DNA of 64,000 bases, from positions 1 through 64,000 of the forward strand of contig CAIRES010000042.1 in NCBI GenBank assembly GCA_903877645.1, given 5' to 3'. The notes under the pieces are model-generated. The model did no database searches and was not told the origin of the DNA. It was given only the letters and a program-made list of their open reading frames with translations. This DNA comes from an uncultured Bacteroidota bacterium. Lineage in GTDB: Bacteria > Bacteroidota > Bacteroidia > Chitinophagales > Chitinophagaceae. The position numbers and the translations under genes were made by a program. Shown here piece after piece: positions 1 to 64,000 of the stretch; within the stretch, counting starts at the first letter, position 1; each line of letters starts with the position of its first letter.

Positions 1-25
1 GATTAAATAAACTATATTTGTAACA

Positions 26-193
26 GTGAAACAACTAAATAACGCACTCATTTTTGGGATTAACTATGGTGGGTCAGTTTGGCGAGGAAAAGAGGGGTCA
101 CTTTACGCGGAATATCCAACTAACAGGCCACATGAAGCATTGAATAATCTAACCCCCAACGAATGGAAAAAACATTTAGAAACGAAAAAATAG
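26..193 (+). pseudogene. C-terminal remnant of an IS3-family transposase (integrase domain)
   Basis: Reading in the frame that stops at 191-193 gives an ending with the strings YPTNRPHEALNN and LTPNEWKKHLE. This looks like the conserved C-terminal 'RPHxALN..TP' tail of IS3-type (OrfB, DDE) transposases, which is known family knowledge. An in-frame stop at 8-10 means the rest of the domain is gone, and the upstream residues (NYGGSVWRGKEG) no longer resemble an intact integrase core. The GTG at 26 is only the first possible codon after that stop and is probably not used. It sits 7 bp from another broken gene, so I read it as debris of an insertion sequence in a decaying island. Confidence 0.5.
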
Positions 194-199
194 TCTAAT

Positions 200-640
200 T
201 TAGAGTTGTCCGATTAATGGGGTACTTACAGTACGAAAAGCAATCGCAAGAAATTCAAGAGCGACTTCCGCTGTGCGATTTACTGGCAGCACTTTACTTT
301 CCTTAAACCAATACCAGACATTAATTGGGTTAACTTGATGACGAACACAAAACTCTTCTAAATCATTATTACTCTGATACAGCGAAGAAAATTCAAGCTT
401 AATATGCTGTATTCTTTGTTCCTCAAATTTTTCGATTGTAAGCCCTTCTATGTGTGTTCGAACTGATTCATGCTCAATATTAGCGATTTCGAGAAATGCA
501 GTTCTTGCGTCCTCTAAAACAGGAAGATCGCCAATTGATTTGCCTTTTTGTCCCTCAATTTGCATCCGATCTTCTTCATTAAGGCTGTAAACATCTACCT
601 GTAGGGGGAACTTCCAAGTCCTTTTCCAGTGTCGCACCAT
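200..640 (-). pseudogene. Frameshifted fragment continuing the BREX-like reading frame
   Basis: This 146-codon frame overlaps the end of the BrxC-like fragment in another frame (shared DNA 579-640), as expected for a frameshift or deletion junction within older coding sequence. The protein is charged and helical, and its last third (VNPINVWYWFKESK, then VALEFLAIAF) looks like a small helical or DNA-contact segment. It may be the end of the BrxC-like gene or a fused piece of a neighbouring BREX methyltransferase (PglX); I cannot decide which. There is no credible start of its own: the first ATG (640) lies inside the upstream frame. Family assignment is a guess; that it is broken coding DNA is better supported. 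Confidence 0.35.
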
Positions 641-1721
641 CTACGAAGGTGTTCCTTATCCGGTATAATATCTCCTCCGCTGATTTTAAAGAATCACCTA
701 TGAAGTTGCCTTGATTGTCAAAAAACTGAAAGTCAGCAGACTGCCCGGTGAAATGAGAATAAAGCCTGCTGTTATTCGCTTCTTTGATTACCCTTTCCGC
801 AAGCGCATCGGACAACTGTGCTGTCAACCGCTTATTGTAGACATTTTGAATGACCTGCCGTTGCAATCCATTCAGGTTATTCTGCCAGTTATTTTTATCA
901 AGCTGCGCTACATTGTATAGATAAATAGAGTTGCCCTGTTCCAGCGTATGCTCTACTAGTTCTTTCAATCGTGTTTCCTTTACAGAGCGTTCCGATTGAA
1001 ATCCACGAACAATTACCCCTTCATCAGAGTTTGGATTGGTGTATTTTTCTTCGAGGTACTTGATGCGCTCTATTTCATCCAGCAGTTTGTCTATCTCTTT
1101 AAATTGCCTGCCATCTGGCATTAACCAGATAGTGTCTTTGTCATTTTGATACTGAGTTTTTATCTGCTCTATATCGGCGGTTCTGTCTTCGCTAATGTTG
1201 TATAAGCTTTTCAACCTCAATTTCAAATACTTCAGGCTTGGCGTAGTAAGTTCATCGTCATTATCTGAGGTTATGTAAAAATCGTACGTAGTACTATTAT
1301 CATTAATTCTACCTAACGACTTTATGAAATTAGAACTCTTAAACGCTGTAATCACCTGTTGCTTCTTCTTAAATACCTGAACAGAATATTGCAGCATTTC
1401 ATCCAGCAGTCTTTGTTCAATATCAGAAGTGATACGGTAAGTGCCATCAGAAGGTAATAGTATCTTATGGGCTACCAGCACGTCTAGCCCCTTCATAATT
1501 TCGCTTTGGGTTTTATGAAAGTCCTCCGGCGACTTAATAAAGGCTTTTACAATATTTGTCGGGGATGCAGTTACAGTTTCTGCCTCGGTCAGAAAATGAA
1601 TAGTCTCCAGTAAATGACGACCCGGCAAATTAATATGCTCCTGCTTGAATATTTTATCAGCATTGTCATACCGATTAACTAGTCGTGCCGGTGGTTGTGT
1701 GGAAGGTTTAGTTCGGAACAA
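579..1721 (-). pseudogene. Truncated BrxC/PglY-like (BREX P-loop protein) C-terminal fragment
   Basis: The 380-residue frame has no Walker A motif and begins abruptly where the recombinase remnant ends, so the N-terminal ATPase of a roughly 1200-residue BrxC would be missing. Features recalled from the C-terminal half of BrxC are present: a helical region with 'DTIWLMPD' (res. about 200), a 'SADFQFFDNQGNFIGDSL' segment and, at the end, 'LEKDLEVPPTG', resembling the conserved '(F)EAPPYGW' of BrxC. The frame then breaks and continues in the overlapping fragment. In intact BREX loci BrxC is an ATPase acting with PglX, PglZ and BrxL in phage exclusion. None of those is intact here, so function is lost. 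Confidence 0.45.
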
Positions 1722-2003
1722 CAGGTAATCAACAAGGAACTGTCAAAACTAAGCACTGGTATTTCGAACCCTATGGAAACGGTAGACGGAGCCATTGGAT
1801 TATCAGTAAGACTGGCTACAGAGTGGCTTTCCAGCGATATTGACCGGAAAGAAAAGCTTCAAAAACTGATGTTTCCCGACGGGATTGTGTATGATAAGAA
1901 AAATGGGGTATTTCGAACCGACAGAGTAAATTCTGTTTTCGAGCTAATCGCAAGCCTGACAAGTGATATAGACGAAAATAAAAAGAGACAAACAGGGGGT
2001 TAA
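1695..2003 (+). pseudogene. C-terminal remnant of a serine site-specific recombinase
   Basis: Residues from about 25 onward (ATEWLSSDIDRKEKLQKL, MFPDGIVYDKKNGVFRT, VNSVFELIASL) match the known ending of Bacteroidota 'recombinase family' serine recombinases, where a helical stretch precedes 'FPxGIxYxKKNxxYRT..VNxxF'. The catalytic resolvase domain and zinc-ribbon region are absent, and the first 15-20 residues are probably not recombinase. The last five codons lie inside the terminator of the neighbouring tRNA-Leu gene, so the recombinase end abuts the tRNA as it would at a tRNA-targeted integration site. Probably the scar of the element that delivered the BREX-like genes. Confidence 0.6.
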
Positions 2004-2017
2004 TTCCTGTTTGTCTC
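1974..2017 (-). terminator. Rho-independent terminator of tRNA-Leu
   Basis: A perfect 12-bp inverted repeat (GAGACAAACAGG at 1985-1996, CCTGTTTGTCTC at 2006-2017) with a 9-nt loop is followed, on the minus strand, by TTTTTATTTT. It starts 7 bp beyond the tRNA 3' end and points away from the tRNA. The stop codon and last codons of the recombinase remnant, on the other strand, lie in it. Confidence 0.85.
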
Positions 2018-2023
2018 CTTCTG

Positions 2024-2105
2024 TGCGGGCGGAGGGACTCGAACCCCCAAGCCTCACAGCACTAGATCCTAAGTCTAGCGTGTCTACCAATTTCACCACG
2101 CCCGC
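2024..2105 (-). tRNA. tRNA-Leu (anticodon UAG)
   Basis: On the minus strand the 7-bp acceptor stem is GCGGGCG/CGCCCGC, followed by a D arm (GTGAAATTGGTAGACAC), an anticodon stem CTAGA/TCTAG around the loop CTTAGGA (anticodon UAG at loop positions 3-5), a long class II variable arm (TGCTGTGAGGCTT) and a T arm with GTTCGAGTC. The long variable arm and UAG identify leucine, reading CUA and other CUN codons. CCA is not encoded. It borders a decayed island. Confidence 0.95.
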
Positions 2106-2282
2106 ATTTTGATTTTGGGATGGCAAAGGTAGCAAAAAAAACTATTCGCCCATCTTATCTGCTTGTCTAAATCAGCGGCCAAGCCGCAAAAGCACCAAAT
2201 TTCCCTCATGGGATATGCTTTTCATGAATTTGGCACACAGTTTGCAGCAATTTAATCTGCATCACTTTTAAAAATATCCCAT

Positions 2283-2615
2283 ATGCGTTTCTTAAAAGCT
2301 ACTTCCCTCATCTTGCTGCTTGCTGTCGGCGCTTTATCGTCCTGCACCAAAGGCAAAACTACCAGCAGCACTACTCATATCAGCGGCGACGCGCTCACCG
2401 CCACCGGCACTTTACAACGGCAGGGCATCACTACCTACCAGTATGCCTCATATATACTCGTTGTCAGTTCATCCGAAGAGTATGTATTGGAGAGCACGGC
2501 AGTGGCCATCGACTCGTTTGTGGGTCGACACGTCATGATCACGGCCACTAATACCCATTACCAGGTAGAGGATGGCCCCGTTATGTACAATGTAACAGCT
2601 ATTGCCGCGGATTAA
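2283..2615 (+). CDS. Small secreted lipoprotein, probable OB-fold
   Basis: A 110-residue protein with a lipoprotein signal: MRFLKA, a hydrophobic core (LILLLAVGAL), then the lipobox SSC with Cys21. The mature part reads GDALTATGTLQRQGITTYQYASYIL, ending FVGRHVMITATNT and GPVMYNVTAI, all beta-strands. The pattern of a 'TGTL' strand followed by 'FVGxxVxI.G' near the end recalls short OB-fold-like lipoproteins of Bacteroidota, but I cannot name a function. It is probably anchored in the outer membrane. It ends 5 bp from the 3' end of the convergent mgtE gene. Confidence 0.75.
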   Translation: MRFLKATSLILLLAVGALSSCTKGKTTSSTTHISGDALTATGTLQRQGITTYQYASYILVVSSSEEYVLESTAVAIDSFVGRHVMITATNTHYQVEDGPVMYNVTAIAAD

Positions 2616-2619
2616 TCCT

Positions 2620-4035
2620 TTACAGGTGAAGCACCATGGCCGCCACCGTAAAGTAGATGATCAACCCGGTAACGTCCACCAGTGTAGCCACAAATGGCGC
2701 AGATGACGTGGCTGGGTCAAGTCTTAGTTTTTTAAGGATAATAGGTATCATGGAGCCGCTGAGTGTGCCCCACATCACAATGCCTACCAGCGACAAAGAA
2801 ACGGTCAATCCTACCAGCAGCCAGCTGCCCGGTATGCCGCCAACCGGGATACCGCCACCTTTTAGAACTTCTCCCTTGATATTGTAATTCCAGATGTGCA
2901 ATTGCTGCCACGCGGCAATGCGTATAAAGCCAATGGTACCTAGTATGATACCCAGCGTAAGCCCTGAAAATATTTCGCGCCGCATCACATACCACCAGTC
3001 GCGCGGCGAAAGCTCTTTCAGCGCCATCGCACGGATGATGAGTGTGGCTGCCTGCGAGCCGCTATTGCCCCCGCTGCTCATGATCAGCGGTACAAACATG
3101 GTCAGCACCAATACTCTGTCCAGCTCACTCTGAAAATGCTGCATAGCCGTGGCCGTCAGCATTTCACTAAGAAACAAGATAATGAGCCAGCCGGCGCGCT
3201 TTTGTATCAGCGTCACAAAGCCGGTCTTTACATACGGCAGATCCAGTGATTCCAAACCACCGAACTGCTGCATATCCTTAGTGTCTTTTTCTTCAGCCTC
3301 ATCTATCACATCATCCACCGTTACCACGCCCATCACCACATTATTGCTGTTGGTTACCGGCAAAGCCACACGGTCGTATTCCTTAAATTTCTGGATGGCA
3401 TCTTCAATGCTGTCCTGTATATCCAGCTTCACATAAAAGCCGTCCATGATGTCCTCTATCGTCTTGCTGTGCTCGTTGAGTACCAGCCTGCGAATAGGTA
3501 TATCGTCTACCAGCTTGCCGTTGCTGTCTATCACGAATATCACGTTGGCGGCAGGGGTATCGGTATAGAAGCGGCGCAGGTGCTCTATGGCCTGCCCTAT
3601 GGTCCACTCCTTGCGCACTGTGGTAAAGTTAGTATTGATCAGGCGGGCCACGCTCTGCTCCGGGTAGCCCAGCAGGTCGTAGGTAGCCAGCCGGTTCTTG
3701 TCATTGAGCAGGTTCAGGTATTCGGTTACCTCTATGCCGTCGAGCATATCAAAGAAAGCGATACGGTCGTTCGATTCGAGGCTGTTGAGTATGTTGGATA
3801 TATGCTGGCGGGGCAGTTCTTCTATAATGCCCATCTGCAATGCATGATCCAGGAAAGAAAATATCTTTATCTGTATCGCTTCGGGTAATGCAAGAAAGGT
3901 ATTGATGGCGTATTCCTCGGGTAGTGAGCCTAACAGCTTACCTACCTCGGCCGGATAATCTTCATCCTTGCTGTGGTGGAGCAACTCGCTGAGGTCGCCT
4001 TCCAGAATTTTCTCCCTCAGATCCTGAACCAGCAT
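2620..4035 (-). CDS. mgtE: MgtE-type magnesium transporter
   Basis: MgtE is a gated Mg2+ channel in the inner membrane. Domains in order: a helical N domain (MLVQDLREKILEGDL to about res. 130) with repeated short helices, two CBS domains (about 130-255; 'VALPVTNSNNVVMGVVTVDDV'), a connecting helix, and five membrane segments (about 285-470) with the pore-lining MSSGGNSGSQAATL and the closing 'DVTGLIIYFTVAAMVL'. I start it at the ATG at 4035, not 29 codons further out: the upstream extension is not MgtE-like and overlaps a -7 promoter box (4124-4131). The N-domain and CBS regions are known to close the pore when cytosolic Mg2+ is high. Confidence 0.93.
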   Translation of the reverse strand: MLVQDLREKILEGDLSELLHHSKDEDYPAEVGKLLGSLPEEYAINTFLALPEAIQIKIFSFLDHALQMGIIEELPRQHISNILNSLESNDRIAFFDMLDGIEVTEYLNLLNDKNRLATYDLLGYPEQSVARLINTNFTTVRKEWTIGQAIEHLRRFYTDTPAANVIFVIDSNGKLVDDIPIRRLVLNEHSKTIEDIMDGFYVKLDIQDSIEDAIQKFKEYDRVALPVTNSNNVVMGVVTVDDVIDEAEEKDTKDMQQFGGLESLDLPYVKTGFVTLIQKRAGWLIILFLSEMLTATAMQHFQSELDRVLVLTMFVPLIMSSGGNSGSQAATLIIRAMALKELSPRDWWYVMRREIFSGLTLGIILGTIGFIRIAAWQQLHIWNYNIKGEVLKGGGIPVGGIPGSWLLVGLTVSLSLVGIVMWGTLSGSMIPIILKKLRLDPATSSAPFVATLVDVTGLIIYFTVAAMVLHL

Positions 4036-4123
4036 TGTCGCCCATATTTTAATGATTTGGAAATAGGATAAGAACCAATGGGAAAACGGGCAAAATAAAC
4101 CTGCCGACCTTCCAAAAGGCACG

Positions 4124-4131
4124 CAAAGTTA
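4124..4131 (-). promoter_or_regulatory. Bacteroidota -7 box (TAACTTTG) for mgtE
   Basis: On the minus strand TAACTTTG matches the Bacteroidota TAnnTTTG element, 88 bp upstream of the chosen mgtE ATG. Its position within the longer open frame argues against the longer start. Confidence 0.5.
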
Positions 4132-4335
4132 ACCTTATTTTCCTTTGAGTAAAGATTTTATTTGCAGGCGATATTAATTATTTATTAATGATCGGAACAT
4201 CCGATTGCCGTCATAAACATCCTTACGAAACCTACTTTAAAATATCCTCAAAATCGAGAATATATTGCCGGTAACTATTAATTTCCCTTATACCCTTATT
4301 AACGTTTTAGCCATTTAACCAATTCCCTAATCCCC

Positions 4336-4343
4336 TACCTTTG
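4336..4343 (+). promoter_or_regulatory. -7 box (TACCTTTG), nearly leaderless
   Basis: TACCTTTG matches TAnnTTTG exactly and lies only 4 bp before the ATG at 4348, so the transcript would have almost no 5' leader. The region 4132-4335 is AT-rich and I see no riboswitch in it. Confidence 0.55.
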
Positions 4344-4347
4344 CACC

Positions 4348-5361
4348 ATGAACACCGAAGCAAAACTCAGAAAATTACTCGACGACCGCATCCTCATCAT
4401 TGATGGCGCCATGGGCACCATGATACAGCGTTTCAGGCTGGAGGAAAAAGACTACCGCGGCGAGCGCTTCAAAGACTGGCATTCTGATGTCAAAGGAAAT
4501 AACGATCTGCTGTGCCTCACCCAGCCGCAAATAATAAAAGAGATACACCAGCAATACCTGCAGGCCGGTGCCAACATACTCGAAACAAATACCTTCAACT
4601 CGCAAGCCATCTCTCTTGCCGATTACGACATGACACCACTGGCCTATGAGATCAATGTGGCTGCCGCAAAAATTGCAAAAGAAGCCATCACCGAATTACA
4701 ATTGTCGCCCAACGAATATTTTGTAGCCGGTGCTATAGGACCTATGAATAAAACATTGTCGCTATCTCCTGATGTCAATAACCCGGGCTACCGCGCTGTT
4801 ACTTTTGATGAAGTGGCTGATGCCTACTACGAGCAGATCAGCGGCCTCGTAGATGGCGGCGTAGACCTTTTACTGATAGAGACCATCTTTGATACTTTGA
4901 ATGCAAAAGCAGCTATCTACGCTGTCAATAAATACTTCAGAGATACTAAGAAAGAAAAACTGCCTGTGATGATCTCCGGCACTATAACCGATGCATCCGG
5001 CCGTACACTCAGCGGGCAAACACTGGAGGCATTCTACATCTCTGTGATGCACGCCAACCCATTGAGCATTGGCCTTAACTGCGCACTCGGTGCCGACCAG
5101 ATGCGCCCACATATCGAAGAGCTGTCGCAGATCGCTGCATGCTACGTAAGCTCTTACCCCAATGCCGGACTACCAAACGCCATGGGCGAATATGACGAGA
5201 GCCCCGAGCATACCGCATCAGTAATAGCAGAGTGGGCCAAAGAAGGCTGGGTGAACCTGGTAGGCGGCTGCTGCGGCACCACGCCACAGCATATAGCTGC
5301 CATAGCTGCCGCCATGAAAAAATTTGAACCAAGGAAATTGCCCGAATTAGTGGCTATGTAA
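4348..5361 (+). CDS. Homocysteine S-methyltransferase module of split methionine synthase
   Basis: Corresponds to the N-terminal (homocysteine-binding, TIM-barrel) module of cobalamin-dependent methionine synthase Met[14 protein letters not shown] near the start, [15 protein letters not shown] (about 80), and the three zinc/homocysteine-binding cysteines in GLNCALG (about 244) and GGCCGT (about 310). At 337 residues it ends right after the module. The folate, cobalamin and activation domains of a 1200-residue MetH do not follow: the next gene is on the other strand. Bacteroidota often carry this module as a separate protein, so the partner is probably elsewhere. A free-standing betaine- or S-methylmethionine-type methyltransferase is the alternative. 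Confidence 0.85.
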
Positions 5362-5368
5362 CCGCTGG

Positions 5369-6076
5369 CTAATTAAGCGGCGCATTATAATTGAACTTGA
5401 AGCCGATGCCATGTATGGTCTGTAGCTTGGCAACGTTTTGCGAGCGCAGGTACTTCCTTACTTTGGTAATGAATACATCCATGCTCCTGCCAAGGAAGTA
5501 ATCATCCTTGCCCCATACATTCATCAGTATCTCATCGCGCTTTAGCACACGGTTGGCATTCATGCACAGGTAGCGTACGAGGTCTGCTTCGCGCTGCGTG
5601 AGCTGATGCTCTACTTTATCGTTGCCGAGTGTGAGGTTGGTATAATCAAAATTAAGATCGCCTATCTGGAAGACCATTGGCTGCGCTTCAGCCTTCTTCT
5701 TCGTCCTTTTCAGAAACACCTGTACGCGCAATAGCAACTCCTGCAGGTTATACGGTTTGGTGATGTAATCATCAGCGCCCGTTTCAAAACCTGCTATCTT
5801 ATCATTGTCCATGTTCTTTGACGAGAGCAGGATAATGGGGATGTGTTCATTCTTTTTACGGATGCTGTTGGCCAGCTCCATGCCGTCTTTTTTACCGGGC
5901 AGCAATATATCCAGCAGGCAGATGTCGTAGATGTTTTTCATGAACTGGTGCCATGCCGCATCGCCATCTGTGCAATGGGTCACATCAAAGTCCTGCTTCT
6001 GCAGGAAGTCCTTTACTACATACCCCAACACTGGGTCATCTTCCACTAATAATACTTTGACTTTCGGGCTCGGCAT
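5369..6076 (-). CDS. OmpR/PhoB-family response regulator, orphan
   Basis: A two-domain DNA-binding response regulator. The receiver domain (about 5-120) has the acidic pocket EDD (12-14), phospho-acceptor Asp56 in LLDILLP and the conserved Lys107 in YITKPYN. The C-terminal winged helix (about 135-230) has [12 protein letters not shown], '[23 protein letters not shown]' and a closing 'IHGIGFKF', the OmpR hallmark. No histidine kinase gene is adjacent, so its partner must be encoded elsewhere. It is convergent with the methyltransferase gene (7-bp gap). A consensus -7 box lies just upstream. The target genes cannot be told from sequence. Confidence 0.9.
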
Positions 6077-6090
6077 AAGATATGATAAGA

Positions 6091-6098
6091 CAAATATA
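6091..6098 (-). promoter_or_regulatory. -7 box (TATATTTG) for the response regulator
   Basis: Minus-strand TATATTTG, a perfect TAnnTTTG match, 14 bp before the ATG at 6076. Confidence 0.55.
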
Positions 6099-6179
6099 AT
6101 AGTTATTCGTGCTAATATACTATATCTGTTTTCAATTTACTAATAAATGGCTACATATAATATTTGTAAATGCACTGTT

Positions 6180-6785
6180 TTATTTAATCCTATCAGGATT
6201 CGACGTAATAAACGATTCCCATGTAGCCTTGCTTTTCTTTGTTTTTACCACCGGTGCCGCATGTGTTTTTCTTATTTCTGCTGTCTTTCCCTGGTAGTGG
6301 TGGCACAGCGCTACAGCCACCGCATCAGTGGCATCCATAAACCGAACATCCTCTACAATACCCAGCGTATGCCGCAGCATCGTCAGCACTTGCTCCTTAG
6401 TAGCATTGCCCCTGCCGGTTATCGATTGCTTTACTTTGCGGGGGGCGTATTCCACAGCATGTAAGCCGGTCATCATGGCCGCAGCTATGGCCACGCCTTG
6501 CGCCCGCCCCAGCTTCAGCATACTTTGCACATTCTTCCCGAAAAAGGGAGCCTCTATCGCTACCGCCACAGGTTGGTGTACTTTGATCAGGCTTTCCATC
6601 TTTTTAAAGATCAGGTGCAGCCGTTCCGCATGATCTTTGTGTTTCGAAAGCTGCAATACACCCATTTCTATCAGTGATACCTTACTTTTGTTTACAGAGA
6701 TCAGGCCATAGCCCATTACCAGCGTACCCGGGTCTATACCCAGTATGATCTGTGCCGATGGGTCACTTTGAAGACTGTCTTTCAA
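6180..6785 (-). CDS. ruvC: RuvC, Holliday-junction resolvase
   Basis: RuvC cuts Holliday junctions with RuvAB. The RNase H-like core is clear: first Asp in IILGIDPGT, Glu in AIEAPFFGKN, and the last acidic pair in FMDATDAVAVALCHHY; TGRGNATKEQV is the DNA-contact loop. The longest frame starts at an ATG at 6821, but a perfect -7 box (6810-6817) lies downstream of that ATG, so I favour the in-frame TTG at 6785. Either choice leaves a short N-terminal tail before ILGIDPG compared with most RuvC proteins. About 25 basic residues after the catalytic domain are a lineage-specific tail. ruvB lies 8 kb away in this window and no ruvA is seen. Confidence 0.92.
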   Translation of the reverse strand: MKDSLQSDPSAQIILGIDPGTLVMGYGLISVNKSKVSLIEMGVLQLSKHKDHAERLHLIFKKMESLIKVHQPVAVAIEAPFFGKNVQSMLKLGRAQGVAIAAAMMTGLHAVEYAPRKVKQSITGRGNATKEQVLTMLRHTLGIVEDVRFMDATDAVAVALCHHYQGKTAEIRKTHAAPVVKTKKSKATWESFITSNPDRIK

Positions 6786-6804
6786 TGAATGAGAAATTAA
6801 AGAG

Positions 6805-7746
6805 GTGAACAAAAGTACCAAAATATGGCTTAACTATACTTTAGGCGGAGCTATATCGCTCATCCTGCTCTGGAGCATCTATGGGCAGGTCACAAAGCAG
6901 CTTGCAGGTATTGATGGCAGTGTGTGGCAACATACAGGCCCTGTTTCTTACCTTATTTGCTGCATCGCCCTAATGTTTGCCAATACCTCTCTCGAAGGAT
7001 ATAAATGGCACCTGCTCACCCGTTCTGTAGAGCCGCTCCCCTATTGGCGCACGTTTTCCAGCTACCTCGCAGGGGTGGCATTCTCCATCATCACACCCAA
7101 CCGCATTGGCGAATATCCCGGGCGTATCCTCTACCTCGGCCGCAGCAATACTTTCCGGTACATCAATGTAGCCATACTCGGCAGCATAGCACAGCTATCC
7201 GCGGTTTACCTTTTTGGCCTCGCAGGGCTTATTTATTACAACATCCTTTTCCCGGCGCTGGCTGCCAAATTTGCTTTAGGGCTTTGCGCAGTTGTTAATG
7301 TTTTCCTCTTTTTGCTGTACTGGCGCTTTGAATCTATATTACCTTCTTTTGAGCGTTATAAATGGCTCAGGAGGTTTATTGTATACAGCAAACTGCTTAA
7401 CCGCATCACCACACGGGAGCTGATAAGGGTACTTTTCATCTCTTTCCTGAGGTTTGTCATTTTTACGGCACAGTATTTGTTTTTACTCAGGTGGATGAAT
7501 GTGCAACTACCGCTTGTCGAAGGTTTTTGTATGGGGGCCTTGTTCTTTTGGGTCATGGCAGTGATCCCATCCATTGCACTTACCGAACTGGGCATCAGGG
7601 GCAGCGTGAGCATATACATCTTCAGGCATTTCTCAGCCGATACCATTGGTATCCTTGCTGCTACTGCCGGTATTTGGGTACTTAATCTCATAATCCCGTC
7701 AATAATTGGCAGTATATTAATTTTAAGAATGAGGTTATTACGATAA
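6805..7746 (+). CDS. Lysylphosphatidylglycerol synthetase TM-region / flippase-like membrane protein (UPF0104)
   Basis: A 313-residue inner-membrane protein with about eight hydrophobic segments. It has the family's typical pieces: NTSLEGYKWHLLTR after TM2, SYLAGVAFSIITPNRIGEYPGR (the conserved 'TPxxxGE..R' loop) and a late 'ALFFWVMAVIPSIALTELGIRGSV' segment. Relatives (YbhN, AglD, the N-terminal half of MprF) flip or support transfer of lipid-linked molecules; no substrate can be inferred. It starts at GTG (6805), inside the divergent ruvC 5' region. No MprF catalytic domain follows. Confidence 0.8.
   Translation: MNKSTKIWLNYTLGGAISLILLWSIYGQVTKQLAGIDGSVWQHTGPVSYLICCIALMFANTSLEGYKWHLLTRSVEPLPYWRTFSSYLAGVAFSIITPNRIGEYPGRILYLGRSNTFRYINVAILGSIAQLSAVYLFGLAGLIYYNILFPALAAKFALGLCAVVNVFLFLLYWRFESILPSFERYKWLRRFIVYSKLLNRITTRELIRVLFISFLRFVIFTAQYLFLLRWMNVQLPLVEGFCMGALFFWVMAVIPSIALTELGIRGSVSIYIFRHFSADTIGILAATAGIWVLNLIIPSIIGSILILRMRLLR
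6810..6817 (-). promoter_or_regulatory. -7 box (TACTTTTG) for ruvC
   Basis: Minus-strand TACTTTTG, matching TAnnTTTG. It overlaps the 5' end of the divergent flippase-like gene and decides against the ruvC ATG at 6821. Confidence 0.5.
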
Positions 7747-7780
7747 ATATTCATGATTTTTGATAAACGAAAACGGTAAA

Positions 7781-8584
7781 ATGTACGGTCTCAGACAATT
7801 AGCAGTTATTATTCTTTTACTGGCTGTTTCGCTCAATGCTGGCGCACAGGATGACTTTTGCTCCCCACACAACACCAGCTTTAAAGATGGCGAACGCCTT
7901 ACCTTCAGGGTATACTACAATATGAGTTTTGTTTGGGTCAATGCCGGCAATGTCAATTTCTCCACCAAACTCGAAGACGTGAATGGCCATAAGGCATACC
8001 ACATCACCGGCGACGGCAAAACTGCTAAATCTTATGAATGGTTCTTCAAGGTCAAGGATAGGTATGAAACGTACATAGATAAAGAAACCATGCTCCCCGA
8101 CCGCTTTGTACGCAATGTAAGTGAAGGCGGCACTAAGATCAACCAGGATGTCGCCTTTAATCACAAAAAAGACGAAGCCATCTCTAATAAGAAATCATAC
8201 ACCATCCCAAAATGCACCCAGGATGTGCTTTCAGCAATATACTACGCCCGCAACATCGATTATAATAAACACAAGCCCGGCGATAAGATCCCTTTTAACC
8301 TGTTTTTGGATGACAAGGTCTATAACCTCTACATAAAGTATATGGGCAAAGAGCAGATCACCACCAAAATGGGCACTTTTAATGCGATCAAAATAGTACC
8401 CCTGCTCATAGAAGGCACCATCTTCAAAGGTGGCGACAAAATGACTGTTTGGGTATCGGATGATGACAACCATCTGCCTCTCCGGGTGGATAGCCCCATA
8501 TTGGTAGGCAGCATTAAAGTGGACCTGATTGATTGCAGCAACCTCCGCAGCCCTTTTACCTCGATGGCCAACAAGGATAATTGA
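7781..8584 (+). CDS. DUF3108-domain exported protein
   Basis: Signal peptide MYGLRQLAVIILLLAVSLNAGAQ, then a DUF3108-like beta-rich domain: FKDGERLTFRVYYNMSFVWVNAGNVNF, GDGKTAKSYEWFFKVKDRYETYID and a late 'VWVSDDDNHLPLRVDSPILVGSIKVDL'. In Bacteroidota this family consists of periplasmic or outer-membrane-associated proteins of unknown role. I start at ATG 7781, which gives a clean signal peptide; the longer frame begins at TTG 7760. It follows the flippase-like gene by 34 bp on the same strand and may be co-transcribed, suggesting a cell-envelope role (inference). Confidence 0.8.
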   Translation: MYGLRQLAVIILLLAVSLNAGAQDDFCSPHNTSFKDGERLTFRVYYNMSFVWVNAGNVNFSTKLEDVNGHKAYHITGDGKTAKSYEWFFKVKDRYETYIDKETMLPDRFVRNVSEGGTKINQDVAFNHKKDEAISNKKSYTIPKCTQDVLSAIYYARNIDYNKHKPGDKIPFNLFLDDKVYNLYIKYMGKEQITTKMGTFNAIKIVPLLIEGTIFKGGDKMTVWVSDDDNHLPLRVDSPILVGSIKVDLIDCSNLRSPFTSMANKDN

Positions 8585-8669
8585 TCATTTCCTATATAAA
8601 TGCCGCTATATTTCTGTGGGTATCGCTTTTTTTTATCTTTACACCCTTATCAAAGTTAATTAGTTCCGT

Positions 8670-10235
8670 ATGGTCTCTGTAGGGAGGAAAAAATTGGACA
8701 TCCGTGAGTTTGGCCGGATCGTGCTGCAAGGCAAGCCTGTTTCTATTGATAGCAGATCATTAGCTGAGGTACAGCGCAGCTACAACTTTCTCAAAGTATT
8801 TTCAAAAGGCAAGCTCATTTATGGTATCAATACGGGCTTTGGCCCTATGGCACAATACCGCATTGATGATGCCGACCTGCACCAGTTGCAATACAACCTT
8901 GTACGCAGCCACAGCTCCGGCATGGGCAGATTATTATCCCCTGCCCAAACAAGGGCATTGATGCTTGCCCGGCTCAATACCATGCTGCTCGGCTACTCCG
9001 GCATTCACCCCGATACTGTTACGCTGCTCGCAGAACTCATCAATAATGAAGCATACCCCTGCGTCTACAGCCACGGCGGCGTAGGCGCCAGCGGCGACCT
9101 CGTGCAGCTTGCCCACCTCGCGCTCGGCATGATCGGCGAAGGCGAATTTCTTTTTAAAGGAAAGATAACCCCGGCCAAAAATGTATTCAAAAGCCTTGGC
9201 CTGCAACCGTTACAGATACACATTCGCGAAGGACTATCTATACTCAATGGCACATCTGCTATGACGGGTATAGGTGGCGTCAATGTCATCATGGCCAAAC
9301 GACTGGTGGTATGGAGTACCCTGCTGTCGCTCATGATCAATGAGCTTATGGAGGCCTACAACGACTCCTTCTCTGCCGAACTGAACAATGTAAAGCACCA
9401 CAATGGCCAGCAGCAGATCGCCACCTGGATGCGTGCCCTCGGTGGCAAAAGCAAGTTGCTGCGCAAGCGCCATGAGCACCTATACGATAAGAAGATCACC
9501 GAACATGTGATCGATGATAAGGTGCAGGAATATTACTCCCTGCGCTGCGTACCGCAGATACTTGGCCCTATCCTCGATACCGTATTACAAACCCAGCAGG
9601 TCATAGAGAACGAACTCAACTCTGTAAACGATAATCCCGTTGTAGACCATAAGAACAAAAATATTTTCCACGGCGGCAATTTTCATGGCGACTATGTTGC
9701 CCTCGAAATGGACAAACTGAAACTGGTGGTCACTAAGCTGTCCATGCTGGCAGAACGCCAGTTGAATTTTTTGCTCAATCCGCACCTCAACCAAAAACTC
9801 CCGGCATTCGCCAATGCCGGCAAGCTCGGCCTCAATTTCGGCATACAGGGTATGCAATACCCCGCTACCTCCACCGTTGCTGAGAACCAGGCGCTCAGCA
9901 CTTCACTCTATATCCACAGCATACCCAACAACAACGACAACCAGGATATTGTGAGCATGGGCTGCAATGCCGCTATGAGCTGTGCACAAGTGATAGAGAA
10001 CGCACACGAGGTACTGGCTGTAGAGCTGGTAGCGCTCACGCAGGCAATAGATATACTGAAGATCAGTAACAAGCTATCCCCCGCTGGCAAGTGGGTATAT
10101 ACACACGTCAGAACGCTGTTTCCGTTCTTTAAAGAAGACTTCAGTGCGTCTCATAAGTTGCAGGCTGTAAAAAACTGGCTCATGGAAACAGATGTAGCCG
10201 CTCAATTTCAAAAAGAACTAAACCCGCAAAAGTAA
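8670..10235 (+). CDS. Tyrosine ammonia-lyase (HAL/PAL/TAL family), flexirubin type
   Basis: A 521-residue aromatic amino acid lyase. The MIO cofactor triad Ala-Ser-Gly is residues 140-142 in GGVGASGDLVQLAH; Tyr51 in YGINTGFGPMAQYRI is the catalytic loop tyrosine; NDNPVVDHKNKNIFHGGNFHG and 'SIPNNNDNQDIVSMG' are the remaining active-site strings. NTGFGPMAQYRI, RSHSSG and YYSLRCVPQILGP recall Flavobacterium johnsoniae TAL rather than classical histidine ammonia-lyase (from memory, not aligned). It would deaminate tyrosine to p-coumarate, the aryl starter of flexirubin pigments. Its stop overlaps the ATG of fabG (TAATG), so the two are translationally coupled. A histidine-degrading role is less likely: no hut genes are near. 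Confidence 0.85.
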   Translation: MVSVGRKKLDIREFGRIVLQGKPVSIDSRSLAEVQRSYNFLKVFSKGKLIYGINTGFGPMAQYRIDDADLHQLQYNLVRSHSSGMGRLLSPAQTRALMLARLNTMLLGYSGIHPDTVTLLAELINNEAYPCVYSHGGVGASGDLVQLAHLALGMIGEGEFLFKGKITPAKNVFKSLGLQPLQIHIREGLSILNGTSAMTGIGGVNVIMAKRLVVWSTLLSLMINELMEAYNDSFSAELNNVKHHNGQQQIATWMRALGGKSKLLRKRHEHLYDKKITEHVIDDKVQEYYSLRCVPQILGPILDTVLQTQQVIENELNSVNDNPVVDHKNKNIFHGGNFHGDYVALEMDKLKLVVTKLSMLAERQLNFLLNPHLNQKLPAFANAGKLGLNFGIQGMQYPATSTVAENQALSTSLYIHSIPNNNDNQDIVSMGCNAAMSCAQVIENAHEVLAVELVALTQAIDILKISNKLSPAGKWVYTHVRTLFPFFKEDFSASHKLQAVKNWLMETDVAAQFQKELNPQK

Positions 10236-10969
10236 TGCAGCACAAATACGCCCTCGTCACCGGTGGATCAAGAGGCATAGGCCGCGCCATTTGCGTGAAG
10301 CTGGCCGAAGCAGGATATAATATACTGGTCAATTATAAAGGCAATACCGAAGCGGCACAGCAAACTCTGACCCTGATTAATGCTGCCGGTGTACAATCGG
10401 AAGCGCTTTGTTTCGACGTATCTGATAGAGAAGAAGTAAGAAGTGTACTCGGCGGATGGATGGAAGCAAACAAGGAAAAGAAAATAGAAGTACTCGTTAA
10501 CAACGCAGGTATCCGCAACGACGGCCTCATGGCCATGATGGCCGATGAGCAGTGGGATACTGTTATTGACACCAGCCTGCAAGGCTGGTACAATGTTACT
10601 AAGCAGGTGCTTACCCCTATGGCGCTCAATCGCTACGGGCGCATCATCAATATCGTATCCCTAAGTGGCCTCAAAGGTATGCCGGGCCAAACCAACTACT
10701 CCGCGGCAAAGGCAGGCATCATCGGCGCTACAAAGGCGCTGGCGCAGGAAATGGCCCGCCGCAACATCACTGTCAATGCCATCGCACCCGGTTTTATTAA
10801 AACCGACATGGTCGCTGATCTCGACGAAAAAGAGTATATCAATATGATCCCTGCCAAACGGTTCGGCGAAGCCGACGAAGTAGCAGATCTCGCAGCCTTC
10901 CTCGCTTCCTCAAAAGCCGCCTATATCACCGGGCAGGTCATCTCTATAAATGGCGGATTGTATTCTTAG
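10235..10969 (+). CDS. fabG: 3-oxoacyl-ACP reductase (FabG-like SDR)
   Basis: A classical short-chain dehydrogenase of 244 residues: NADPH-binding TGGSRGIGRA (8-17), NNAGIRND (about 90), catalytic Ser in IVSLSGLKG and Tyr/Lys in NYSAAKAG (about 153-158), and the FabG-like end GQVISINGGLYS. It is coupled to the ammonia-lyase through TAATG. The pair suggests reduction of the growing polyene chain of a flexirubin/aryl-polyene pigment, not general fatty-acid synthesis. The rest of such a cluster (ketosynthases, ACPs) is not here. It overlaps the convergent flippase gene by 4 bp. Confidence 0.9.
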   Translation: MQHKYALVTGGSRGIGRAICVKLAEAGYNILVNYKGNTEAAQQTLTLINAAGVQSEALCFDVSDREEVRSVLGGWMEANKEKKIEVLVNNAGIRNDGLMAMMADEQWDTVIDTSLQGWYNVTKQVLTPMALNRYGRIINIVSLSGLKGMPGQTNYSAAKAGIIGATKALAQEMARRNITVNAIAPGFIKTDMVADLDEKEYINMIPAKRFGEADEVADLAAFLASSKAAYITGQVISINGGLYS

Positions 10970-12483
10970 TACAGGCGTTTGTTCTTTTTGATCAGCCCCA
11001 CATATTCCACCAGGTCTGGCGAAGGCTTCAGCCAAAGTAACATGGCAATATAGACAATAGCTATAAGTGCGCAGCGTATGCCCGCATCTATGAATGTATG
11101 CACATATACATGCCGTTCCGGGTCAAACAAGTATGGAAAGAAATAACCCACTGCAAGTGCCGGCAGCGCAGCCACCAGCACCCGCCACGTCTTATCAGAG
11201 AATGGCTGCATCGCCATTTTCCTCCATACAAATAGATACTTGACTACATTGAAAATGATCAGCACAGACGCATTGCTCCATGCCGCCCCATACAGCCCAA
11301 AACGAGGTACCAAAATCTTGATGAGCACAAACTGCAACGTGATCAATACCACCGAAACATAAAAATTGAACTTATAGTAATTGGCTATCGACAGCACCTG
11401 GTCGTTCATCCCCGTCGCTATGTTCACCAGGTTGCCCAGCATCAGTATCAGGAATACGTTGATAATATCCGAATAATTTTTACCGTTGCCTATTACTGCC
11501 ACAGCGTTCTGCAGGTTGCAGCACAGGATCACTGCTATGCCCAGCGTAGGTATGAGCAAATTCACTGATGCCCGGCCGAACATACCTCTTGCTGATACCA
11601 TATCATCCTCCGCAAACGCCTTGGCCATAGCAGCAAAGCTCGCCGGCAGAAATGCTTTAGATGGGATCAGAAGAAAGGCAATAACAAAATTGGCTGCTGC
11701 ATATACCGCAGCCGATTGAAGGCCGCTATGATCATATATCGGCACTAATGCCGAGTCCATCAGCGGCATTAAGATCAATACCCCGCCCAGCAAAAGATGA
11801 TACCAGGCAAAATGGCCGATTTCCTTGTATTCACTTATAGAAAAATCCCGCAACCTGAACGAAAAGCCAAACCCCGGAGTTCTGAAACACAATACCAGGA
11901 AAATAACCATAGGAATACCGGAGATCAGTATCGTTCCGGTGATCAGGCTATGAAGATTGATACAACCAAATGCAAAAAGAAGTATCAGGATGATATTCGC
12001 CACCCGCAATATTATTTCCCGCACAAATGCAGATATAGCTACCTTCATTTGCGAGCCAAGGTATTGCTCCAGTATGGTCGTGAAAATAAAGAAGAAGATA
12101 AGAAGGGGCAGCCACGCAAAATATTCTGTCAAAAATATCCGATCCTCTTTCTGGAAATGGCTGAGTATTTGGTTACGGAAAATAAAATACAGCACCGTGA
12201 AAATTCCGGCAGCAACAACCGGGATAAGTAAAGTAAGGGAGATCAACAATTTCCTTTTCCTTATATCATTTGCTAATCTGTGGGTATATACGATCAGTGT
12301 GCTATTCAGCCCCAATAACAGCATCTGCGACAACATGACGGCATAAACGCTGATACTGCGCACGTAGCCATACCCCTGCTTGCTCATGTACTTTGTAGAC
12401 AGCCACATGACCAGCATACCTAATACCGCCCCAAATGCTACTATAATGAGATTTTTTGCTGATTGCCGGAATACAATTCCCAT
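10966..12483 (-). CDS. Wzx-like polysaccharide flippase (MOP superfamily)
   Basis: 505 residues with about 14 hydrophobic segments and no soluble domain, starting MGIVFRQSAKNLIIVAFGAVLGMLVMW. The 'STKYMSKQGYGYVRSI' stretch after TM1 and the repeated TM pairs are typical of lipopolysaccharide or O-unit flippases, which move undecaprenyl-linked oligosaccharides across the inner membrane. The diverging gmd-fcl genes supply GDP-fucose, which fits a surface-glycan role, but no polymerase or glycosyltransferase is adjacent. A perfect -7 box lies 5 bp upstream of the ATG. Confidence 0.85.
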   Translation of the reverse strand: MGIVFRQSAKNLIIVAFGAVLGMLVMWLSTKYMSKQGYGYVRSISVYAVMLSQMLLLGLNSTLIVYTHRLANDIRKRKLLISLTLLIPVVAAGIFTVLYFIFRNQILSHFQKEDRIFLTEYFAWLPLLIFFFIFTTILEQYLGSQMKVAISAFVREIILRVANIILILLFAFGCINLHSLITGTILISGIPMVIFLVLCFRTPGFGFSFRLRDFSISEYKEIGHFAWYHLLLGGVLILMPLMDSALVPIYDHSGLQSAAVYAAANFVIAFLLIPSKAFLPASFAAMAKAFAEDDMVSARGMFGRASVNLLIPTLGIAVILCCNLQNAVAVIGNGKNYSDIINVFLILMLGNLVNIATGMNDQVLSIANYYKFNFYVSVVLITLQFVLIKILVPRFGLYGAAWSNASVLIIFNVVKYLFVWRKMAMQPFSDKTWRVLVAALPALAVGYFFPYLFDPERHVYVHTFIDAGIRCALIAIVYIAMLLWLKPSPDLVEYVGLIKKNKRLY

Positions 12484-12488
12484 GACGA

Positions 12489-12496
12489 CAAAGATA
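12489..12496 (-). promoter_or_regulatory. -7 box (TATCTTTG) for the flippase gene
   Basis: Minus-strand TATCTTTG, a TAnnTTTG match, with only 5 bp to the ATG at 12483, so the leader is very short. Confidence 0.55.
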
Positions 12497-12568
12497 AATA
12501 TTAGAAATTAAGGTAACCATTAAAATATTCACAAACTCCCACCCCGCTCATAAACCGTAAGGAACAAT

Positions 12569-12576
12569 TATATTTG
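12569..12576 (+). promoter_or_regulatory. -7 box (TATATTTG) for gmd-fcl
   Basis: TATATTTG matches TAnnTTTG and lies 10 bp before the gmd ATG at 12587. Confidence 0.6.
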
Positions 12577-12586
12577 CAGCAAACAC

Positions 12587-13705
12587 ATGTTAATGAAAGT
12601 AGCCCTTATTACAGGCGTAACAGGTCAGGACGGCGCCTATCTTGCCGAACTGCTGCTCAATAAAGGATACGAAGTACATGGCATCAAACGCCGTACTTCG
12701 CTCATCAATACTGCCCGTATAGATCACCTCTATATGGACCCCCACGAGAAGAACGTCCGTTTTAAGTTGCATTATGGCGATCTGACCGACTCTACCAATA
12801 TCATCCGCATCATACAGGAAGTGCAACCTGATGAGATATACAACCTCGGGGCTATGAGCCATGTACAGGTGAGCTTTGAAGAACCCGAATATGTGGCCAA
12901 CACCGACGCCACAGGTACTTTGCGCATACTCGAGGCCATCAGGATACTGGGGCTGGAGAAAAAAACAAGGATATACCAGGCCTCCACTTCCGAGCTGTAC
13001 GGCAAGGTGCAGGCTGTACCGCAAAGCGAAACAACGCCCTTTTATCCCCGGTCTCCATACGGCGTAGCCAAGCTCTACGCGTACTGGATCACTGTCAATT
13101 ACAGGGAAGCCTATGGAATGTATGCCTGCAATGGCATACTCTTCAATCATGAAAGCCCGCTCAGGGGCGAGACCTTTGTGACCCGCAAGATCACGCGTGG
13201 CATAGCACAGATCGTATTGGGCATGGAACACAAACTGTGGCTCGGCAACCTGGATGCCAAACGCGATTGGGGCCATGCAAAAGACTACGTAGAAGCCATG
13301 TGGCTGATGCTGCAACAGCCCGAAGCCGAAGATTTTGTGATCGCCACAGGCATTACCACTTCCGTACGCGATTTTGTAAAGCTGGCTTTTGCCCATGCAG
13401 GTGTCGAGGTGACTTTTAAAGGTACAGGCGAGAAGGAAACAGGTATCGTGGAAAAGGTGCATGCTTCTGGTTGCCGGCTTAAGCAAGGAGATGTAGTAGT
13501 GGAGGTAGATAAAAAATATTTCCGGCCTACTGAGGTTGACCTCCTCCTTGGCGACCCATCCAAGGCAAAACAAAAACTGGGCTGGGCTGCAAAATACACA
13601 CTCGATGAGCTCGCCAAAGAAATGGTTGCGGCAGACATCGAATATTTCAGCAAACAACTGCTGCTCAAAGAATCAGGATACAAGACGGCTAATCAATACG
13701 AATAA
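12587..13705 (+). CDS. gmd: GDP-mannose 4,6-dehydratase
   Basis: First step of GDP-L-fucose synthesis: GDP-D-mannose to GDP-4-keto-6-deoxymannose. An extended SDR with the nucleotide-binding [14 protein letters not shown] (about 10-23), '[11 protein letters not shown]', catalytic [11 protein letters not shown] (Thr-Ser-Glu) and [13 protein letters not shown] (Tyr/Lys), and the Gmd-specific [20 protein letters not shown]. The length (372) is normal. Two starts are possible (12587, 12593). The stop overlaps the fcl ATG (TAATG), so the two enzymes are coupled. Confidence 0.96.
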
Positions 13706-14643
13706 TGGACACATCAGCTAAGATATATGTGGCAGGCCATAGAGGTATGGTAGGCTCGGCAATTGTACGCAGCCTGCAGGCTGGGGGCTATAACAATATT
13801 GTGGTAAGAACATCTGCCGAGCTGGATCTGAAGAACCAGGCGCAGGTCAATGATTTTTTCAGTACCGAAAAGCCCGATCACGTATTCCTTGCTGCTGCGA
13901 AAGTAGGCGGCATCCTGGCCAACAATACTTACCGGGCCGACTTCCTGTACGACAACATGATGATCGAAGCCAACATCATCAATGCCGCATATGTGCACGA
14001 GGTAAAAAAATTATTGTTCCTCGGCAGCTCATGTATCTATCCGCGCCTGGCGCAGCAGCCATTAAAAGAAGAATACCTGCTCACCGGCCTGCTCGAAGAG
14101 ACCAATGAACCCTACGCGATCGCTAAAATTGCCGGCATCAAATTGTGCGAGGCCTACCGCGACCAGTACGGCTGCAATTTCATCTCGGCCATGCCTACCA
14201 ATCTCTATGGCCAGGGCGACAATTATCATTTACAGCATTCTCACGTCATCCCCGCACTGCTCCGCAAGTTCCATGATGCCAAACAAAACAAACAGCCTTT
14301 TACAGAGATATGGGGCTCAGGCACGCCCTTACGCGAATTCATGTTTGTTGATGACCTCGCCAGCGCTTGTTTGTTCCTGATGAATGAATACGATGGCAAA
14401 TTATTTGTGAACATTGGCACAGGAGAAGAGATCACGATCAAAGACCTCGCTTACCTCGTAAAAGATGTAGTGGGTTTTGAAGGTGATATAGTATTTGACA
14501 GCTCGAAACCTGATGGCACCCCCCGCAAGCTCATGGACAGCAGTAGACTACACAGCATGGGCTGGAAACACAAAACCTCCCTGCGCGATGGCCTTGCAGC
14601 AGCATACGGTTTTTTTCAGCACGAACTGATCCGCGAAAAATAA
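13705..14643 (+). CDS. fcl: GDP-L-fucose synthase
   Basis: Epimerase/reductase making GDP-L-fucose from the Gmd product. Motifs: [13 protein letters not shown] (NADP binding, 11-23), [20 protein letters not shown] (catalytic Ser and Cys), then [11 protein letters not shown] with Tyr and Lys, and [13 protein letters not shown]. 312 residues, full length. It ends 1 bp from the convergent ruvB stop. The product probably feeds a fucose-containing surface glycan. Confidence 0.96.
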
Positions 14644-14644
14644 A

Positions 14645-15673
14645 TCAGAACAAACTATTATCCGCCGCCGCCCTTGATCTGCCCAGGTGCTTATAGGCCT
14701 TGTCCGTGGCTTCCCTGCCGCGCGGTGTGCGTAGTATATAACCCTCCTGTATCAGGAAGGGCTCATACACCTCTTCTATAGTGCCGGCTTCCTCACTTAC
14801 TGCTGTGGCTATATTGTTGATACCCACCGGGCCGCCTTTGAATTTATCGATTAACGTGGTTAGTATTCGGTTGTCCATATCGTCCAGCCCGCTTTCATCC
14901 ACATTCAGTGCTTTTAGTCCATGCTCCACAATGCCCAGGTCTATCACACCATTGCCCAGCACCTGTGCAAAGTCGCGCATACGGCGCAGCAGTCCGTTGG
15001 CTATACGTGGCGTGCCCCGGCTGCGGCGGGCTATCTCCATAGCGGCGTCCGATGTGGTCTTTACTTGCAGCACTCCTGCAGCGCGTATCAATATCCGTTG
15101 CAGCACATCAGCAGTATAATAGTCCAGGCGCGATTTGATCCCGAACCTGCTCAGCAAAGGTGCTGTCAGCAATCCACTGCGGGTAGTTGCGCCCACCAGT
15201 GTAAAGGGATTCAGTGTTAACTGCACAGATCGGGCAGATGGCCCGCTGTCAATCATGATGTCTATCTTGAAATCCTCCATTGCCGCATAGAGGTATTCTT
15301 CTACTACAGTGCTCAGGCGGTGTATCTCGTCTATAAACAGTACATCGCGTGGCTCCAGGCTGGTGAGCAGGCCGGCCAGGTCGCCGGGCTTTTCTATTAC
15401 CGGGCCACTGGTCTCTTTAATGCTCACGCCCAGTTCATTCGCAACAATGCGCGATAACGTCGTCTTACCCAGTCCGGGAGGGCCATGAAACAGGATATGG
15501 TCTAATGCCTCGCCTCGCATATTCGCCGCCTTGATGAATATGCGCAGGTTCTCGATCAGCTTCGGCTGTCCCGAGAAATCCTCAATGGTCTGCGGCCGTA
15601 TGGTATTCTCATACTCCCGCTCCTGTGCGCTCAACTGCTCCGCTGGCCTTACATGTGATCCTGACATCGCCAT
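14645..15673 (-). CDS. ruvB: RuvB, Holliday-junction branch-migration helicase
   Basis: AAA+ hexameric motor. Walker A is GPPGLGKTT, Walker B is LFIDEIHRL, then a sensor/arginine-finger region '[18 protein letters not shown]' and a C-terminal winged helix with '[23 protein letters not shown]'. The open frame begins at TTG 15685, but the ATG at 15673 ([10 protein letters not shown]) follows a -7-like box (TTCTTTTG, 15683-15690) and fits the family length. The retron reverse transcriptase ends 80 bp upstream on the same strand with no clear terminator between, so read-through into ruvB is possible. Confidence 0.95.
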
Positions 15674-15682
15674 AAAGTTAGG

Positions 15683-15690
15683 CAAAAGAA
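15683..15690 (-). promoter_or_regulatory. -7-like box (TTCTTTTG) for ruvB
   Basis: Minus-strand TTCTTTTG differs from TAnnTTTG at one position and lies 9 bp upstream of the chosen ruvB ATG. Confidence 0.35.
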
Positions 15691-15753
15691 AAGGTAGTTT
15701 GAACAGAAGCTATATTATTGATCAATATGTCTTTTCTACTTTTTCTAAGGATA

Positions 15754-16785
15754 TTAATTTAATAACCCCTTAATGAACTTTCTGTAATCAATCATATCTT
15801 TATCAAGAGGATTAATTTGCAAAGCAAAATTTATTTTCCCAATCAAATGATATACATAGTTAGCCTGAGAGCTATTGATTTTTTGAAGGTGATTAGCTAG
15901 TCCAAATTTTTTAATGAAATAAACTTCTTGTCTAATCTTATCTCTATAATTCTTCGGTATTTGTATTTTATCATTGACCACAATGCCAGTAACAATCTGT
16001 CTGACATTTTTGCCCATTACCTTAATTTTCTCTTCATTTAGAAATAGAGAATATGCCAATAATTCTTTTCTTACAAAAGCGATTACAACTATCGGATCAA
16101 TCTTCCCCGATAAAGTAATATCATCAGCGTATCTTGTGTACCTAACATTTTCAACATTACAATAGTTGGATAACGTTAAATAAAAATTCCTCATATAAAT
16201 GTTCGATAGATAAGGGCTAGTTGGAGCACCTTGCGGCAAATGATCATTACAACAGCAGAGTTTACCTAATAAATTTGAAATATTTGAAGAGTAACCCAAC
16301 TCAAGAAAAATCTTCTCAATTGACCCTCTTTTGATTGAAGGAAAAAAGTCTTTTATGTCTAGCGTAATGACGATTTCTTTGTCTTTGTGGTACTTTACAT
16401 TATCAAGTAGATTCCTTTTTTTTACATATGCTTTTGCGTATTTGCTAACCGGAATAGTATACAAGATGTTTTCTAGAATCCAGCACTGAATTTCCTTTAA
16501 ACTAGGCAAAGGTTCTTTCAAAGGTCTTCGCTTACCATTTTTTTTTAGAATTGTAAAATTGCGATAAAAATAATCCGTGTATAATGCGGCTTTTTTAATA
16601 AAATTCTTTTTGTAACCTACTAGAGCAGAAAGATTTGCTGTATTGAAAATTACGGGAAGCCCTTTATTAATTAGAGGTTCAGCATAAACTAAACATTTAT
16701 GAATGTTGTCTTCTGAAAAGCCAGATTGAATAGCTTTTTTTCGGAAGTTCTGCTCAAAATATTCAAATGTCATGTCTAAAATCAT
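15754..16785 (-). CDS. Retron-type reverse transcriptase
   Basis: A 343-residue RNA-directed DNA polymerase without maturase or endonuclease domain, the usual size for a retron RT. Catalytic Asp in TLDIKDFFPS (142-150), LPQGAPTSP (183-191) and YADD (219-222) are the polymerase motifs. Two retron hallmarks are visible: a variant of NAxxH (Asn129-Val-Lys-Tyr-His133) and VTG (265-267), which known retron RTs use to select and copy their own msr-msd RNA. The first Met (16785) directly follows a structured RNA region; Met5 (16773) is an alternative. AT-rich unlike its neighbours, hence probably acquired. With the two upstream genes it forms a tripartite defence-type retron. Confidence 0.92.
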   Translation of the reverse strand: MILDMTFEYFEQNFRKKAIQSGFSEDNIHKCLVYAEPLINKGLPVIFNTANLSALVGYKKNFIKKAALYTDYFYRNFTILKKNGKRRPLKEPLPSLKEIQCWILENILYTIPVSKYAKAYVKKRNLLDNVKYHKDKEIVITLDIKDFFPSIKRGSIEKIFLELGYSSNISNLLGKLCCCNDHLPQGAPTSPYLSNIYMRNFYLTLSNYCNVENVRYTRYADDITLSGKIDPIVVIAFVRKELLAYSLFLNEEKIKVMGKNVRQIVTGIVVNDKIQIPKNYRDKIRQEVYFIKKFGLANHLQKINSSQANYVYHLIGKINFALQINPLDKDMIDYRKFIKGLLN

Positions 16786-16967
16786 TAATGGGCCTAAGAT
16801 ACTATCTTAGACCCACTTCGAACAAAGCTTTAAACATGGAGCAAAATGTCGGAGGGACCCTTTAGGGAGGAGACTTTTGATTCATGTTTAAAGCACAAGC
16901 TTGAAAGGCTATTCAACTACAGGAAAGGTGAATCACCGTCCCGGCATTGTTACACAATGCAATTTCT
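16786..16967 (-). ncRNA. Candidate retron msr-msd RNA
   Basis: The 182-bp gap between the winged-helix-like gene and the RT has strong secondary structure. In minus-strand order: hairpin GCATTGT/ACAATGC (16944-16960), GGTG/CACC (16927-16937), a 'TAGC' that could hold the branching G (about 16910), a long stem with perfect 11-bp arms CTTTAAACATG/CATGTTTAAAG (16883-16893 and 16828-16838) enclosing an inner stem and a CCC-TAAA-GGG tip, then a GGGTCTAAGAT/ATCTTAGGCCC hairpin (16790-16814) just before the RT start. The long stem is the natural msd. I could not find an unambiguous a1/a2 pair, so the exact ends and priming base are unresolved. Confidence 0.75.
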
Positions 16968-17282
16968 TTAGAATGTCAATTCATCCTGGCTAGGTAAAAA
17001 TATGTCGTTTTTATCAATTTTGCTAACTTTATTTTTCAAATCCGGTTTAATCCATTCTTCTTTATTTGTTTTTTTATACTCTTTTTTTTCTAATTCAATT
17101 TTTGTAATTCCCTTTTGAGTAACTATTAATCTGTTATTTTCAAACTCAAGAAAGCCTTCCGCCAAAGCATATGTAGTAAGATTGCCAATCATTTCAAAGT
17201 CAGCACCTTCATTGATGACTTTTCTTACGTCACCATTTTTTTGCACTATATCAAGCAAAAGAAATAGAAATTTATTTTTCAT
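16968..17282 (-). CDS. Retron accessory protein, probable winged helix
   Basis: A 104-residue basic protein. Residues 1-62 (FLFLLLDIVQKNGDVRKVIN, MIGNLTTYALAEGF, FENNRLIVTQKGITKIE) have the helix-helix-helix plus beta-wing layout of a winged helix, with 'LIVTQKG' as the wing. The C-terminal tail is lysine-rich. The ATG overlaps the stop of the upstream gene (ATGA). Known retrons of the phosphoribosyltransferase class carry a small wHTH partner like this, which I recall as type III. It probably bridges effector and RT-msDNA complex (inference). Confidence 0.7.
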   Translation of the reverse strand: MKNKFLFLLLDIVQKNGDVRKVINEGADFEMIGNLTTYALAEGFLEFENNRLIVTQKGITKIELEKKEYKKTNKEEWIKPDLKNKVSKIDKNDIFLPSQDELTF

Positions 17283-18127
17283 GTTATTCTTGGGAACGGA
17301 GCTTTGTATATTTTACCTCCTTTTCTATGATCTTTCCAAAAAATCGGGAAAGTATTATCTGGCGTTCTGTGCATAGTCACCAATGCCTCTGAGTTTTCAT
17401 AGCCAAAAGAAAAATAATTGCCTTCTATAATTAATTTTTCAATCTCCTTCATTAATTGAATTTGCATCTCTAATATCGGAGAATTATAATTATCGGAGAT
17501 GCCTTTATTCCTCTTGTGCTTTACATACCAAGATATTCCGCTTTTATTTAACCCATCTAGTGTCTCCAGCTGTGCCGCTAACGCAAGTACGTTGATTATT
17601 CCGTTTTTCAAAGACGTATTCTTTCGTATCTCTGATAACGTAGAATTTAGCGTTTCTCCCGACCCTACATAATCATCTACTAAAAACAACAAATCCCCTT
17701 CTTTAAATCTCTCTTTTGAAAAATCTTTATAGGAGTCGATCACTACAAAACTTATGTTTTCATAGTTAGGCCATCCAAAGTAAGCTGATTTAAATAAATA
17801 AATTAGCGACGATGAACTTTTTACCTTCTTAGCATCAGATGGGTTTATTATGGGAAAAACAATTATTCTTTGGCAATTAGCTAATTTATCTTCTTCAATA
17901 GTCTTTATTGTTTCAAGAAGCAATCCCATATATTCTGGCATTGATACCCAAAGATACCTACTACATAAATCCAGAATTAATTCTTTCTGTTCGTTATTGA
18001 GATTTGTTATCAATTCCCAAAAATTCTTTAAAGCATATTCTTGACCGAATTTTGATTGCCACCCATTGTTGGTGAATATAGTTTTTAGCTTGTAAAAGTC
18101 ACTTAACTCCAACTTCCTTTTATCCAT
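17279..18127 (-). CDS. Retron effector: phosphoribosyltransferase-like protein
   Basis: A 282-residue cytosolic protein whose best motif is LLFLVDDYVGSGETLNSTL (Asp-Asp at 151-152), the PRPP-binding loop of type I phosphoribosyltransferases. It is preceded by a helical N-terminal region (LCSRYLWVSMPEYMGLLLETIKTIEED) and 'RIIVFPIINPSDAKKVKSSS'. It is the first gene of the retron operon and overlaps the next by 4 bp. In defence retrons the effector is a toxin held by the RT-msDNA complex and freed by phage; a PRTase effector could modify a nucleotide pool or a nucleic acid, but the target is not inferable. I start at ATG 18127 rather than the GTG before it. Confidence 0.75.
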   Translation of the reverse strand: MDKRKLELSDFYKLKTIFTNNGWQSKFGQEYALKNFWELITNLNNEQKELILDLCSRYLWVSMPEYMGLLLETIKTIEEDKLANCQRIIVFPIINPSDAKKVKSSSSLIYLFKSAYFGWPNYENISFVVIDSYKDFSKERFKEGDLLFLVDDYVGSGETLNSTLSEIRKNTSLKNGIINVLALAAQLETLDGLNKSGISWYVKHKRNKGISDNYNSPILEMQIQLMKEIEKLIIEGNYFSFGYENSEALVTMHRTPDNTFPIFWKDHRKGGKIYKAPFPRIT

Positions 18128-18278
18128 CACTTCATTTTATTATTTTCACGTGTATTTGAATTTAATTCTTGCTTTAAAAGTAACGATTCTCAGCAAAACG
18201 TTTTAAGGATTTCTTTTCTTGCTAAAACAACAGCGGCCACCAATAAGGCAGCCGCTGTATATAAATTTAAAGAACGAT

Positions 18279-19457
18279 CTATTTGCTGATCACAAATTGC
18301 TTGGTGATGCTCTGTCCGTTATTGATGATGCTCATGAAATACAGGCCATTGCTGATATCAGTAAGCTGTATGTTCTCTGCAAAATCAGAGCCGTTAGCCT
18401 TGTAGCTTTTATCAGTTACTACCTGTCCTATTGCGTTATAGATCACAATGCGGGTATCAGCAGGGTTATCCAATGTACCCTTTACAGTGATCATGTTTTT
18501 GGCAGGGTTAGGATACAACGTTACTTCCATCATTGTAGGTACCGGTGTCACCTCAAGTGAGTTGAGTGGCAGCAGCCTTATTTTTGATGATATAGCGTTC
18601 TCCACTGTAGCTACAGACCCTGCAGATGTATTCTGCTGCAGCACCAGTCCTATTACTTTCATTTGCTTACGGTTGTAGCCGGCAGGTATAGTGTAGGTAT
18701 AAGTAATAGCATTCTTTGTTCCTATACTCGGGTCAGTGAATGCAGGGTCTCCGTAAATACCACCTGTAGTAGCCAGTACAGCCCTAACCACATCCATGTG
18801 CGAGTATTTTGAAACAGGAGCTATAGGATCACCTAAACCAAAATACCATGACGTGTCGCCCGGAGAGCCGCCAAAATAGGTATAGTTTTGTGCACCGCAT
18901 GGCACACAACCTGCATAATTCGCCTGAGAATAGCTACCCGCGCTGCTCACGCTGTCTTCCGTTACATAAGCATTTATATTCCAGCTACCTGTAAGTGATG
19001 TCAGTGCAATTCCTGTTACCTCTACGGTAAGCAGCCTGCTGCCGGTATCAAATGTACTTTTCATATCCACCTGGAAATTTGGTGTTACGGTCATCCTGGC
19101 TGCTACTGCGCCATCCCATGGCCTGCCCACTGATACACCGCTACCTTGGTTGGTACGGTCTATAGTAGCGCCGGGGAAACCTACAAGCGATGTATAATCA
19201 GTATTGTAAGTATCCGGGCTAAGCGTCATTGGATCAGATGGCCTGTTATGAAAAGAAGCCACTATCACATGCGGGTAAGTAGGAATGATATTGCGCACTA
19301 TGTCTTCTGCGCCATCGGGGCAATAGCCACACCAGTTTCCTGTGCCTTCTTCCAGCAGTACATACTTTGTTGTACCTGTAGATACGTGCATCTGCCCGAA
19401 AGAGTTACCCATTATCAGCAGTGCTGAGGATAATAACAATGTAAATTTCAGTTTCAT
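18279..19457 (-). CDS. Omp28-like secreted thioredoxin-fold protein with T9SS sorting domain
   Basis: Signal peptide MKLKFTLLLSSALLIMGNSFGQ. The N-terminal domain carries NWCGYCPDG, a CxxC thioredoxin-like motif in the context 'LLEEGTGNWCGYC' typical of Omp28-related outer-membrane proteins. A middle beta-rich region (GGIYGDPAFTDPSIGTKNAITY) follows. The last 80 residues are a T9SS type A sorting domain: LYPNPAKNMITV, 'IVIYNAIGQVV' and 'LTDISNGLYFMSI..KQFVISK'. So it crosses the outer membrane through PorV/PorU-type machinery and is probably surface-attached. Its partner or substrate is unknown. Confidence 0.85.
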   Translation of the reverse strand: MKLKFTLLLSSALLIMGNSFGQMHVSTGTTKYVLLEEGTGNWCGYCPDGAEDIVRNIIPTYPHVIVASFHNRPSDPMTLSPDTYNTDYTSLVGFPGATIDRTNQGSGVSVGRPWDGAVAARMTVTPNFQVDMKSTFDTGSRLLTVEVTGIALTSLTGSWNINAYVTEDSVSSAGSYSQANYAGCVPCGAQNYTYFGGSPGDTSWYFGLGDPIAPVSKYSHMDVVRAVLATTGGIYGDPAFTDPSIGTKNAITYTYTIPAGYNRKQMKVIGLVLQQNTSAGSVATVENAISSKIRLLPLNSLEVTPVPTMMEVTLYPNPAKNMITVKGTLDNPADTRIVIYNAIGQVVTDKSYKANGSDFAENIQLTDISNGLYFMSIINNGQSITKQFVISK

Positions 19458-19634
19458 CTTTGTATAAATTTTAGAGTAAATTAGTTTTATAGCTATGTAA
19501 ATTTATGAAATTCTTTTGTATTCAAAACGATTTATTTAGTCGAAACCACGATTTTTCCATATAAATATACGTTATTTATAATAAAACGGGTCTAAATGGT
19601 GCATTTTTACCTTTAAGTCAATTAGCTATTTGGT

Positions 19635-19642
19635 TACTTTTG
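19635..19642 (+). promoter_or_regulatory. -7 box (TACTTTTG), nearly leaderless rhomboid promoter
   Basis: TACTTTTG matches TAnnTTTG and is only 4 bp before the ATG at 19647. Confidence 0.55.
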
Positions 19643-19646
19643 CAGT

Positions 19647-20483
19647 ATGACGAATTACAGGCCCGGCAACCCCCAATCAATGCCCCCGGTTGTAAAAAAC
19701 ATTATCATCATCAATGTGCTCATTGTTTTGCTGCAGTTTGCCCTTGGTAAGTCTGGCATCAACCTGGCCGATTACCTGGGCCTGCACTACTGGGCATCTC
19801 CGTTATTCCGCTGGTGGCAGCCGCTTACCCACATGTTCATGCACGGCGACCCTTATGATGTGCAGCAAACCCTCATGCACATTGGCTTCAATATGTTTGC
19901 CCTCTGGATGTTTGGCCGCATACTCGAGAATATGTGGGGGCCAAAGCGCTTCCTTATTTTTTATATTGTTTGCGGCCTCGGTGCTGCGGTCTGCCACATG
20001 GGTGTGCTCACATTCGAGTATACCCGCTTCTACAATGACTTCCTCCACTACCAGGCGCATCCGGGGTACAGTGAATTCCTGATTTTTATGCGCCACCATG
20101 GCCTTGATATAAACCCCGTATACCTGAAAGAATGGGCTCAGTTCCCCTCGTCTCCCGACGCGATCAGGCAATCGGTTGATTTTCTTAACACTCATTACAC
20201 CGGCATGATCAACGAGGCCACTGTAGGCGCTTCGGGCGCAGTTTTCGGCGTTTTGTTTGCGTTTGCCTACCTGTTTCCTAATACCGAATTATTGCTCATT
20301 TTCCCGCCCATACCGGTCAAGGCCAAATGGGTGGTTACTGTGTATGCATTGATCGAGTTATTTTCGGGCATACAAAACTCGGCCGGCGATAATGTAGCCC
20401 ATTTTGCACACCTTGGTGGTATGCTCTTTGCTTTCTTATTGTTAAGAATATGGAATAACAAGGCCTCCAACCGCTTTTATTGA
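19647..20483 (+). CDS. Rhomboid intramembrane serine protease
   Basis: A 278-residue polytopic membrane protein. HIGFNMFALWMFG (78-90) is the oxyanion-side helix of rhomboids, GASGAVFG (194-201) holds the nucleophile Ser196, and AHFAHLGGM (251-259) gives the base His255. Both dyad residues are present, so it should be active, cleaving membrane proteins within the lipid bilayer. An unusually long hydrophilic insert (about 125-190) separates the middle TM segments. It is followed 15 bp later by a second rhomboid-like gene lacking the dyad. Confidence 0.92.
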   Translation: MTNYRPGNPQSMPPVVKNIIIINVLIVLLQFALGKSGINLADYLGLHYWASPLFRWWQPLTHMFMHGDPYDVQQTLMHIGFNMFALWMFGRILENMWGPKRFLIFYIVCGLGAAVCHMGVLTFEYTRFYNDFLHYQAHPGYSEFLIFMRHHGLDINPVYLKEWAQFPSSPDAIRQSVDFLNTHYTGMINEATVGASGAVFGVLFAFAYLFPNTELLLIFPPIPVKAKWVVTVYALIELFSGIQNSAGDNVAHFAHLGGMLFAFLLLRIWNNKASNRFY

Positions 20484-20498
20484 TAATTTTACGAAACG

Positions 20499-21398
20499 AT
20501 GAGTACAGGGCACAAAAGATCAATGCTATCTTACATACCGGGATATAAAAATAATGCAGTCTTGCAGGTCATTATATTTTCGGCGGTCGGCTATACTATG
20601 CTGGCCCTTTGCTGGGCTATTATCAAGCTGGTATATGATGGCGACAGTTCTAATTACGACATCCATTTTATACCCAATCTTGCCCTGCCCGCACTGGCAT
20701 TCTATAAGGCTCATTGGTGGACGCTATTGACCTATGGCTGGTTTCAGAACATTGGTTTTATGGAGCTCATTAGCAATATGCTCTGGCTGTACTGTTTCGG
20801 CTCTGTGGTGCAGTCGCTCGTTGGCCCCCGGCAGATCATTGCCTTGTATACCTACAGCCTGCTCACAGGTGGCATATTTTACCTGCTGGCACAACTGCTT
20901 CCCGGATCATTGGGTGTTTGCCCGCCCTTTATCCTCGGCCCACGCGCGGGGCTTATGGGCATGGCGGCGGCAGCCGTTACACTTACCCCCCGGTATCGCT
21001 TCTACCTCACCGAAACCTTCAGCATACCCATCCTCGTTGTCGCGGGCATATTTACATTCCTCATGCTGCTGAGCTCTGGTTATTACCTGTCTGTAGTATT
21101 GATGCTGGCGGGCGGCGCGTTGACGGGTCTCGCATATATAAAGTTGTTGAAAGCAGGTTATCGGCCGGGAGCATGGATGTATTCTTTTGCCGACAAAATG
21201 GAAAGCCTCGTAACACCCAATGAGCGCAACATACGCAATAAGCAAGGCCGTGGCAATATCTTTCACAATCCCTACCGCTCGCAAAAAGAAGCCCTGCAAG
21301 ACCGTGTAGACGATATACTCGATAAGATCAACCAGAAAGGCTACAACTCCCTCACTACCGAAGAAAGGGATATCCTATCCCGCGCCGGTAAAGAGTAG
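20499..21398 (+). CDS. Inactive rhomboid-like membrane protein
   Basis: A 299-residue protein with rhomboid topology and the conserved ISNMLWLYCFG (91-101), paralogous to the upstream protein. The nucleophile motif GxSG is replaced by GPRAG (147-151, Ala150 at the Ser position) and the histidine helix reads LAGG (203-206, Leu at the His position). Both catalytic residues are therefore lost, as in iRhoms and derlins. A charged C-terminal tail ends 'LDKINQKGYNSLTTEERDILSRAGKE', a motif seen at the end of many Bacteroidota rhomboid proteins. It is probably a regulator or chaperone of the active neighbour (inference). Start at ATG 20499. Confidence 0.85.
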   Translation: MSTGHKRSMLSYIPGYKNNAVLQVIIFSAVGYTMLALCWAIIKLVYDGDSSNYDIHFIPNLALPALAFYKAHWWTLLTYGWFQNIGFMELISNMLWLYCFGSVVQSLVGPRQIIALYTYSLLTGGIFYLLAQLLPGSLGVCPPFILGPRAGLMGMAAAAVTLTPRYRFYLTETFSIPILVVAGIFTFLMLLSSGYYLSVVLMLAGGALTGLAYIKLLKAGYRPGAWMYSFADKMESLVTPNERNIRNKQGRGNIFHNPYRSQKEALQDRVDDILDKINQKGYNSLTTEERDILSRAGKE

Positions 21399-21490
21399 CG
21401 CAATTTGAATTTCTAAGATCGCCCGGCTCAAAACACATGCCTTTGCGACTCTGCGTCTTTGCGGTTAAACCTTGATCTCGCGGATAACAA

Positions 21491-22348
21491 CTACATGATC
21501 ACATCAAACGGGCGGGCAATGTTGTTCAGGTCGGTATAAATACGCTGCAGCTCCTTTTCTTTCTCATACACAATAAAGGTATGTGCATCCACCAGTATCT
21601 TGATGCTGGTATTGAGCTCCAACTGTTCTTTATACACATTTTCTTTTGCTTCCGTTCTTAGCTGTGGGTTGCGCTTCATCGACTTATAGTACGTGAACCA
21701 CGAAGAGATAAAAATAAACGGATAGAACAAAAACATGAGCGCCACCGATGTTTTATTCACCCTGTTAAACACCACCTTATCTATCTTAAAACCCGTCAGC
21801 TTACCAATAACCCTCAGTTTCTGTATGCCGGTGAGGAATATATGCCCGTAGTATATCTCGTCATTCAGCGATTTTTCAGCCATCCATACCGAATCTATTT
21901 CATTGGGCGGCATCAGCTTATTCAGGTCTTCGCATTCAAAAAGCAGGTAGCTCATTTTTGCTTTCAGGTTAGAATAGCTGGGTGTTGTCATCAGAAATTT
22001 GCCCCCCTGCTTCAGTATCCTGTTGAACTCTTTATAGGCTTTAAACTGATCCGAAAAATGCTCGACACCTTCCTGGCAAATAATATAATCGGCATACGCA
22101 TCCGGTACCGGTATCTTATCCAGTATATCCGCCCTGGTGCAGGGTATTTCCTTCAGCATAAAATATTCCGGGAAAAGATCGAATGCCTCCACCTTGGCAC
22201 CCAGCTCCAGCAGTATCTCAGAGGTAACTCCGCTGCCCGCAGCCAGGTCCAGTACCACCTTGCCCTTCAGGTCATCCTTAATGCCCATTAGGTAGTTCTT
22301 TACATAGTATTTCGGGCTCTTCGGATTATTTACGTGTGGATCGATCAT
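21491..22348 (-). CDS. Class I SAM-dependent methyltransferase with membrane segment
   Basis: Rossmann methyltransferase: VVLDLAAGSGVTSEILLELGAKVEAFD is motif I with the acidic end of beta 2, YIICQEGVEHFSD is motif IV, and ILKQGGKFLMTTPSYSN is the post-II strand. A hydrophobic stretch near 215-232 (VALMFLFYPFIFISSWF) suggests membrane attachment. The C-terminal part is helical. Relatives act on quinones, lipids or glycans; the substrate is unknown. Convergent with the rhomboid pair. Confidence 0.8.
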   Translation of the reverse strand: MIDPHVNNPKSPKYYVKNYLMGIKDDLKGKVVLDLAAGSGVTSEILLELGAKVEAFDLFPEYFMLKEIPCTRADILDKIPVPDAYADYIICQEGVEHFSDQFKAYKEFNRILKQGGKFLMTTPSYSNLKAKMSYLLFECEDLNKLMPPNEIDSVWMAEKSLNDEIYYGHIFLTGIQKLRVIGKLTGFKIDKVVFNRVNKTSVALMFLFYPFIFISSWFTYYKSMKRNPQLRTEAKENVYKEQLELNTSIKILVDAHTFIVYEKEKELQRIYTDLNNIARPFDVIM

Positions 22349-22552
22349 TTTTTTGAAAGTATTTCCTGCTAGTCAAGGTTTGAGGCTAACTAACCGGTAG
22401 CGAAAGTATCAGAGAATATCCAATCATCAAAATTACAGGATATTCTTTCATAGTGTATGGGCACAAAGTAGCAGCATACCGTTAAAATGACGCTATTCAC
22501 CGCTATCGCAGCCATATATACCGTAAAAACCATAAAGCACTGTTTTTTAGCC

Positions 22553-22572
22553 TATTTTTGCCATTATTTTTG
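22553..22572 (+). promoter_or_regulatory. Tandem -7 boxes (TATTTTTG) upstream of cysS
   Basis: Two TATTTTTG copies (22553-22560 and 22565-22572), both TAnnTTTG matches, lie 45-65 bp before the cysS ATG. The preceding 22349-22552 shows no gene. Confidence 0.4.
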
Positions 22573-22617
22573 AACTGATTTTATATAAATTTTGCAACTA
22601 TCAATCTTGATCTAATT

Positions 22618-24111
22618 ATGTCGGAACTACACGTCCACAATTCATTTACCCGGCAAAAAGAAAAATTCACCTCCATTACCCCGGGTTATGCGGGCCTGTA
22701 TGTGTGCGGGCCTACCGTATCCGGCGAATCGCACCTTGGCCATTCACGTCCCTACATTACATTTGATGTAGTGCAGCGCTACCTCAGGCACCTGGGCTAT
22801 AAAGTGCGCTATGTACGCAACATCACCGATGCCGGCCACTTTGAAGAAGAAGGCCGTGAAGCAATAGATAAGGTGGGCGAAAAAGCCAAGCTGGAAAAAA
22901 TGGAACCTATGGAAATGGTGCAGAAATACACCAACCTGTTTCACCATGCCTTCCGCCTCTTCAACTGCGAAGACCCTGCCATAGAGCCTACTGCAACCGG
23001 CCATATTGTGGAGCAGATCAACATGATAGAAGATATTATCAGTAAGGGATATGCTTACGAAGTAAATGGCTCTGTATACTTTGATGTAAAAAAATATGCA
23101 GCTAGTTATCCTTACGGCAAATTGTCGGGCAGGGTACTTGAAGACCAGTTGGAGACAACCCGCGAACTGGATGGCCAGGATGAAAAACGCAACAAAGCAG
23201 ATTTCGCACTCTGGAAAAACGCACCACCCGAGCACATCATGCGCTGGAAAAGCCCATGGGGCGAAGGTTTTCCCGGATGGCATATTGAGTGCTCGGCTAT
23301 GAGCAGCAAATACCTCGGCGAAACATTTGACATTCATGGCGGCGGTATGGACCTGCAGTTTCCGCATCATGAGAGTGAGATAGCACAGAGCACCATAGCC
23401 CACGGCCACGCGCCTGTGAATTACTGGATGCACAACAACATGATCACCATCAACGGCAAGAAGATGGGCAAGAGCTACAACAACGTGATCAAGCTATCTG
23501 AGCTATTCAGCGGCAACCATCCGTTGTTAGAGCAGGCTTATCACCCCATGGTAGTGCGTTTTTATATTTTACAAACACATTACCGCAGCACACTCGATTT
23601 TTCTAACGAAGCACTGCAGGCCTCTGAGCGGGCTTTCCGGAGGCTGTGGGAAGCCTATGCGATTTTGCAGAAGCTGGCACACAGCGGCAACACAGATGCA
23701 GAAGACACCGAGCTCGATCAAAAAGTAATAACGTGGTGCAACGAATGCGCCGACTTCATGAACGATGACCTGAATACAGCTAAAGTATTGGCCAACCTGT
23801 TTGAACTTGCGCCCGTGATCAACGGTATGAAAGGCGGGCAGGTAAGTATTGAAGCACTATCTGCTGATACATTCGCATTGCTCAAAAATACCTTCAAAAC
23901 ATACCTGGAAGATATCCTGGGGATGCAGCCGCTGCAAGCTGAGCAAAGCGGCAAACTGGATAGTGTACTCTCATTGCTTATAGAAATAAGGACGGATGCC
24001 AAAAAAAGGAAAGACTTCGCCACATCAGACCAGATACGCAACAAGCTTGCCGAAACCGGCGTGCAACTGAAAGACGAGAAAGACGGAACGGTGTCATATA
24101 CCATTGAATAA
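22618..24111 (+). CDS. cysS: Cysteinyl-tRNA synthetase
   Basis: Charges tRNA-Cys. Class I signature HLGH (39-42) and KMGKS (282-286, the KMSKS loop); zinc ligands Cys30 in YVCGPTVSGES, the Cys in GWHIECSAM and the HH in FPHHESEIAQS. The C-terminal helical anticodon-binding region ends 'DQIRNKLAETGVQLKDEKDGT'. Length 497, slightly longer than the E. coli enzyme because of an insert near 165-195. The following DUF1016 gene begins 13 bp after its stop. Confidence 0.96.
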   Translation: MSELHVHNSFTRQKEKFTSITPGYAGLYVCGPTVSGESHLGHSRPYITFDVVQRYLRHLGYKVRYVRNITDAGHFEEEGREAIDKVGEKAKLEKMEPMEMVQKYTNLFHHAFRLFNCEDPAIEPTATGHIVEQINMIEDIISKGYAYEVNGSVYFDVKKYAASYPYGKLSGRVLEDQLETTRELDGQDEKRNKADFALWKNAPPEHIMRWKSPWGEGFPGWHIECSAMSSKYLGETFDIHGGGMDLQFPHHESEIAQSTIAHGHAPVNYWMHNNMITINGKKMGKSYNNVIKLSELFSGNHPLLEQAYHPMVVRFYILQTHYRSTLDFSNEALQASERAFRRLWEAYAILQKLAHSGNTDAEDTELDQKVITWCNECADFMNDDLNTAKVLANLFELAPVINGMKGGQVSIEALSADTFALLKNTFKTYLEDILGMQPLQAEQSGKLDSVLSLLIEIRTDAKKRKDFATSDQIRNKLAETGVQLKDEKDGTVSYTIE

Positions 24112-24124
24112 ACATTTACTCAGC

Positions 24125-25258
24125 ATGAAATTCAGCGAACTCATCGGGGCGCTTTCAAAAGTTAATACCGAGCTTCTGGATCAAAGTGTAAGAGCTGTAA
24201 ACACAGCTCTTACAGTCCGTAATTGGGTCTTTGGATTTTACATTGTAGAGTTTGAACAGAATGGAAATGACCGCGCTGAATATGGAAAAGGCCTCCTGTC
24301 GGCTATTTCACAAGAGATGCAAAGTCGGCAGATGTCTAATACTGATGAACGGGAATTGCGCCGTTGCCGCCAATTTTACACTACATATCCCCAGGCAGAC
24401 ACATTCATTTTTTCCAATAACCGAATTCGGGGGTTGCTGTCCCCCGAATTCAAGTTAAGAGAAAATAATATAGAAGCTTCTTCGATGCAAATTCGGGGAA
24501 CGGCATCCCCCGAATTCACATTGCCTGACCTGCACTATGAAAATTTGTTCAACAAACTGTCTTATTCGCATTTTATAGAGCTAATACGCATTGATGATCC
24601 AATGAAGCGCCTATTTTATGAATTGGAGTGCATCAAAGGTGTTTGGAGCTTAAAGGAATTAAAAAGACAAACAGGTTCGTTATTATATGAGCGAACAGGG
24701 TTATCTGAAAATAAAGAAACCTTATTGGCATCCGCAAATCAAAATAAGCAGACTCTTACTTTCTCAGACCTGATCCGTGACCCGTACATTTTTGAATTCC
24801 TGGGGTTAAAAAAACAGGATGTGTTACCCGAAAAAGAAATGGAGCAGGCTTTGCTTGACCATTTATTACAATTCCTGTTAGAGTTAGGTAAGGGCTTTTG
24901 CTTTGAAGCCCGGCAAAAAAGGATAATCATTGATAATGAGCATCATTTTATAGACCTGGTCTTTTATCACCGTACACTCCATTGCAACGTATTGATAGAT
25001 CTGAAAACGGAGCGATTCAATCATGCGCACGCAGGCCAATTAAATATGTACCTTGAGTACTACAAAAAATATGAATTAGCTGAAGGGGATAATCCACCGG
25101 TAGGCATCTTGCTTTGCTCGGATAAAGACAAGGAACATGTAGAATTTGCCACTGCCGGTATCGACGATAAAGTTTTTGTATCTCAATACATGGTTGCTTT
25201 ACCCGGCAAACAGGAATTAGAGCAGTTTATAAAAAAAGAAATTAAAGAACAAGAATAG
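24125..25258 (+). CDS. DUF1016 / YhcG-family PDDEXK nuclease
   Basis: N-terminal DUF1016 helical domain (VRAVNTALTVRNWVFGFYIVEFEQNG, RRCRQFYTTYPQ) followed by a PDDEXK fold: DVLPEKEMEQALLDHL, LGKGFCFEARQKRI, 'HFIDLVFYHRTLHCNVLIDLK' (catalytic Asp and Asp-Leu-Lys) and 'AGQLNMYLEYYKKY'. Proteins of this family are putative nucleases often found in defence or mobile regions, role unproven. I start at ATG 24125; the longer frame begins at TTG 24104 within cysS. Two in-frame palindromes (24423-24517) encode repeated RGxxSPEF peptides in the linker. Located between cysS and an exporter gene; probably acquired. Confidence 0.85.
   Translation: MKFSELIGALSKVNTELLDQSVRAVNTALTVRNWVFGFYIVEFEQNGNDRAEYGKGLLSAISQEMQSRQMSNTDERELRRCRQFYTTYPQADTFIFSNNRIRGLLSPEFKLRENNIEASSMQIRGTASPEFTLPDLHYENLFNKLSYSHFIELIRIDDPMKRLFYELECIKGVWSLKELKRQTGSLLYERTGLSENKETLLASANQNKQTLTFSDLIRDPYIFEFLGLKKQDVLPEKEMEQALLDHLLQFLLELGKGFCFEARQKRIIIDNEHHFIDLVFYHRTLHCNVLIDLKTERFNHAHAGQLNMYLEYYKKYELAEGDNPPVGILLCSDKDKEHVEFATAGIDDKVFVSQYMVALPGKQELEQFIKKEIKEQE
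24423..24517 (+). repeat. Two in-frame palindromic repeats inside the nuclease gene
   Basis: The first palindrome has perfect 11-bp arms GAATTCGGGGG/CCCCCGAATTC (24423-24433, 24441-24451). The second has AATTCGGGG/CCCCGAATT (24490-24498, 24508-24516). Both are read in the same frame, giving IRGLLSPEF and IRGTASPEF, so the element adds codons without breaking the gene. Confidence 0.7.
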
Positions 25259-25267
25259 TACACAACC

Positions 25268-27064
25268 ATGAAGAAAATATTAAGACTGCTCAAAAACCTT
25301 GGTGAATACAAAGGGAAAATAGCACTGTATTTTATTACCAACCTGCTGGGCATCGCTTTCGGGCTGCTGTCGCTGGGTATGCTGTCGCCGGTGCTGCAGG
25401 TGCTTTTTAAACCTACGTCCAACGTGCAGGACAGAAGCAGCCTCCTGGGCAAATTCTCCGGCCTGATACAGGACGTGGTAAAAAGCGATGGCAAGCTCAC
25501 TGCCCTTGCTTATGTATGTATCGCAGTAGTTGTCTTTACGATATTGAAAAACCTGTTCCTGTATATCTCACTCTACATCCTGCACCCTATACGCAATTCA
25601 GTGCTCAGCAAATTAAGAGACGACCTGTTCACAAAGATCCTGTCGCTGCCTATCGGCTTCTTCACAGAAGAAAGAAAAGGCGACCTGATATCAAAAATGA
25701 CCAACGACATTAATGAGATCGATCTGTATATCATCGGTGTATTGGAGATCTTCATCCGCGACCCCATTACGCTGATCATCTATATTGTAACGATGGTGAT
25801 CATGAGCCCTCAACTTACACTTGTTCTTTTTGTGTTCCTGCCATTAGCCGGGCTGATCATAGGCCGCATCAGCAAGTCATTAAGAAAGTCGTCGAACACC
25901 GCACAGGAGCAACTGGGCAATATGCTGAGTGTGATCGATGAAACCCTTGCCGGCATGCGCATAGTCAAAGCATTCAACGCAGAAAAAAACCAGCATTTAA
26001 GATTTACCAAGATCAACAACGTTCTTTTCAGGGCCCGCAACGCGATAGCTGCCAGGAAAGAAATGGCCTCGCCCCTGTCTGAGACCATGGGTGTGATCGT
26101 GGTAGCAGGTGTGCTGTGGTATGGCGGCCGCCTGGTTTTTTCAGGCACCTCATTCACAGGCGAATGGTTCATTACCTACATCGTGCTTTTTACACAGGTC
26201 ATTAACCCGTTCAAAAACATCTCTACTGCCTATTACAATATGCAGAAGGGAATCGCCTCACTGGACCGTATAGACGACCTGTTGCATGTGGAAAATACGA
26301 TCAAGGAGATCCCTAATGCGCACCGTGTACCTTCCTTCAACAGCAGCATAGAATTCAAGGATGTGCATTTTGCCTACGGCGATAAAAAAATCCTTAACGG
26401 TGTGAACCTGAAAATCGAAAAAGGTAAAACCATTGCTATCGTAGGCGCATCGGGTGCAGGCAAATCGACGATGGTGGACCTGATACCCAGGTTCCATGAT
26501 GTGACGAGCGGCGAAATAATCATAGACGGCATCAACCTGAAAGACTGCAAGCTTGATGACCTCCGCCGCCTGATGGGTGTTGTGAGCCAGGACCCTATTC
26601 TTTTTAACGATACGATTTATAACAACATCATACTGGGTACCGGTGGCGCTACAAAAGAGCGGGTAGAGGAAGCAGCTAACATAGCCAACGCACATAAATT
26701 CATCATCAATAAGCCGGAAGGCTATGATACAATTGTGGGCGACAGAGGTACAAGGCTGAGCGGTGGCGAACGCCAGCGGATCACGATAGCACGCGCGGTA
26801 CTCAAAAACCCACCGATACTTATCCTGGACGAGGCCACCTCATCACTGGATACAGAGAGTGAACGTACTGTGCAGGATGCCATCAATAACCTGATGAAGA
26901 ACCGTACCTGCATCGTGATCGCGCACCGCCTCTCTACTGTGCAACATGCTGACCAGATCATAGTAATGGATAAGGGCAGAATAGTAGAGACGGGCACACA
27001 TACCAGCTTGCTGGCCACCGGCGGCATCTACAAGCGCCTGGTAGAAATGCAGCAGATGAAGTAA
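25268..27064 (+). CDS. MsbA-type ABC exporter (lipid/multidrug)
   Basis: A 598-residue half-transporter with six TM helices (1-330) fused to an ATPase. Walker A GASGAGKST (about 392-400), Q-loop VVSQDPILFND, signature LSGGERQRI, Walker B ILILDEATSSLD and the H-loop IVIAHRLSTV are all intact. It would work as a homodimer. Architecture fits MsbA (lipid A flippase) or a drug exporter; sequence alone does not separate them. A Rho-independent terminator follows at 27096. Confidence 0.9.
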   Translation: MKKILRLLKNLGEYKGKIALYFITNLLGIAFGLLSLGMLSPVLQVLFKPTSNVQDRSSLLGKFSGLIQDVVKSDGKLTALAYVCIAVVVFTILKNLFLYISLYILHPIRNSVLSKLRDDLFTKILSLPIGFFTEERKGDLISKMTNDINEIDLYIIGVLEIFIRDPITLIIYIVTMVIMSPQLTLVLFVFLPLAGLIIGRISKSLRKSSNTAQEQLGNMLSVIDETLAGMRIVKAFNAEKNQHLRFTKINNVLFRARNAIAARKEMASPLSETMGVIVVAGVLWYGGRLVFSGTSFTGEWFITYIVLFTQVINPFKNISTAYYNMQKGIASLDRIDDLLHVENTIKEIPNAHRVPSFNSSIEFKDVHFAYGDKKILNGVNLKIEKGKTIAIVGASGAGKSTMVDLIPRFHDVTSGEIIIDGINLKDCKLDDLRRLMGVVSQDPILFNDTIYNNIILGTGGATKERVEEAANIANAHKFIINKPEGYDTIVGDRGTRLSGGERQRITIARAVLKNPPILILDEATSSLDTESERTVQDAINNLMKNRTCIVIAHRLSTVQHADQIIVMDKGRIVETGTHTSLLATGGIYKRLVEMQQMK

Positions 27065-27095
27065 TAAATCTCAAAAGATAAATTCCAAATTCCAG

Positions 27096-27127
27096 GGCCG
27101 GCTGAAGTAGCCGGCCTTGTTTAATTT
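27096..27127 (+). terminator. Terminator after the ABC exporter gene
   Basis: Perfect stem GGCCGGCT/AGCCGGCC (27096-27103, 27109-27116), loop GAAGT, followed by TTGTTTAATTT. Confidence 0.85.
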
Positions 27128-27177
27128 ATACCTATAAATCCCGAATAAAAAAAATTTATCAGTATTGGCACAGCCTC

Positions 27178-27185
27178 TATATTTG
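27178..27185 (+). promoter_or_regulatory. -7 box (TATATTTG) for galE
   Basis: TATATTTG matches TAnnTTTG and lies 18 bp before the galE ATG. Confidence 0.6.
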
Positions 27186-27203
27186 CAATACAAACTATAG
27201 TAT

Positions 27204-28244
27204 ATGAGCAAGATACTGGTTACGGGCGGATGCGGCTACATAGGTGGCCATACTATTGTAGACCTGATACAAAACGGCTTTGAGGTGATCTCCGTAGATG
27301 ATCTGTCAAAAGGGTCGCTGAAAATGCTGGAAGGCATAGAGCGCATAACGGGTAAGCAGGTGAAGAATTACAAAGTAGACCTGTGCAACCTTGATGATAT
27401 AGAAGCCATCTTCCTGGAGAACCCCGACCTGGTGGGCGTGATCCATTTCGCTGCCTACAAGTCGGTACCCGAGTCGGTGGAAGAGCCGCTGAAATACTTT
27501 AGAAATAACTTCAACTCGCTCATCAACATCCTGCAATGCGCTGAGGAATTTGATGTCGACAATTTTGTCTTCTCTTCATCATGCTCAGTGTATGGCAACA
27601 CCACGGTGCTGCCTGTGGTTGAAGAAGCCCCGTTTGCTGAACCTGAATCGCCATACGCGCGCACCAAGCAGGTAGGTGAGGCTATGTGCCGCGACTTTAC
27701 CAATATCAACAAACACTTCAATACTATATTGCTGCGTTACTTCAACCCGGTAGGCGCACATGAGTCGGCAATGATAGGTGAGTTCCAGGACCATGCGGAG
27801 AGTGTGGTGCCGGTGATCACACAAACTGCTATAGGCAAGCGCCCGGAAATGACCGTTTTCGGCAATGACTATAATACAAAAGACGGATCGTGTGTACGCG
27901 ACTATGTGCATGTGATGGATATAGCCAATGCCCATACCAGGGCCCTGCAATATATTATAGACGACCGCAACAAATCGAACTGCGAGGTTTTTAACCTGGG
28001 TACCGGTAATGGTGTAACAGTGCTGGAGCTGATCGCTGCTTTTGAAAAAGTATCGGGCGAAAAGCTGAACTATAAAATTGGCCCGCGCCGCGCAGGCGAT
28101 GTGATAGAGGTATACGCCAATAACAATAAGGCCTGCAAGCTACTGGGCTGGGAAACGAAGTACGATCTGGATGCTATGATGGATACTGCATGGCGCTGGG
28201 AACAGGCTGTGGCCGCGAGCAAAAAAACGGCTGTGACAAACTAA
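27204..28244 (+). CDS. galE: UDP-glucose 4-epimerase
   Basis: Interconverts UDP-glucose and UDP-galactose (or their N-acetyl forms). Extended SDR: GGCGYIGGHT (8-17) binds NAD, VIHFAAYKSVPESV, catalytic Ser in FSSSCSVYG and the Tyr/Lys pair in SPYARTKQ (about 150), then RYFNPVGAHESAMIGE and 'CVRDYVHVMDIANAH'. 346 residues, full length. Monocistronic, with its own promoter and a terminator 120 bp downstream. Confidence 0.95.
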   Translation: MSKILVTGGCGYIGGHTIVDLIQNGFEVISVDDLSKGSLKMLEGIERITGKQVKNYKVDLCNLDDIEAIFLENPDLVGVIHFAAYKSVPESVEEPLKYFRNNFNSLINILQCAEEFDVDNFVFSSSCSVYGNTTVLPVVEEAPFAEPESPYARTKQVGEAMCRDFTNINKHFNTILLRYFNPVGAHESAMIGEFQDHAESVVPVITQTAIGKRPEMTVFGNDYNTKDGSCVRDYVHVMDIANAHTRALQYIIDDRNKSNCEVFNLGTGNGVTVLELIAAFEKVSGEKLNYKIGPRRAGDVIEVYANNNKACKLLGWETKYDLDAMMDTAWRWEQAVAASKKTAVTN

Positions 28245-28362
28245 AGAACCTGCGCGAGGCTTGCCACCACATAGGCCATATAGACTATACTACCTGTACA
28301 TAAGAAGTATATAGCGCACATAGCAAAAACGATAACCAACTCTTTCAGATTTTCAATAAAAT

Positions 28363-28397
28363 GTTCCGCACCTGTACGCTGCGGAACTTTATTTTTG
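28363..28397 (+). terminator. Terminator downstream of galE
   Basis: Perfect 8-bp stem GTTCCGCA/TGCGGAAC (28363-28370, 28380-28387) with a 9-nt loop, then TTTATTTTTG. The gap 28245-28520 has no convincing gene. Confidence 0.8.
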
Positions 28398-28520
28398 TGG
28401 ATAAACCGCCTGATACCAACAACGTATTTTAGTATCATCAGCCTTTATGGTAAAGGGTTTCCGTACTATTATCCACATTTTTTGTTGGTATTTCGCAAAA
28501 TTCGTGCGCGGTTGTCTTTT

Positions 28521-28528
28521 TAATTTTG
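28521..28528 (+). promoter_or_regulatory. -7 box (TAATTTTG) for the small basic protein
   Basis: TAATTTTG matches TAnnTTTG. It overlaps the TTG at 28526 where the open frame begins, so the true start must be the later ATG at 28547. Confidence 0.5.
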
Positions 28529-28546
28529 GGGCATAAAATATGCTTT

Positions 28547-28852
28547 ATGCGCGGAGAAAGAATATACAAAGACATCACCAGGAACAGCAGGGCACGTGGA
28601 TTGCAAAAGGGCCGGAGCAACTCGCTGATCGTAAGGCGCAATGAGTGCCTGCTGGCCCGCTACTACTATTACGGCGTACACAAAGATGTGTGCTACGAAG
28701 AGATCCTGCGACTGCTGGCTGCGGAATTTTTCCTTACAGACTCTACCATAACCCGCATAGTACTGGATAATACCGACCAGCTACAACAGCTCAAAGAAAA
28801 AGCACCGGTGGTGTATTACCTGCAATCGCACTGGCCGCACATGAAGTGGTAA
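28547..28852 (+). CDS. Small basic protein of unknown function
   Basis: 101 residues from the ATG: MRGERIYKDITRNSRARG, then KGRSNSLIVRRNECLLARYYYYGVHKD, 'YEEILRLLAAEFFLTDSTITRIVLDN' and an end 'YYLQSHWPHMKW'. The central 'RRNE.LLARYYYY' and 'EFFLTxxTI' strings recall small proteins of unknown role in Bacteroidota accessory regions; I know no function. The helix-rich, basic composition could suit nucleic-acid binding. It borders the first phage-gene block but is on the other strand with its own promoter. Confidence 0.65.
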   Translation: MRGERIYKDITRNSRARGLQKGRSNSLIVRRNECLLARYYYYGVHKDVCYEEILRLLAAEFFLTDSTITRIVLDNTDQLQQLKEKAPVVYYLQSHWPHMKW

Positions 28853-28857
28853 TGCTT

Positions 28858-28870
28858 TTGATTAGCTGAT
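28858..28870. repeat. Single copy of the GATTAGCTGAT repeat
   Basis: TTGATTAGCTGAT at 28858-28870, between two genes; the same sequence begins both 40-bp copies at 29387-29475, so the tail-completion gene is flanked by the repeat. Confidence 0.5.
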
Positions 28871-28874
28871 GCCC

Positions 28875-29387
28875 CTATGATACCAATTGTATTTCATCAT
28901 TGACGATCAATGAAGCCGGAGCGAATGATTGCTCGGGTTTGGTGCTGTAGTCTTCGAAGGCTATGGAGTAGCGCAGCTCGCGCACACGGTAGTTGTCTGT
29001 TCTTTTTTGGGTAGTGGCACTGGTGCGGATGAGGCTGCCATAGTCGGTGCCGGGGCACCAGCCTTGCATGGTTTGGTGTAAGGCCCATTCGAGGTCGTAA
29101 TAGCCGAGGGCTTGCTGTGTGTAGGCAGTAGGCGTGACCTGCGAGCTGTTGCTGTATGGCGCAAAGCCCAGGCGCAGCACTACGGTACCTTTGGCAGTTT
29201 GCACATTGCTGCCCATGTTATCAAAATCAAAGTCTTCAAAATCTATAAGTACGCACGGCCATGGTACCGGCGGGCGTGTAGCGCTTTTGAGCTGGCCGAG
29301 GTCCTGGTCTATGTAGGTGATAGCTGTGACGCTGGTTTTGATTTGCTGCTGAATGGCGAGGAAAATGTTGGCGAAGGGAGAGTTCAT
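28875..29387 (-). CDS. Phage tail-completion/terminator-like protein (Mu gp37-like position)
   Basis: 170 residues: MNSPFANIFLAIQQQI, RPPVPWPCVLIDFEDFDFDN, GTVVLRLGFAPY, 'QQALGYYDLEWALHQTMQGW' and 'RVRELRYSIAFEDYS'. The order (helix, 'PxPxVLIDF', strand 'GTVVLRL', helix, 'RELRYSIAFED') is typical of small tail-terminator proteins that cap contractile or flexible tails. It is the last gene of phage block A. The identification rests on pattern and neighbourhood, not on a clear family motif. Confidence 0.6.
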   Translation of the reverse strand: MNSPFANIFLAIQQQIKTSVTAITYIDQDLGQLKSATRPPVPWPCVLIDFEDFDFDNMGSNVQTAKGTVVLRLGFAPYSNSSQVTPTAYTQQALGYYDLEWALHQTMQGWCPGTDYGSLIRTSATTQKRTDNYRVRELRYSIAFEDYSTKPEQSFAPASLIVNDEIQLVS

Positions 29388-29475
29388 TGATTAGCTGATT
29401 TTATGATTAGCTGATTAGCTAATGGGGTTGAGAATTTGATTAGCTGATTTTATGATTAGCTGATTAGCTAATGGG
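29387..29475. repeat. Duplicated 40-bp intergenic repeat rich in GATTAGCTGATT
   Basis: Two identical 40-bp copies (29387-29426 and 29436-29475) separated by 9 bp, each holding internal GATTAGCTGATT units and ending TAATGGG. It follows directly on the start of the tail-completion gene. Confidence 0.85.
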
Positions 29476-29498
29476 AGGATGAGGGTAATAGCATGTTC

Positions 29499-29543
29499 GG
29501 AAGCGGGACGCTTCCATCTTGCGGGACGAAGCGAGATGCTTCG
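29499..29543. repeat. Pair of similar 17-bp hairpins
   Basis: GGAAGC-GGGAC-GCTTCC (29499-29515) and CGAAGC-GAGAT-GCTTCG (29527-29543) are near copies with perfect stems; the GCGGGACG between them repeats part of the first. This is a REP-like intergenic element with no T tract, so not a terminator. Confidence 0.55.
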
Positions 29544-29590
29544 ACCGGTTGAGGCGCAAAGGTGTGTTGCAAATTAAAGTAGTGTAGTTA

Positions 29591-30202
29591 TTACAAGCGG
29601 TAGCGGATACCGAATGTAAGCGGATAGCTCATATCCCCTCTAAGCACATTAGCGAATGTGAAATTATACGCTCCAGCCACTTCTGCGTTGATACCTATAT
29701 GTTTTGTGGCAAACCAGGTGGCACCTGCCTGCAAGCCCACTAAGGCGAAGTTGTTATCGTAATACTGTGACATGTCTTTACCGTACCAATTGAGCGTTGC
29801 TTTGTCATGAAAAGAACAATAGCCCATTGACAGACCTCCATAAACAATAAATTTGCCGAGCGACTTTTGGCGATTCATAAATATCTTAAGCGGTATTTCC
29901 CTATCCTCCATGTGAAAGGGAACTTTTGTGACAAACACCGATCCTCCATTGTCAATTGGCATATCCAAAAAAGTAGAAACCCCGGAAAAAACGTGTGTCC
30001 TATAACCCAAGTCGATGCCATACTGCCATGCCTTGCGAGTGTATATGGCATCTATAGCGTAAGCTGAATAGTTAGTATTAGCTTCATTCTTGCCTAAGTT
30101 ATGGTACTCTACCGCCATACCGGCATTCACACCAACCTCAAAATTCTGAGCGTTTATTCCGGTTGCTGCGAGTAGTAGTATAGATAAAAGGGTAAATCTC
30201 AT
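29591..30202 (-). CDS. Outer-membrane beta-barrel protein, paralogue 1
   Basis: About 203 residues with signal peptide MRFTLLSILLLAATGINAQ followed by NFEVGVNAGMAVEYH and alternating strands ending GDMSYPLTFGIRYRL, the usual C-terminal beta-signal of a small (about 8-strand) barrel. I use the internal ATG at 30202, which gives a clean signal sequence; the open frame begins at 30259 inside its neighbour. About one third identical by eye to the next gene (QNFE.G.NAG, KWQYG, K..IGINA, YPLT.GIRY.L). The pair sits between phage tail and portal genes, where no host gene would be expected. Confidence 0.8.
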   Translation of the reverse strand: MRFTLLSILLLAATGINAQNFEVGVNAGMAVEYHNLGKNEANTNYSAYAIDAIYTRKAWQYGIDLGYRTHVFSGVSTFLDMPIDNGGSVFVTKVPFHMEDREIPLKIFMNRQKSLGKFIVYGGLSMGYCSFHDKATLNWYGKDMSQYYDNNFALVGLQAGATWFATKHIGINAEVAGAYNFTFANVLRGDMSYPLTFGIRYRL

Positions 30203-30218
30203 TTTGCGGGTTTTAAGA

Positions 30219-30860
30219 TCAGAGTTTATAACGTATGCCAATGGTAAGCGGATAAGCAAATGCCTGGAACTTATTCATAGGCCCTTCGCTAAAGCGCATA
30301 TAGTCTGCATTGAGGTCTGCATTGATACCTATGTGCTTAGTGCAGAAGTAAGTAGCGCCTAACTGCATGCATGCTGAATAACCGTAAGAGCCGTTTTTAT
30401 TGAGTTGAAAAGCATCGGATGCTGCGTAATGGCCTTGCTCATCTTTGATGAATATATACCCCGCCGATACCCCACCGTAGAACTGAAAACGCTTTAGCGA
30501 TATTACTCTGTTCAGCAGAAATTTGACCGGGTAATAGACGTTTGCAAAATATGGGGAATACCAATATTTATTCGCATTTTTCACGTAAACCAGCATAGCG
30601 GTGGAACGACCATCTAAATCAACATAGCTATACGATGCTTCTCTTTTCTCAGCCGACAACCCATATTGCCATTTCTTTGTTGTTCGCAACATTTTCAGCG
30701 TATATGCTTCTGTTGGGCCGCGATAAAAGTCTGTGACCGGGTTCATATTTCCTATTTGACTATTGACGAGTATACCTGCATTCAGACCCAGTTCAAAATT
30801 CTGAGCGTTGGCATATATTGCTAGCGAAGCGAGCAACGAAAAAAATATGAATTTCTTCAT
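30219..30860 (-). CDS. Outer-membrane beta-barrel protein, paralogue 2
   Basis: 213 residues, signal peptide MKKFIFFSLLASLAIYANAQ, then NFELGLNAGILVNSQ, 'KWQYGLSAEKREASY', FYGGVSAGYIF, 'CTKHIGINADLNADYM' and the end AYPLTIGIRYKL. Same fold as paralogue 1, 16 bp downstream, so a tandem duplication. Could be cargo carried by the phage block (for example altering phage receptors) or ordinary host proteins; sequence does not say which. Confidence 0.8.
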   Translation of the reverse strand: MKKFIFFSLLASLAIYANAQNFELGLNAGILVNSQIGNMNPVTDFYRGPTEAYTLKMLRTTKKWQYGLSAEKREASYSYVDLDGRSTAMLVYVKNANKYWYSPYFANVYYPVKFLLNRVISLKRFQFYGGVSAGYIFIKDEQGHYAASDAFQLNKNGSYGYSACMQLGATYFCTKHIGINADLNADYMRFSEGPMNKFQAFAYPLTIGIRYKL

Positions 30861-30933
30861 TTAGGTGTAGTTTTCCATTTAAAGATAAGAAATATGATAT
30901 AAAAGACACCTATTCAGCAAAAATAGTTGGGTT

Positions 30934-32055
30934 TTATTGTGCACCGGGTATACCATACGTATCGTACCAGTAGCTTTCGGGTATGGATACTACCTGGGCC
31001 ACTTCTTTGTCTATGGCTATACGGGCTTTGAGGTAGTCTATATCCATGTCTTTGGAGAAAACGAAGCTGCCATTGGCTACCGGGTAGCCATAGCCTTGCA
31101 GCACGGCTATGAATTGGGGGCTATTGAGCATGGCTGCGGTATAGATGAGGTCGCTGCGGGTGATCTCGTATTGCTGCTCCAGGTGCACCTTACTTTGCGC
31201 ATAGCCGGTGCTGTAGCTGCTGGTAGTGGTTTCGGTATTGCCGAGTATAGTTATAGACATTTCTTCATTCAGCGCCTTGATGAAGGATAGCTGCAGGTTG
31301 CCGTCGCTGTTGTTTTGCTTACCGTCTTTTATCTCAAAATCGGCCTGGCGCGGTATCATCAGGGATAGGGAGCTGCCACTCTCGTCAAGTATCTTCTTCA
31401 GTTCCAGCTTGGTTTGCTCATCATAAGAATCGTATTTGATGATGCGCACGGGCTGCCCAAAGAGCTCTATATACTGCGCCCAGTCGGCATAGCCGCCACG
31501 CTTATAGAGGCTGTATGGGGCGCATTTCAATAGCAGGCCCAGGTCTTTGTCTTCGCCCATCACCCATATATTGCCCAGGCCATCATAGGATATGCCGTCA
31601 GTACCGGTTTGCTCATAAGTAATTATACCGAGGTCGGGGCGGATGTGCTTCCGGGGAATAGGCTGAAAAGCGAATTCCCTTCCGGGTATGAATTCTATAC
31701 CTGATATGCCCCATAGCTGCGTTTCCATGATGGTGCGCATCACCTCCCTGAAGGGCAATGAGCGTAACAGGCCATCCAATTCATGCACTCTTTTGCCATT
31801 AGCATGAAAACAAATTTCTTTATTGAGCACCGCATCTATGCGCTTACTGATGACACCGGAGAGGTGGCCATCGAGTACCACATCTTCGTAGAGATCGTAG
31901 AGGCGGGTGCGGGTGGGGTAATACACAGACTCTGCGCTGATGAGCGCGCCACGCCATGTGGCAATGTCTTTGCGGCTGCGGTCTACCGAGCGTATATTGA
32001 GCTCATTGAGTATGATCTCCTGTTTTTTCTGATCGGTCTTATACGTTTTTACCAT
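30934..32055 (-). CDS. Mu gp29-like portal protein (DUF935)
   Basis: Portal proteins form the dodecameric ring at the capsid vertex through which DNA is packaged. The DUF935 pattern is visible: DLYEDVVLDGHLSGVISKRIDAVLNKE, METQLWGISGIEFIPG, FQPIPRKHIRPDLG, ADWAQYIELFGQPVRIIKYDSYDEQ and 'TSSYSTGYAQSKVHLEQQYEITRSD'. 373 residues; Mu gp29 is about 500, so the C-terminal part is shorter. It lies downstream of terminase and a gp36-like gene, in phage block A. Confidence 0.85.
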   Translation of the reverse strand: MVKTYKTDQKKQEIILNELNIRSVDRSRKDIATWRGALISAESVYYPTRTRLYDLYEDVVLDGHLSGVISKRIDAVLNKEICFHANGKRVHELDGLLRSLPFREVMRTIMETQLWGISGIEFIPGREFAFQPIPRKHIRPDLGIITYEQTGTDGISYDGLGNIWVMGEDKDLGLLLKCAPYSLYKRGGYADWAQYIELFGQPVRIIKYDSYDEQTKLELKKILDESGSSLSLMIPRQADFEIKDGKQNNSDGNLQLSFIKALNEEMSITILGNTETTTSSYSTGYAQSKVHLEQQYEITRSDLIYTAAMLNSPQFIAVLQGYGYPVANGSFVFSKDMDIDYLKARIAIDKEVAQVVSIPESYWYDTYGIPGAQ

Positions 32056-32137
32056 AGGGGTTTATTTAGTTGAGTTCGTTTTTTAAAGAATGAGCCGAAA
32101 TCTATATCTTGTGCTGCTATTACCAGTTGAGAAAACT

Positions 32138-32497
32138 ATGAAACGCTTAATTGCAGACCTCTATAAGATCGTTTACAAAATAACGAATGCCAATATGGTA
32201 TCGCTTATGTTTTCGATATCTTATGTGAGTGTGTTGAATTTCATATCACTATATGGTATCGGGTTGCTACTGGAGCGCAATTCGGCGGCCAAGATCATAC
32301 ATAAATTAGTTTCGTATCCGGTTTCCATAGCTACCTTCATCGTTATCTTCCTGGTGAACCTTTGGCTGATGACCCCGATAAAGAATTTATCGAAAGAGCG
32401 TAAGAAGCCGCCATTCTATCCGTCCATCATTGCCTATACGCTGGTGTGCATAGTGCTGCTGATATTTATACACTACCGCGATAAGCTGCCTAATTGA
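32138..32497 (+). CDS. Small membrane protein, three TM segments, unknown function
   Basis: 119 residues from ATG 32138 (MKRLIADLYKIVYKIT). Hydrophobic segments at about 20-45 (MVSLMFSISYVSVLNFISLYGIGLLL), 60-80 (VSIATFIVIFLVNLWLM) and 95-115 (SIIAYTLVCIVLLIFI). Many small Bacteroidota membrane proteins look like this and no family is recognisable. It is opposite in strand to the phage genes around it, so it is an insertion or a moron-like gene. Confidence 0.55.
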   Translation: MKRLIADLYKIVYKITNANMVSLMFSISYVSVLNFISLYGIGLLLERNSAAKIIHKLVSYPVSIATFIVIFLVNLWLMTPIKNLSKERKKPPFYPSIIAYTLVCIVLLIFIHYRDKLPN

Positions 32498-32698
32498 GGC
32501 TTACCACAAATAGCTCAGGAATCTGCTCACTGAGTATTAGCGTGAACGGGTATATCGTAGCCCCAAAGCAAAGTTCGCCGTGGCCTTTTTCGAAATAAGA
32601 GAAGTACATAACCGTAGGATTTGATAGTAAGACAATAAATGTGGTATGTATTGAACAATAGAGCAGTCATGCAAACGAAGAGTGGTCATGTTATTCAA

Positions 32699-32751
32699 CA
32701 TCCCCCTAACCCCCTTCGCCAACACACAAACCCAAGCTACAAGGGGGAATT
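32699..32751. repeat. REP-like C-rich/G-rich inverted repeat
   Basis: A C-rich arm (CCCCCTAACCCCCTT, 32702-32716) and a G-rich arm (AAGGGGG, 32741-32747) form a stem of at least 7 bp. C-rich/G-rich intergenic repeats of this kind are common in Bacteroidota. It lies in the 300-bp gap 32498-32797, which otherwise holds nothing I can call a gene. Confidence 0.5.
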
Positions 32752-32797
32752 ACCAACAGGAGCATCAGCTTTTGGTATTTGTAATTTCGCAACACTA

Positions 32798-33232
32798 TCA
32801 ATAGAAATTATTTCGCTTAGGGTTGCTGTTCCAATTGATGGCATCGCCTTCGGGTACGGTTTCAGTTGTGGTATCGAGGTAGGGCCAGCCGGCGGGCTGT
32901 GCCTGTCCGGCCATTATGCTTTTGAGTGTGCCTATGGCGTCCTGGTAGGCGGTGCGGTAGGCGGCAAAGTCTACACCGGCATTTGAAAGCCGCAGCAGGT
33001 GCCAGCAGGCGAGGTCTTTTACGAGGCTCTCCAGGTATTCGTCTTGTATGACAGGCTCGGCGCTGTCGGTACCAAACAGCTGCACAAGGTCGTAGCGGGC
33101 AAGGTACATTTTGGCTTCAGAGATTGCGGCATTTATGGCGCGGTCTGCGATCGTGCCGTCGGCACGGGTAATTTCGGTTATGATCTCGGCATAGATATTC
33201 GTAGCGAGATCCGCTTGGGAAATGATAGGCAT
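32798..33232 (-). CDS. Mu gp36-like protein (DUF1320)
   Basis: 144 residues. DUF1320 layout: MPIISQADLATNIYAEIITEITRADG, ISEAKMYLARYDLVQLFG, 'EYLESLVKDLACWHLLRLSNAGVDFAAYRTAYQDAIGTLKSIMAGQ' and a proline-rich end. In Mu this protein lies between capsid and tail genes and is thought to be a head-tail connector. Here it is between terminase and portal, an altered order. Confidence 0.75.
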   Translation of the reverse strand: MPIISQADLATNIYAEIITEITRADGTIADRAINAAISEAKMYLARYDLVQLFGTDSAEPVIQDEYLESLVKDLACWHLLRLSNAGVDFAAYRTAYQDAIGTLKSIMAGQAQPAGWPYLDTTTETVPEGDAINWNSNPKRNNFY

Positions 33233-33276
33233 CAGGATTTATTGATAGGGTGATCGTATATTAGTGTTCGGACAAA

Positions 33277-33837
33277 TCAGTTGTCATCGTCCTTATCTTT
33301 CTTGGCAGGCTTGTCGTCATCAGCATCATCATCATCGTCATCGTCTTTGTTCTTTTTATGCACGGTGGGTTTCTTTGTATCGGTCTTTTTGGGTTCAGCT
33401 TTTTCGGGCGCTTCGGCCTTTTCTACTTCTTCGCCATCGCCGGTTTTCTTCAGGGATGTTATTTTTTTCAGTGTGCGATCAAAGATGGCCTCGTAAGTAT
33501 TGTTGGATACATCGCCTATATCCTGCTTTATGTAGCCATTGAGCGTTTTGGTGATGGCATCATCTGTAAGATCGGCAGTATCTACTGCTACAGATACTCT
33601 GACCACTACGCCCTTATTGGCTTTTTGCAACGCAGGTATCTTTTTGCGCTCGTCGGCATACTCCTTCAGTGCCAGCAACTGCCTGCGAAAAATGGCTGCA
33701 TCAGATTTATTGGCCATCCGTGCATTACGTGCCTGGTTTTGCTCATTCTTTTCTTCGCGTGTCTTTTTTTCCTGTTGCGCAAAGGTGGTGAGGCTGAGCA
33801 AAAGAGTAACAGCCAGGAGTATGTGTTTGTTTTTCAT
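33277..33837 (-). CDS. Secreted protein with Lys/Asp-rich low-complexity tail
   Basis: 186 residues, signal peptide MKNKHILLAVTLLLSLTTFAQ, a charged helical domain (REEKNEQNQARNARMANKSDAAIFRRQLLALKEYADERKK), a short beta stretch 'GVVVRVSVAVDT' and a tail of about 65 residues made almost only of K, E, D, P and T with runs of Asp. No family recognised. Its presence between the terminase and gp36-like genes, on the same strand, is unexplained. The poly-Asp tail might bind Ca2+ or be a compositional artefact. Confidence 0.65.
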   Translation of the reverse strand: MKNKHILLAVTLLLSLTTFAQQEKKTREEKNEQNQARNARMANKSDAAIFRRQLLALKEYADERKKIPALQKANKGVVVRVSVAVDTADLTDDAITKTLNGYIKQDIGDVSNNTYEAIFDRTLKKITSLKKTGDGEEVEKAEAPEKAEPKKTDTKKPTVHKKNKDDDDDDDADDDKPAKKDKDDDN

Positions 33838-33934
33838 TAATGTTATTTAAACGCTGTGCAAAGTTCTTAAAAAATATCCATTGTTTAGTGATGTGTTGTA
33901 TTAATTGTTGGGTGTGCTGTTGTGCCAGCCCATA

Positions 33935-35470
33935 CTAATACCGGTAATTGTTTATTGGCCTGCCCATTGTTACAATTCCTTCGTCCACACCTTTAGCGGT
34001 CTTCTCCATCATTATCCATATAGCTCCTTCTACCGCATCGGGGCCATCATCGTGTGCGTGGCTGCCGGGTGCAAAGGCCACAAACTGCTCGGCCAGGCGC
34101 TGCATGTGCGGGTTATGCCGTTCCTGTTCATTCAGGTATAGCTCGCCATTGCGGTGCAGCGGCTCCAGCAGGCTTTCTATTCGCATAAACTTATCGGGCT
34201 TTTTACGCTTATCGCCGCGAATGGGTATTTTCATTCCGCTGCGGTTGCCCATATCGTTCATTTCTTTGAGCAGCACATCCTGCATAAATACCTCTTCCAT
34301 AAAATAATAACAGGCGCAGGCTACCACCATCCTCATGATGTTCCGGTGCCATTCCACCATTCGGGCCGTGGTAGCCTGCTCCAAATAGCATTTAATGATG
34401 TGGTATTCATCCCCGGTTTTGCCCACCAGCACGGTGGCTTTGTAGTCGTTAGTGGCTTTATAAGAAGGGTCGGTGTAGCATACCAGCATTTTATAGTCTG
34501 CGAGTGGCCTTGCGGGCTTGTACGCCATTTCTTTAAACACCGACCCTTCGATAATGGGATTATTAAAATATTCTTTCTGCTGCGCCGCATAGCTCTTCTG
34601 GCTGAGCACACGGTCGATATCCGCTTCTGTATTTTTTTCGGGCCATGTGGCATGGCCCTGCTCATCGCGAATGCTTACTTCCTCCACATGGTCGGCCATG
34701 CGGGTGGCACGCTCTATGCAGCAATCTGCGGCTATACGGTTGCCACAAAAAATAATAGTAGTGGGCTGCGATACCGAGCGTGTACCTATAGCAGCCTCTT
34801 CTATCCACCGCCATTTTTTGGCAATGATCTCGGGGTTCAGGCAGTCGGCATCTGTGTCTACATCGTCAAATAATATCACATCGGGCCGCACCTGGTCGTT
34901 CTTTGTACCCCTTGGGCTTTGCCCGGCGCCGAGCGCACGAAATGCGATACCCGACTGCGTTATGAATTCCTCGGCATGCCATGTACCTGAATTTTCCTGT
35001 ATGCCATAGTCTTGAATAATGCGCTGGTTGTATTGCAGGTTGGCACGGTAAGGCATCAGCAAACGGGCGGCATTGTCGAGGCTATTGCTTACCATCAGTA
35101 TATAACGCTTATGCAGCCTGCCGGGCAATACTCTTCCGCTTCTATTGTCTTCGGGTATGTGGCCTGCCAATGCCAGGTACAGTACTTCCATCATGGTACG
35201 GGTACTCTTGGCCAGCTCGCGGCTCCAGAGGCGCACCTCGTACCACTCTGTATTTTGCAGTACCCGCATAGTGGCCCTTTTATGAAATGCGGCAGGCGGT
35301 GCGTAGCTATAACGTGGGAAGTAATACCTGAACCATTCTTCGGGGTTAGCCTCCAGCCGGGCTATTCTTTTTATACGGTTTCCATCTGTCTCTTCACTGT
35401 CAATTGATGTGGACTCCAATATTTGTTTTACATGCTCATCCCAATGAGCTATTGTTTGCTTCTCTGTCAT
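33935..35470 (-). CDS. Terminase large subunit (Mu gp28-like)
   Basis: The packaging motor/nuclease. A Walker-A-like WSRELAKST (82-90), Walker B VILFDDVD (198-205), 'TTIIFCGNRIAADCC' as motif III region and a nuclease domain with YTDPSYKATNDYKATVLVG (catalytic Asp) and HAHDDGPDAVEGAIWIM. 511 residues, full length for the family. It follows the small-terminase-like gene by 54 bp in block A. Intact, with no frameshift, which suggests the block is maintained by selection or recently acquired. Confidence 0.9.
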   Translation of the reverse strand: MTEKQTIAHWDEHVKQILESTSIDSEETDGNRIKRIARLEANPEEWFRYYFPRYSYAPPAAFHKRATMRVLQNTEWYEVRLWSRELAKSTRTMMEVLYLALAGHIPEDNRSGRVLPGRLHKRYILMVSNSLDNAARLLMPYRANLQYNQRIIQDYGIQENSGTWHAEEFITQSGIAFRALGAGQSPRGTKNDQVRPDVILFDDVDTDADCLNPEIIAKKWRWIEEAAIGTRSVSQPTTIIFCGNRIAADCCIERATRMADHVEEVSIRDEQGHATWPEKNTEADIDRVLSQKSYAAQQKEYFNNPIIEGSVFKEMAYKPARPLADYKMLVCYTDPSYKATNDYKATVLVGKTGDEYHIIKCYLEQATTARMVEWHRNIMRMVVACACYYFMEEVFMQDVLLKEMNDMGNRSGMKIPIRGDKRKKPDKFMRIESLLEPLHRNGELYLNEQERHNPHMQRLAEQFVAFAPGSHAHDDGPDAVEGAIWIMMEKTAKGVDEGIVTMGRPINNYRY

Positions 35471-35524
35471 ATACTGCGGGCTTATATAGAACTTTTACTT
35501 TTCATTACGGTCACGTTCCAATGG

Positions 35525-35977
35525 TTACAGCCACATATTGGCTGCTATGCGTTGTTTGATGAACGCATTCAATTGGATAGTGACCGTTTTGGTAAGTTCC
35601 AGGTCCTTTTTCAGCAGCCATGTGGTGAACAGCTCTGCTACTTCAATGATGGTGGCAATAGGCAGCGTAGTCTCCAGGTTTTTGACGGAAGCAGTATACT
35701 TGAGTATTAGGTCTACGGTCTTAGGATTTGTATTGCCTTCCTCTTTTGCATCTTTATTCAGCTTTTCCAGCAAGTCATACAGATGTGTCAACTGGTTAGG
35801 CCGCGAGGTGAGCAGGGAGCGCTTCATGCCATCCCATGCGCCGCTTTGTATCCAATGGCGTATAGTGGCTTCGTCGGCACCTGTATAGGCGGCTATCTCG
35901 CTGATAGTGTAATCTTGCTTTGTATAGAGTATACGCGCACTTTCTTTTCGGTCATTGTACTTATCTGCTTCCTGCAT
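35525..35977 (-). CDS. Terminase small subunit-like HTH protein
   Basis: 150 residues: RILYTKQDYTISEIAAYTGADEATIRHWIQSGAWDG is a helix-turn-helix of the sort found in small terminases (Mu gp27/DUF1804-like), followed by helices that could oligomerise (LLEKLNKDAKEEGNTNPKTVDLILKYTASVKNLETTLPIATIIEVAELF). First gene of block A. Its promoter region carries a three-site array shared with block B. Confidence 0.75.
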   Translation of the reverse strand: MQEADKYNDRKESARILYTKQDYTISEIAAYTGADEATIRHWIQSGAWDGMKRSLLTSRPNQLTHLYDLLEKLNKDAKEEGNTNPKTVDLILKYTASVKNLETTLPIATIIEVAELFTTWLLKKDLELTKTVTIQLNAFIKQRIAANMWL

Positions 35978-36026
35978 TTTGATAGGGGATTATAGATATG
36001 AAGGGTAAAAATTACCTTTCATAGCA

Positions 36027-36117
36027 CAAAGGTGAAGCGCATTTTTGGAAACAACAATTTGAATATCTATGACAGACGCGTACAAGTCTATGACAGCGCG
36101 GAAAGCGCGCTGTCATA
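36027..36117 (-). promoter_or_regulatory. Promoter A: -7-like box plus three TATGACAG half-sites 21 bp apart
   Basis: Half-sites at 36068-36075 (TATGACAG), 36089-36096 (TATGACAG) and 36110-36117 (CTGTCATA, inverted). The last two form a perfect 12-bp stem palindrome with loop GAAAG. On the minus strand a -7-like CACCTTTG (36027-36034) lies exactly 33 bp from the nearest half-site. The next gene on that strand is the small terminase (start 35977). The same layout, mirrored, occurs at 61312-61402. Confidence 0.8.
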
Positions 36118-36324
36118 AAACTTTTTTCTGTGGATAACGTGTATCAGTTACTTGAATTTCTATGCAATAAACATGCGCATATTATTGCTATGGCAAAGTG
36201 CCGTGGAGCGAAGTGAAAAGCAGGATGCCCCGTCATAAAATGAGTGAATTTCTTAATGCATTAAAAGAGCAAGTACATGAAATATATTGTTTGGTATCCG
36301 GCTCAAATTCCGGCACGGCAGAGT

Positions 36325-36483
36325 TCATGCAGAAGCGCTTGTAGGTGGGTGGTATCGGTGCGGGAGCAGTAGGGGATTGTTTTTATGGTCGGGTATGATG
36401 TTGCTGGCCCGCTGATTACCGTTGCCGCAACTGGCGAAGAACAAGGTGCCAATAGCTATTGAAATGAGTGTGGTTGTGCACAT
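36325..36483 (-). CDS. Possible small lipoprotein (52 aa), perhaps a broken gene
   Basis: From ATG 36483: MCTTTLISIAIGTLFFASCGNGNQ, a lipoprotein signal with lipobox FASC (Cys19), then 33 residues to a stop at 36325. The +1 frame continues for a short way with a plausible peptide (TDTTHLQALLHELCRAG), so the gene may carry a frameshift. Lies between the block A promoter and the divergent acetyltransferase. The remainder of 36118-36562 shows no other gene. Confidence 0.35.
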   Translation of the reverse strand: MCTTTLISIAIGTLFFASCGNGNQRASNIIPDHKNNPLLLPHRYHPPTSASA

Positions 36484-36562
36484 GATGTGTTATAAAAATA
36501 CCGCTTTATATGCGAATAGCTGCCCGGAATGGTTTGGGTACACAGGTACTTTAATAGTTTAT

Positions 36563-36570
36563 TAACTTTG
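36563..36570 (+). promoter_or_regulatory. -7 box (TAACTTTG) for the acetyltransferase
   Basis: TAACTTTG matches TAnnTTTG, 16 bp before the ATG at 36587. Confidence 0.55.
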
Positions 36571-36586
36571 CCGCCATTCATTGGTT

Positions 36587-37138
36587 ATGATCGGGCAGCT
36601 AACTATATACAGGGCAGACATACAGGATATAGATATACTGGCACATTTGAGTATCAGTACATTCCGCGACGCATTTGGCCAGGCCAATACCAAGGAAGAC
36701 ATGGACAAGTACCTGGCCGAAGAAATGAGCCGTGAAAAGTTATACGCAGAATTGAATGACAAGGATAATTGTTTCTTTATGGTGAGTGACCATGAGCGGG
36801 TTGTGGGTTATGCCAAAATGCGCGTAGCTGATATACCTGAAGAACTTGCAGGTACTAACCCTATAGAGGTAGAGCGCATCTATGTGCTACAGGCATACCA
36901 CAATAAAAAGATAGGCACTGTGCTTATGGACCACTGCATAACATTTGCCATGCATGGAGGCTATGATGTACTGTGGCTGGGTGTATGGGAGCATAACGGC
37001 GGGGCCATCCGGTTTTATGAACGCCTGGGTTTTGAGCTGTTTGGTGCACACAACTTCCTGCTGGGGAACGATATGCAGACAGATGTGCTGATGAAGAAAA
37101 AATTAAGTGGTAGTGATCATATCACTACCACTTCGTAA
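36587..37138 (+). CDS. GNAT-family N-acetyltransferase
   Basis: 183 residues from ATG 36587 (MIGQLTIYRADIQDI). Core GNAT features: VVGYAKMRVADIPE (beta 4), VERIYVLQAYHNKKIGTVLMDHCI with the acetyl-CoA pyrophosphate loop (the usual R/Q-x-x-G-x-G/A reads H-N-K-K-I-G-T), 'LWLGVWEHNGGAIRFYERLGFELFG' (motif B). Similar to polyamine/amino-acid N-acetyltransferases (PaiA-like). Its last ten codons form one arm of a terminator palindrome shared with the convergent M16-like gene. Confidence 0.9.
   Translation: MIGQLTIYRADIQDIDILAHLSISTFRDAFGQANTKEDMDKYLAEEMSREKLYAELNDKDNCFFMVSDHERVVGYAKMRVADIPEELAGTNPIEVERIYVLQAYHNKKIGTVLMDHCITFAMHGGYDVLWLGVWEHNGGAIRFYERLGFELFGAHNFLLGNDMQTDVLMKKKLSGSDHITTTS
37097..37133 (-). 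terminator. Terminator hairpin inside two convergent coding ends
   Basis: Perfect 13-bp stem AAGTGGTAGTGAT/ATCACTACCACTT (37105-37117 and 37121-37133), loop CAT. On the minus strand it is followed by AATTTTTTC (37097-37104), so it should end M16-like transcripts. The stop codon of one gene and the last codons of the other lie in it. Confidence 0.75.
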
Positions 37139-38400
37139 TATGCTTTCGGGTTGAAATATTTTTGTGCCAATGCCTGTAACTCCTGTGCCGTAACGCTTTT
37201 GTATATCTGTACGTTATTATTGAAATAGTCTTCGGTAAAGCCATTTAATATAAGCGTCCGCCAGCGTTGCAGTATAGAGAAAGGTCCATCAAGGTCGCCG
37301 AGGAGGCCGCCGAGGAGATAGTTTTTAACGAGGAGCAATTCGTCTTCGTCGGCAGCTTCGTTGCAGAGGACATCCATTTCATGGTATATCTCTTTTATCG
37401 CCTTTTCCACAACATCCCTGCCTGTTTCTGTATGAATAACAAAAGAGCCTCCATTCAACTCGGGAGAAAGTGAACTATAAATACCGTATGTATAGCCTTT
37501 GTCTTCGCGTATATTGCTCATCAACCGGGAGCCAAAATAGCCGCCGAACAAAGTATTAAGGACTACAAAAGGAGTGTAGTCGGGGTGGTGACGATTAGGA
37601 AATAAACTGCCTATCCGTATAGCTCCCTGTACGCCATTAGGGTCATTGCTGATGTGGTGTACCCTTTCGGTCATGGCCGGCACCTGAAAAATACCTGTGT
37701 TGACTATTTTTTTCCCTGTAGCAACCTTTCCAAAAAAATCATTCAGGTACTTTACTTCTTTATCGCCAACCTGCCCTGCCATAAAAATACGTGCATCAGC
37801 AAAATTGTAATTGTTTTTATGAAAGGCTACGAGGTCTTCGCGGGTGAGGGCTTCAATGCCTTCCTTCTTTGAGAACCTACCATAAGGATGGTCTTCCCCA
37901 AATAACAACAGATCAATTCTTTGATTAGCTACAAACTCGCATTGGCGGAGATTGATCAGTAATCGCTGAACCGTATTCTGCTTGTAGATGCCGAGCTCAT
38001 GCTCAGGAAAAGTAGCTTCCATGATCACCTCGCGTACTATTGGCAACAGTACCGGAAGGTGTTTGGTGAGCGAGTAAAGTGTAATAGTCGTAAAATCATT
38101 GCCTGCAGACACTTTAAGCTGTGCGCCGTAAAATTCGAGCGATTCATTTATCTGTTCCGCAGTATATTTCAGCGTGCCATTTTTCAACAGCCCGGCTGTA
38201 GCTTGTGCCACAGAAGCCTTTTGTTCCTGCCACAGGCCTGCTTTAAACATCCAGTCTATTTGTACCACGTCCTGCACACCGGCGTTCAGCCAATATACGG
38301 GCACGCCATTGTCAAGCGATATCTCATTCATTGGAGGAAGCTTGTAATCAAACGTAACGGCATCATGAATTGGTGGTACTATCTTACGATCTAATATCAT
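37117..38400 (-). CDS. M16 (insulinase)-family protein without the zinc site
   Basis: 427 residues with two M16 halves. The N-terminal half should hold HxxEH, but the segment reads GLWQEQKASVAQATAGLLKNGT, so the metal ligands are absent. The C-terminal half keeps YFGSRLMSNIREDKGYTYGIYS, the conserved arginine-tyrosine element of non-catalytic M16B subunits. Such subunits normally pair with an active M16 encoded next to them; no active partner is in this window. Cytosolic or periplasmic: no signal peptide is visible. Confidence 0.85.
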   Translation of the reverse strand: MILDRKIVPPIHDAVTFDYKLPPMNEISLDNGVPVYWLNAGVQDVVQIDWMFKAGLWQEQKASVAQATAGLLKNGTLKYTAEQINESLEFYGAQLKVSAGNDFTTITLYSLTKHLPVLLPIVREVIMEATFPEHELGIYKQNTVQRLLINLRQCEFVANQRIDLLLFGEDHPYGRFSKKEGIEALTREDLVAFHKNNYNFADARIFMAGQVGDKEVKYLNDFFGKVATGKKIVNTGIFQVPAMTERVHHISNDPNGVQGAIRIGSLFPNRHHPDYTPFVVLNTLFGGYFGSRLMSNIREDKGYTYGIYSSLSPELNGGSFVIHTETGRDVVEKAIKEIYHEMDVLCNEAADEDELLLVKNYLLGGLLGDLDGPFSILQRWRTLILNGFTEDYFNNNVQIYKSVTAQELQALAQKYFNPKAYYEVVVI

Positions 38401-38440
38401 CTTGTATACTTAAAGTATTCTTTAAAATTTTGTTTTGCAT

Positions 38441-38956
38441 TTAAGACTTTACAAATAACGCTCTCAATTCGCCGGCATCATCTGTACTCATTTTCCCGCC
38501 TAGTATCAATCTCAATTGCCTTCTGCGCAGAGCGCCGTTATACATTTCCTTTTCGGCTTCGGTATCCGGGATCAGATCGGGCACCTTTCTCGGACGGCCG
38601 TTAGGATCCAGCGCCACAAAGGTCATGTATGCTTCATTGGAAAGGTATTTATACTGTGCCGAAAGGTCCTCACCCCATACGCGCAGATATACCTCCATTG
38701 AGGTATTGAAAGAACGGGTAAGCTTAGCCTCTATGGTGAGAAGGTTGCCTAATTTTATAGGATTGGCAAAAGATACATTATCAACCGATGCTGTAACTAC
38801 CGGGCAATTGCAGTGTTTTTGCGATGCGATCGCTGCGGCAATGTCCATCCAATGCATGAGTTTGCCACCCATAAGGTTACCCAGCGTATTGGTATCATTG
38901 GGGAGTACCAACTCAGACATGATTACAAAAGTATCCTGTGGTTTCTTTATTTGCAT
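38441..38956 (-). CDS. Acyl-CoA thioesterase (hotdog fold, YciA/BACH-like)
   Basis: 171 residues: ELVLPNDTNTLGNLMGGKLMHWMDIAAAIASQKHC is the hotdog helix with the catalytic Asn/Asp, then 'VSFANPIKLGNLLTIEAKLTRSFNTSMEVYLRVWGED' and 'EAYMTFVALDPNGRPRKVPDL', all standard for cytosolic long- or medium-chain acyl-CoA hydrolases. Probably hexameric, cytosolic. Monocistronic on the minus strand, 40 bp upstream of the M16-like gene. Confidence 0.9.
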   Translation of the reverse strand: MQIKKPQDTFVIMSELVLPNDTNTLGNLMGGKLMHWMDIAAAIASQKHCNCPVVTASVDNVSFANPIKLGNLLTIEAKLTRSFNTSMEVYLRVWGEDLSAQYKYLSNEAYMTFVALDPNGRPRKVPDLIPDTEAEKEMYNGALRRRQLRLILGGKMSTDDAGELRALFVKS

Positions 38957-39031
38957 GACCTAAAATTAGGGTATATTATTTGAAGATGTCTTTATAAGGC
39001 ATTAATATACTGCATCGATGAATGTAAAGCA

Positions 39032-40465
39032 TTATTTCATCAACTCTTCGTAACTCATTATGCGGTAAGACTGTGTCGAATCCATTAGAAAATATTCATG
39101 GTTAAGCGTATTTACAGGCGTCATGCCAAATACGTCATAAAAGCCACCCGGCACTTTCAGCAGATCTGTTACTCTTTTGTCCTGGGGGCTAAATGAGAAA
39201 AAAGTAACGCGTGGACTATCATTATGCATTGCTGATGCCATGATCGTTTCAAACGGGAACGCCCATGTGAGGACGCTTATTTCGTTCAAAGACCTACTAT
39301 CCTTCAATGCCAATTTTACAATCCCCTTCTCTTTCATTTTTTCGTATATCTGCTCTTTAAACTCATACCGCTTATGAAAAACAACTGCAGATGAAGCAAT
39401 ATACCCGGTACGCACTAAGAAAATCAACAACATAAATACCACGGCATGGGAGGACTTTAACCTGGGGAGGGCCGTTAGTACAAATGGGGCTGCCATAATT
39501 ACGGCTATTGCTTTCCATTCCAGTTCGATGTGAAACAGAAGTACATTCTTATCAAAATCGCCATAAACAACTCCCATGAGTATTAGATAGCCAGCGCATG
39601 AGAGCAGGACCCATGTGATCAAAAGTTTCTTATTTTCTTTAACGAGATGGTATATGCCAATAAAAAAAACAATCATTGCCAGCCAGTAATTAGTACAACA
39701 CCTGTGGATGAACATTTTTATTACCGGCGTTTTAAATGCGTACACAATATCCGGTATTGACATACGGAACAAGCTTTTTAATTTGACCGAGTCGTATGAT
39801 GCCGGCTCGGTCATCATAAACTTTGTACTAACTACGGCCAGGAGAATACAGGTAAGCAGAATGGTATTTTTTGTGTTGTACTGCCAATGTCTTTTTTCGA
39901 TAATAAGATAGACCCACAAAAACGTAGTAGGGATAATGAGTACAAAATGAGCCGTGAGTGTAAAAAACGCTAAGACTGAGAATGGCAAAACCAACCATAG
40001 AATGTTTGCTTTCTTACTACCGTAATGAATGGTTACTGCAAAGAACAGAAACATCCATGCTATCCCTTGGTTGATCTCATCATTAGGTAAAAAATAGGAA
40101 TCACTAACGAACAGAAAATAATAAAGCGCCATGAGAATAGCCATTCCGTATTGCTTATATCTGTAAACAATGATAGCCGCAACTAAAAAGTAAAACAGAT
40201 TTACCCACACATCATAGGTAAATAAAATTGTCTTAACTGATAAGTGCAGATGTGTGGCTATATACGGAACAATAAGAGTGATGATGGCACCGTATCTGTG
40301 GTGCTCAATAGAAATGTGTTTCGTATTTATAATATTAAAGAGCAGATAAGCGGAATCTGCAAAAAGTGTCCGCTCTTTATAAAATATTATGGCACCGATT
40401 ATTAATACGGCCATTGCGGCAAGTGCAATTTTAGCACACTTCTTTAGGGTATCGCTGCTTTGCAT
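39032..40465 (-). CDS. Polytopic membrane protein, possible PMT/GT-C-type glycosyltransferase
   Basis: 477 residues, about 11 TM segments (first: IALAAMAVLIIGAIIFY). Short loops after TM1 (YKERTLFADSAYLLFN) and between later helices (YFLPNDEINQGIAWMFLF) resemble GT-C proteins, where an early acidic loop is catalytic, but no diagnostic DxD or DE dyad is certain. A hydrophilic C-terminal part of about 100 residues faces the periplasm. Function unknown; a membrane glycosyltransferase or a plain DUF membrane protein. Confidence 0.6.
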   Translation of the reverse strand: MQSSDTLKKCAKIALAAMAVLIIGAIIFYKERTLFADSAYLLFNIINTKHISIEHHRYGAIITLIVPYIATHLHLSVKTILFTYDVWVNLFYFLVAAIIVYRYKQYGMAILMALYYFLFVSDSYFLPNDEINQGIAWMFLFFAVTIHYGSKKANILWLVLPFSVLAFFTLTAHFVLIIPTTFLWVYLIIEKRHWQYNTKNTILLTCILLAVVSTKFMMTEPASYDSVKLKSLFRMSIPDIVYAFKTPVIKMFIHRCCTNYWLAMIVFFIGIYHLVKENKKLLITWVLLSCAGYLILMGVVYGDFDKNVLLFHIELEWKAIAVIMAAPFVLTALPRLKSSHAVVFMLLIFLVRTGYIASSAVVFHKRYEFKEQIYEKMKEKGIVKLALKDSRSLNEISVLTWAFPFETIMASAMHNDSPRVTFFSFSPQDKRVTDLLKVPGGFYDVFGMTPVNTLNHEYFLMDSTQSYRIMSYEELMK

Positions 40466-40483
40466 GTTTTATAGTATTCCGTA

Positions 40484-41650
40484 TTACCGCTGCACCGTTA
40501 AAGGAATCGTGGTTACCTCTACATTGCCATTGTTTACCTTGAGGTAGTATATACCGGGAATGATCGCGGATGGCAGTGTTATTGTAGCGCTACTTTGATT
40601 TACATTCAATACACCTTTAGCCGCACTCCTGCCATTGATATCTATTAGATCATAAGTCATTTGGCCTGTCATCATTGCAGGCACCTGCAGGGAGATGGTA
40701 TTGGTAACTACAGGGTTGGGATATATTCTCACAGCACTATTGTCCAATATATTTTCAACACCTACATTACTTTTAAGCCGCTGCACATGGGTTGTGGCCA
40801 TGTATGGCTGTGTGTATGCAGCGTCATTAAATTCTATTTGCGCCAGCGCAGTAACCTCCTGCGGGCGGTAGTAATTTTGTTCGTAAGTGGTATCCTTTTG
40901 GCCTTGCGCTAAATGAAAAAAGGTTAATAACGCTGTACTAAATGTACTACCGTTCAGAAAAAAACTATCGGTATGAATGATCATTGTTTGCACCTGCAAT
41001 ACTTCGTGGTAAGGAGAAGGGGTGCCGTCTTCTTCCTTTACCCTCATGCTGCCCCAACCGATTACCGAATCCTTTTCTGTGGTGTATATACGCGCCACGC
41101 CAGGATTAGGAGCATATGTTGCAGATAGAAGGGATAATTGAAAATTGAGGTCTGAGCTATAAGAAGACACCCATGATGTATGGTAAGTAGCAGGGAAGGC
41201 AATTTTTGTGCGGGGAGATGTGTACAACATATTCTGCCCGGTTATTACAAAACTGTCAGCTGTAAAGCTAGTAATACTTGCTAAGCTAAAAGCTTTCTGC
41301 TGAATAGTAATCCCATATTCTTTGATACCTGCGCTGGTTATATTACAATTGACATTGCCCTGGTAGCCAAAGCCTCCAAAGTCGTACAAACTACTATCGG
41401 CATACTGGTAGGCACCTGCTGCCACCCTATACAGAAAATGCACCGGCACAGAGTCTGTAACCACACTCATATCCCAGGTGCCGTTTGCCGCGGCAGCCAG
41501 TACCGGGTAAGCAGATGGTGAATCTGTGACCTTCAGGCTATCGGTACCTAATACTGAGGACGGATAACTTGCAGATGTGAGCGTGATCTGCGCATGAACA
41601 CCCTGGCTTGCCAGCAGTGCAACAAATAATACCCGCAAAACACTTTTCAT
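40484..41650 (-). CDS. Secreted protein with T9SS sorting domain
   Basis: 388 residues, signal peptide MKSVLRVLFVALLASQGVHAQ, a beta-rich middle region without a recognised fold, and a C-terminal sorting domain: AVRIYPNPVVTNTISLQVP, 'YDLIDINGRSAAKGVLN' and 'IIPGIYYLKVNNGN'. It is therefore exported by the type IX system. Preceded by a perfect -7 box 14 bp upstream of the ATG. Confidence 0.82.
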   Translation of the reverse strand: MKSVLRVLFVALLASQGVHAQITLTSASYPSSVLGTDSLKVTDSPSAYPVLAAAANGTWDMSVVTDSVPVHFLYRVAAGAYQYADSSLYDFGGFGYQGNVNCNITSAGIKEYGITIQQKAFSLASITSFTADSFVITGQNMLYTSPRTKIAFPATYHTSWVSSYSSDLNFQLSLLSATYAPNPGVARIYTTEKDSVIGWGSMRVKEEDGTPSPYHEVLQVQTMIIHTDSFFLNGSTFSTALLTFFHLAQGQKDTTYEQNYYRPQEVTALAQIEFNDAAYTQPYMATTHVQRLKSNVGVENILDNSAVRIYPNPVVTNTISLQVPAMMTGQMTYDLIDINGRSAAKGVLNVNQSSATITLPSAIIPGIYYLKVNNGNVEVTTIPLTVQR

Positions 41651-41664
41651 AAAGCTGATTTACA

Positions 41665-41672
41665 CAAATATA
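41665..41672 (-). promoter_or_regulatory. -7 box (TATATTTG) for the T9SS protein
   Basis: Minus-strand TATATTTG, matching TAnnTTTG, 14 bp upstream of the ATG at 41650. Confidence 0.55.
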
Positions 41673-41686
41673 TACATGTAAATTGA

Positions 41687-44536
41687 TTATTTACTCAGGT
41701 GCATGCTGCGTTCTTTATATAACTGCCTGAACCACGGGTCGCGCAGGTTCTTAATAAAGCGGATAGCCTCGCCTGTACTCTTCATTTCAGGGCCCAGTTC
41801 TTTATTCACATTCGGGAATTTATTGAAGCTGAAGATCGGCTCTTTAACCGCGAAGCCATCCAGTTTCTGCTGTATCTTCAGGTCTTTCAGCTTTAGTTCG
41901 CCCAGCATCACCTTTGTGGCTATATTGAGGTATGGTATGCGGTAGGCCTTTGCAATGAATGGAGTGGTACGACTGGCACGGGGGTTAGCCTCTATCACAA
42001 AAACCTTGCTGTCTTTTATTGCGAATTGTATATTGATCAGTCCCTTTACGTTCAGGCGCAGCGCTATCTTCCTTGCTATATCGGCCATTTCTTCTACTAC
42101 CAATGGCCCCAGGTTGAACACGGGCAACAAAGCGTGGCTATCGCCACTGTGAATACCTGCCGGCTCTATATGCTCCATGATGCCCATAATGTGCACCTCC
42201 TCGCCATCGCATATCGCATCTACTTCTGCCTCCTGGCAGCGGTCGAGGAAATGGTCTATAAGTATCTTATTACCCGGTAAGTGTTTCAGGAGGCTGACCA
42301 CACTTTTCTCAAGTTCATCGTCATTAATAACGATACGCATGCGCTGCCCGCCCAAAACGTAAGAAGGCCGCACTAATACAGGGTATCCCACTTCCTTGGC
42401 CACATCAATAGCCTCATCGGTAGTGTATGCGGTTCCGTAATTGGGGTAAGGAATGCCCAGCTCTTTCAATGTATCACTAAATCTTCCACGGTCTTCGGCA
42501 ATATCCATACTGTCATAAGAAGTGCCTATTATCTTTATGCCTTTCTCGTGGAGGCGCTGTGCCATCTTCAGGGCCGTTTGGCCACCTAGCTGCACGATCA
42601 CACCATCGGGTTGCTCATGCTCTATGATCTCCCAAAGGTGTTCCCAATACACCGGCTCGAAGTAGAGCTTATCCGCAATATCGAAGTCGGTAGAAACAGT
42701 TTCGGGGTTACAATTGATCATTATAGACTCATAGCCACATTCCCTTATAGCTATAAGGCCGTGTGTGCAGCAATAATCAAATTCAATGCCCTGCCCGATG
42801 CGGTTGGGGCCGGAGCCTAATACAATTACTTTTTTCTTTTTTCCGAGCAGGCTTTCGTTAGACAGTATGGTAGCCGCGCCGGATACGGGCGCACTCTCAA
42901 AAGTGCTGTAATAGTATGGGGTCTTTGCTTCAAACTCGGCGCTGCAGGTATCCACCATCTTGAACACACGGGTGATGCCTGCTGCCTTTCTATGTTCGTA
43001 TACTTCTTCGGCAGTGCAATCTTTTACCAGTTCTGCTATCTGCTCATCGCTAAAGCCCATTTGTTTTGAGCGCCTCAAAAGGTCAACAGGCAGTTTTTCA
43101 AGATGTTTATATTGCCTGATCTCCACTTCCATATTCACAATATCCTGTATCTGGTACAAAAACCACCTGTCTATTTGTGTGAGCTCGCGTATAGTTTTGA
43201 TAGATACTCCCGCTGCCATTGCTTCTTTTATACGGAAGATACGATCCCATGTAGGCCGTTTCAATGAATCTATCAATTCTTCAGGGCGCAACCTGCTGGC
43301 GCTGATAAAAGACAGTCCTGTGGCATTGTTCTCCAGGCTTTGGCAGGCCTTTTGCAGAGCCTCGGGAAAAGTACGGCCAATGGCCATCACCTCACCCACC
43401 GACTTCATTTGCAAACCAAGCGTATCATCGGCACCTTTAAATTTATCAAAATTCCAGCGCGGCATTTTTACGATCACATAATCGAGCGCGGGTTCAAAAT
43501 ATGCTGAGGTGGTTTGCGTTATCTGGTTCTTCAATTCATCGAGCGCATAACCAACAGCCAGTTTTGCCGCGATCTTGGCAATAGGATAGCCTGTAGCTTT
43601 TGATGCCAGCGCTGAAGAGCGGCTTACACGTGGATTGATCTCGATGGCAATAATCTCTTCGGTCTCAGGATTGAGGGCAAACTGCACATTGCAACCACCG
43701 GCAAAATTGCCGAGGTCGCGCATCATCATTATAGAGGTATTACGCATCAACTGGAATGCGGAGTCGCTCAGTGTCATTGCCGGCGCTACGGTAATACTAT
43801 CTCCTGTATGAATACCCATCGGGTCAAGATTCTCTACCGTACAAATGATCACTACATTATCATTCATATCGCGCAGGAGCTCCAACTCAAATTCCTTCCA
43901 ACCCAGCATGGCTCTTTCTACCAGCACCTCGTGCATAGGCGATGCAGTAAGTCCTCTTTCGAGCGCACCATCAAGCTCCTCTTTATGCATCACGATACCG
44001 CCACCGGAGCCGCCCAATGTAAACGAAGGCCGGATAACAATTGGCAAACCTATCTGCTGTGCAAATTCTTTTCCTTCAAGCAATGAGTTAGCCGTTCTTG
44101 CCTCGGCCACAGGCACACCAAGCCTGATCATCCACTGCCGGAACAATTCCCGGTCCTCAGCTTTATCAATAGCCTTTATATCCACACCGATCAGCCTGAC
44201 GTTGAATTTCTCCCATATGCCCAGCTCATCTGCTTCCTTGGCCAGGTTAAGGGCCGTTTGGCCACCCATAGTGGGTAGTACCGCATCTATATCGTTTTCC
44301 TCCAATATCTGTTCTATACTTTCGACCGTAAGCGGCAGCAGGTACACCCTGTCGGCCATAATAGGGTCTGTCATTATGGTGGCAGGATTGGAATTGATCA
44401 ATATCACTTTTATCCCCTCCTCTCTGAGGCTCCTGGCCGCCTGTGAGCCTGAATAATCAAATTCGCAGGCCTGGCCTATAACTATAGGGCCGGAGCCAAT
44501 AATAAGTACACTTTTGATAGAAAGATCGCGCGGCAT
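41687..44536 (-). CDS. carB: Carbamoyl-phosphate synthase large subunit, lacking the MGS domain
   Basis: 949 residues. Two ATP-grasp halves are visible: the first begins [25 protein letters not shown], the second [25 protein letters not shown], each with '[12 protein letters not shown]' / '[13 protein letters not shown]' and '[12 protein letters not shown]' / '[11 protein letters not shown]' grasp loops. The protein ends after '[26 protein letters not shown]', where longer CarB proteins continue with the methylglyoxal-synthase-like allosteric domain (UMP/ornithine site). Makes carbamoyl phosphate for arginine and pyrimidine synthesis; carA is not in the window. Confidence 0.95.
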
Positions 44537-44832
44537 TGTTTGTCTGAACTATGATTTTTTTTATGATAAAATGGCCTTATAGATTTTAGGGCAGAAGACG
44601 AAGGGAGGTATGTTAAAACCCCACTCATCGTACGGCGTGCAAAAATAGAGAAAAATGGCATTAGATGCGTGTGAATATTTTATGAAAAGAGCACAAAAAC
44701 CAGTGGCTACCCGTTCACTAAAATAAGTATTGAAAATACAGATATGACCGTAAAAATAATAAACTAAATATATATTAATTGATACATTATGCACATGACG
44801 CAATATTACCTGTTCGGAGATTATTATTTACC

Positions 44833-44840
44833 TACTTTTG
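44833..44840 (+). promoter_or_regulatory. -7 box (TACTTTTG) for mreBCD
   Basis: TACTTTTG matches TAnnTTTG and leaves a leader of about 75 nt before mreB. The gap between carB and mreB (44537-44918) holds no convincing gene. Confidence 0.5.
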
Positions 44841-44918
44841 CGTGACAATGGTGTGAAAACCATGTGATCTAGATACACTTTTTCGCATTTTGCGACGTTT
44901 ATAAAAAAATTTGCCATA

Positions 44919-45950
44919 ATGAGTTTTTTAGGATTTTTTAAATTTCTTACACAAGAAATTGCAATAGATCTTGGCACGGCCAACACACTTATCATACACA
45001 ACGACCAGGTGGTAGTTGATGAACCATCTATAGTAGCCATAGACCGAACTACAAATAAAATTGTAGCTGTAGGCAAGAAGGCGATGATGATGCATGAAAA
45101 AACACATGAGAACCTGAAAACCATTCGTCCGTTAAAAGATGGGGTGATCGCCGACTTCAATGCGGCTGAAGGTATGCTGCGTGAAATGATCAAGCTGGTG
45201 TACCCGAAGAAACCGATGTTCCCACCCAGTTGGCGCATGGTGATCTGTATCCCATCGAGCATCACAGAAGTAGAAAAAAGGGCGGTACGCGATTCGGCAG
45301 AGCAGGCCGGCGCCAAAGAAGTGTATATGATACACGAGCCTATGGCCGCAGCACTGGGCATAGGTATAGACGTGGAAGAACCCACCGGCAACATGATCAT
45401 AGATATAGGCGGAGGCACTACAGGCATATCAGTGATAGCACTGGCAGGTATTGTATGCGACCAGTCTATACGCATAGCAGGTGATGAATTTACAGGGGAT
45501 ATAATGGAAGCGATGCGCCGCTACCATAGCCTGATGATAGGAGAGCGCACCGCAGAGCAAATAAAGATACATGTAGGTTCGGCATTAAAAGAGCTGGATA
45601 ACCCGCCCGATGATATAGCAGTGAATGGCCGTGACCTGGTGACAGGCATACCCAAGCAAATAATGGTGAGCTACCAGGAAGTGGCCGAAGCGCTTGATAA
45701 ATCTATCTTCAAGATAGAGGAAGCTATACTGAAAGCACTTGAAAGCACACCACCGGAGCTGGCTGCAGATATATACCGCCGCGGGCTGTACCTTACCGGC
45801 GGGGGGGCACTATTGCGTGGACTTGATAAACGCATCTCTCACAAAATAAAATTGCCTGTACATGTAGCAGACGATCCGCTGCGCGCAGTAGTAAGAGGCA
45901 CCGGTATGGCGCTCAAGAATATAGCGAGAATGCCATTCTTAATGAAATAG
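44919..45950 (+). CDS. mreB: MreB, actin-like rod-shape protein
   Basis: 343 residues: QEIAIDLGTANTLI (phosphate 1), RPLKDGVIADFNAAEGML, ICIPSSITEVEKRAVRDSAEQAGAKEVYMIHEPMAAALG, MIIDIGGGTTGISVIAL (phosphate 2) and LTGGGALLRGLDKRI (adenosine). Polymerises under the inner membrane to direct cell-wall synthesis. First gene of mreB-mreC-mreD. The carB gene is divergent. Confidence 0.96.
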   Translation: MSFLGFFKFLTQEIAIDLGTANTLIIHNDQVVVDEPSIVAIDRTTNKIVAVGKKAMMMHEKTHENLKTIRPLKDGVIADFNAAEGMLREMIKLVYPKKPMFPPSWRMVICIPSSITEVEKRAVRDSAEQAGAKEVYMIHEPMAAALGIGIDVEEPTGNMIIDIGGGTTGISVIALAGIVCDQSIRIAGDEFTGDIMEAMRRYHSLMIGERTAEQIKIHVGSALKELDNPPDDIAVNGRDLVTGIPKQIMVSYQEVAEALDKSIFKIEEAILKALESTPPELAADIYRRGLYLTGGGALLRGLDKRISHKIKLPVHVADDPLRAVVRGTGMALKNIARMPFLMK

Positions 45951-46034
45951 TATTGTAAAATCCAAATCCCAAAATCCGGATTTCAAAATCTGAATTTCAG
46001 GTTCCAGGTTTCAAATTTCAACCAATAGAGAAAA

Positions 46035-46892
46035 GTGCGCAATTTCATATTTTTCATACGCCGCTTTTTCAATCTCATATTATTCCTGGCGCTGGAAATA
46101 ATATGCGTTATCCTCATTGAGCATACCAATACATTGCAAGGCAATGACATTGTGAGCTCAGCAAATACAGTATCGGGGATCGTGTATAAAAAGCAAAGCG
46201 ATGTGGTCTATTATTTCGGGCTGAGGAAAATGAATGACAGCCTGCTGAATGAGAACTCCCTGCTGCGCCAAAAAATAGACAGGCTGCAAAGCATAGATGT
46301 GCTTAAAGACAGCCTGGTACATACAAAGACGGCATCGGCAGATACTACCACCCATATTGTAAAATATGCTGATTACCTGTACCGAACGGCACGTGTGGTC
46401 AATAACTCTACCAACGCAAATGACAACTACATCACCATCAACCGCGGATCTAAAGATGGCATAGGCAAAAACATGGCGGTAATATCGGGCACAGGTGTGG
46501 TAGGCCGCGTGGAACATGTATCTGCACATTTTGCCAGCATACTATCTGTACTCAGTACCAAACAACGAATAAGCGCCAAGCTGAAGAACGGCACCAATGG
46601 CTTTGTGATATGGGACGAGAAAAGCCCCGATATACTGACGATGATCGATGTGCCGCAGGAAGTAACGTTAAAAAGGGGAGACTCTGTGTTCACCAATAAT
46701 TTCTCGCTTTATTTTCCGCCTGATATACTGATAGGTACTGTGGTGAAAACGCAGGCGGTGAAAAAAAACGGCTTGCTACTCATTTACCTGCAGTCGTCAA
46801 CAAACTTTCATAACCTGCAGTATGTATATGTGATCGAAAATAAAATGGCCGGTGAAAAGAAACAACTGGAAGACTCATCAGCTAAAAAATAA
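46035..46892 (+). CDS. mreC: MreC, rod-shape-determining protein
   Basis: 285 residues, GTG start. One N-terminal TM (LILFLALEIICVILIEH), a coiled-coil region (KMNDSLLNENSLLRQKIDRLQ) and the two six-stranded periplasmic domains with 'NYITINRGSKDGIGKNMAVISGTGVVGRV' and 'VFTNNFSLYFPPDILIGTVV', typical of MreC. Links MreB filaments to penicillin-binding proteins. The 84-bp gap from mreB holds short repeated AAATCC/AAATCT-like words of no clear role. Confidence 0.92.
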   Translation: MRNFIFFIRRFFNLILFLALEIICVILIEHTNTLQGNDIVSSANTVSGIVYKKQSDVVYYFGLRKMNDSLLNENSLLRQKIDRLQSIDVLKDSLVHTKTASADTTTHIVKYADYLYRTARVVNNSTNANDNYITINRGSKDGIGKNMAVISGTGVVGRVEHVSAHFASILSVLSTKQRISAKLKNGTNGFVIWDEKSPDILTMIDVPQEVTLKRGDSVFTNNFSLYFPPDILIGTVVKTQAVKKNGLLLIYLQSSTNFHNLQYVYVIENKMAGEKKQLEDSSAKK

Positions 46893-46935
46893 CGCTAACA
46901 TAATGTGCAATGATAAATACTAACCGGTAGTGAAT

Positions 46936-47481
46936 ATGAACGTTTATCTGAAAAATATTTTAAGGTTTTGCATCATCATATTGTTGCAGGTGCTGATCCT
47001 GAATAAGATAACGCTGCGCTGGTGGAACGAACCATCCGGCTTCCCTATTTTCATTCCGTATGTATACCCGTTGTTTATACTGCTGCTTCCTTTTGAAACA
47101 TCGGTATGGGCATTACTGATCATGGGTTTTTTATTGGGCGTGTCTATCGATTCTTTTATGAATACAGCGGGCATGCACGCCTTTGCTACCATATTACTGG
47201 CCTACCTGCGCACCAATGTGCTGAGTGCCTTGCTGCCCAGGAACCTATCGGAATATGCCGGGCAGCAGCCATCAATAAAAAGTATGGGATGGATGCCGTT
47301 CCTAGTGTATAGCTCCTTTCTCATAGTGCTGCACCATCTTGTATTTTTCACGATAGAACTGTGGAATTTTTCCAATATCGGTTTCCTGATGCTGAAGGTA
47401 TTGGCTTCGTCGGTTACCTCTATGCTCTTCATCATTGTTTATCTTTTGCTCTTCACCCGTCAAAGCACTTCAAGAATATAG
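46936..47481 (+). CDS. mreD: MreD, rod-shape-determining membrane protein
   Basis: 181 residues from ATG 46936 (MNVYLKNILRFCIIILLQVLILNKITLRWW), five hydrophobic segments, with 'PYVYPLFILLLPFETSVWALLIMGFLLGVSIDSF' as the conserved MreD core. It should be followed by mrdA (PBP2) and rodA in most Bacteroidota. Here the next feature, 6 bp away and convergent, is a phage tail fibre gene. Confidence 0.9.
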   Translation: MNVYLKNILRFCIIILLQVLILNKITLRWWNEPSGFPIFIPYVYPLFILLLPFETSVWALLIMGFLLGVSIDSFMNTAGMHAFATILLAYLRTNVLSALLPRNLSEYAGQQPSIKSMGWMPFLVYSSFLIVLHHLVFFTIELWNFSNIGFLMLKVLASSVTSMLFIIVYLLLFTRQSTSRI

Positions 47482-47487
47482 TATGGC

Positions 47488-48312
47488 TTAGTCGAGCGGT
47501 ATTATTGTGTTGAACTCAAGACCATAGCCCAGGACAGATACGTCTGGCTTGATCCAATTGATATATACGTCTCCAGTAGTATTAACAGCACTATTGACTT
47601 GTTTTATCCAAGCTACTCCCAGATCGTCTTCTATCATACCAGATATAAAGTAGATTGATGTAAAAAAGGTATTATTATTCGGCCTATACCCTACAGGTAA
47701 CGTACACATTAATGAATATGTCGCGGAAGGAGATGCCGCAAAATTCTGCGCATTACTCGCAGTCAAAAAACCTCTGATCTGCAATGTATTCGCCATCATG
47801 TCTTTTTTGTAAAAAATAGTTCCGGTAACACCGCCGCTTGGGGCGGGTGTACTCACCGCAGTAGAATTCCAGGTTGTTTCGCGGCCGTTTTGTCCAAAAG
47901 CCACCTGGAAGGGCTGCAATAAAGAGAGCGGGAATTGTGTAGCGCTCGTTACCGAAGGGCCTACTGATACTACCGCTGTCTTATTAAGCACTGCACCATA
48001 GGTACTACCATCGTTGTAAGTGAGGTTAGCAGCAGTGGGCGTGATGTTGACCAGCACCACATCACCAAAACCAAGCGCCGAATAAGTACTCGGAAGGAAT
48101 TTGATCATTTCGCCGTTATAAAAAAACCAGCCGCCGGCCACGGTAGTCACCCCTAATGAAAAGCTCTGGCTCATACCGGTGATTAATGTGGGGCCTGCAC
48201 CTCCCATCACAGCAATGGCATTGATACATTCTGTATAGGCTTGTTGTAAATAATCCAGTTCGTCCTGCGTGAGCGGGAATCCTCCGGTATGTGTGAAGTC
48301 AATTGCTTTCAT
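47488..48312 (-). CDS. Probable phage tail fibre / receptor-binding protein
   Basis: 274 residues. The N-terminal part (MKAIDFTHTGGFPLTQDELDYLQQAYTECINAIAVMGG) resembles phage tail-fibre collars of Bacteroidota; the middle has 'GWFFYNGEMIKFLPS', a common fibre repeat start, and the rest is beta-rich with Asn/Thr-rich strands. Last gene of block B, where fibres normally lie. It ends 6 bp from the mreD stop, convergent. Confidence 0.65.
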   Translation of the reverse strand: MKAIDFTHTGGFPLTQDELDYLQQAYTECINAIAVMGGAGPTLITGMSQSFSLGVTTVAGGWFFYNGEMIKFLPSTYSALGFGDVVLVNITPTAANLTYNDGSTYGAVLNKTAVVSVGPSVTSATQFPLSLLQPFQVAFGQNGRETTWNSTAVSTPAPSGGVTGTIFYKKDMMANTLQIRGFLTASNAQNFAASPSATYSLMCTLPVGYRPNNNTFFTSIYFISGMIEDDLGVAWIKQVNSAVNTTGDVYINWIKPDVSVLGYGLEFNTIIPLD

Positions 48313-48357
48313 AGTATTTATTTGAGATGATAAAAGGTTAAAGATCCGGGTTGTGTA

Positions 48358-48861
48358 TTAGTAGGTAACGACTGAATAATTACTTCTTCCGGGCAGTCTG
48401 TATTTATCTGTCAGTGCCCTGAGATGCGCCAAATCAAAGACAACCGCAGATGGGACATGTATAATAAAGCATATACCCAGGAAGTAGGTCTCTGCTTCTG
48501 TATATAGCCATTCGGGATCAGGATAGGAAGTGCTGCCTTCTTCACTCACGAGCCCGAGCCATACAGGTTTCACTTCGGGCACAGTATACAGAAACAGTGG
48601 ATCCCTGAAAGGGCCGTCTGTGATATATATTCCCCTGCCGATGTTATCAAAAGCATCATTGAGCACAGCTTCCAGGTAGCAGACTTGTCCATCATGAGCC
48701 AGTACGTAAAGGTTAGACGACCTGTTGGCACTAAATATATCGTAAAGCCATTTCACAGGCGCTACAAGGCATTTCAGCCATGCTATCATTATATCTTTCC
48801 TTAGCTGTACCGGCAGTACCTGCAGCACCAAGTCATCGTAGTTTATATCAAACAATCCCAT
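48358..48861 (-). CDS. Phage baseplate/tail protein (gpI-like position)
   Basis: 167 residues. MGLFDINYDDLVLQVLPVQLRKDIMIAWLKCLVAPVKWLYDIF followed by 'VCYLEAVLNDAFDN' and a C-terminal beta part. The position, between the baseplate J-like gene and the fibre, and the opening helices match the small baseplate proteins (gpI class) of contractile phages in Bacteroidota. No enzymatic motif. Confidence 0.55.
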   Translation of the reverse strand: MGLFDINYDDLVLQVLPVQLRKDIMIAWLKCLVAPVKWLYDIFSANRSSNLYVLAHDGQVCYLEAVLNDAFDNIGRGIYITDGPFRDPLFLYTVPEVKPVWLGLVSEEGSTSYPDPEWLYTEAETYFLGICFIIHVPSAVVFDLAHLRALTDKYRLPGRSNYSVVTY

Positions 48862-48900
48862 CTTAGAAATTTTTTACGGTTCTACATTTTATTCAGGCAA

Positions 48901-49731
48901 CTATACTGTATAAGGCACATAACTAACATGAGCTGCAAACCAGGTAGCATCAAGCACCAGGTATCCGGCATCGGGCGTGTATTGCGTGGTGATCACTACA
49001 GGTGGTATAGATCCATAGAATGCCTGTACACTTACTTCATCAGCAATGATCACCCCATCTATATCCTGCATAGCTGTTACAAAATTGTTGAGAATAAATA
49101 CCCCGTTAAATGGCAGGTTAGCAAGGAAAGCATTGATAGTATCCTTAACAGGTGTAAAAGTTGTTCCATCAAGTCTCGCACCGGTGCTGTCCAATACAAG
49201 CGGATCATAGTAGATCACCAACGTCGGCTGAAAAGTATCAGCAGGGCCACTGGTGCATTGCAACCGGACACCAGCATCTTTTATTCGCCCCATGTAAGTA
49301 GTAAATGCAGCCAATTGTGGTGTACTTAATGCAGCTAATGACCCGGCGGCCCCGGTAGCAGCCTTTATTCTGACGAGATTTGTTAATTCGATGGCGGCAG
49401 CGTAAGTCACTACAAGGCTTGGATCACCGGCAGATACCACCGGGTCATACACATCGCTTCCGGATGGTAGTGTTGCCCCGTATTGGAATGCCCTGGACAT
49501 GATCACGTACCATTGCAAGGTGTGGGGTTTTTGTGTGGCTATGATGCTGTTCACCTCAGTTACGTGGTCATCATATAGTACCTCAAGTGTCCAGTGGCAA
49601 AAAGCCACTACGTACGTCCACAGGTACCATATAGCTACCGCGCTGGTGCTGGTAAGCAACGGGCCTAATGTTATATCAGCTGTTTTTGCATCTACTATAC
49701 TTTGCTGTATCTGCGCTATTGTTCTTGCCAT
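48901..49731 (-). CDS. Baseplate J-like protein
   Basis: 276 residues. MARTIAQIQQSIVDAKTA, 'STSAVAIWYLWTYVVAFCHWTLEVLYDDHVTEVNSIIATQKPHTLQWYVIMSRAFQYG' and the late 'INAFLANLPFNGVFILNNFVTAMQDIDGVIIADEVSVQAFYG' are the pattern of Mu gp47/gpJ-like baseplate wedge proteins. The wedge joins the hub to fibres. Located after the gp25-like and LysM-like genes in block B. Confidence 0.65.
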   Translation of the reverse strand: MARTIAQIQQSIVDAKTADITLGPLLTSTSAVAIWYLWTYVVAFCHWTLEVLYDDHVTEVNSIIATQKPHTLQWYVIMSRAFQYGATLPSGSDVYDPVVSAGDPSLVVTYAAAIELTNLVRIKAATGAAGSLAALSTPQLAAFTTYMGRIKDAGVRLQCTSGPADTFQPTLVIYYDPLVLDSTGARLDGTTFTPVKDTINAFLANLPFNGVFILNNFVTAMQDIDGVIIADEVSVQAFYGSIPPVVITTQYTPDAGYLVLDATWFAAHVSYVPYTV

Positions 49732-49793
49732 GATTTCATTATTTCAGCACGGGTTCCGCACTTGTTTTTTTAAAAATATTTCTTTGTTTGCCA

Positions 49794-50777
49794 CTACCGC
49801 ACTTCTACTACACACTGCATACCTGATCCTGGTAAAATGCCTCCTGTATAATTGTAGTTGCCAAGTACACCAAATGTATAAGTGCCGGCAGCCAGCGTAC
49901 AACAGAGTTTATTAGGGTTCGTAGGGTCAGCAGGATCGGGACCAAGGCTTGTGATCCCGGCACCCCCCAGTATTGCATCGTCCCGCCAAATCATGCTATT
50001 AACCGTTAATCCGGTAAGGACAGGAGTATAATGACCCCTCGTAAGGCGTACCACTACCCCACCTGGTACTGAACTTACTAACGTTACATCTAACGACGGC
50101 ACCAGGAACTCTTTAACCGCTTGGGTAGTTGCATCAAGTATGATCACAGGAGTGCAACGAGCCTGGTTGCCATTTACATCTTCAAACGTGGCCAGGGACG
50201 CCGGATCTAAGGTGCCGAAAACGATCATATAACTGTGACCGGCAGTCCATGGTATTTTATAAGCAATACTTTCCAATGACATATCAGTGGCTACAAGTTC
50301 ATTTGCAGTAGCCGATACTCCTCCCAGGAGGTCTGCAGTTATATGGTGTACCGTATTAGGCTCACTGGGATAACTCCCTACACCAGAGACCAGGCCATAA
50401 ACCGATATGAAACCTGTGTCCCCATCCACACTGAACTGATAATTGTGGATAATTGAAGGTGCGCTTGCGGTAGTAGGTACAGCCTTAAGTATTGGCATCA
50501 ATATGATTTCCATAGTTAATGGCGGTGGTGGCGTGAAAGCAAGTGTCCCTATCACATAACCATTCTGGTTGAGGTATCTGCATACATAGGCACCCGCTGA
50601 ACCTGCTGCAGATATGCATGTATCACTTATTCTGTATACATTTCCCACAGCGGGCATATCACTTATTGAGACATTATTATCCCGGCAAAATTGCGCAGCC
50701 CCTTCCAATGATCCACATCCCATGATGATCACATCCTGCATACTCTGGTTTGGCTTTACTATTATAGTGGTACTCAT
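49794..50777 (-). CDS. Phage baseplate-associated protein with LysM-like N-terminus
   Basis: 327 residues from ATG 50777 (MSTTIIVKPNQSMQDVIIMGCGSLEGAAQFCRDNNVSISDMPAVGNVYRI). This start is a LysM-like module: 'VKPNQSMQDVI' then a helix and a 'GNVYRIS' strand. The remainder is beta-rich with 'TADLLGGVSATANEL' and Ig-like strands. In tailed phages a LysM-like protein near the baseplate often acts in cell-wall contact. Function inferred from place and motif only. Confidence 0.55.
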   Translation of the reverse strand: MSTTIIVKPNQSMQDVIIMGCGSLEGAAQFCRDNNVSISDMPAVGNVYRISDTCISAAGSAGAYVCRYLNQNGYVIGTLAFTPPPPLTMEIILMPILKAVPTTASAPSIIHNYQFSVDGDTGFISVYGLVSGVGSYPSEPNTVHHITADLLGGVSATANELVATDMSLESIAYKIPWTAGHSYMIVFGTLDPASLATFEDVNGNQARCTPVIILDATTQAVKEFLVPSLDVTLVSSVPGGVVVRLTRGHYTPVLTGLTVNSMIWRDDAILGGAGITSLGPDPADPTNPNKLCCTLAAGTYTFGVLGNYNYTGGILPGSGMQCVVEVR

Positions 50778-50820
50778 AATTAATCTTTTCAAACTCTATT
50801 AATAAGATGAACAATCGGCA

Positions 50821-51120
50821 TTAAGGGTAATATGCGTCAGTATTGATCATACCAGCCTGATCGAGAAGAATTCGCTTTACATTCATTCCGTCTCTGGTAA
50901 ACTCCACACTAATAGCCCTGATCAATTCCTGCAAATGCTCATCATCAAAGTATTCAAATGCGCCAACACAAAGCGTAGGGTTTTGCTTGAAGTCACCCTT
51001 ATTATTGAGGATCAGCTGCTTTTGGTGTTGGGCCGTACTTTCGGAGTATGTGAAGTCGCCGGCTGTTATTGCGGTATCGGCATTATCTGTAAGTGCTATG
51101 TCTATCATTTTAGTTGCCAT
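50821..51120 (-). CDS. Baseplate gpW/gp25-like wedge protein
   Basis: 99 residues: MIDIALTDNADTAITAGDFTYSESTAQHQKQLILNNKGDFKQNPTLCVGAFEYF, 'QELIRAISVEFTRDGMNVKRILL'. The 'Q..LIL...GEFxxxPxxGxG' element of gpW/gp25 proteins is present in degenerate form (QLILNNKGDFKQNPTLCVGAFEYF). gp25-type proteins start baseplate assembly in contractile systems. Confidence 0.75.
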   Translation of the reverse strand: MATKMIDIALTDNADTAITAGDFTYSESTAQHQKQLILNNKGDFKQNPTLCVGAFEYFDDEHLQELIRAISVEFTRDGMNVKRILLDQAGMINTDAYYP

Positions 51121-51125
51121 GGTTG

Positions 51126-51695
51126 TTAGTGTTTTATGGTGGTGTCTTCAATACTACTATAGCTACCTAATGAATCAGTAGCTATTGCCAGCTGTAATTT
51201 GGCTTGCAATGCACTTGGTGCTCCGCTTCCGGGTTCATCAATAGGCACTCCGTTGATTACAGCAATTAAGTGGCTAAGCAGCGTGGTCGTTTTATCCAGT
51301 TGTGTCTTCAATTCCGGTGTGATCGTAAGTCCACCATGGCTACCATTATTAAATTGAATCAACCCATCTGTCACTGTCACTTTGCTCGATCCTAATAGGA
51401 CGGACACCCTCGCCAGATCGCTTGCTTTTAGCAGCGTCCATTCACCCGGCCCGTCTATACTACCGATGATCACATTACTATTGTCTTGCGGTAGTAGCAC
51501 GACACCGTTCTCGTCGTTTGTGATCGCATTCAGTAGCACGCCTTCAATCGCTTCGGAGCCATCGCTGGGCAGTACAGCCATAGTGTACATTGTCGCATCT
51601 ACGCTACCTGCTACTACCGTTCCGCTGATGATCTCGTAGGGCCTATGCGTTAGCTCCCGGATACCTTTTCTAATTTTATCTGTATTCTTTGTCAT
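51126..51695 (-). CDS. Baseplate spike-like protein (gpV/gp45-like)
   Basis: 189 residues. N-terminal OB-like strands (YEIISGTVVAGSVDATMYTMAVLPSD, 'GVLLNAITNDENGVVLLPQDNSNVIIGSID') and a repeat-like end with 'SSKVTVTDGLIQFNNGSHGGLTITPEL', the beta-helix-like spike of Mu gp45-class proteins. The C-terminal helix ends IEDTTIKH. Its start overlaps the gpD-like stop (shared 51695). Confidence 0.7.
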   Translation of the reverse strand: MTKNTDKIRKGIRELTHRPYEIISGTVVAGSVDATMYTMAVLPSDGSEAIEGVLLNAITNDENGVVLLPQDNSNVIIGSIDGPGEWTLLKASDLARVSVLLGSSKVTVTDGLIQFNNGSHGGLTITPELKTQLDKTTTLLSHLIAVINGVPIDEPGSGAPSALQAKLQLAIATDSLGSYSSIEDTTIKH

Positions 51696-52732
51696 TAGCT
51701 GTTGTTATTAGCAAATCCTAACTGCGGCCCTATCCCTATTATTCTTCTTGCGCCTGCGGTGCCAAAATGAACTTCCATATCTTCGATGATGTAGGTTCCA
51801 TTGCGTTCGGGGTATCTGTCGTCACTTATATAAGCGGTATAACCGGGGATAGTGTATGGCTGCAAAAAGGTATTGATACTGCCTTCATATCCTGCATAAT
51901 TTTTCCTGTATACGGTTTCATTAGCCAGTTGCTTCAGCGCAATTGCATCTGCAACATGGTTGAGTATCTTTTTGTGGGTGCGAACAAATTTCTTGAAGGC
52001 ATCAGATGTCCCTGATAACTTATCCCCGTTACCGAGCTTCTTTGAATATTCTACCTGCACGGGGTCATTCTCAGTTGTTCGTTCTTTCAGGTCATTTGAC
52101 TTTAGCAGGTTGTACCCCAGGCGATAGTTGACTGTACCTATATTTAAAACATCGGTTCCTTTTGCATAAGGCGTGTACAATATTCCACACCACAATACTC
52201 CCGGCTTTATAAAAAAGCAAGACAAGCTGCCGTCTGTATATTTCGACAGGCTGTTAATGACATCTAAACCACAGCCGGATACGCCCACATTGCTTAGGGT
52301 AATATCAATGTCGCATTGCACGCTGATGGTGTGCTTGCCATCTATACCGGAAACAGCGTCCGTCAAAAGGTCCTTTATAGTGACCGATGGATAGAATTTA
52401 TCTATAGTATTCCTCCGCAACAGCCAGCTATATCCTTCGCACTCTACCTCCATCGGCATACTTAGGCTGCATCTTTTCACAAAGCCCGTAAACTCTGTTT
52501 GCAGGTCATTATTATAGCCCAGCTTTATAGTTACCGGATCTCCATCCGAAAATTGCTTGCCGGTAATAACCACATCAGGCAACACAGAGCCTTTAGTTAC
52601 CACTCTTGCTATAGAAGGTATTTTTATGGTGGCTGTCTCCATTATGCTATGTAGACTCCGGCTAATGCTAATCTCATTAACACCATTGAATCTGAAGTTG
52701 CCAATCGTAATATCACTTACAAGTACAAACAT
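51695..52732 (-). CDS. Tail hub protein (gpD / late control D-like)
   Basis: 345 residues: FVLVSDITIGNFRFNGVNEISISRSLHSIMETATIKIP, 'KLGYNNDLQTEFTGFVKRCSLSMPMEVECEGYSWLLRR', 'YGIE..YPYAKGTDVLNIGTVNYRLGYNLL'-like strands and a C-terminal 'YIIEDMEVHFGTAGARRIIGIGPQLGF'. This is the split beta-barrel layout of gpD/gp44 hub proteins at the centre of the baseplate. It overlaps both neighbours by 1 bp, so the genes are translationally coupled. Confidence 0.75.
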   Translation of the reverse strand: MFVLVSDITIGNFRFNGVNEISISRSLHSIMETATIKIPSIARVVTKGSVLPDVVITGKQFSDGDPVTIKLGYNNDLQTEFTGFVKRCSLSMPMEVECEGYSWLLRRNTIDKFYPSVTIKDLLTDAVSGIDGKHTISVQCDIDITLSNVGVSGCGLDVINSLSKYTDGSLSCFFIKPGVLWCGILYTPYAKGTDVLNIGTVNYRLGYNLLKSNDLKERTTENDPVQVEYSKKLGNGDKLSGTSDAFKKFVRTHKKILNHVADAIALKQLANETVYRKNYAGYEGSINTFLQPYTIPGYTAYISDDRYPERNGTYIIEDMEVHFGTAGARRIIGIGPQLGFANNNS

Positions 52733-53400
52733 TATGATATGGATATAAGGTTAAAAGGTTCGTCGCTAACAAGATGCAATTCGTATGGCCGTACGTTTTT
52801 GACACCTGTGATAGACGGAAATATCAATTCTTTGATCACCACCTGGTCGCTGCCACTTCTGTCTGGCCTTAACAGGAATATATCTGTTAAAGGGCATTGA
52901 ATAGATAAAGCTATGTTTTGCTCATACAGGTCGCGCAGGATTGTTACATCTGCTTCCGGAAATTCATTTGTGTTGCTGATGATAAAACCCTTGACAACTA
53001 TTTCGTAGTCCTGGATGTTTATTAATTCTTTCACCGTTCCACGTCTTTCCGTTAAAGGAGTTTCAATGATCGTCTTTCTCGAAGTGATGGAAATGACCGG
53101 GTACGGCAACCACCAATCTTTTAGCAATCCCAAATTATCGCTCCCTGCCAGTAAAGCATCTTCGCTATTTAGCTTTGCATCATCGGGGTAGGTCACTTTT
53201 ATTGGCATGAAGTATTCCCTGCCATTGGCATCATTGCCATAATAAGCGCTGCCCTGCGAGCCACTATCTGTTCTGCGAAGCGCGCTTGCATTCAGGCTAT
53301 TATCGTTAGGTACAGGTTGAAACTGCGGATCGAACGCCTGGGTCTTGTAGCCAAATGCTTGTTCAAACAGATCGGCCAGGTCAAATGTTATCTCTGCCAT
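52732..53400 (-). CDS. Phage tail protein (DUF6046-like)
   Basis: 222 residues: MAEITFDLADLFEQAFGYKTQAFDPQF, 'GREYFMPIKVTYPDDAKLNSEDALLAGSDNLGLLKDWWLPYPVISITSRKTIIETPLTERRGTVKELIN' and 'YEIVVKGFIISNTNEFPEADVTILRDLYEQN'. I recall this pattern from a Bacteroidota phage family (DUF6046) next to hub and tape-measure genes; it may fill the role of Mu gp43, the DNA circularisation/hub-associated protein. The name is from memory. Confidence 0.6.
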   Translation of the reverse strand: MAEITFDLADLFEQAFGYKTQAFDPQFQPVPNDNSLNASALRRTDSGSQGSAYYGNDANGREYFMPIKVTYPDDAKLNSEDALLAGSDNLGLLKDWWLPYPVISITSRKTIIETPLTERRGTVKELINIQDYEIVVKGFIISNTNEFPEADVTILRDLYEQNIALSIQCPLTDIFLLRPDRSGSDQVVIKELIFPSITGVKNVRPYELHLVSDEPFNLISIS

Positions 53401-53404
53401 AGGT

Positions 53405-54760
53405 TTATTGTATTACGTTTGCGCTATTAAGTATTTCCAACAGCACCTCTTCTACTTTTCTTTTCAGATCGGCTACTCCTTCCTTTGTGTCTTTTACGTT
53501 TATTGTAAAGTGATCGATCAAAGGCTTATTGAGGTTAATGACTATTTGGCGTGATTGACTTCTCTCAAATCCTCCTCCTGAAGAGCGACCGGGCAGGGAC
53601 TGCCCTACTTCTATATATCCGTTCCCTGATTCGTCTATCAGGCGGCCTTTTGCTATTTTTATGGCAGAACGGGTATATTCGGCATATTGCTTATTGTAGC
53701 CTTTCTTGCTTATTTGCCGGTTTAGTTCATTCACCTTCCTGTTAAATGACCCCATTCCTTTTTTTTCACCTATAGTTATAAGGTCATTGATCATTGGGGT
53801 AGAAATATCGGCAAAGCTTTTTTGCGGAAGCAGGCGGTCATTATTCTGCTGCATGGTTGCCTCTCCTAAGAAAACATTATTGGGGTGATCGGTTTGTGGT
53901 TGTGGTATCGAAAAGGACGGTTCCGGGGCATATGGACCATATTTCTTTATTGCCTTATTATACTCATCTTGTTCTCTGTGACTCTTTACCAGCTTAGGCT
54001 CTGCATTAATATAATTATCTGCTTCAGTTTCGTCCATATAAAAAGTGCTTAACGCTTCTTCTGTTCCTTCGGCACTCAGCCTTCTCTTTTTGTGACGGCT
54101 ATTTTCAGAAACAAGGTCATTAATAAATGCACTGGCTATTATTGCTCCTCCTACTATCCACTCTCCCGGCCCCAGGAAACTACCCGATGATGCCAGGCTA
54201 GCGGCCCCAGCTAACGCTTCACTGCCTTCCCCTATCTCCTCCATAACAGCCGTTGCTTTTTCAGTTGCAGATAGGAGATCCTCCACCTCGCTTCCTACTT
54301 TGGTAAGATTGTTGAAAGACTTGATCCCTGAATGTAAATTTTTGATTGATTCGGGTAATAAGCCAAAGTGTTCCGGTATAGATAACAGATTATCACCAAT
54401 CTCCATTATTGCCTTTATCTTCTTTAAGGTTTTTTCATTGTCGTCTCCTGTTCGCAGCGACTTTGTATAGAGATATTTACTTTCAGTATTATCCGGATTA
54501 ATTTGGTAGGCATCGCTATTCTTATCAACTACCACTTTTTGATTTGTTTCGCCAATTAATGGTATGCTATAGCTTTTATCCTGTAACGCCAGATTTGCAT
54601 TCAAGTTATCTATCACATTTGCAAGCCGACCTGCTTTGTTTATTGTCTGTTCAATGCTATCATTTAATCCTTGCAATGACACGAAAAAACGTGTGTTTGT
54701 CTGATCTATTTTATCCATAAGCAGATCTAACGAGTATAAAAATTTAAACACAGCTTCCAT
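53405..54760 (-). CDS. Short tail tape-measure-like protein
   Basis: 451 residues, largely helical with a coiled-coil start (FLYSLDLLMDKIDQTNTRFFVSLQGLNDSIEQTINKAG), hydrophobic stretches near 185-215 (GAASLASSGSFLGPGEWIVGGAIIASAFI) and a C-terminal 'HFTINVKDTKEGVADLKRKVEEVLLEILNSANV'. The position, between tail chaperone and hub genes, and the hydrophobic-helical composition fit a tape measure. At 1.5 angstrom per residue it would set a tail of only about 65-70 nm, short for a Mu-type tail. No peptidase domain. Confidence 0.6.
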   Translation of the reverse strand: MEAVFKFLYSLDLLMDKIDQTNTRFFVSLQGLNDSIEQTINKAGRLANVIDNLNANLALQDKSYSIPLIGETNQKVVVDKNSDAYQINPDNTESKYLYTKSLRTGDDNEKTLKKIKAIMEIGDNLLSIPEHFGLLPESIKNLHSGIKSFNNLTKVGSEVEDLLSATEKATAVMEEIGEGSEALAGAASLASSGSFLGPGEWIVGGAIIASAFINDLVSENSRHKKRRLSAEGTEEALSTFYMDETEADNYINAEPKLVKSHREQDEYNKAIKKYGPYAPEPSFSIPQPQTDHPNNVFLGEATMQQNNDRLLPQKSFADISTPMINDLITIGEKKGMGSFNRKVNELNRQISKKGYNKQYAEYTRSAIKIAKGRLIDESGNGYIEVGQSLPGRSSGGGFERSQSRQIVINLNKPLIDHFTINVKDTKEGVADLKRKVEEVLLEILNSANVIQ

Positions 54761-54787
54761 GGCATTTTTATTTTAAATAATAGTTTA

Positions 54788-54795
54788 TATTTTTG
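54788..54795 (+). promoter_or_regulatory. -7 box (TATTTTTG) for the SHOCT protein
   Basis: TATTTTTG matches TAnnTTTG on the plus strand, 36 bp before the ATG at 54832, giving this gene its own promoter inside a minus-strand phage block. Confidence 0.5.
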
Positions 54796-54831
54796 TTACA
54801 GCAATTATTGCAAACGCTTAAATGACGATAA

Positions 54832-55254
54832 ATGGGGAATGAACAGGAAGTAAAAACAGGAAATGATATGATCGTATTAACGATCATTTTTGCAAGTGCC
54901 GTACTACTTTTTGGTCTTTTTGCTCAGACTCTGGAGAACTACCGTCTAATAATAGTGGCACTGGTCGTTTTTTCTTTGATGACGGCTTTTATTGGCAAGC
55001 AGAGGAAGATTGGCTTCATAAGCGCCTTTTTTCTTTCCTTCCTTCTTTCACCGATAGTTGGCCTGATCGTAACTCTTGTTTCACCAAAAATCTCTGACGA
55101 AGAGTATAAAGCTAAAATACTCCAGCTCACGGTAACTAAACCGTCTATTGATTCTGTAACTGACCAATTATTCAGGCTTAATGAACTGAGAAAAGATGGG
55201 GTATTGACAGAAGAAGAATTTGCAGAACAAAAGCAAAAGATATTAAATGCATGA
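54832..55254 (+). CDS. SHOCT-domain membrane protein (moron-like)
   Basis: 140 residues. TM segments about 14-32 and 38-52 plus a hydrophobic stretch near 60-82, then a SHOCT motif at the C-terminus: LFRLNELRKDGVLTEEEFAEQKQKIL. SHOCT modules occur in phage and host proteins and are thought to mediate oligomerisation. It runs against the phage genes and has its own promoter, so it could be an independently expressed cargo gene. Confidence 0.7.
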   Translation: MGNEQEVKTGNDMIVLTIIFASAVLLFGLFAQTLENYRLIIVALVVFSLMTAFIGKQRKIGFISAFFLSFLLSPIVGLIVTLVSPKISDEEYKAKILQLTVTKPSIDSVTDQLFRLNELRKDGVLTEEEFAEQKQKILNA

Positions 55255-55382
55255 CCTTCTTTTCTGAGTACGACTACCTCATTAGCCATTAGCTTAATGC
55301 ACAAATGTCCATCGGCATACTTAATTTCGGTGTTTTCTCTTGATACAAATACATTCTTATAAAAAATGGCATTCTTGCCCTG

Positions 55383-55853
55383 GTGTTATTGATGCCTTGT
55401 CACGCTTACAGCCAGATTATTTTGCCTCACTATAAATGCTATTACCATAAAGATCAGTGGCCTAATACAATGGCTGATATGTATAATGGAAATGATACTT
55501 TTCGCTTTACATTGTATAGCAGGGATCTATGGGGAGAAGAAGGTGGTAAAAAGTCTTCTCCAGCTGAAGACTTAAAAATTGGCCTGAAATTGTGCTTTGA
55601 TGATTTGCCCTACACAAAAACAAATGACGGTCTGTACATATGTACCGGTAAAGGAGACAGTTATTACTATATCGTTTATGTACCTGAGCAAATGGTTACA
55701 TTATCCATAAGGTCGGGGCTGCGCGATGAATATTTCAATGAAAAGTCGAAGTGGCTACTTGCCCAGGTAAGATCGAACAGAAAGAATAAGAAAGACATGT
55801 ACTTTATTAATGAAAAAAATCAAACTTGCCAGGATCCTAATGCTGATAAGTAG
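55383..55853 (+). CDS. Hypothetical exported protein, start uncertain
   Basis: 156 residues. The beginning reads LLMPCHAYSQ, the end of a signal peptide whose N-terminus is not covered by an in-frame ATG: the frame can be read upstream (KNGILALVLLMPCHAYSQ) but only from a stop codon, with GTG 55383 the first standard start. The mature part (YKCYYHKDQWPNTMADMYNGNDTFRFTLYSRDLWG, 'YLLAQVRSN'-like end) is not recognised. An unusual start or a frameshift is likely. On the plus strand within the phage block. Confidence 0.45.
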   Translation: MLLMPCHAYSQIILPHYKCYYHKDQWPNTMADMYNGNDTFRFTLYSRDLWGEEGGKKSSPAEDLKIGLKLCFDDLPYTKTNDGLYICTGKGDSYYYIVYVPEQMVTLSIRSGLRDEYFNEKSKWLLAQVRSNRKNKKDMYFINEKNQTCQDPNADK

Positions 55854-56040
55854 TGGTATTGACATTTCTATTCGTCAGCGCGATACTCCATCTCCTGTAT
55901 ATATTGTAAATGCGAAAGCTTTTGTGCGAAAGCTTTATCACTTAAAGAACGATGATCAAGCCCCGGTAGATAGTACTCAAGTATTGTTTCGAGATATCCT
56001 AAGGAATCGTGCGCAGGGCCGCCGCGCGACTCCTCTATAA
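55810..56040 (+). CDS. Doubtful small ORF overlapping the previous gene
   Basis: 76 residues, MKKIKLARILMLISSGIDISIRQ..., overlapping the last 44 bp of the upstream frame and the last 6 bp of the convergent chaperone-like gene. A plausible ATG and lysine-rich start, but no recognisable domain and no promoter. It may be noise or a frameshifted tail of the preceding gene. Confidence 0.25.
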   Translation: MKKIKLARILMLISSGIDISIRQRDTPSPVYIVNAKAFVRKLYHLKNDDQAPVDSTQVLFRDILRNRAQGRRATPL

Positions 56041-56358
56041 GTTTACCAGGGTAGCCTTTTTGCCATCCAGTTTTTCTTTGAGCTCCTGTGCTACGCCTAT
56101 AAACATCTGGTCGTCTTTGAGTATCTCTTCGCTGCCACCTATAAAAGTAACATTGGCCAGCTCTTCAAAAACATTCAGCGCTTTATCTCTTTCGGATTTG
56201 CTCAGGGCGCAGTTCAGCTCATTCCTGCCCGGGTTTTTAAAATACCCTATATGTCCGTCTACGGCTATGGCGTAAATGCCATACTTATACTTGGCTTTCC
56301 ACTCTGTTATCTGGGGTTCGGTAGCCTGCCCTGTTAGTGTATTGTTGTTGGTCGACAT
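56035..56358 (-). CDS. Tail assembly chaperone-like protein
   Basis: 107 residues: EWKAKYKYGIYAIAVDGHIGYFKNPGRNELNCALSKSERDKALNVFEELANVTFIGGSEEILKDDQMFIGVAQELKEKLDG. The position between tube and tape-measure genes and the 'P.R..L..A.S....D....E.L....F.GG' pattern match small tail chaperones that help fold tape-measure protein. No slippery frameshift sequence is obvious. Confidence 0.6.
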   Translation of the reverse strand: MSTNNNTLTGQATEPQITEWKAKYKYGIYAIAVDGHIGYFKNPGRNELNCALSKSERDKALNVFEELANVTFIGGSEEILKDDQMFIGVAQELKEKLDGKKATLVNL

Positions 56359-56400
56359 TTTCAGTTAATAATTTAGTGATTTAAAATGGCATGAGATTTA

Positions 56401-56832
56401 TTATGCAGTTTCCAGTTTCAGGAAAACAATAGGAAGGGTCACGTCCATGTTCTTTGCACCCTGCTCCCATCCTTTTTCAAAATCTTTTACTTCCACATTC
56501 ATTAATGTGTCTGTCTGCAATGGCCTTGTTCCTTTGGGCTTGTAAGTGATGATGATGTCGAATTGCATATCTAGTATGTCGTCGCCACCTGCTGCTATAG
56601 CTGCGCGGTTCATATCATCTATTGCGCCCTTCAGCACTTTTATCTGGCCTTCGTAGCTTCTGTTGCCGCTTTGTATGCTTATCGGCTCATCGCCGGCGGC
56701 ATGCAGCAATTGTTTTTCTTTCGCGGCTTTATATTTTACCCCGCGTATCTTGGTGAGTGGCGACCCGGCAAATATTACCGTCATATCGGCCCACTCACAA
56801 TCTTTACTGTCAAAAAATGGTATTGATGGCAT
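56401..56832 (-). CDS. Tail tube protein
   Basis: 143 residues from ATG 56832 (MPSIPFFDSKDCEWADMTVIFAGSPLTKIRGVKYKAAKEKQLLHAAGDEP). 'ADMTVIFAG..LT.IRGVKYKAAKEK' and 'YKPKGTRPLQTDTLMNVEVKDFEKGWEQGAKNMDVTLPIVFLKL' are the strand pattern of tube proteins that stack inside the sheath. Placed directly after the sheath gene, as in Mu (gpL then gpM). Confidence 0.7.
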   Translation of the reverse strand: MPSIPFFDSKDCEWADMTVIFAGSPLTKIRGVKYKAAKEKQLLHAAGDEPISIQSGNRSYEGQIKVLKGAIDDMNRAAIAAGGDDILDMQFDIIITYKPKGTRPLQTDTLMNVEVKDFEKGWEQGAKNMDVTLPIVFLKLETA

Positions 56833-56897
56833 GGAATAGTGTATTATGATGTACAATATCATGTACTGTATGATCGGGTTAAAAAATATTTAGGGAA

Positions 56898-58079
56898 CTA
56901 CTGTGCAGGATTATCAAAGCCAAGGCTTATTTCTATGTCTGTGGCATATCCCACCGGTGTTACGGTCAGCACTACATTCAACTCGTTGGTACTCAGGATA
57001 TTTTGTGCAGGATCTATAAAGCAGCTAATTGCGCTTATTTCCCTGTTGGCGGTCATAGTATTATTCACCTGGTTCACGATCTGTTGGCTCAGCCACTTGC
57101 AAAAGCCAGCATCCAGTGTACCATCGGCATTAACAGGTACTTCGTCATCTATCTCCTGCACAAATGTGGTGTAGGCCAGTATATGGGCTTTATCTATCAC
57201 CCTGCCGCGTGCCAGCATACAATAGTCATCGGTGGTGGCAGTAAGCATTGGGTCACCACTAAAGAAATACCCGCTTACGTTGGGGTAAGTAATGAAGGTA
57301 ATAAACCCTTTACCCGCTATCACTGAGGCATCACCGCCACTTTCTTCAAGAGTCGTAGAATTCAGAAACGCAGTAGTATTGGTTAGCGCACCGGATCTCA
57401 CCCTGCTAATTTTTCTTTGCACGGGTATCGATGCTGCTACCCCCAGCAGCAGGCCCACACATGCGGCATGGCCGCTCACAGTATCACCTATCAATATAGC
57501 GGTACGGTTATTGGTTGTTCCAGTTGTTTCATCCGTAAGGCCGGATGGAGTCCCTGCATAAGAGCTGCCGCCTATCACGCACCTGAATGGCTTTTCTGCG
57601 TCAAAGTATGCTGCTGCCATTACCGCCATGTTGCTTGCTGCAGTATATACATCGGCATTCAGCGAGTGTGTTACCGTTATAGTGCCGCCACCGCTGGCTA
57701 CGGCTACATCATCACTCAGCAATCCCAGCAATTTTATCTTGCCGTTGGCATAATCCAGCAATTTTTTTGCGCCATTAAGGTTGGTATGGTCTGCCATCTC
57801 TGCTATTGTTACAGATGCGGCTGTCAGCATCAGGTACAGTTGTGCGCCATCGCCTGCCTGGTCATAAAACTCCTGTAGTTGTTTTATGGCAAAGGGGTTA
57901 AAGGTTTCCGTTATACCCGCATTGGCTACATCTGTCATGCCGGTTACTAGTATTGGCGTACCGGTGGTATAGCCACCGCTCTCGGTAACGCCGGTCAGTA
58001 CCATACCGGCTATACCGTCATTCGTTTGGATCGTTCCTCCAAGCTGGCAGTTGGCCAGCGTAATATTTACACTTCCCAT
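56898..58079 (-). CDS. Contractile tail sheath protein (DUF2586)
   Basis: 393 residues: MGSVNITLANCQLGGTIQTNDGIAGMVLTGV, 'ILVTGMTDVANAGIT', 'FNPFAIKQLQEFYDQAGDGAQLYLML', 'NAVMAAAYFDAEKPFRCVIGG' and the C-terminal 'WLSQQIVNQVNNTMTANREISAISCFIDPAQNILSTNELNVVLTVTPVGYATDIEISLGF' typical of sheath domain I. A sheath means a contractile (myovirus-type) tail that injects by shortening. Confidence 0.78.
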   Translation of the reverse strand: MGSVNITLANCQLGGTIQTNDGIAGMVLTGVTESGGYTTGTPILVTGMTDVANAGITETFNPFAIKQLQEFYDQAGDGAQLYLMLTAASVTIAEMADHTNLNGAKKLLDYANGKIKLLGLLSDDVAVASGGGTITVTHSLNADVYTAASNMAVMAAAYFDAEKPFRCVIGGSSYAGTPSGLTDETTGTTNNRTAILIGDTVSGHAACVGLLLGVAASIPVQRKISRVRSGALTNTTAFLNSTTLEESGGDASVIAGKGFITFITYPNVSGYFFSGDPMLTATTDDYCMLARGRVIDKAHILAYTTFVQEIDDEVPVNADGTLDAGFCKWLSQQIVNQVNNTMTANREISAISCFIDPAQNILSTNELNVVLTVTPVGYATDIEISLGFDNPAQ

Positions 58080-58106
58080 TGTTGGTTTTGTTTTTTGAAT
58101 CTGTTA

Positions 58107-58346
58107 TTATTCTGCATCGTATTCATCGTACGGGTCTGCTAAAAGGTCATTTTCAGGATCGTAGTTGGCCAGTTCTTCCAGTTCAGTATCTACTTCTTCC
58201 CTGGTCATAGTAGTTATCTTTCGGTCTTGCAGGCCTTTCGCGTGGTTTATTGCATTCTGTTCTTCAAAGAACGCCAGGTTATCGCTGGTGAAGTAGAGCT
58301 TATCTGTGCGTACGTGGTTGTCGAAATGTGATCTTGCATTTTTCAT
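58107..58346 (-). CDS. Small phage protein of unknown role
   Basis: 79 residues: MKNARSHFDNHVRTDKLYFTSDNLAFFEEQNAINHAKGLQDRKITTMTREEVDTELEELANYDPENDLLADPYDEYDAE. The string 'YFTSDNLAFFEEQNAINHA' is a pattern I recall from small proteins in Mu-like phages next to sheath genes; the acidic C-terminus is odd. Between sheath and a 145-aa gene. Role unknown. Confidence 0.55.
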   Translation of the reverse strand: MKNARSHFDNHVRTDKLYFTSDNLAFFEEQNAINHAKGLQDRKITTMTREEVDTELEELANYDPENDLLADPYDEYDAE

Positions 58347-58410
58347 GAGCTTGGTTATTCAATTGATTGGATTTAAAGAGGCTGGGGGAAATATATCTTG
58401 TACTGCATTA

Positions 58411-58848
58411 TTATGAGCCTGTCTTTGAAGCCGAGTATTTAGCTTGCGTGTACAGATCATACAGGCTTTGTTTAAGGCGCTGGCCATCCAGCGTACCTGC
58501 CAGAAGGCTGGCCAATTTTTGCAATACTGCATCCTGCAATAGCGGATCGCGCTGTTGTAGCTGTTGCACAAAGCAGGACAGCTTATCGTTTGCATCGGTA
58601 TATTGCTTGCAGGTATCGGCTATGGTTAGCGCATCTATTACTTTCGTTAACGCTGCTACCAGTTCCTGGCGTATCTCATCATCCAGCTCGCCGGGTATGA
58701 TGGCTGTGATGACATTTGCCGCAGGTGAGGAAAGCATTGATTTAAGCGCCGATGTTATTTGCAGGGCTGTATCTATATGCCCGTCTATATAATTATCAAA
58801 CTCTTTGAGCAATGCCTTTACCTGTGTCTTTAGTTTTGAACAGAACAT
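58411..58848 (-). CDS. Helical phage protein, unknown (head-tail region)
   Basis: 145 residues, almost wholly helical (LKTQVKALLKEFDNYIDGHIDTALQITSALKSML, 'IPGELDDEIRQELVAALTKVIDALTIADTCKQY', 'LLQDAVLQKLASLLAGTLDGQRLKQSLYDLYTQ'). Two Cys. In Mu-like gene order this slot holds head-tail joining or decoration proteins, but no motif decides. Confidence 0.5.
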   Translation of the reverse strand: MFCSKLKTQVKALLKEFDNYIDGHIDTALQITSALKSMLSSPAANVITAIIPGELDDEIRQELVAALTKVIDALTIADTCKQYTDANDKLSCFVQQLQQRDPLLQDAVLQKLASLLAGTLDGQRLKQSLYDLYTQAKYSASKTGS

Positions 58849-58860
58849 AGTTATTTGGTT

Positions 58861-59139
58861 TTATTGTTGGTGGTTGTTTTGTATCACACTTGTTTCCAGT
58901 GTGTGTATGCGTATAGAATGCTCACTGAGGCGGCGGTGTATCAAGGCATCCTGCTCCTGTAGCCCTTTTATCTGCTGGCCTTGTATCGTTGTTGCGCGGG
59001 TCAGTTGCTTCAGCTCCAGCACTATATCATCCAGCCGTTTAATGACCTGGCCTGTTACCACTTTCATGATAAAGCCCAGTATAGTAGCCATAATACCCGC
59101 CACCCCAATAAGTATCCATATTTTAATTTCAGAGACCAT
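58861..59139 (-). CDS. Small TM plus coiled-coil protein, holin-like candidate
   Basis: 92 residues: one N-terminal TM (IKIWILIGVAGIMATILGFIMKVV) followed by a helical stretch 'QVIKRLDDIVLELKQLTRATTIQGQQIKGLQEQDALIHRRLSEHSIRIHTLE' with heptads. XhlA/holin-accessory proteins have this shape. If it is a holin partner, no endolysin is seen in either block. 12 bp upstream of the 145-aa gene, downstream of capsid. Confidence 0.5.
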   Translation of the reverse strand: MVSEIKIWILIGVAGIMATILGFIMKVVTGQVIKRLDDIVLELKQLTRATTIQGQQIKGLQEQDALIHRRLSEHSIRIHTLETSVIQNNHQQ

Positions 59140-59189
59140 ATCTCTTTATGTAAGTTGTTAAATGAACCGTTGATCCATTAATCGCATAT

Positions 59190-60104
59190 TTACGCTGCGG
59201 CCTGCACTATTGATATGATGCCCTTGCCATCGGCACGGCGTATCCTTGCACCCATACGCACACTCACGCTATATACATCGCCATACAATGTAGGGTCGCC
59301 TATACGCTCAAAGAAGGTGATCTGTCCCAGCGCCCTTTCTACTGCGCCTATCTGCCAGCACAGTACGCCGTCATTGTCGGTTGCGTTGGCTGCGCTGCCA
59401 TAAGGGTTTACAACGGGTGTGCTGTCGTTGGTATAGGTAACTACACCCCCACGCATCATTATATTGAAACCAAAGAGCCTGCCCAGTACACCATCTTTTA
59501 CGTTGTATGCCGCGCTGAAATCGCGGTACTGTGTTACGCTCATGTCATCTGTCAGTTGCTGAAACATATCTGCACTGATGAGTGCGTACCTGCCTTCCAT
59601 AGGCACGTTCTGTTTGTTCAGTTGCAACTGTGCGTTCTTCAGGTCAACCACCGTAAAACGGCAGCGGTTGCCGGTAGTGCCGGCAAGTGTGGTAGCCGTC
59701 GAAGACCCTGTGGTACGCACTATTGTGCCTACACCACCTGTGGGTGCCCAGTCTATCAGCAGGTTATCGGCCACTGTTTGCCTCAGCGAAGACTCATACT
59801 CACCCAATACACTTTCGCGCTTGTTGTAGCTCAGTTCATACGCTTCAGCATTAGGGATCAGTATCGGGTCTGTGGTAAACTCATCCAGTGCGTAGGTGAT
59901 GTCCGAGTCTGTACGCTGCACTACTGTTGCCGGCAGGCTGGTTCTGTTTTTTACTACGTTGGCTGTTGCCCCTGCTTGTGGTATATGCACTACATGCCCC
60001 TGCAATACATACTGCCCAACGTCTGTTGATGCCAGTAAGAACTCATTGTTCTTAAATAGGTTTCCTTCGATGTGGTCTTGCCAGATCTCTTTTTGGATTG
60101 CCAT
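59190..60104 (-). CDS. Major capsid protein
   Basis: 304 residues: AIQKEIWQDHIEGNLFKNNEFLLASTDVGQYVLQGHVVHIPQAGATANVVKNRTS, 'DITYALDEFTTDPILIPNAEAYELSYNKRESVLGEYESSLRQTVADNLLIDW', 'ENRYALISADMFQQLTDDMSVTQYRDFSAAYNVKDGVLGRLFGFNIMMR' and the C-terminal 'ISIVQ'. This is an HK97-fold capsid of the 'AxxELSxxKR' class, and follows the protease/scaffold gene by 187 bp as expected. Confidence 0.8.
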   Translation of the reverse strand: MAIQKEIWQDHIEGNLFKNNEFLLASTDVGQYVLQGHVVHIPQAGATANVVKNRTSLPATVVQRTDSDITYALDEFTTDPILIPNAEAYELSYNKRESVLGEYESSLRQTVADNLLIDWAPTGGVGTIVRTTGSSTATTLAGTTGNRCRFTVVDLKNAQLQLNKQNVPMEGRYALISADMFQQLTDDMSVTQYRDFSAAYNVKDGVLGRLFGFNIMMRGGVVTYTNDSTPVVNPYGSAANATDNDGVLCWQIGAVERALGQITFFERIGDPTLYGDVYSVSVRMGARIRRADGKGIISIVQAAA

Positions 60105-60291
60105 TGTTTACTTGTTTTTGGTTAAAAATTTGAAGATGAATGAAATAGTGGGTGGGATACGGCTATTAAAGACATAGCCATTTAATGCCCCGGCCGGAGC
60201 GATATACTTACTACAGTATAGAATAGAAAACTACAAGGCCTTACCAGGTCAGAAGAACAGCGCACCCGGCCTGCTTAAAAGGGAATGGAAA

Positions 60292-61284
60292 TTATGCTGC
60301 AAACTTTTTCTCAAACAGTTCTTTATATCTTATTGCGTCATTAGCCTTCAGATCTTTCAGCTTTTTGCCTGTGGGGTCGTTTGTTTCGTAATCATCCCAC
60401 TGCCATTGCGCTTCGGTCTTATCCTGCTGCCTGCTTTTTAGTTGCTCAGTTATAGACCTGTATGCGGGCATCACTGCCAGTAGTTCTTTTAAGCCATCGG
60501 GGTTTAGGGCATAGTCGTGGGCCAGTTTTTCTTTCAGTACTACTGTTATCTTTTTATCTTCCAGTGCGCGGTCCAGTGTGGCTGCGATCTCGTATTGGCC
60601 ATGTGCCGCTTTAAGGTCAGTGATCTGTTGCTCCAGTGTTTGCCGGTCATTACTTAGTGTAGCATTTTCCAGTTCCAGTGCATTTGTCTTTGCTGCCATG
60701 CTTTGTACTGTAGCCAATATTGTATTGTTGTCTGTTTCATCTGCCAGTTGCAATAGATGGCGCAGCTCATGGGCTATATTTTGTTGCAGTGCCTTTATTA
60801 CGGGTGGCATTATGCCCAGGTCCACGAGGTTCAGCTCATTTTCCTGTGCGTCATACAGCCTTGTAAGTGCATTGCAGTTGCCAGGTATATCCACCAGGCT
60901 ACATTCTTTGTTGTACCACTTGGTGATGGTGGGGCCGGTTTGGCCGGGCAGCATCAGCTCGGGGTCTGTGCTGTATTCCAGTACTACTATATGCCCTACC
61001 GATGCCGCATTCAAAAAGCCATTTTCGGCCTCATCGCATAGCTGCACACCTCTTGCATTAGATAGGTTGATCACCGGCACGCCCACCACCTGGTCGTCTT
61101 GTATTTGCAGGTCTTCCCATTTCAGCGCTATGCCATCTTCCCTGCGGTGCATATAATAGCCTATGGGGTTTTTCTTAAAGGCCGGTAGCTGGTAGCCCGA
61201 TGTGAGCAATCTGAACCCGTACTCATTTACTGTACTGTCCGATAGCACATATTGCCTGTCAATTTTCTTAAATTTGTCTGTCAT
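60292..61284 (-). CDS. Prohead protease with C-terminal scaffold (Mu gpI-like)
   Basis: 330 residues from ATG 61284 (MTDKFKKIDRQYVLSDSTVNEYG). N-terminal protease fold: FLNAASVGHIVVLEY and ECSLVDIPGNCNALTRL, matching the 'xxSLVDIPANPxA' string of HK97-type prohead proteases. The C-terminal 150 residues are coiled-coil (NALELENATLSNDRQTLEQQITDLKA) and probably scaffold the head, as in Mu gpI. I reject the start at 61314 because the -7-like box at 61312-61319 lies over it. First gene of block B. Confidence 0.78.
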   Translation of the reverse strand: MTDKFKKIDRQYVLSDSTVNEYGFRLLTSGYQLPAFKKNPIGYYMHRREDGIALKWEDLQIQDDQVVGVPVINLSNARGVQLCDEAENGFLNAASVGHIVVLEYSTDPELMLPGQTGPTITKWYNKECSLVDIPGNCNALTRLYDAQENELNLVDLGIMPPVIKALQQNIAHELRHLLQLADETDNNTILATVQSMAAKTNALELENATLSNDRQTLEQQITDLKAAHGQYEIAATLDRALEDKKITVVLKEKLAHDYALNPDGLKELLAVMPAYRSITEQLKSRQQDKTEAQWQWDDYETNDPTGKKLKDLKANDAIRYKELFEKKFAA

Positions 61285-61311
61285 GATAGGGATTATCGTT
61301 GTTTGATGGCA

Positions 61312-61402
61312 CAAAGATGAAACGGATTTTGGAGCCGGTCAAATCGTGTTTCTATGACAGCGCGCTTTCCGCGCTGCCATAGTCACCGGCTGTGCTGTCA
61401 TA
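61312..61402 (-). promoter_or_regulatory. Promoter B: -7-like box plus three TATGACAG half-sites 21 bp apart
   Basis: Half-sites at 61353-61360 (TATGACAG), 61374-61381 (CTGCCATA, one mismatch, inverted) and 61395-61402 (CTGTCATA, inverted). The first two form a 12-bp stem palindrome with loop CTTTC. On the minus strand CATCTTTG (61312-61319) lies exactly 33 bp from the nearest site. The flanks are also alike: GCACAAAG at the box and GGATTTTGGA/GCATTTTTGGA beside it. Upstream of the protease gene. Confidence 0.8.
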
Positions 61403-61595
61403 GATCTTTTTTTGAAGGTAACTACCTGATAAACTGTTTTGTATACGTTAGTAGTAGCCTCATTTTTTTCAAAGTGGTCCACGAGTTCATTTTGGAGGGT
61501 TTTAAAAAACATATTAGCGCCGATTATATTGCATGATCGCGGCCTCGCATTATATTCGCAGACTATACGTTCTTTCCCTCAAAATCAAATATTAT

Positions 61596-61687
61596 CAAAA
61601 AAATCGCCTAACTGACCTAATTAATGTAAATTGCGTCATATTGCTGACCTAATTAACATTAATTGAGCCAGTTAACTGACCTAATTA
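61596..61687. repeat. Three 32-bp-period dyad repeats upstream of the ATPase gene
   Basis: CTGACCTAATTA ends each unit, at 61612-61623, 61644-61655 and 61676-61687, spaced exactly 32 bp. The third unit is a full imperfect dyad (61660-61687) ending 7 bp before the ATG; the left halves of units 1 and 2 are degenerate. It looks like an operator array or a mobile-element end. 61403-61595 shows nothing I can call. Confidence 0.75.
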
Positions 61688-61694
61688 TCATTTT

Positions 61695-62828
61695 ATGGAT
61701 ATTCCTCGCCTGCTACAGCAGAAGATCGAAAAACAGATCGGGAAGCAAAAAGTGATCATGCTCTACGGCACCCGCCGTGTGGGCAAAACCACTATTATAG
61801 ATCACATCGCCACAAAGTATGGCACTGATGTACTATTGCTGCAAGGTGAGGATATGCAGGTAGCAGGTATGCTCGCCCAGAGAACTATTGCCAACTACAA
61901 ACAGCTTACCCGTGGCAAGAAGATCATCATTATAGACGAAGCCCAGGCGGTGCCGGATATTGGCCTTGTATTGAAGCTGATGATAGATAATATAAAGGGT
62001 ATCACCGTATTGGCATCAGGCAGCAGCAGCTTTGACCTGGTTCATAAAACCGGTGAGCCATTGGTAGGCCGTAATATTTTACATTACCTATATCCCATTG
62101 CTCAGTCCGAATTATCCCAAAATGAAGACTACCAAACTACTGTACGGAATTTAGAACAGCGACTCATCTACGGCAGCTACCCCGAATTGTGGCAGCTCGA
62201 AAACACACAAGAGCAGAGAGACTACCTGAAGCAATTGGTCAATAGCTATTTGCTTAAAGACCTGCTGATGCTCGAAAACGTGAAGGGTGCTGATGTCATG
62301 TTCAAGCTATTGCAGATGCTGGCGTGGCAGGTGGGCAGCCAGGTAAGCACCGTGGAGCTGGGCAAAAGCCTGCAGCTCAATAAGCTCACCGTAGAGCGCT
62401 ATCTCGATCTGCTCACGAAGGTGTTTATCATTTATCCCCTTTCGGGCTACAGTAGCAACCTGAGAAAAGAAGTGACCAAGAGCAAAAAGTGGTATTTCTA
62501 TGATAATGGCATTCGCAATGCGCTGATCAACAACTTTAGTCCACTGCTGGCCCGCAATGATATAGGACAGCTTTGGGAACAATACCTGCTGGCAGAGCGT
62601 ATGAAATACAATAGTTACCGGGGCTATAATCCACAGTATTTCTTCTGGCGCACTTACGATGGCCAGGAAATAGACCTGCTGGAACTCAACGATATGCAAT
62701 TGCAGGCAATAGAGTGCAAATGGCAGGACAACAGATCAAAAAAACCCGCTGCTTTTGCCAAGGCATACCCCGAAGCCGAATTTACGATTGTCAACAAAGA
62801 CAATTACCTGCCTTGGATAGCCGACTAA
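61695..62828 (+). CDS. AAA ATPase with DUF4143 domain
   Basis: 377 residues. Walker A YGTRRVGKTTI (24-34), Walker B KIIIIDEAQAV, sensor-1 'LASGSSSFDL', then a helical middle (LKQLVNSYLLKDLLMLENVKG) and the DUF4143 nuclease-like C-terminus (LWEQYLLAERMKYN, 'FFWRTYDGQEIDLLEL', 'IECKWQDN'). Such proteins (AAA_14/DUF4143) are common in bacteria but unproven in function; the PDDEXK-like 'EIDLLEL..IECKW' suggests a nuclease. Flanked on both sides by the same 32-bp-period dyad repeats. Confidence 0.85.
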   Translation: MDIPRLLQQKIEKQIGKQKVIMLYGTRRVGKTTIIDHIATKYGTDVLLLQGEDMQVAGMLAQRTIANYKQLTRGKKIIIIDEAQAVPDIGLVLKLMIDNIKGITVLASGSSSFDLVHKTGEPLVGRNILHYLYPIAQSELSQNEDYQTTVRNLEQRLIYGSYPELWQLENTQEQRDYLKQLVNSYLLKDLLMLENVKGADVMFKLLQMLAWQVGSQVSTVELGKSLQLNKLTVERYLDLLTKVFIIYPLSGYSSNLRKEVTKSKKWYFYDNGIRNALINNFSPLLARNDIGQLWEQYLLAERMKYNSYRGYNPQYFFWRTYDGQEIDLLELNDMQLQAIECKWQDNRSKKPAAFAKAYPEAEFTIVNKDNYLPWIAD

Positions 62829-62849
62829 TACCAAAACCTGCATTTTTGA

Positions 62850-62909
62850 TAATTGAGCCAGCCAACTGGCCCAATTAGTATTAATTAAGTCAGTTGACTG
62901 ACCTAATTA
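62850..62909. repeat. Two 32-bp-period dyad repeats downstream of the ATPase gene
   Basis: Two 28-bp imperfect dyads (62850-62877 and 62882-62909), 4 bp apart, thus 32-bp period as in the upstream array. The first dyad is nearly symmetric (GAGCCAGCCAACTGGCCC core), the second has AAGTCAGTTGACTGACCT. The same AATTA ends occur as upstream. Confidence 0.75.
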
Positions 62910-62954
62910 ATACTTTTTGAAAACTTCCTTCACTTTATCAATCAACTAATCCCG

Positions 62955-62962
62955 TACCTTTG
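62955..62962 (+). promoter_or_regulatory. -7 box (TACCTTTG) for clpX
   Basis: TACCTTTG matches TAnnTTTG and lies 27 bp before the clpX ATG at 62990. Confidence 0.55.
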
Positions 62963-62989
62963 CACCTCAAAATTATTAGGGAATAAGTA

Positions 62990-64000
62990 ATGGCAAAACA
63001 ATCCGAAAAAAGATGTTCTTTTTGCGACCGCGCCGAAACAGAAGTTAATATCCTGTTCACCGGTATTAAAGGCAATATCTGCGATCAGTGTATAGAGAAC
63101 GCCCACAACCTGCTGGCCGAAACCACCGGCGAAAAGAACCCGAAAACTGAATCGAAACTCGATTTTCAAAAAAACCATAATTATAAGCCAAGGGACATTA
63201 AAGCATTCATCGACCAATACGTGATCGGGCAGAATGATGCTAAAAAAGTAATGTCTGTGGCTATATACAATCACTACAAACGCCTCACTATGCCACCGCA
63301 GGATGATGTGGAAATTGAAAAATCCAATATCATCATGGTCGGCGAAACAGGAACAGGGAAAACCCTGCTTGCCAAAACAGTAGCCCGCCTGCTACAGGTG
63401 CCCTTTGCTATCGTAGATGCTACTGTATTCACAGAGGCCGGCTATGTAGGCGAAGATGTGGAAAGCATTTTATCCCGCCTGCTACAGGCCAGCAATTTTG
63501 ATGTGGCCGCTGCAGAGCGTGGTATCGTATACATTGACGAGATTGATAAGATAGGCCGCAAAAGCGATAACCCCTCTATCACTCGTGATGTGAGTGGCGA
63601 AGGCGTTCAGCAGGCTATGCTCAAATTATTAGAAGGCTCAGAAGTGCTGGTGCCACCACAAGGCGGCAGAAAACACCCTGAGCAAAAGATGATCAGGGTG
63701 AATACTCAGAACATCCTATTCATTTGCGGTGGCGCTTTTGAGGGTATAGACAAAATGATCGCCCGCCGCATACAGACTTCTTCTATCGGGTACAATGCAA
63801 TCAAAGCCACACAGGATATAGACCGCGCCAATCTCTTGCAGCATGTAAATGCGCAGGACCTACGCACATTCGGATTGATACCTGAATTGCTGGGCAGGTT
63901 GCCGGTAGTTACTTATCTCAATCCGCTCGATGAGGCCTCCCTCAAAAGAATACTTACCGAGCCTAAGAACGCACTCGTAAAACAATACACAAGGCTGTTC
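62990..64000 (+). CDS. clpX: ClpX, ATP-dependent protease unfoldase (partial, 3' end missing)
   Basis: 337 codons to the window edge. Zinc-binding domain [28 protein letters not shown] (four Cys), Walker [14 protein letters not shown], pore-1 loop [11 protein letters not shown], Walker [13 protein letters not shown], sensor '[15 protein letters not shown]'. The normal protein is about 410 residues, so roughly 70 C-terminal residues lie beyond the window. No clpP precedes it here. Confidence 0.96.

Follow-up and report, generated by a model that had tools for sequence, protein, structure and literature searches.

Mirrored three-site arrays before two blocks of apparently Mu-like phage genes, kept across a genus of Chitinophagaceae

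The late promoters of phage Mu are read by the C protein, so that one phage protein switches several late operons via upstream sites. In the Mu-like phages of Bacteroidota (P. gingivalis BK068093, BK068095 and PP754930, and hankyphage), the portal-adaptor-TerL-TerS genes diverge from the protease-capsid genes, and a complete Mu-like prophage is contiguous and carries a transposase. Gene transfer agents (GTAs: RcGTA, CcGTA, BaGTA, Dd1, VSH-1 and VTA) are likewise made from phage-derived particle genes, which are vertically inherited, lie at several loci and evolve under purifying selection; in the known examples, according to a review text, the small terminase (TerS) has no DNA-binding domain, a trait that is not strictly defining. 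Here we consider a 64,000-nucleotide stretch of DNA (the window) from an uncultured member of the Chitinophagaceae, in which two blocks of genes, judging by their sequences, are the packaging and the capsid and contractile-tail genes of a Mu-like phage. The gene sets are those of the Mu-like phages of Bacteroidota, to which the capsid protein is 45-48% and the large terminase (TerL) 44% identical, but the two operons lie apart, with host genes such as carB (carbamoyl-phosphate synthase large subunit; 41687-44536, minus strand) between them, each has an array to itself, and the blocks yielded no transposase. Compared with the GTAs, the origin is Mu-like and the host is a genus of Bacteroidota.

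Both blocks are encoded on the minus strand. Block 1 begins with a TerS-like helix-turn-helix (HTH) protein (35525-35977; Terminase_5, 22.6 bits; phrog_4151), which, unlike the TerS of the known GTAs, retains the Terminase_5 HTH, and of which an AlphaFold model of the protein alone was too poor for use (mean pLDDT 48.8). It continues with TerL (33935-35470; phrog_38, E 1e-72), an unassigned protein with a signal-like start and an acidic tail (33277-33837; relatives at 48-50% identity in genomes G013 and G011), a head-tail adaptor (32798-33232; phrog_195) and a Mu-type portal protein (30934-32055; PF06074, E 1e-61), and ends with a phrog_6911 protein (28875-29387) that comes after the portal also in G013 and G011; all genomes compared are drafts. 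Block 2 starts with a Mu-like protease (I protein; 60292-61284; PF10123, 27.2 bits at a cut-off of 25.2), followed by the major capsid protein (59190-60104; PF19821, phrog_267), two small proteins of no firm family (58861-59139 and 58411-58848), the tail sheath (56898-58079; DUF2586, phrog_907), a probable tail tube, assigned by position (56401-56862; labelled 'major head protein' and also 'tail protein' in PHROGs), and two baseplate-hub proteins (52732-53400, phrog_5233, and 51695-52732, phrog_4930). Further genes (at 51126, 50821, 49794, 48901, 48358 and 47488; 47488-51695) keep their order in relatives, and those of them that were searched gave no family match. The names mreB/C/D, helicase and N-acetyltransferase-like, given from sequence, are presumptive.

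The earlier note had described three half-sites before each block, spaced by 21 bp, and a box on the minus strand 33 bp away; upon re-reading of the sequence, the coordinates, orientations, spacing and both 33-bp gaps proved correct, as did the single half-site mismatch (TATGGCAG at 61374). The block-1 array (36068-36117) has sites at 36068 and 36089 on the plus strand and at 36110 on the minus strand, with the box CACCTTTG at 36027-36034, which is kept in the block-1 promoters of relatives; the block-2 array (61353-61402) has a site at 61353 on the plus strand and sites at 61374 and 61395 on the minus strand, with the box CATCTTTG at 61312-61319. Read from the strand of the respective promoter, which in both cases is the minus strand, the order is ><< at block 1 and >>< at block 2. 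The consensus of the Bacteroidota sigma promoters is TTG or TTTG followed, after about 19-21 bp, by TAnnTTTG; here, a -33-like ATTG (36055-36058) or TTTG (61340-61343) on the minus strand stands 20 bp before a -7-like box of the CAnCTTTG type. The CA in place of TA is compatible with, although no proof of, an activator-dependent promoter. The inverted sites enclose 13 bp that in many copies are nearly palindromic (CGCGGAAAGCGCG), and TTATCCACA, a perfect DnaA-box-like sequence that is exact in 8 of the 11 species read, lies upstream of the block-1 array (36129-36137, minus strand). We consider it rather probable that the arrays are operators of the late promoters of a domesticated, GTA-like phage, read by one trans-acting protein.

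The check on conservation that the earlier note had proposed came out in its favour: where relatives have the phage genes, three-site arrays stand before both blocks, again at 33 bp from a box of the CACCTTTG type. Model R1, built from 36 arrays (15 from the own genome, 12 from G023, 2 dispersed ones from G006 and 7 from block-2 promoters of other relatives), placed arrays, among the matches listed, in 16 of 16 genomes of the same genus and 0 of 8 of the same order; its E-values are rough, and the scores of the 36 arrays are not independent because these arrays served for training. Outside the training set, the matches among those listed are at block 2 of G011, G002 and G012 and at block 1 of G008 and G013; several of the matches in G002 are weak. 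Of the 12 genomes with the protease gene, 11 showed a three-site array ahead of it in a rigid scan, weakly in G002; in G004, the scan missed it. In the 11 species read, the sites before terS run ><< in 9, and the scores give <<< for G011 and G005. The letters of the half-sites drift between species; the 21/21/33-bp geometry is kept. In five orthologous arrays shared with G023, 5 of 120 half-site bases have changed as compared to 17 of 130 in the spacers (Fisher p 0.014) and 2 of 50 in the box; the block-2 pair, with changes in 2 of 24 half-site and 0 of 26 spacer bases, runs against this trend. Several block-2 promoters have a weak third site, which counts against the late-promoter reading.

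Taken singly, TATGACAG shows no enrichment in the window (51 matches with at most one mismatch, 54.3 expected). In the genome-wide search for half-site pairs that the earlier note had proposed, the direct pair at 21 bp yielded 10 exact copies in 3.84 Mb, with none for the reversed-pattern control (20 and 4, respectively, with up to two mismatches), and the inverted pair is found exactly at 7 places (13 with up to two mismatches, control 2). The full three-site pattern, with up to two mismatches, occurs 12 times in the own genome, 12 times in G023, twice in G006 and not at all in the other 37 of the 40 genomes, and its reversed control is absent from all 40. Thus, the controls of the direct pair and of the three-site pattern rule out a chance origin of the arrays; the two-site pattern also matches 63 stretches of viral contigs, which, the pattern being so short, are probably chance. 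Model and pattern searches together define 18 arrays in the own genome (R1 counts take in both strands of palindromic arrays, hence 33 matches at 18 places). Of these, 2 belong to the blocks and 4 precede TerS-like genes, and the other 12 have no TerS-like gene within 4 kb. Of the arrays examined outside the window, 46 of 65 have no such gene within 4 kb, which again counts against the late-promoter reading; at least 5 of these 46 have a contig end less than 700 bp away on the downstream side. Decay of former promoters was rejected as the source of gene-less arrays, given that the half-sites, the TTT-type -33 region and the box (mostly GACCTTTA) are all kept. At least one of them is accounted for by loss or gain of a gene, since in one orthologous pair (L041/L140) the array stands with a gene in the own genome and alone in G023.

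The intact half-sites of the gene-less arrays, the HTH kept in TerS, and the TerS-like family itself, with 5-15 matches in each of 10 genomes, would suit pac-like sites, at which TerS-like proteins would bind and start packaging of host DNA from dispersed copies, any promoter role being secondary. This seems unlikely in view of the constant distance of 33 bp to a -33/-7-like promoter, the presence of the array also before the protease operon, and own paralogs that differ in their HTH regions while their arrays have identical half-sites. Just as unlikely, in our estimate, is that each TerS-like protein reads the array before its own gene, as might be surmised from the arrays that precede 5 of the 10 own TerS-like loci and 12 of 40 others that were fetched, and from the different promoter type in front of a second TerS-like group. 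The half-sites track the species, not the paralog: before old own paralogs (24-30% identical to one another's reference) they are the same, which weakens this self-reading and fits one common trans-acting reader. The earlier note had envisaged one protein for both blocks; the identical half-sites fit a single protein, but the arrays are not confined to the two blocks.

With 18 copies in one genome, and with several contigs ending near arrays, so that the DNA there must be repetitive, the array might be taken for a REP- or MITE-like repeat that came to lie near phage genes by accident. We deem this very improbable: the array-box distance is rigid, the positions before both operons are orthologous across the genus, and copy-to-copy BLAST in G007 shows no common ends or terminal repeats; together with the unequal flanks, the lack of common ends led to rejection of the array as a transposon.

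As in the GTAs, phage head, tail and packaging genes are present, spread over several loci, and both vertical inheritance and purifying selection are apparent. The block genes of the window are mostly single-copy, dN/dS between the own genome and G023 is 0.03-0.13 for the phage genes, indicative of purifying selection, and the divergence of phage genes correlates with that of host genes over 9 genomes (Mantel p 0.0005-0.0095). The capsid protein has a match in 28 of 35 genomes of the genus (22 of the 25 good ones, 3 being without), and in every one of the 8 relatives that have long contigs, block 2 lies beside the same chromosomal neighbours. Unlike these split blocks, the Mu-like prophage in G009 (C37) is contiguous. 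Scattered, functionless remains of a decaying prophage, as the separated operons, the parts missing from a few genomes and the lack of a transposase at the three blocks might suggest, are scarcely credible with open frames, such dN/dS values and a position identical in all 8 relatives.

The third block is a conserved phage-derived set of S24 repressor, MuB-like, DnaA-domain-IV and Gam proteins, seen in 8 loci read, and the DnaA_C protein occurs in 33 of 35 genomes. The MuB-like and Gam proteins bear on the GTA trait of having no functions of self-transposition or replication; no transposase was found at this regulatory block or at the fetched loci, in searches where a sister query, MuB, missed all but one known MuB-like relative. 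R1 places no array at the third block, and a tblastn search of 50,697 phage records with the DnaA_C protein, be it the prophage's or the own one, gave no match at E 1e-3. The activator GafA of RcGTA has a domain resembling the DNA-binding domain of DnaA (PMC6363796). By analogy with GafA, the DnaA-domain-IV protein is our candidate for the reader of the arrays.

The mirrored orders, which the earlier note had pointed out and which stand, need not reflect two designs, since they are explicable if both arrays derive from a single bidirectional one. Two compact relatives have just one array in the gap where the terS and protease operons diverge, flanked on either side by a box, at 33/33 bp in G024 and 34/32 bp in G009 (C37). 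It counts against the reading that the three sites of the latter share one direction (>>>), and that G024 has a weak third site and an unsupervised scan there preferred another AT-rich repeat. Most of the 14 compact terS-protease gaps scanned had no clear array. From these sequences, the three-site switch probably descends from one two-way switch of the ancestral phage and would differ from the Mu C system in its three phased sites, possibly common to two divergent promoters; in general searches, no relative of Mor or C was identified.

The late-operator reading, then, can be envisaged as follows. In the ancestral phage, a single three-site array between the divergent terS-terL-adaptor-portal and protease-capsid-tail operons would have served both promoters; as the two late operons parted, each would have kept an array, one now reading >>< and the other ><<, directly upstream of its putative Bacteroidota-type -33/-7 promoter. 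One trans-acting protein, possibly the DnaA-domain-IV protein encoded with the S24/CI-type repressor, MuB-like and Gam proteins, would read all arrays of a genome, its specificity and the half-sites drifting together between species. Upon damage or stress, repression would be lifted and the activator produced, which would turn on the late blocks jointly with some of the dispersed terS-like genes. A bolder version, which we regard as doubtful, is a GTA system of Bacteroidota derived from a Mu-like phage that would have lost its transposase, with split regulatory, packaging and particle blocks tied by a two-way three-site operator. In it, the gene-less arrays would serve as dispersed start sites of packaging, read by the orphan small terminases, and the host would thereby control which chromosomal regions become cargo of its particles. 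No paper on a GTA in Bacteroidota was found in a non-exhaustive search of the open-access literature on GTAs and domesticated prophages (Bacteroidetes, Bacteroidota, Chitinophaga, Chitinophagaceae).

Since a shared switch stands before the phage blocks and is kept in relatives, members of the genus may have a domesticated phage particle, which possibly packages genes. A genus-wide, split Mu-like cluster under purifying selection, with a repressor and a candidate activator, would make the existence of a GTA in Bacteroidota directly testable; by way of the array, sequence alone suffices to outline the likely regulon of each species, and the two-way array offers a simple account of the mirrored promoter sites, namely one switch that would have been duplicated as the operons parted.

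Re-reading of the window sequence bore out every site, spacing, box and orientation that the earlier note had described before the two phage blocks, namely three half-sites 21 bp apart at 36068..36117 (block 1) and 61353..61402 (block 2), each array with a -7-like box 33 bp off. The genome-wide search that it had proposed, for half-site pairs at this spacing, yielded 10 exact copies versus 0 for the reversed control; isolated TATGACAG words occur there about as often as expected by chance within the window. Pattern and model searches found 18 arrays in the 3.84-Mb draft genome: two in the window, one at C42:70702, 6.7 kb past its right end, and the others on different contigs. The layout is an A-/T-rich stretch, three sites separated by 13 bp each, a 33-bp gap containing a TTTG-like -33 element, and a box reading CACCTTTG or GACCTTTA; one copy (contig C45) has a spacer shorter by one base and another (C88) a damaged box. 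The box and its upstream element we take to be a -33/-7 promoter. The two-site pattern is also seen in 63 viral contigs (loci L068-L130), probably by chance.

Of 24 relatives, 12 have a match to the first gene of block 2 and 15 to the large terminase. Every match falls among the 16 genomes of the same genus; neither gene had one in the 8 genomes of the same order outside it. Relatives carrying the phage genes have kept the arrays: these lie 5' of the protease gene in 11 of the 12 genomes having that gene (by a rigid scan, weak in G002 and missing G004) and before terS in 11 species, with the orientation ><< in nine and, by score, <<< in G011 and G005. The half-sites at the protease gene drift between relatives (TATGACAG, TATGATAG, CATGATA), and TTATCCACA stands, exact, upstream of the terS array in 8 of the 11 species. 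A model built from 36 arrays (15 from this genome, 12 from the relative G023, two from G006 and seven block-2 promoters of other relatives) matched 16/16 genus genomes versus 0/8 others (E 0.001). In five orthologous arrays compared between this genome and G023, changes affect 5/120 half-site and 2/50 box bases, 17/130 in the spacers, 27/165 in the array-to-box interval and 21/100 in the stretch immediately upstream; the block-2 pair shows the opposite trend (half-sites 2/24, spacers 0/26).

Block 1 encodes a TerS-like HTH protein, TerL, an unassigned protein, an adaptor, a Mu portal, two exported proteins and a phrog_6911 protein. The exported pair (window 29591-30860, between the portal gene and the block end) is outer-membrane-like, with a similarity that is at most weak, and has weak relatives at the equivalent place in G013. 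Block 2 comprises protease, capsid, two small proteins, sheath, probable tube, hubs and further genes; those of its genes that tblastn locates keep their order and their neighbours in 8/8 relatives with long contigs. It adjoins carB, which here lies between the blocks, and what are presumably mre genes. Block 1, unlike block 2, changes place among relatives: it is divergent and 3-4 kb away in G013 (with a helicase-like gene between), G004 and G006, about 25 kb away in this genome and G011, 122 kb away in G002, and on a different contig in G007, G010 and G012.

The capsid gene occurs in 28 of 35 genus genomes (22 of the 25 good ones) and, this genome counted, has matches in 11 of 298 genomes sampled across the order, at 23-48% identity apart from G153. 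In G153, of another genus of the family, a protease-capsid pair (C3, L308; capsid 68% identical) lacks any match to TerS or TerL over the 3 kb preceding it, so that the split of the blocks may be older than the genus. Against G023, dN/dS is 0.028 for the capsid, 0.057 for the protease, 0.068 for TerL (160 residues) and 0.129 for TerS, dS being saturated in most other pairs. Divergence of five phage genes tracks that of host genes across nine genomes (Spearman 0.43-0.71, Mantel p 0.0005-0.0095).

Named Mu-like Bacteroidota phages have portal-adaptor-TerL-TerS genes divergent from protease-capsid. The relative G009 carries a compact, diverged copy on contig C37, a Mu-like prophage that encodes a repressor, a transposase, a MuB-like protein and a reverse transcriptase (L378 12549-13562), the last possibly a diversity-generating element by analogy with the hankyphage; near-identical 174-residue exported proteins flank it on both sides (L378 504-1028 and 3619-4143; L379 1991-2515 and 4807-5331). 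Its TerS-protease gap holds a single array with a box on either side, at 34 and 32 bp, and all three sites in the same direction. The gap in G024 (C831) likewise has one array and two boxes, at 33 and 33 bp, with a weak third site and a different repeat favoured by the scan. Most of the 14 such gaps scanned gave nothing clear; G043 has three phased sites, and in two P. gingivalis phages GTTGCAACG recurs at 22 bp. The mirrored orientations in the window are correctly described, and they need not represent two designs. Viewed from its two sides, a single array reads >>< and ><<, and the pair can therefore be explained as one two-way array duplicated as the operons separated, a reading qualified by the uniform site direction in G009 and the weak third site in G024.

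Outside the window, 65 arrays were surveyed in this genome, G013, G007, G002, G023 and G006. A TerS-like gene lies within 4 kb of 19 and is missing at 46, at least five of which have a contig stop less than 700 bp downstream; TerS-like genes and one block-1 ortholog were the sole phage structural genes within that distance. The orphan TerS-like proteins share about 150 residues with the block-1 TerS and, in 5/5 tested, its best PHROG family. Ten genus genomes have 5-15 TerS-like matches each; arrays stand upstream of five of the ten loci here, and the model matched over most of its length at 12 of 40 further loci in eight genomes. A second TerS-like group (L338-L341, L351-L355, L357-L361, L370, L374) has a different promoter, with ATATCCACA-type sites, a TAACTTTG-type box and no three-site array. 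Half-sites are identical before paralogs of this genome that are only 24-30% identical to the reference, which argues for a single reader protein per genome. Short repeats (the word GGGACAT, tandem words resembling CGGAAAGAATCGGAAA, and GTTATCCACA sites) occur downstream of gene-less arrays, for instance at L252, L253, L254, L035, L037, L042 and L045 of this genome.

Besides DnaA, a small protein with DnaA domain IV (DnaA_C protein) is found in 33 of 35 genus genomes, missing in the incomplete G041 and G006; 18 of those fetched align clearly. In the eight loci read, an S24/CI-type repressor is followed by a divergent MuB-like ATPase, the DnaA_C protein, in some a called 105-residue protein, and Gam (families checked on one to three species), with no transposase between repressor and MuB-like gene; here the block, small protein included, occupies L410 925-4158 (contig C69). 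The G009 prophage encodes a 148-residue early protein with the same domain-IV HTH, 35% identical to the DnaA_C protein of this genome (E 7e-16); the block repressors are 81-87% identical between species and 48% identical to that of the prophage. The prophage transposase had 0 matches in 249 fetched loci, a weak negative given that the MuB query of that test recovered just one of the MuB-like relatives. GafA, which directly activates the Rhodobacter gene transfer agent, includes a domain similar to the DNA-binding domain of DnaA (PMC6363796). By this analogy the DnaA_C protein is a tentative candidate for the array regulator, a possible role rather than a probable one; its target could be the array or the TTATCCACA ahead of block 1, if it binds either of them.

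Among the matches listed, the open-access literature held no gene transfer agent in Bacteroidota. Lateral transduction is reported in Bacteroides (PMC12946183), prevalence and packaging are treated in PMC11841831, and the passages that a term search picked out of PMC12135933 and PMC10367356 do not touch on the TerS-protease promoter region. What was observed is the geometry and conservation of the arrays, the content, synteny and selection of the blocks, and, in the compact copies of G009 and G024, one array with a box on either side. As a mechanism we propose that a repressor would keep the regulatory block silent and that, once damage occurs, the DnaA_C protein or some other factor would bind the arrays upstream of a -33/-7 promoter. 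The bound factor would switch on the genes for packaging and for the particle jointly with some of the terS-like genes, and particles may carry host DNA.
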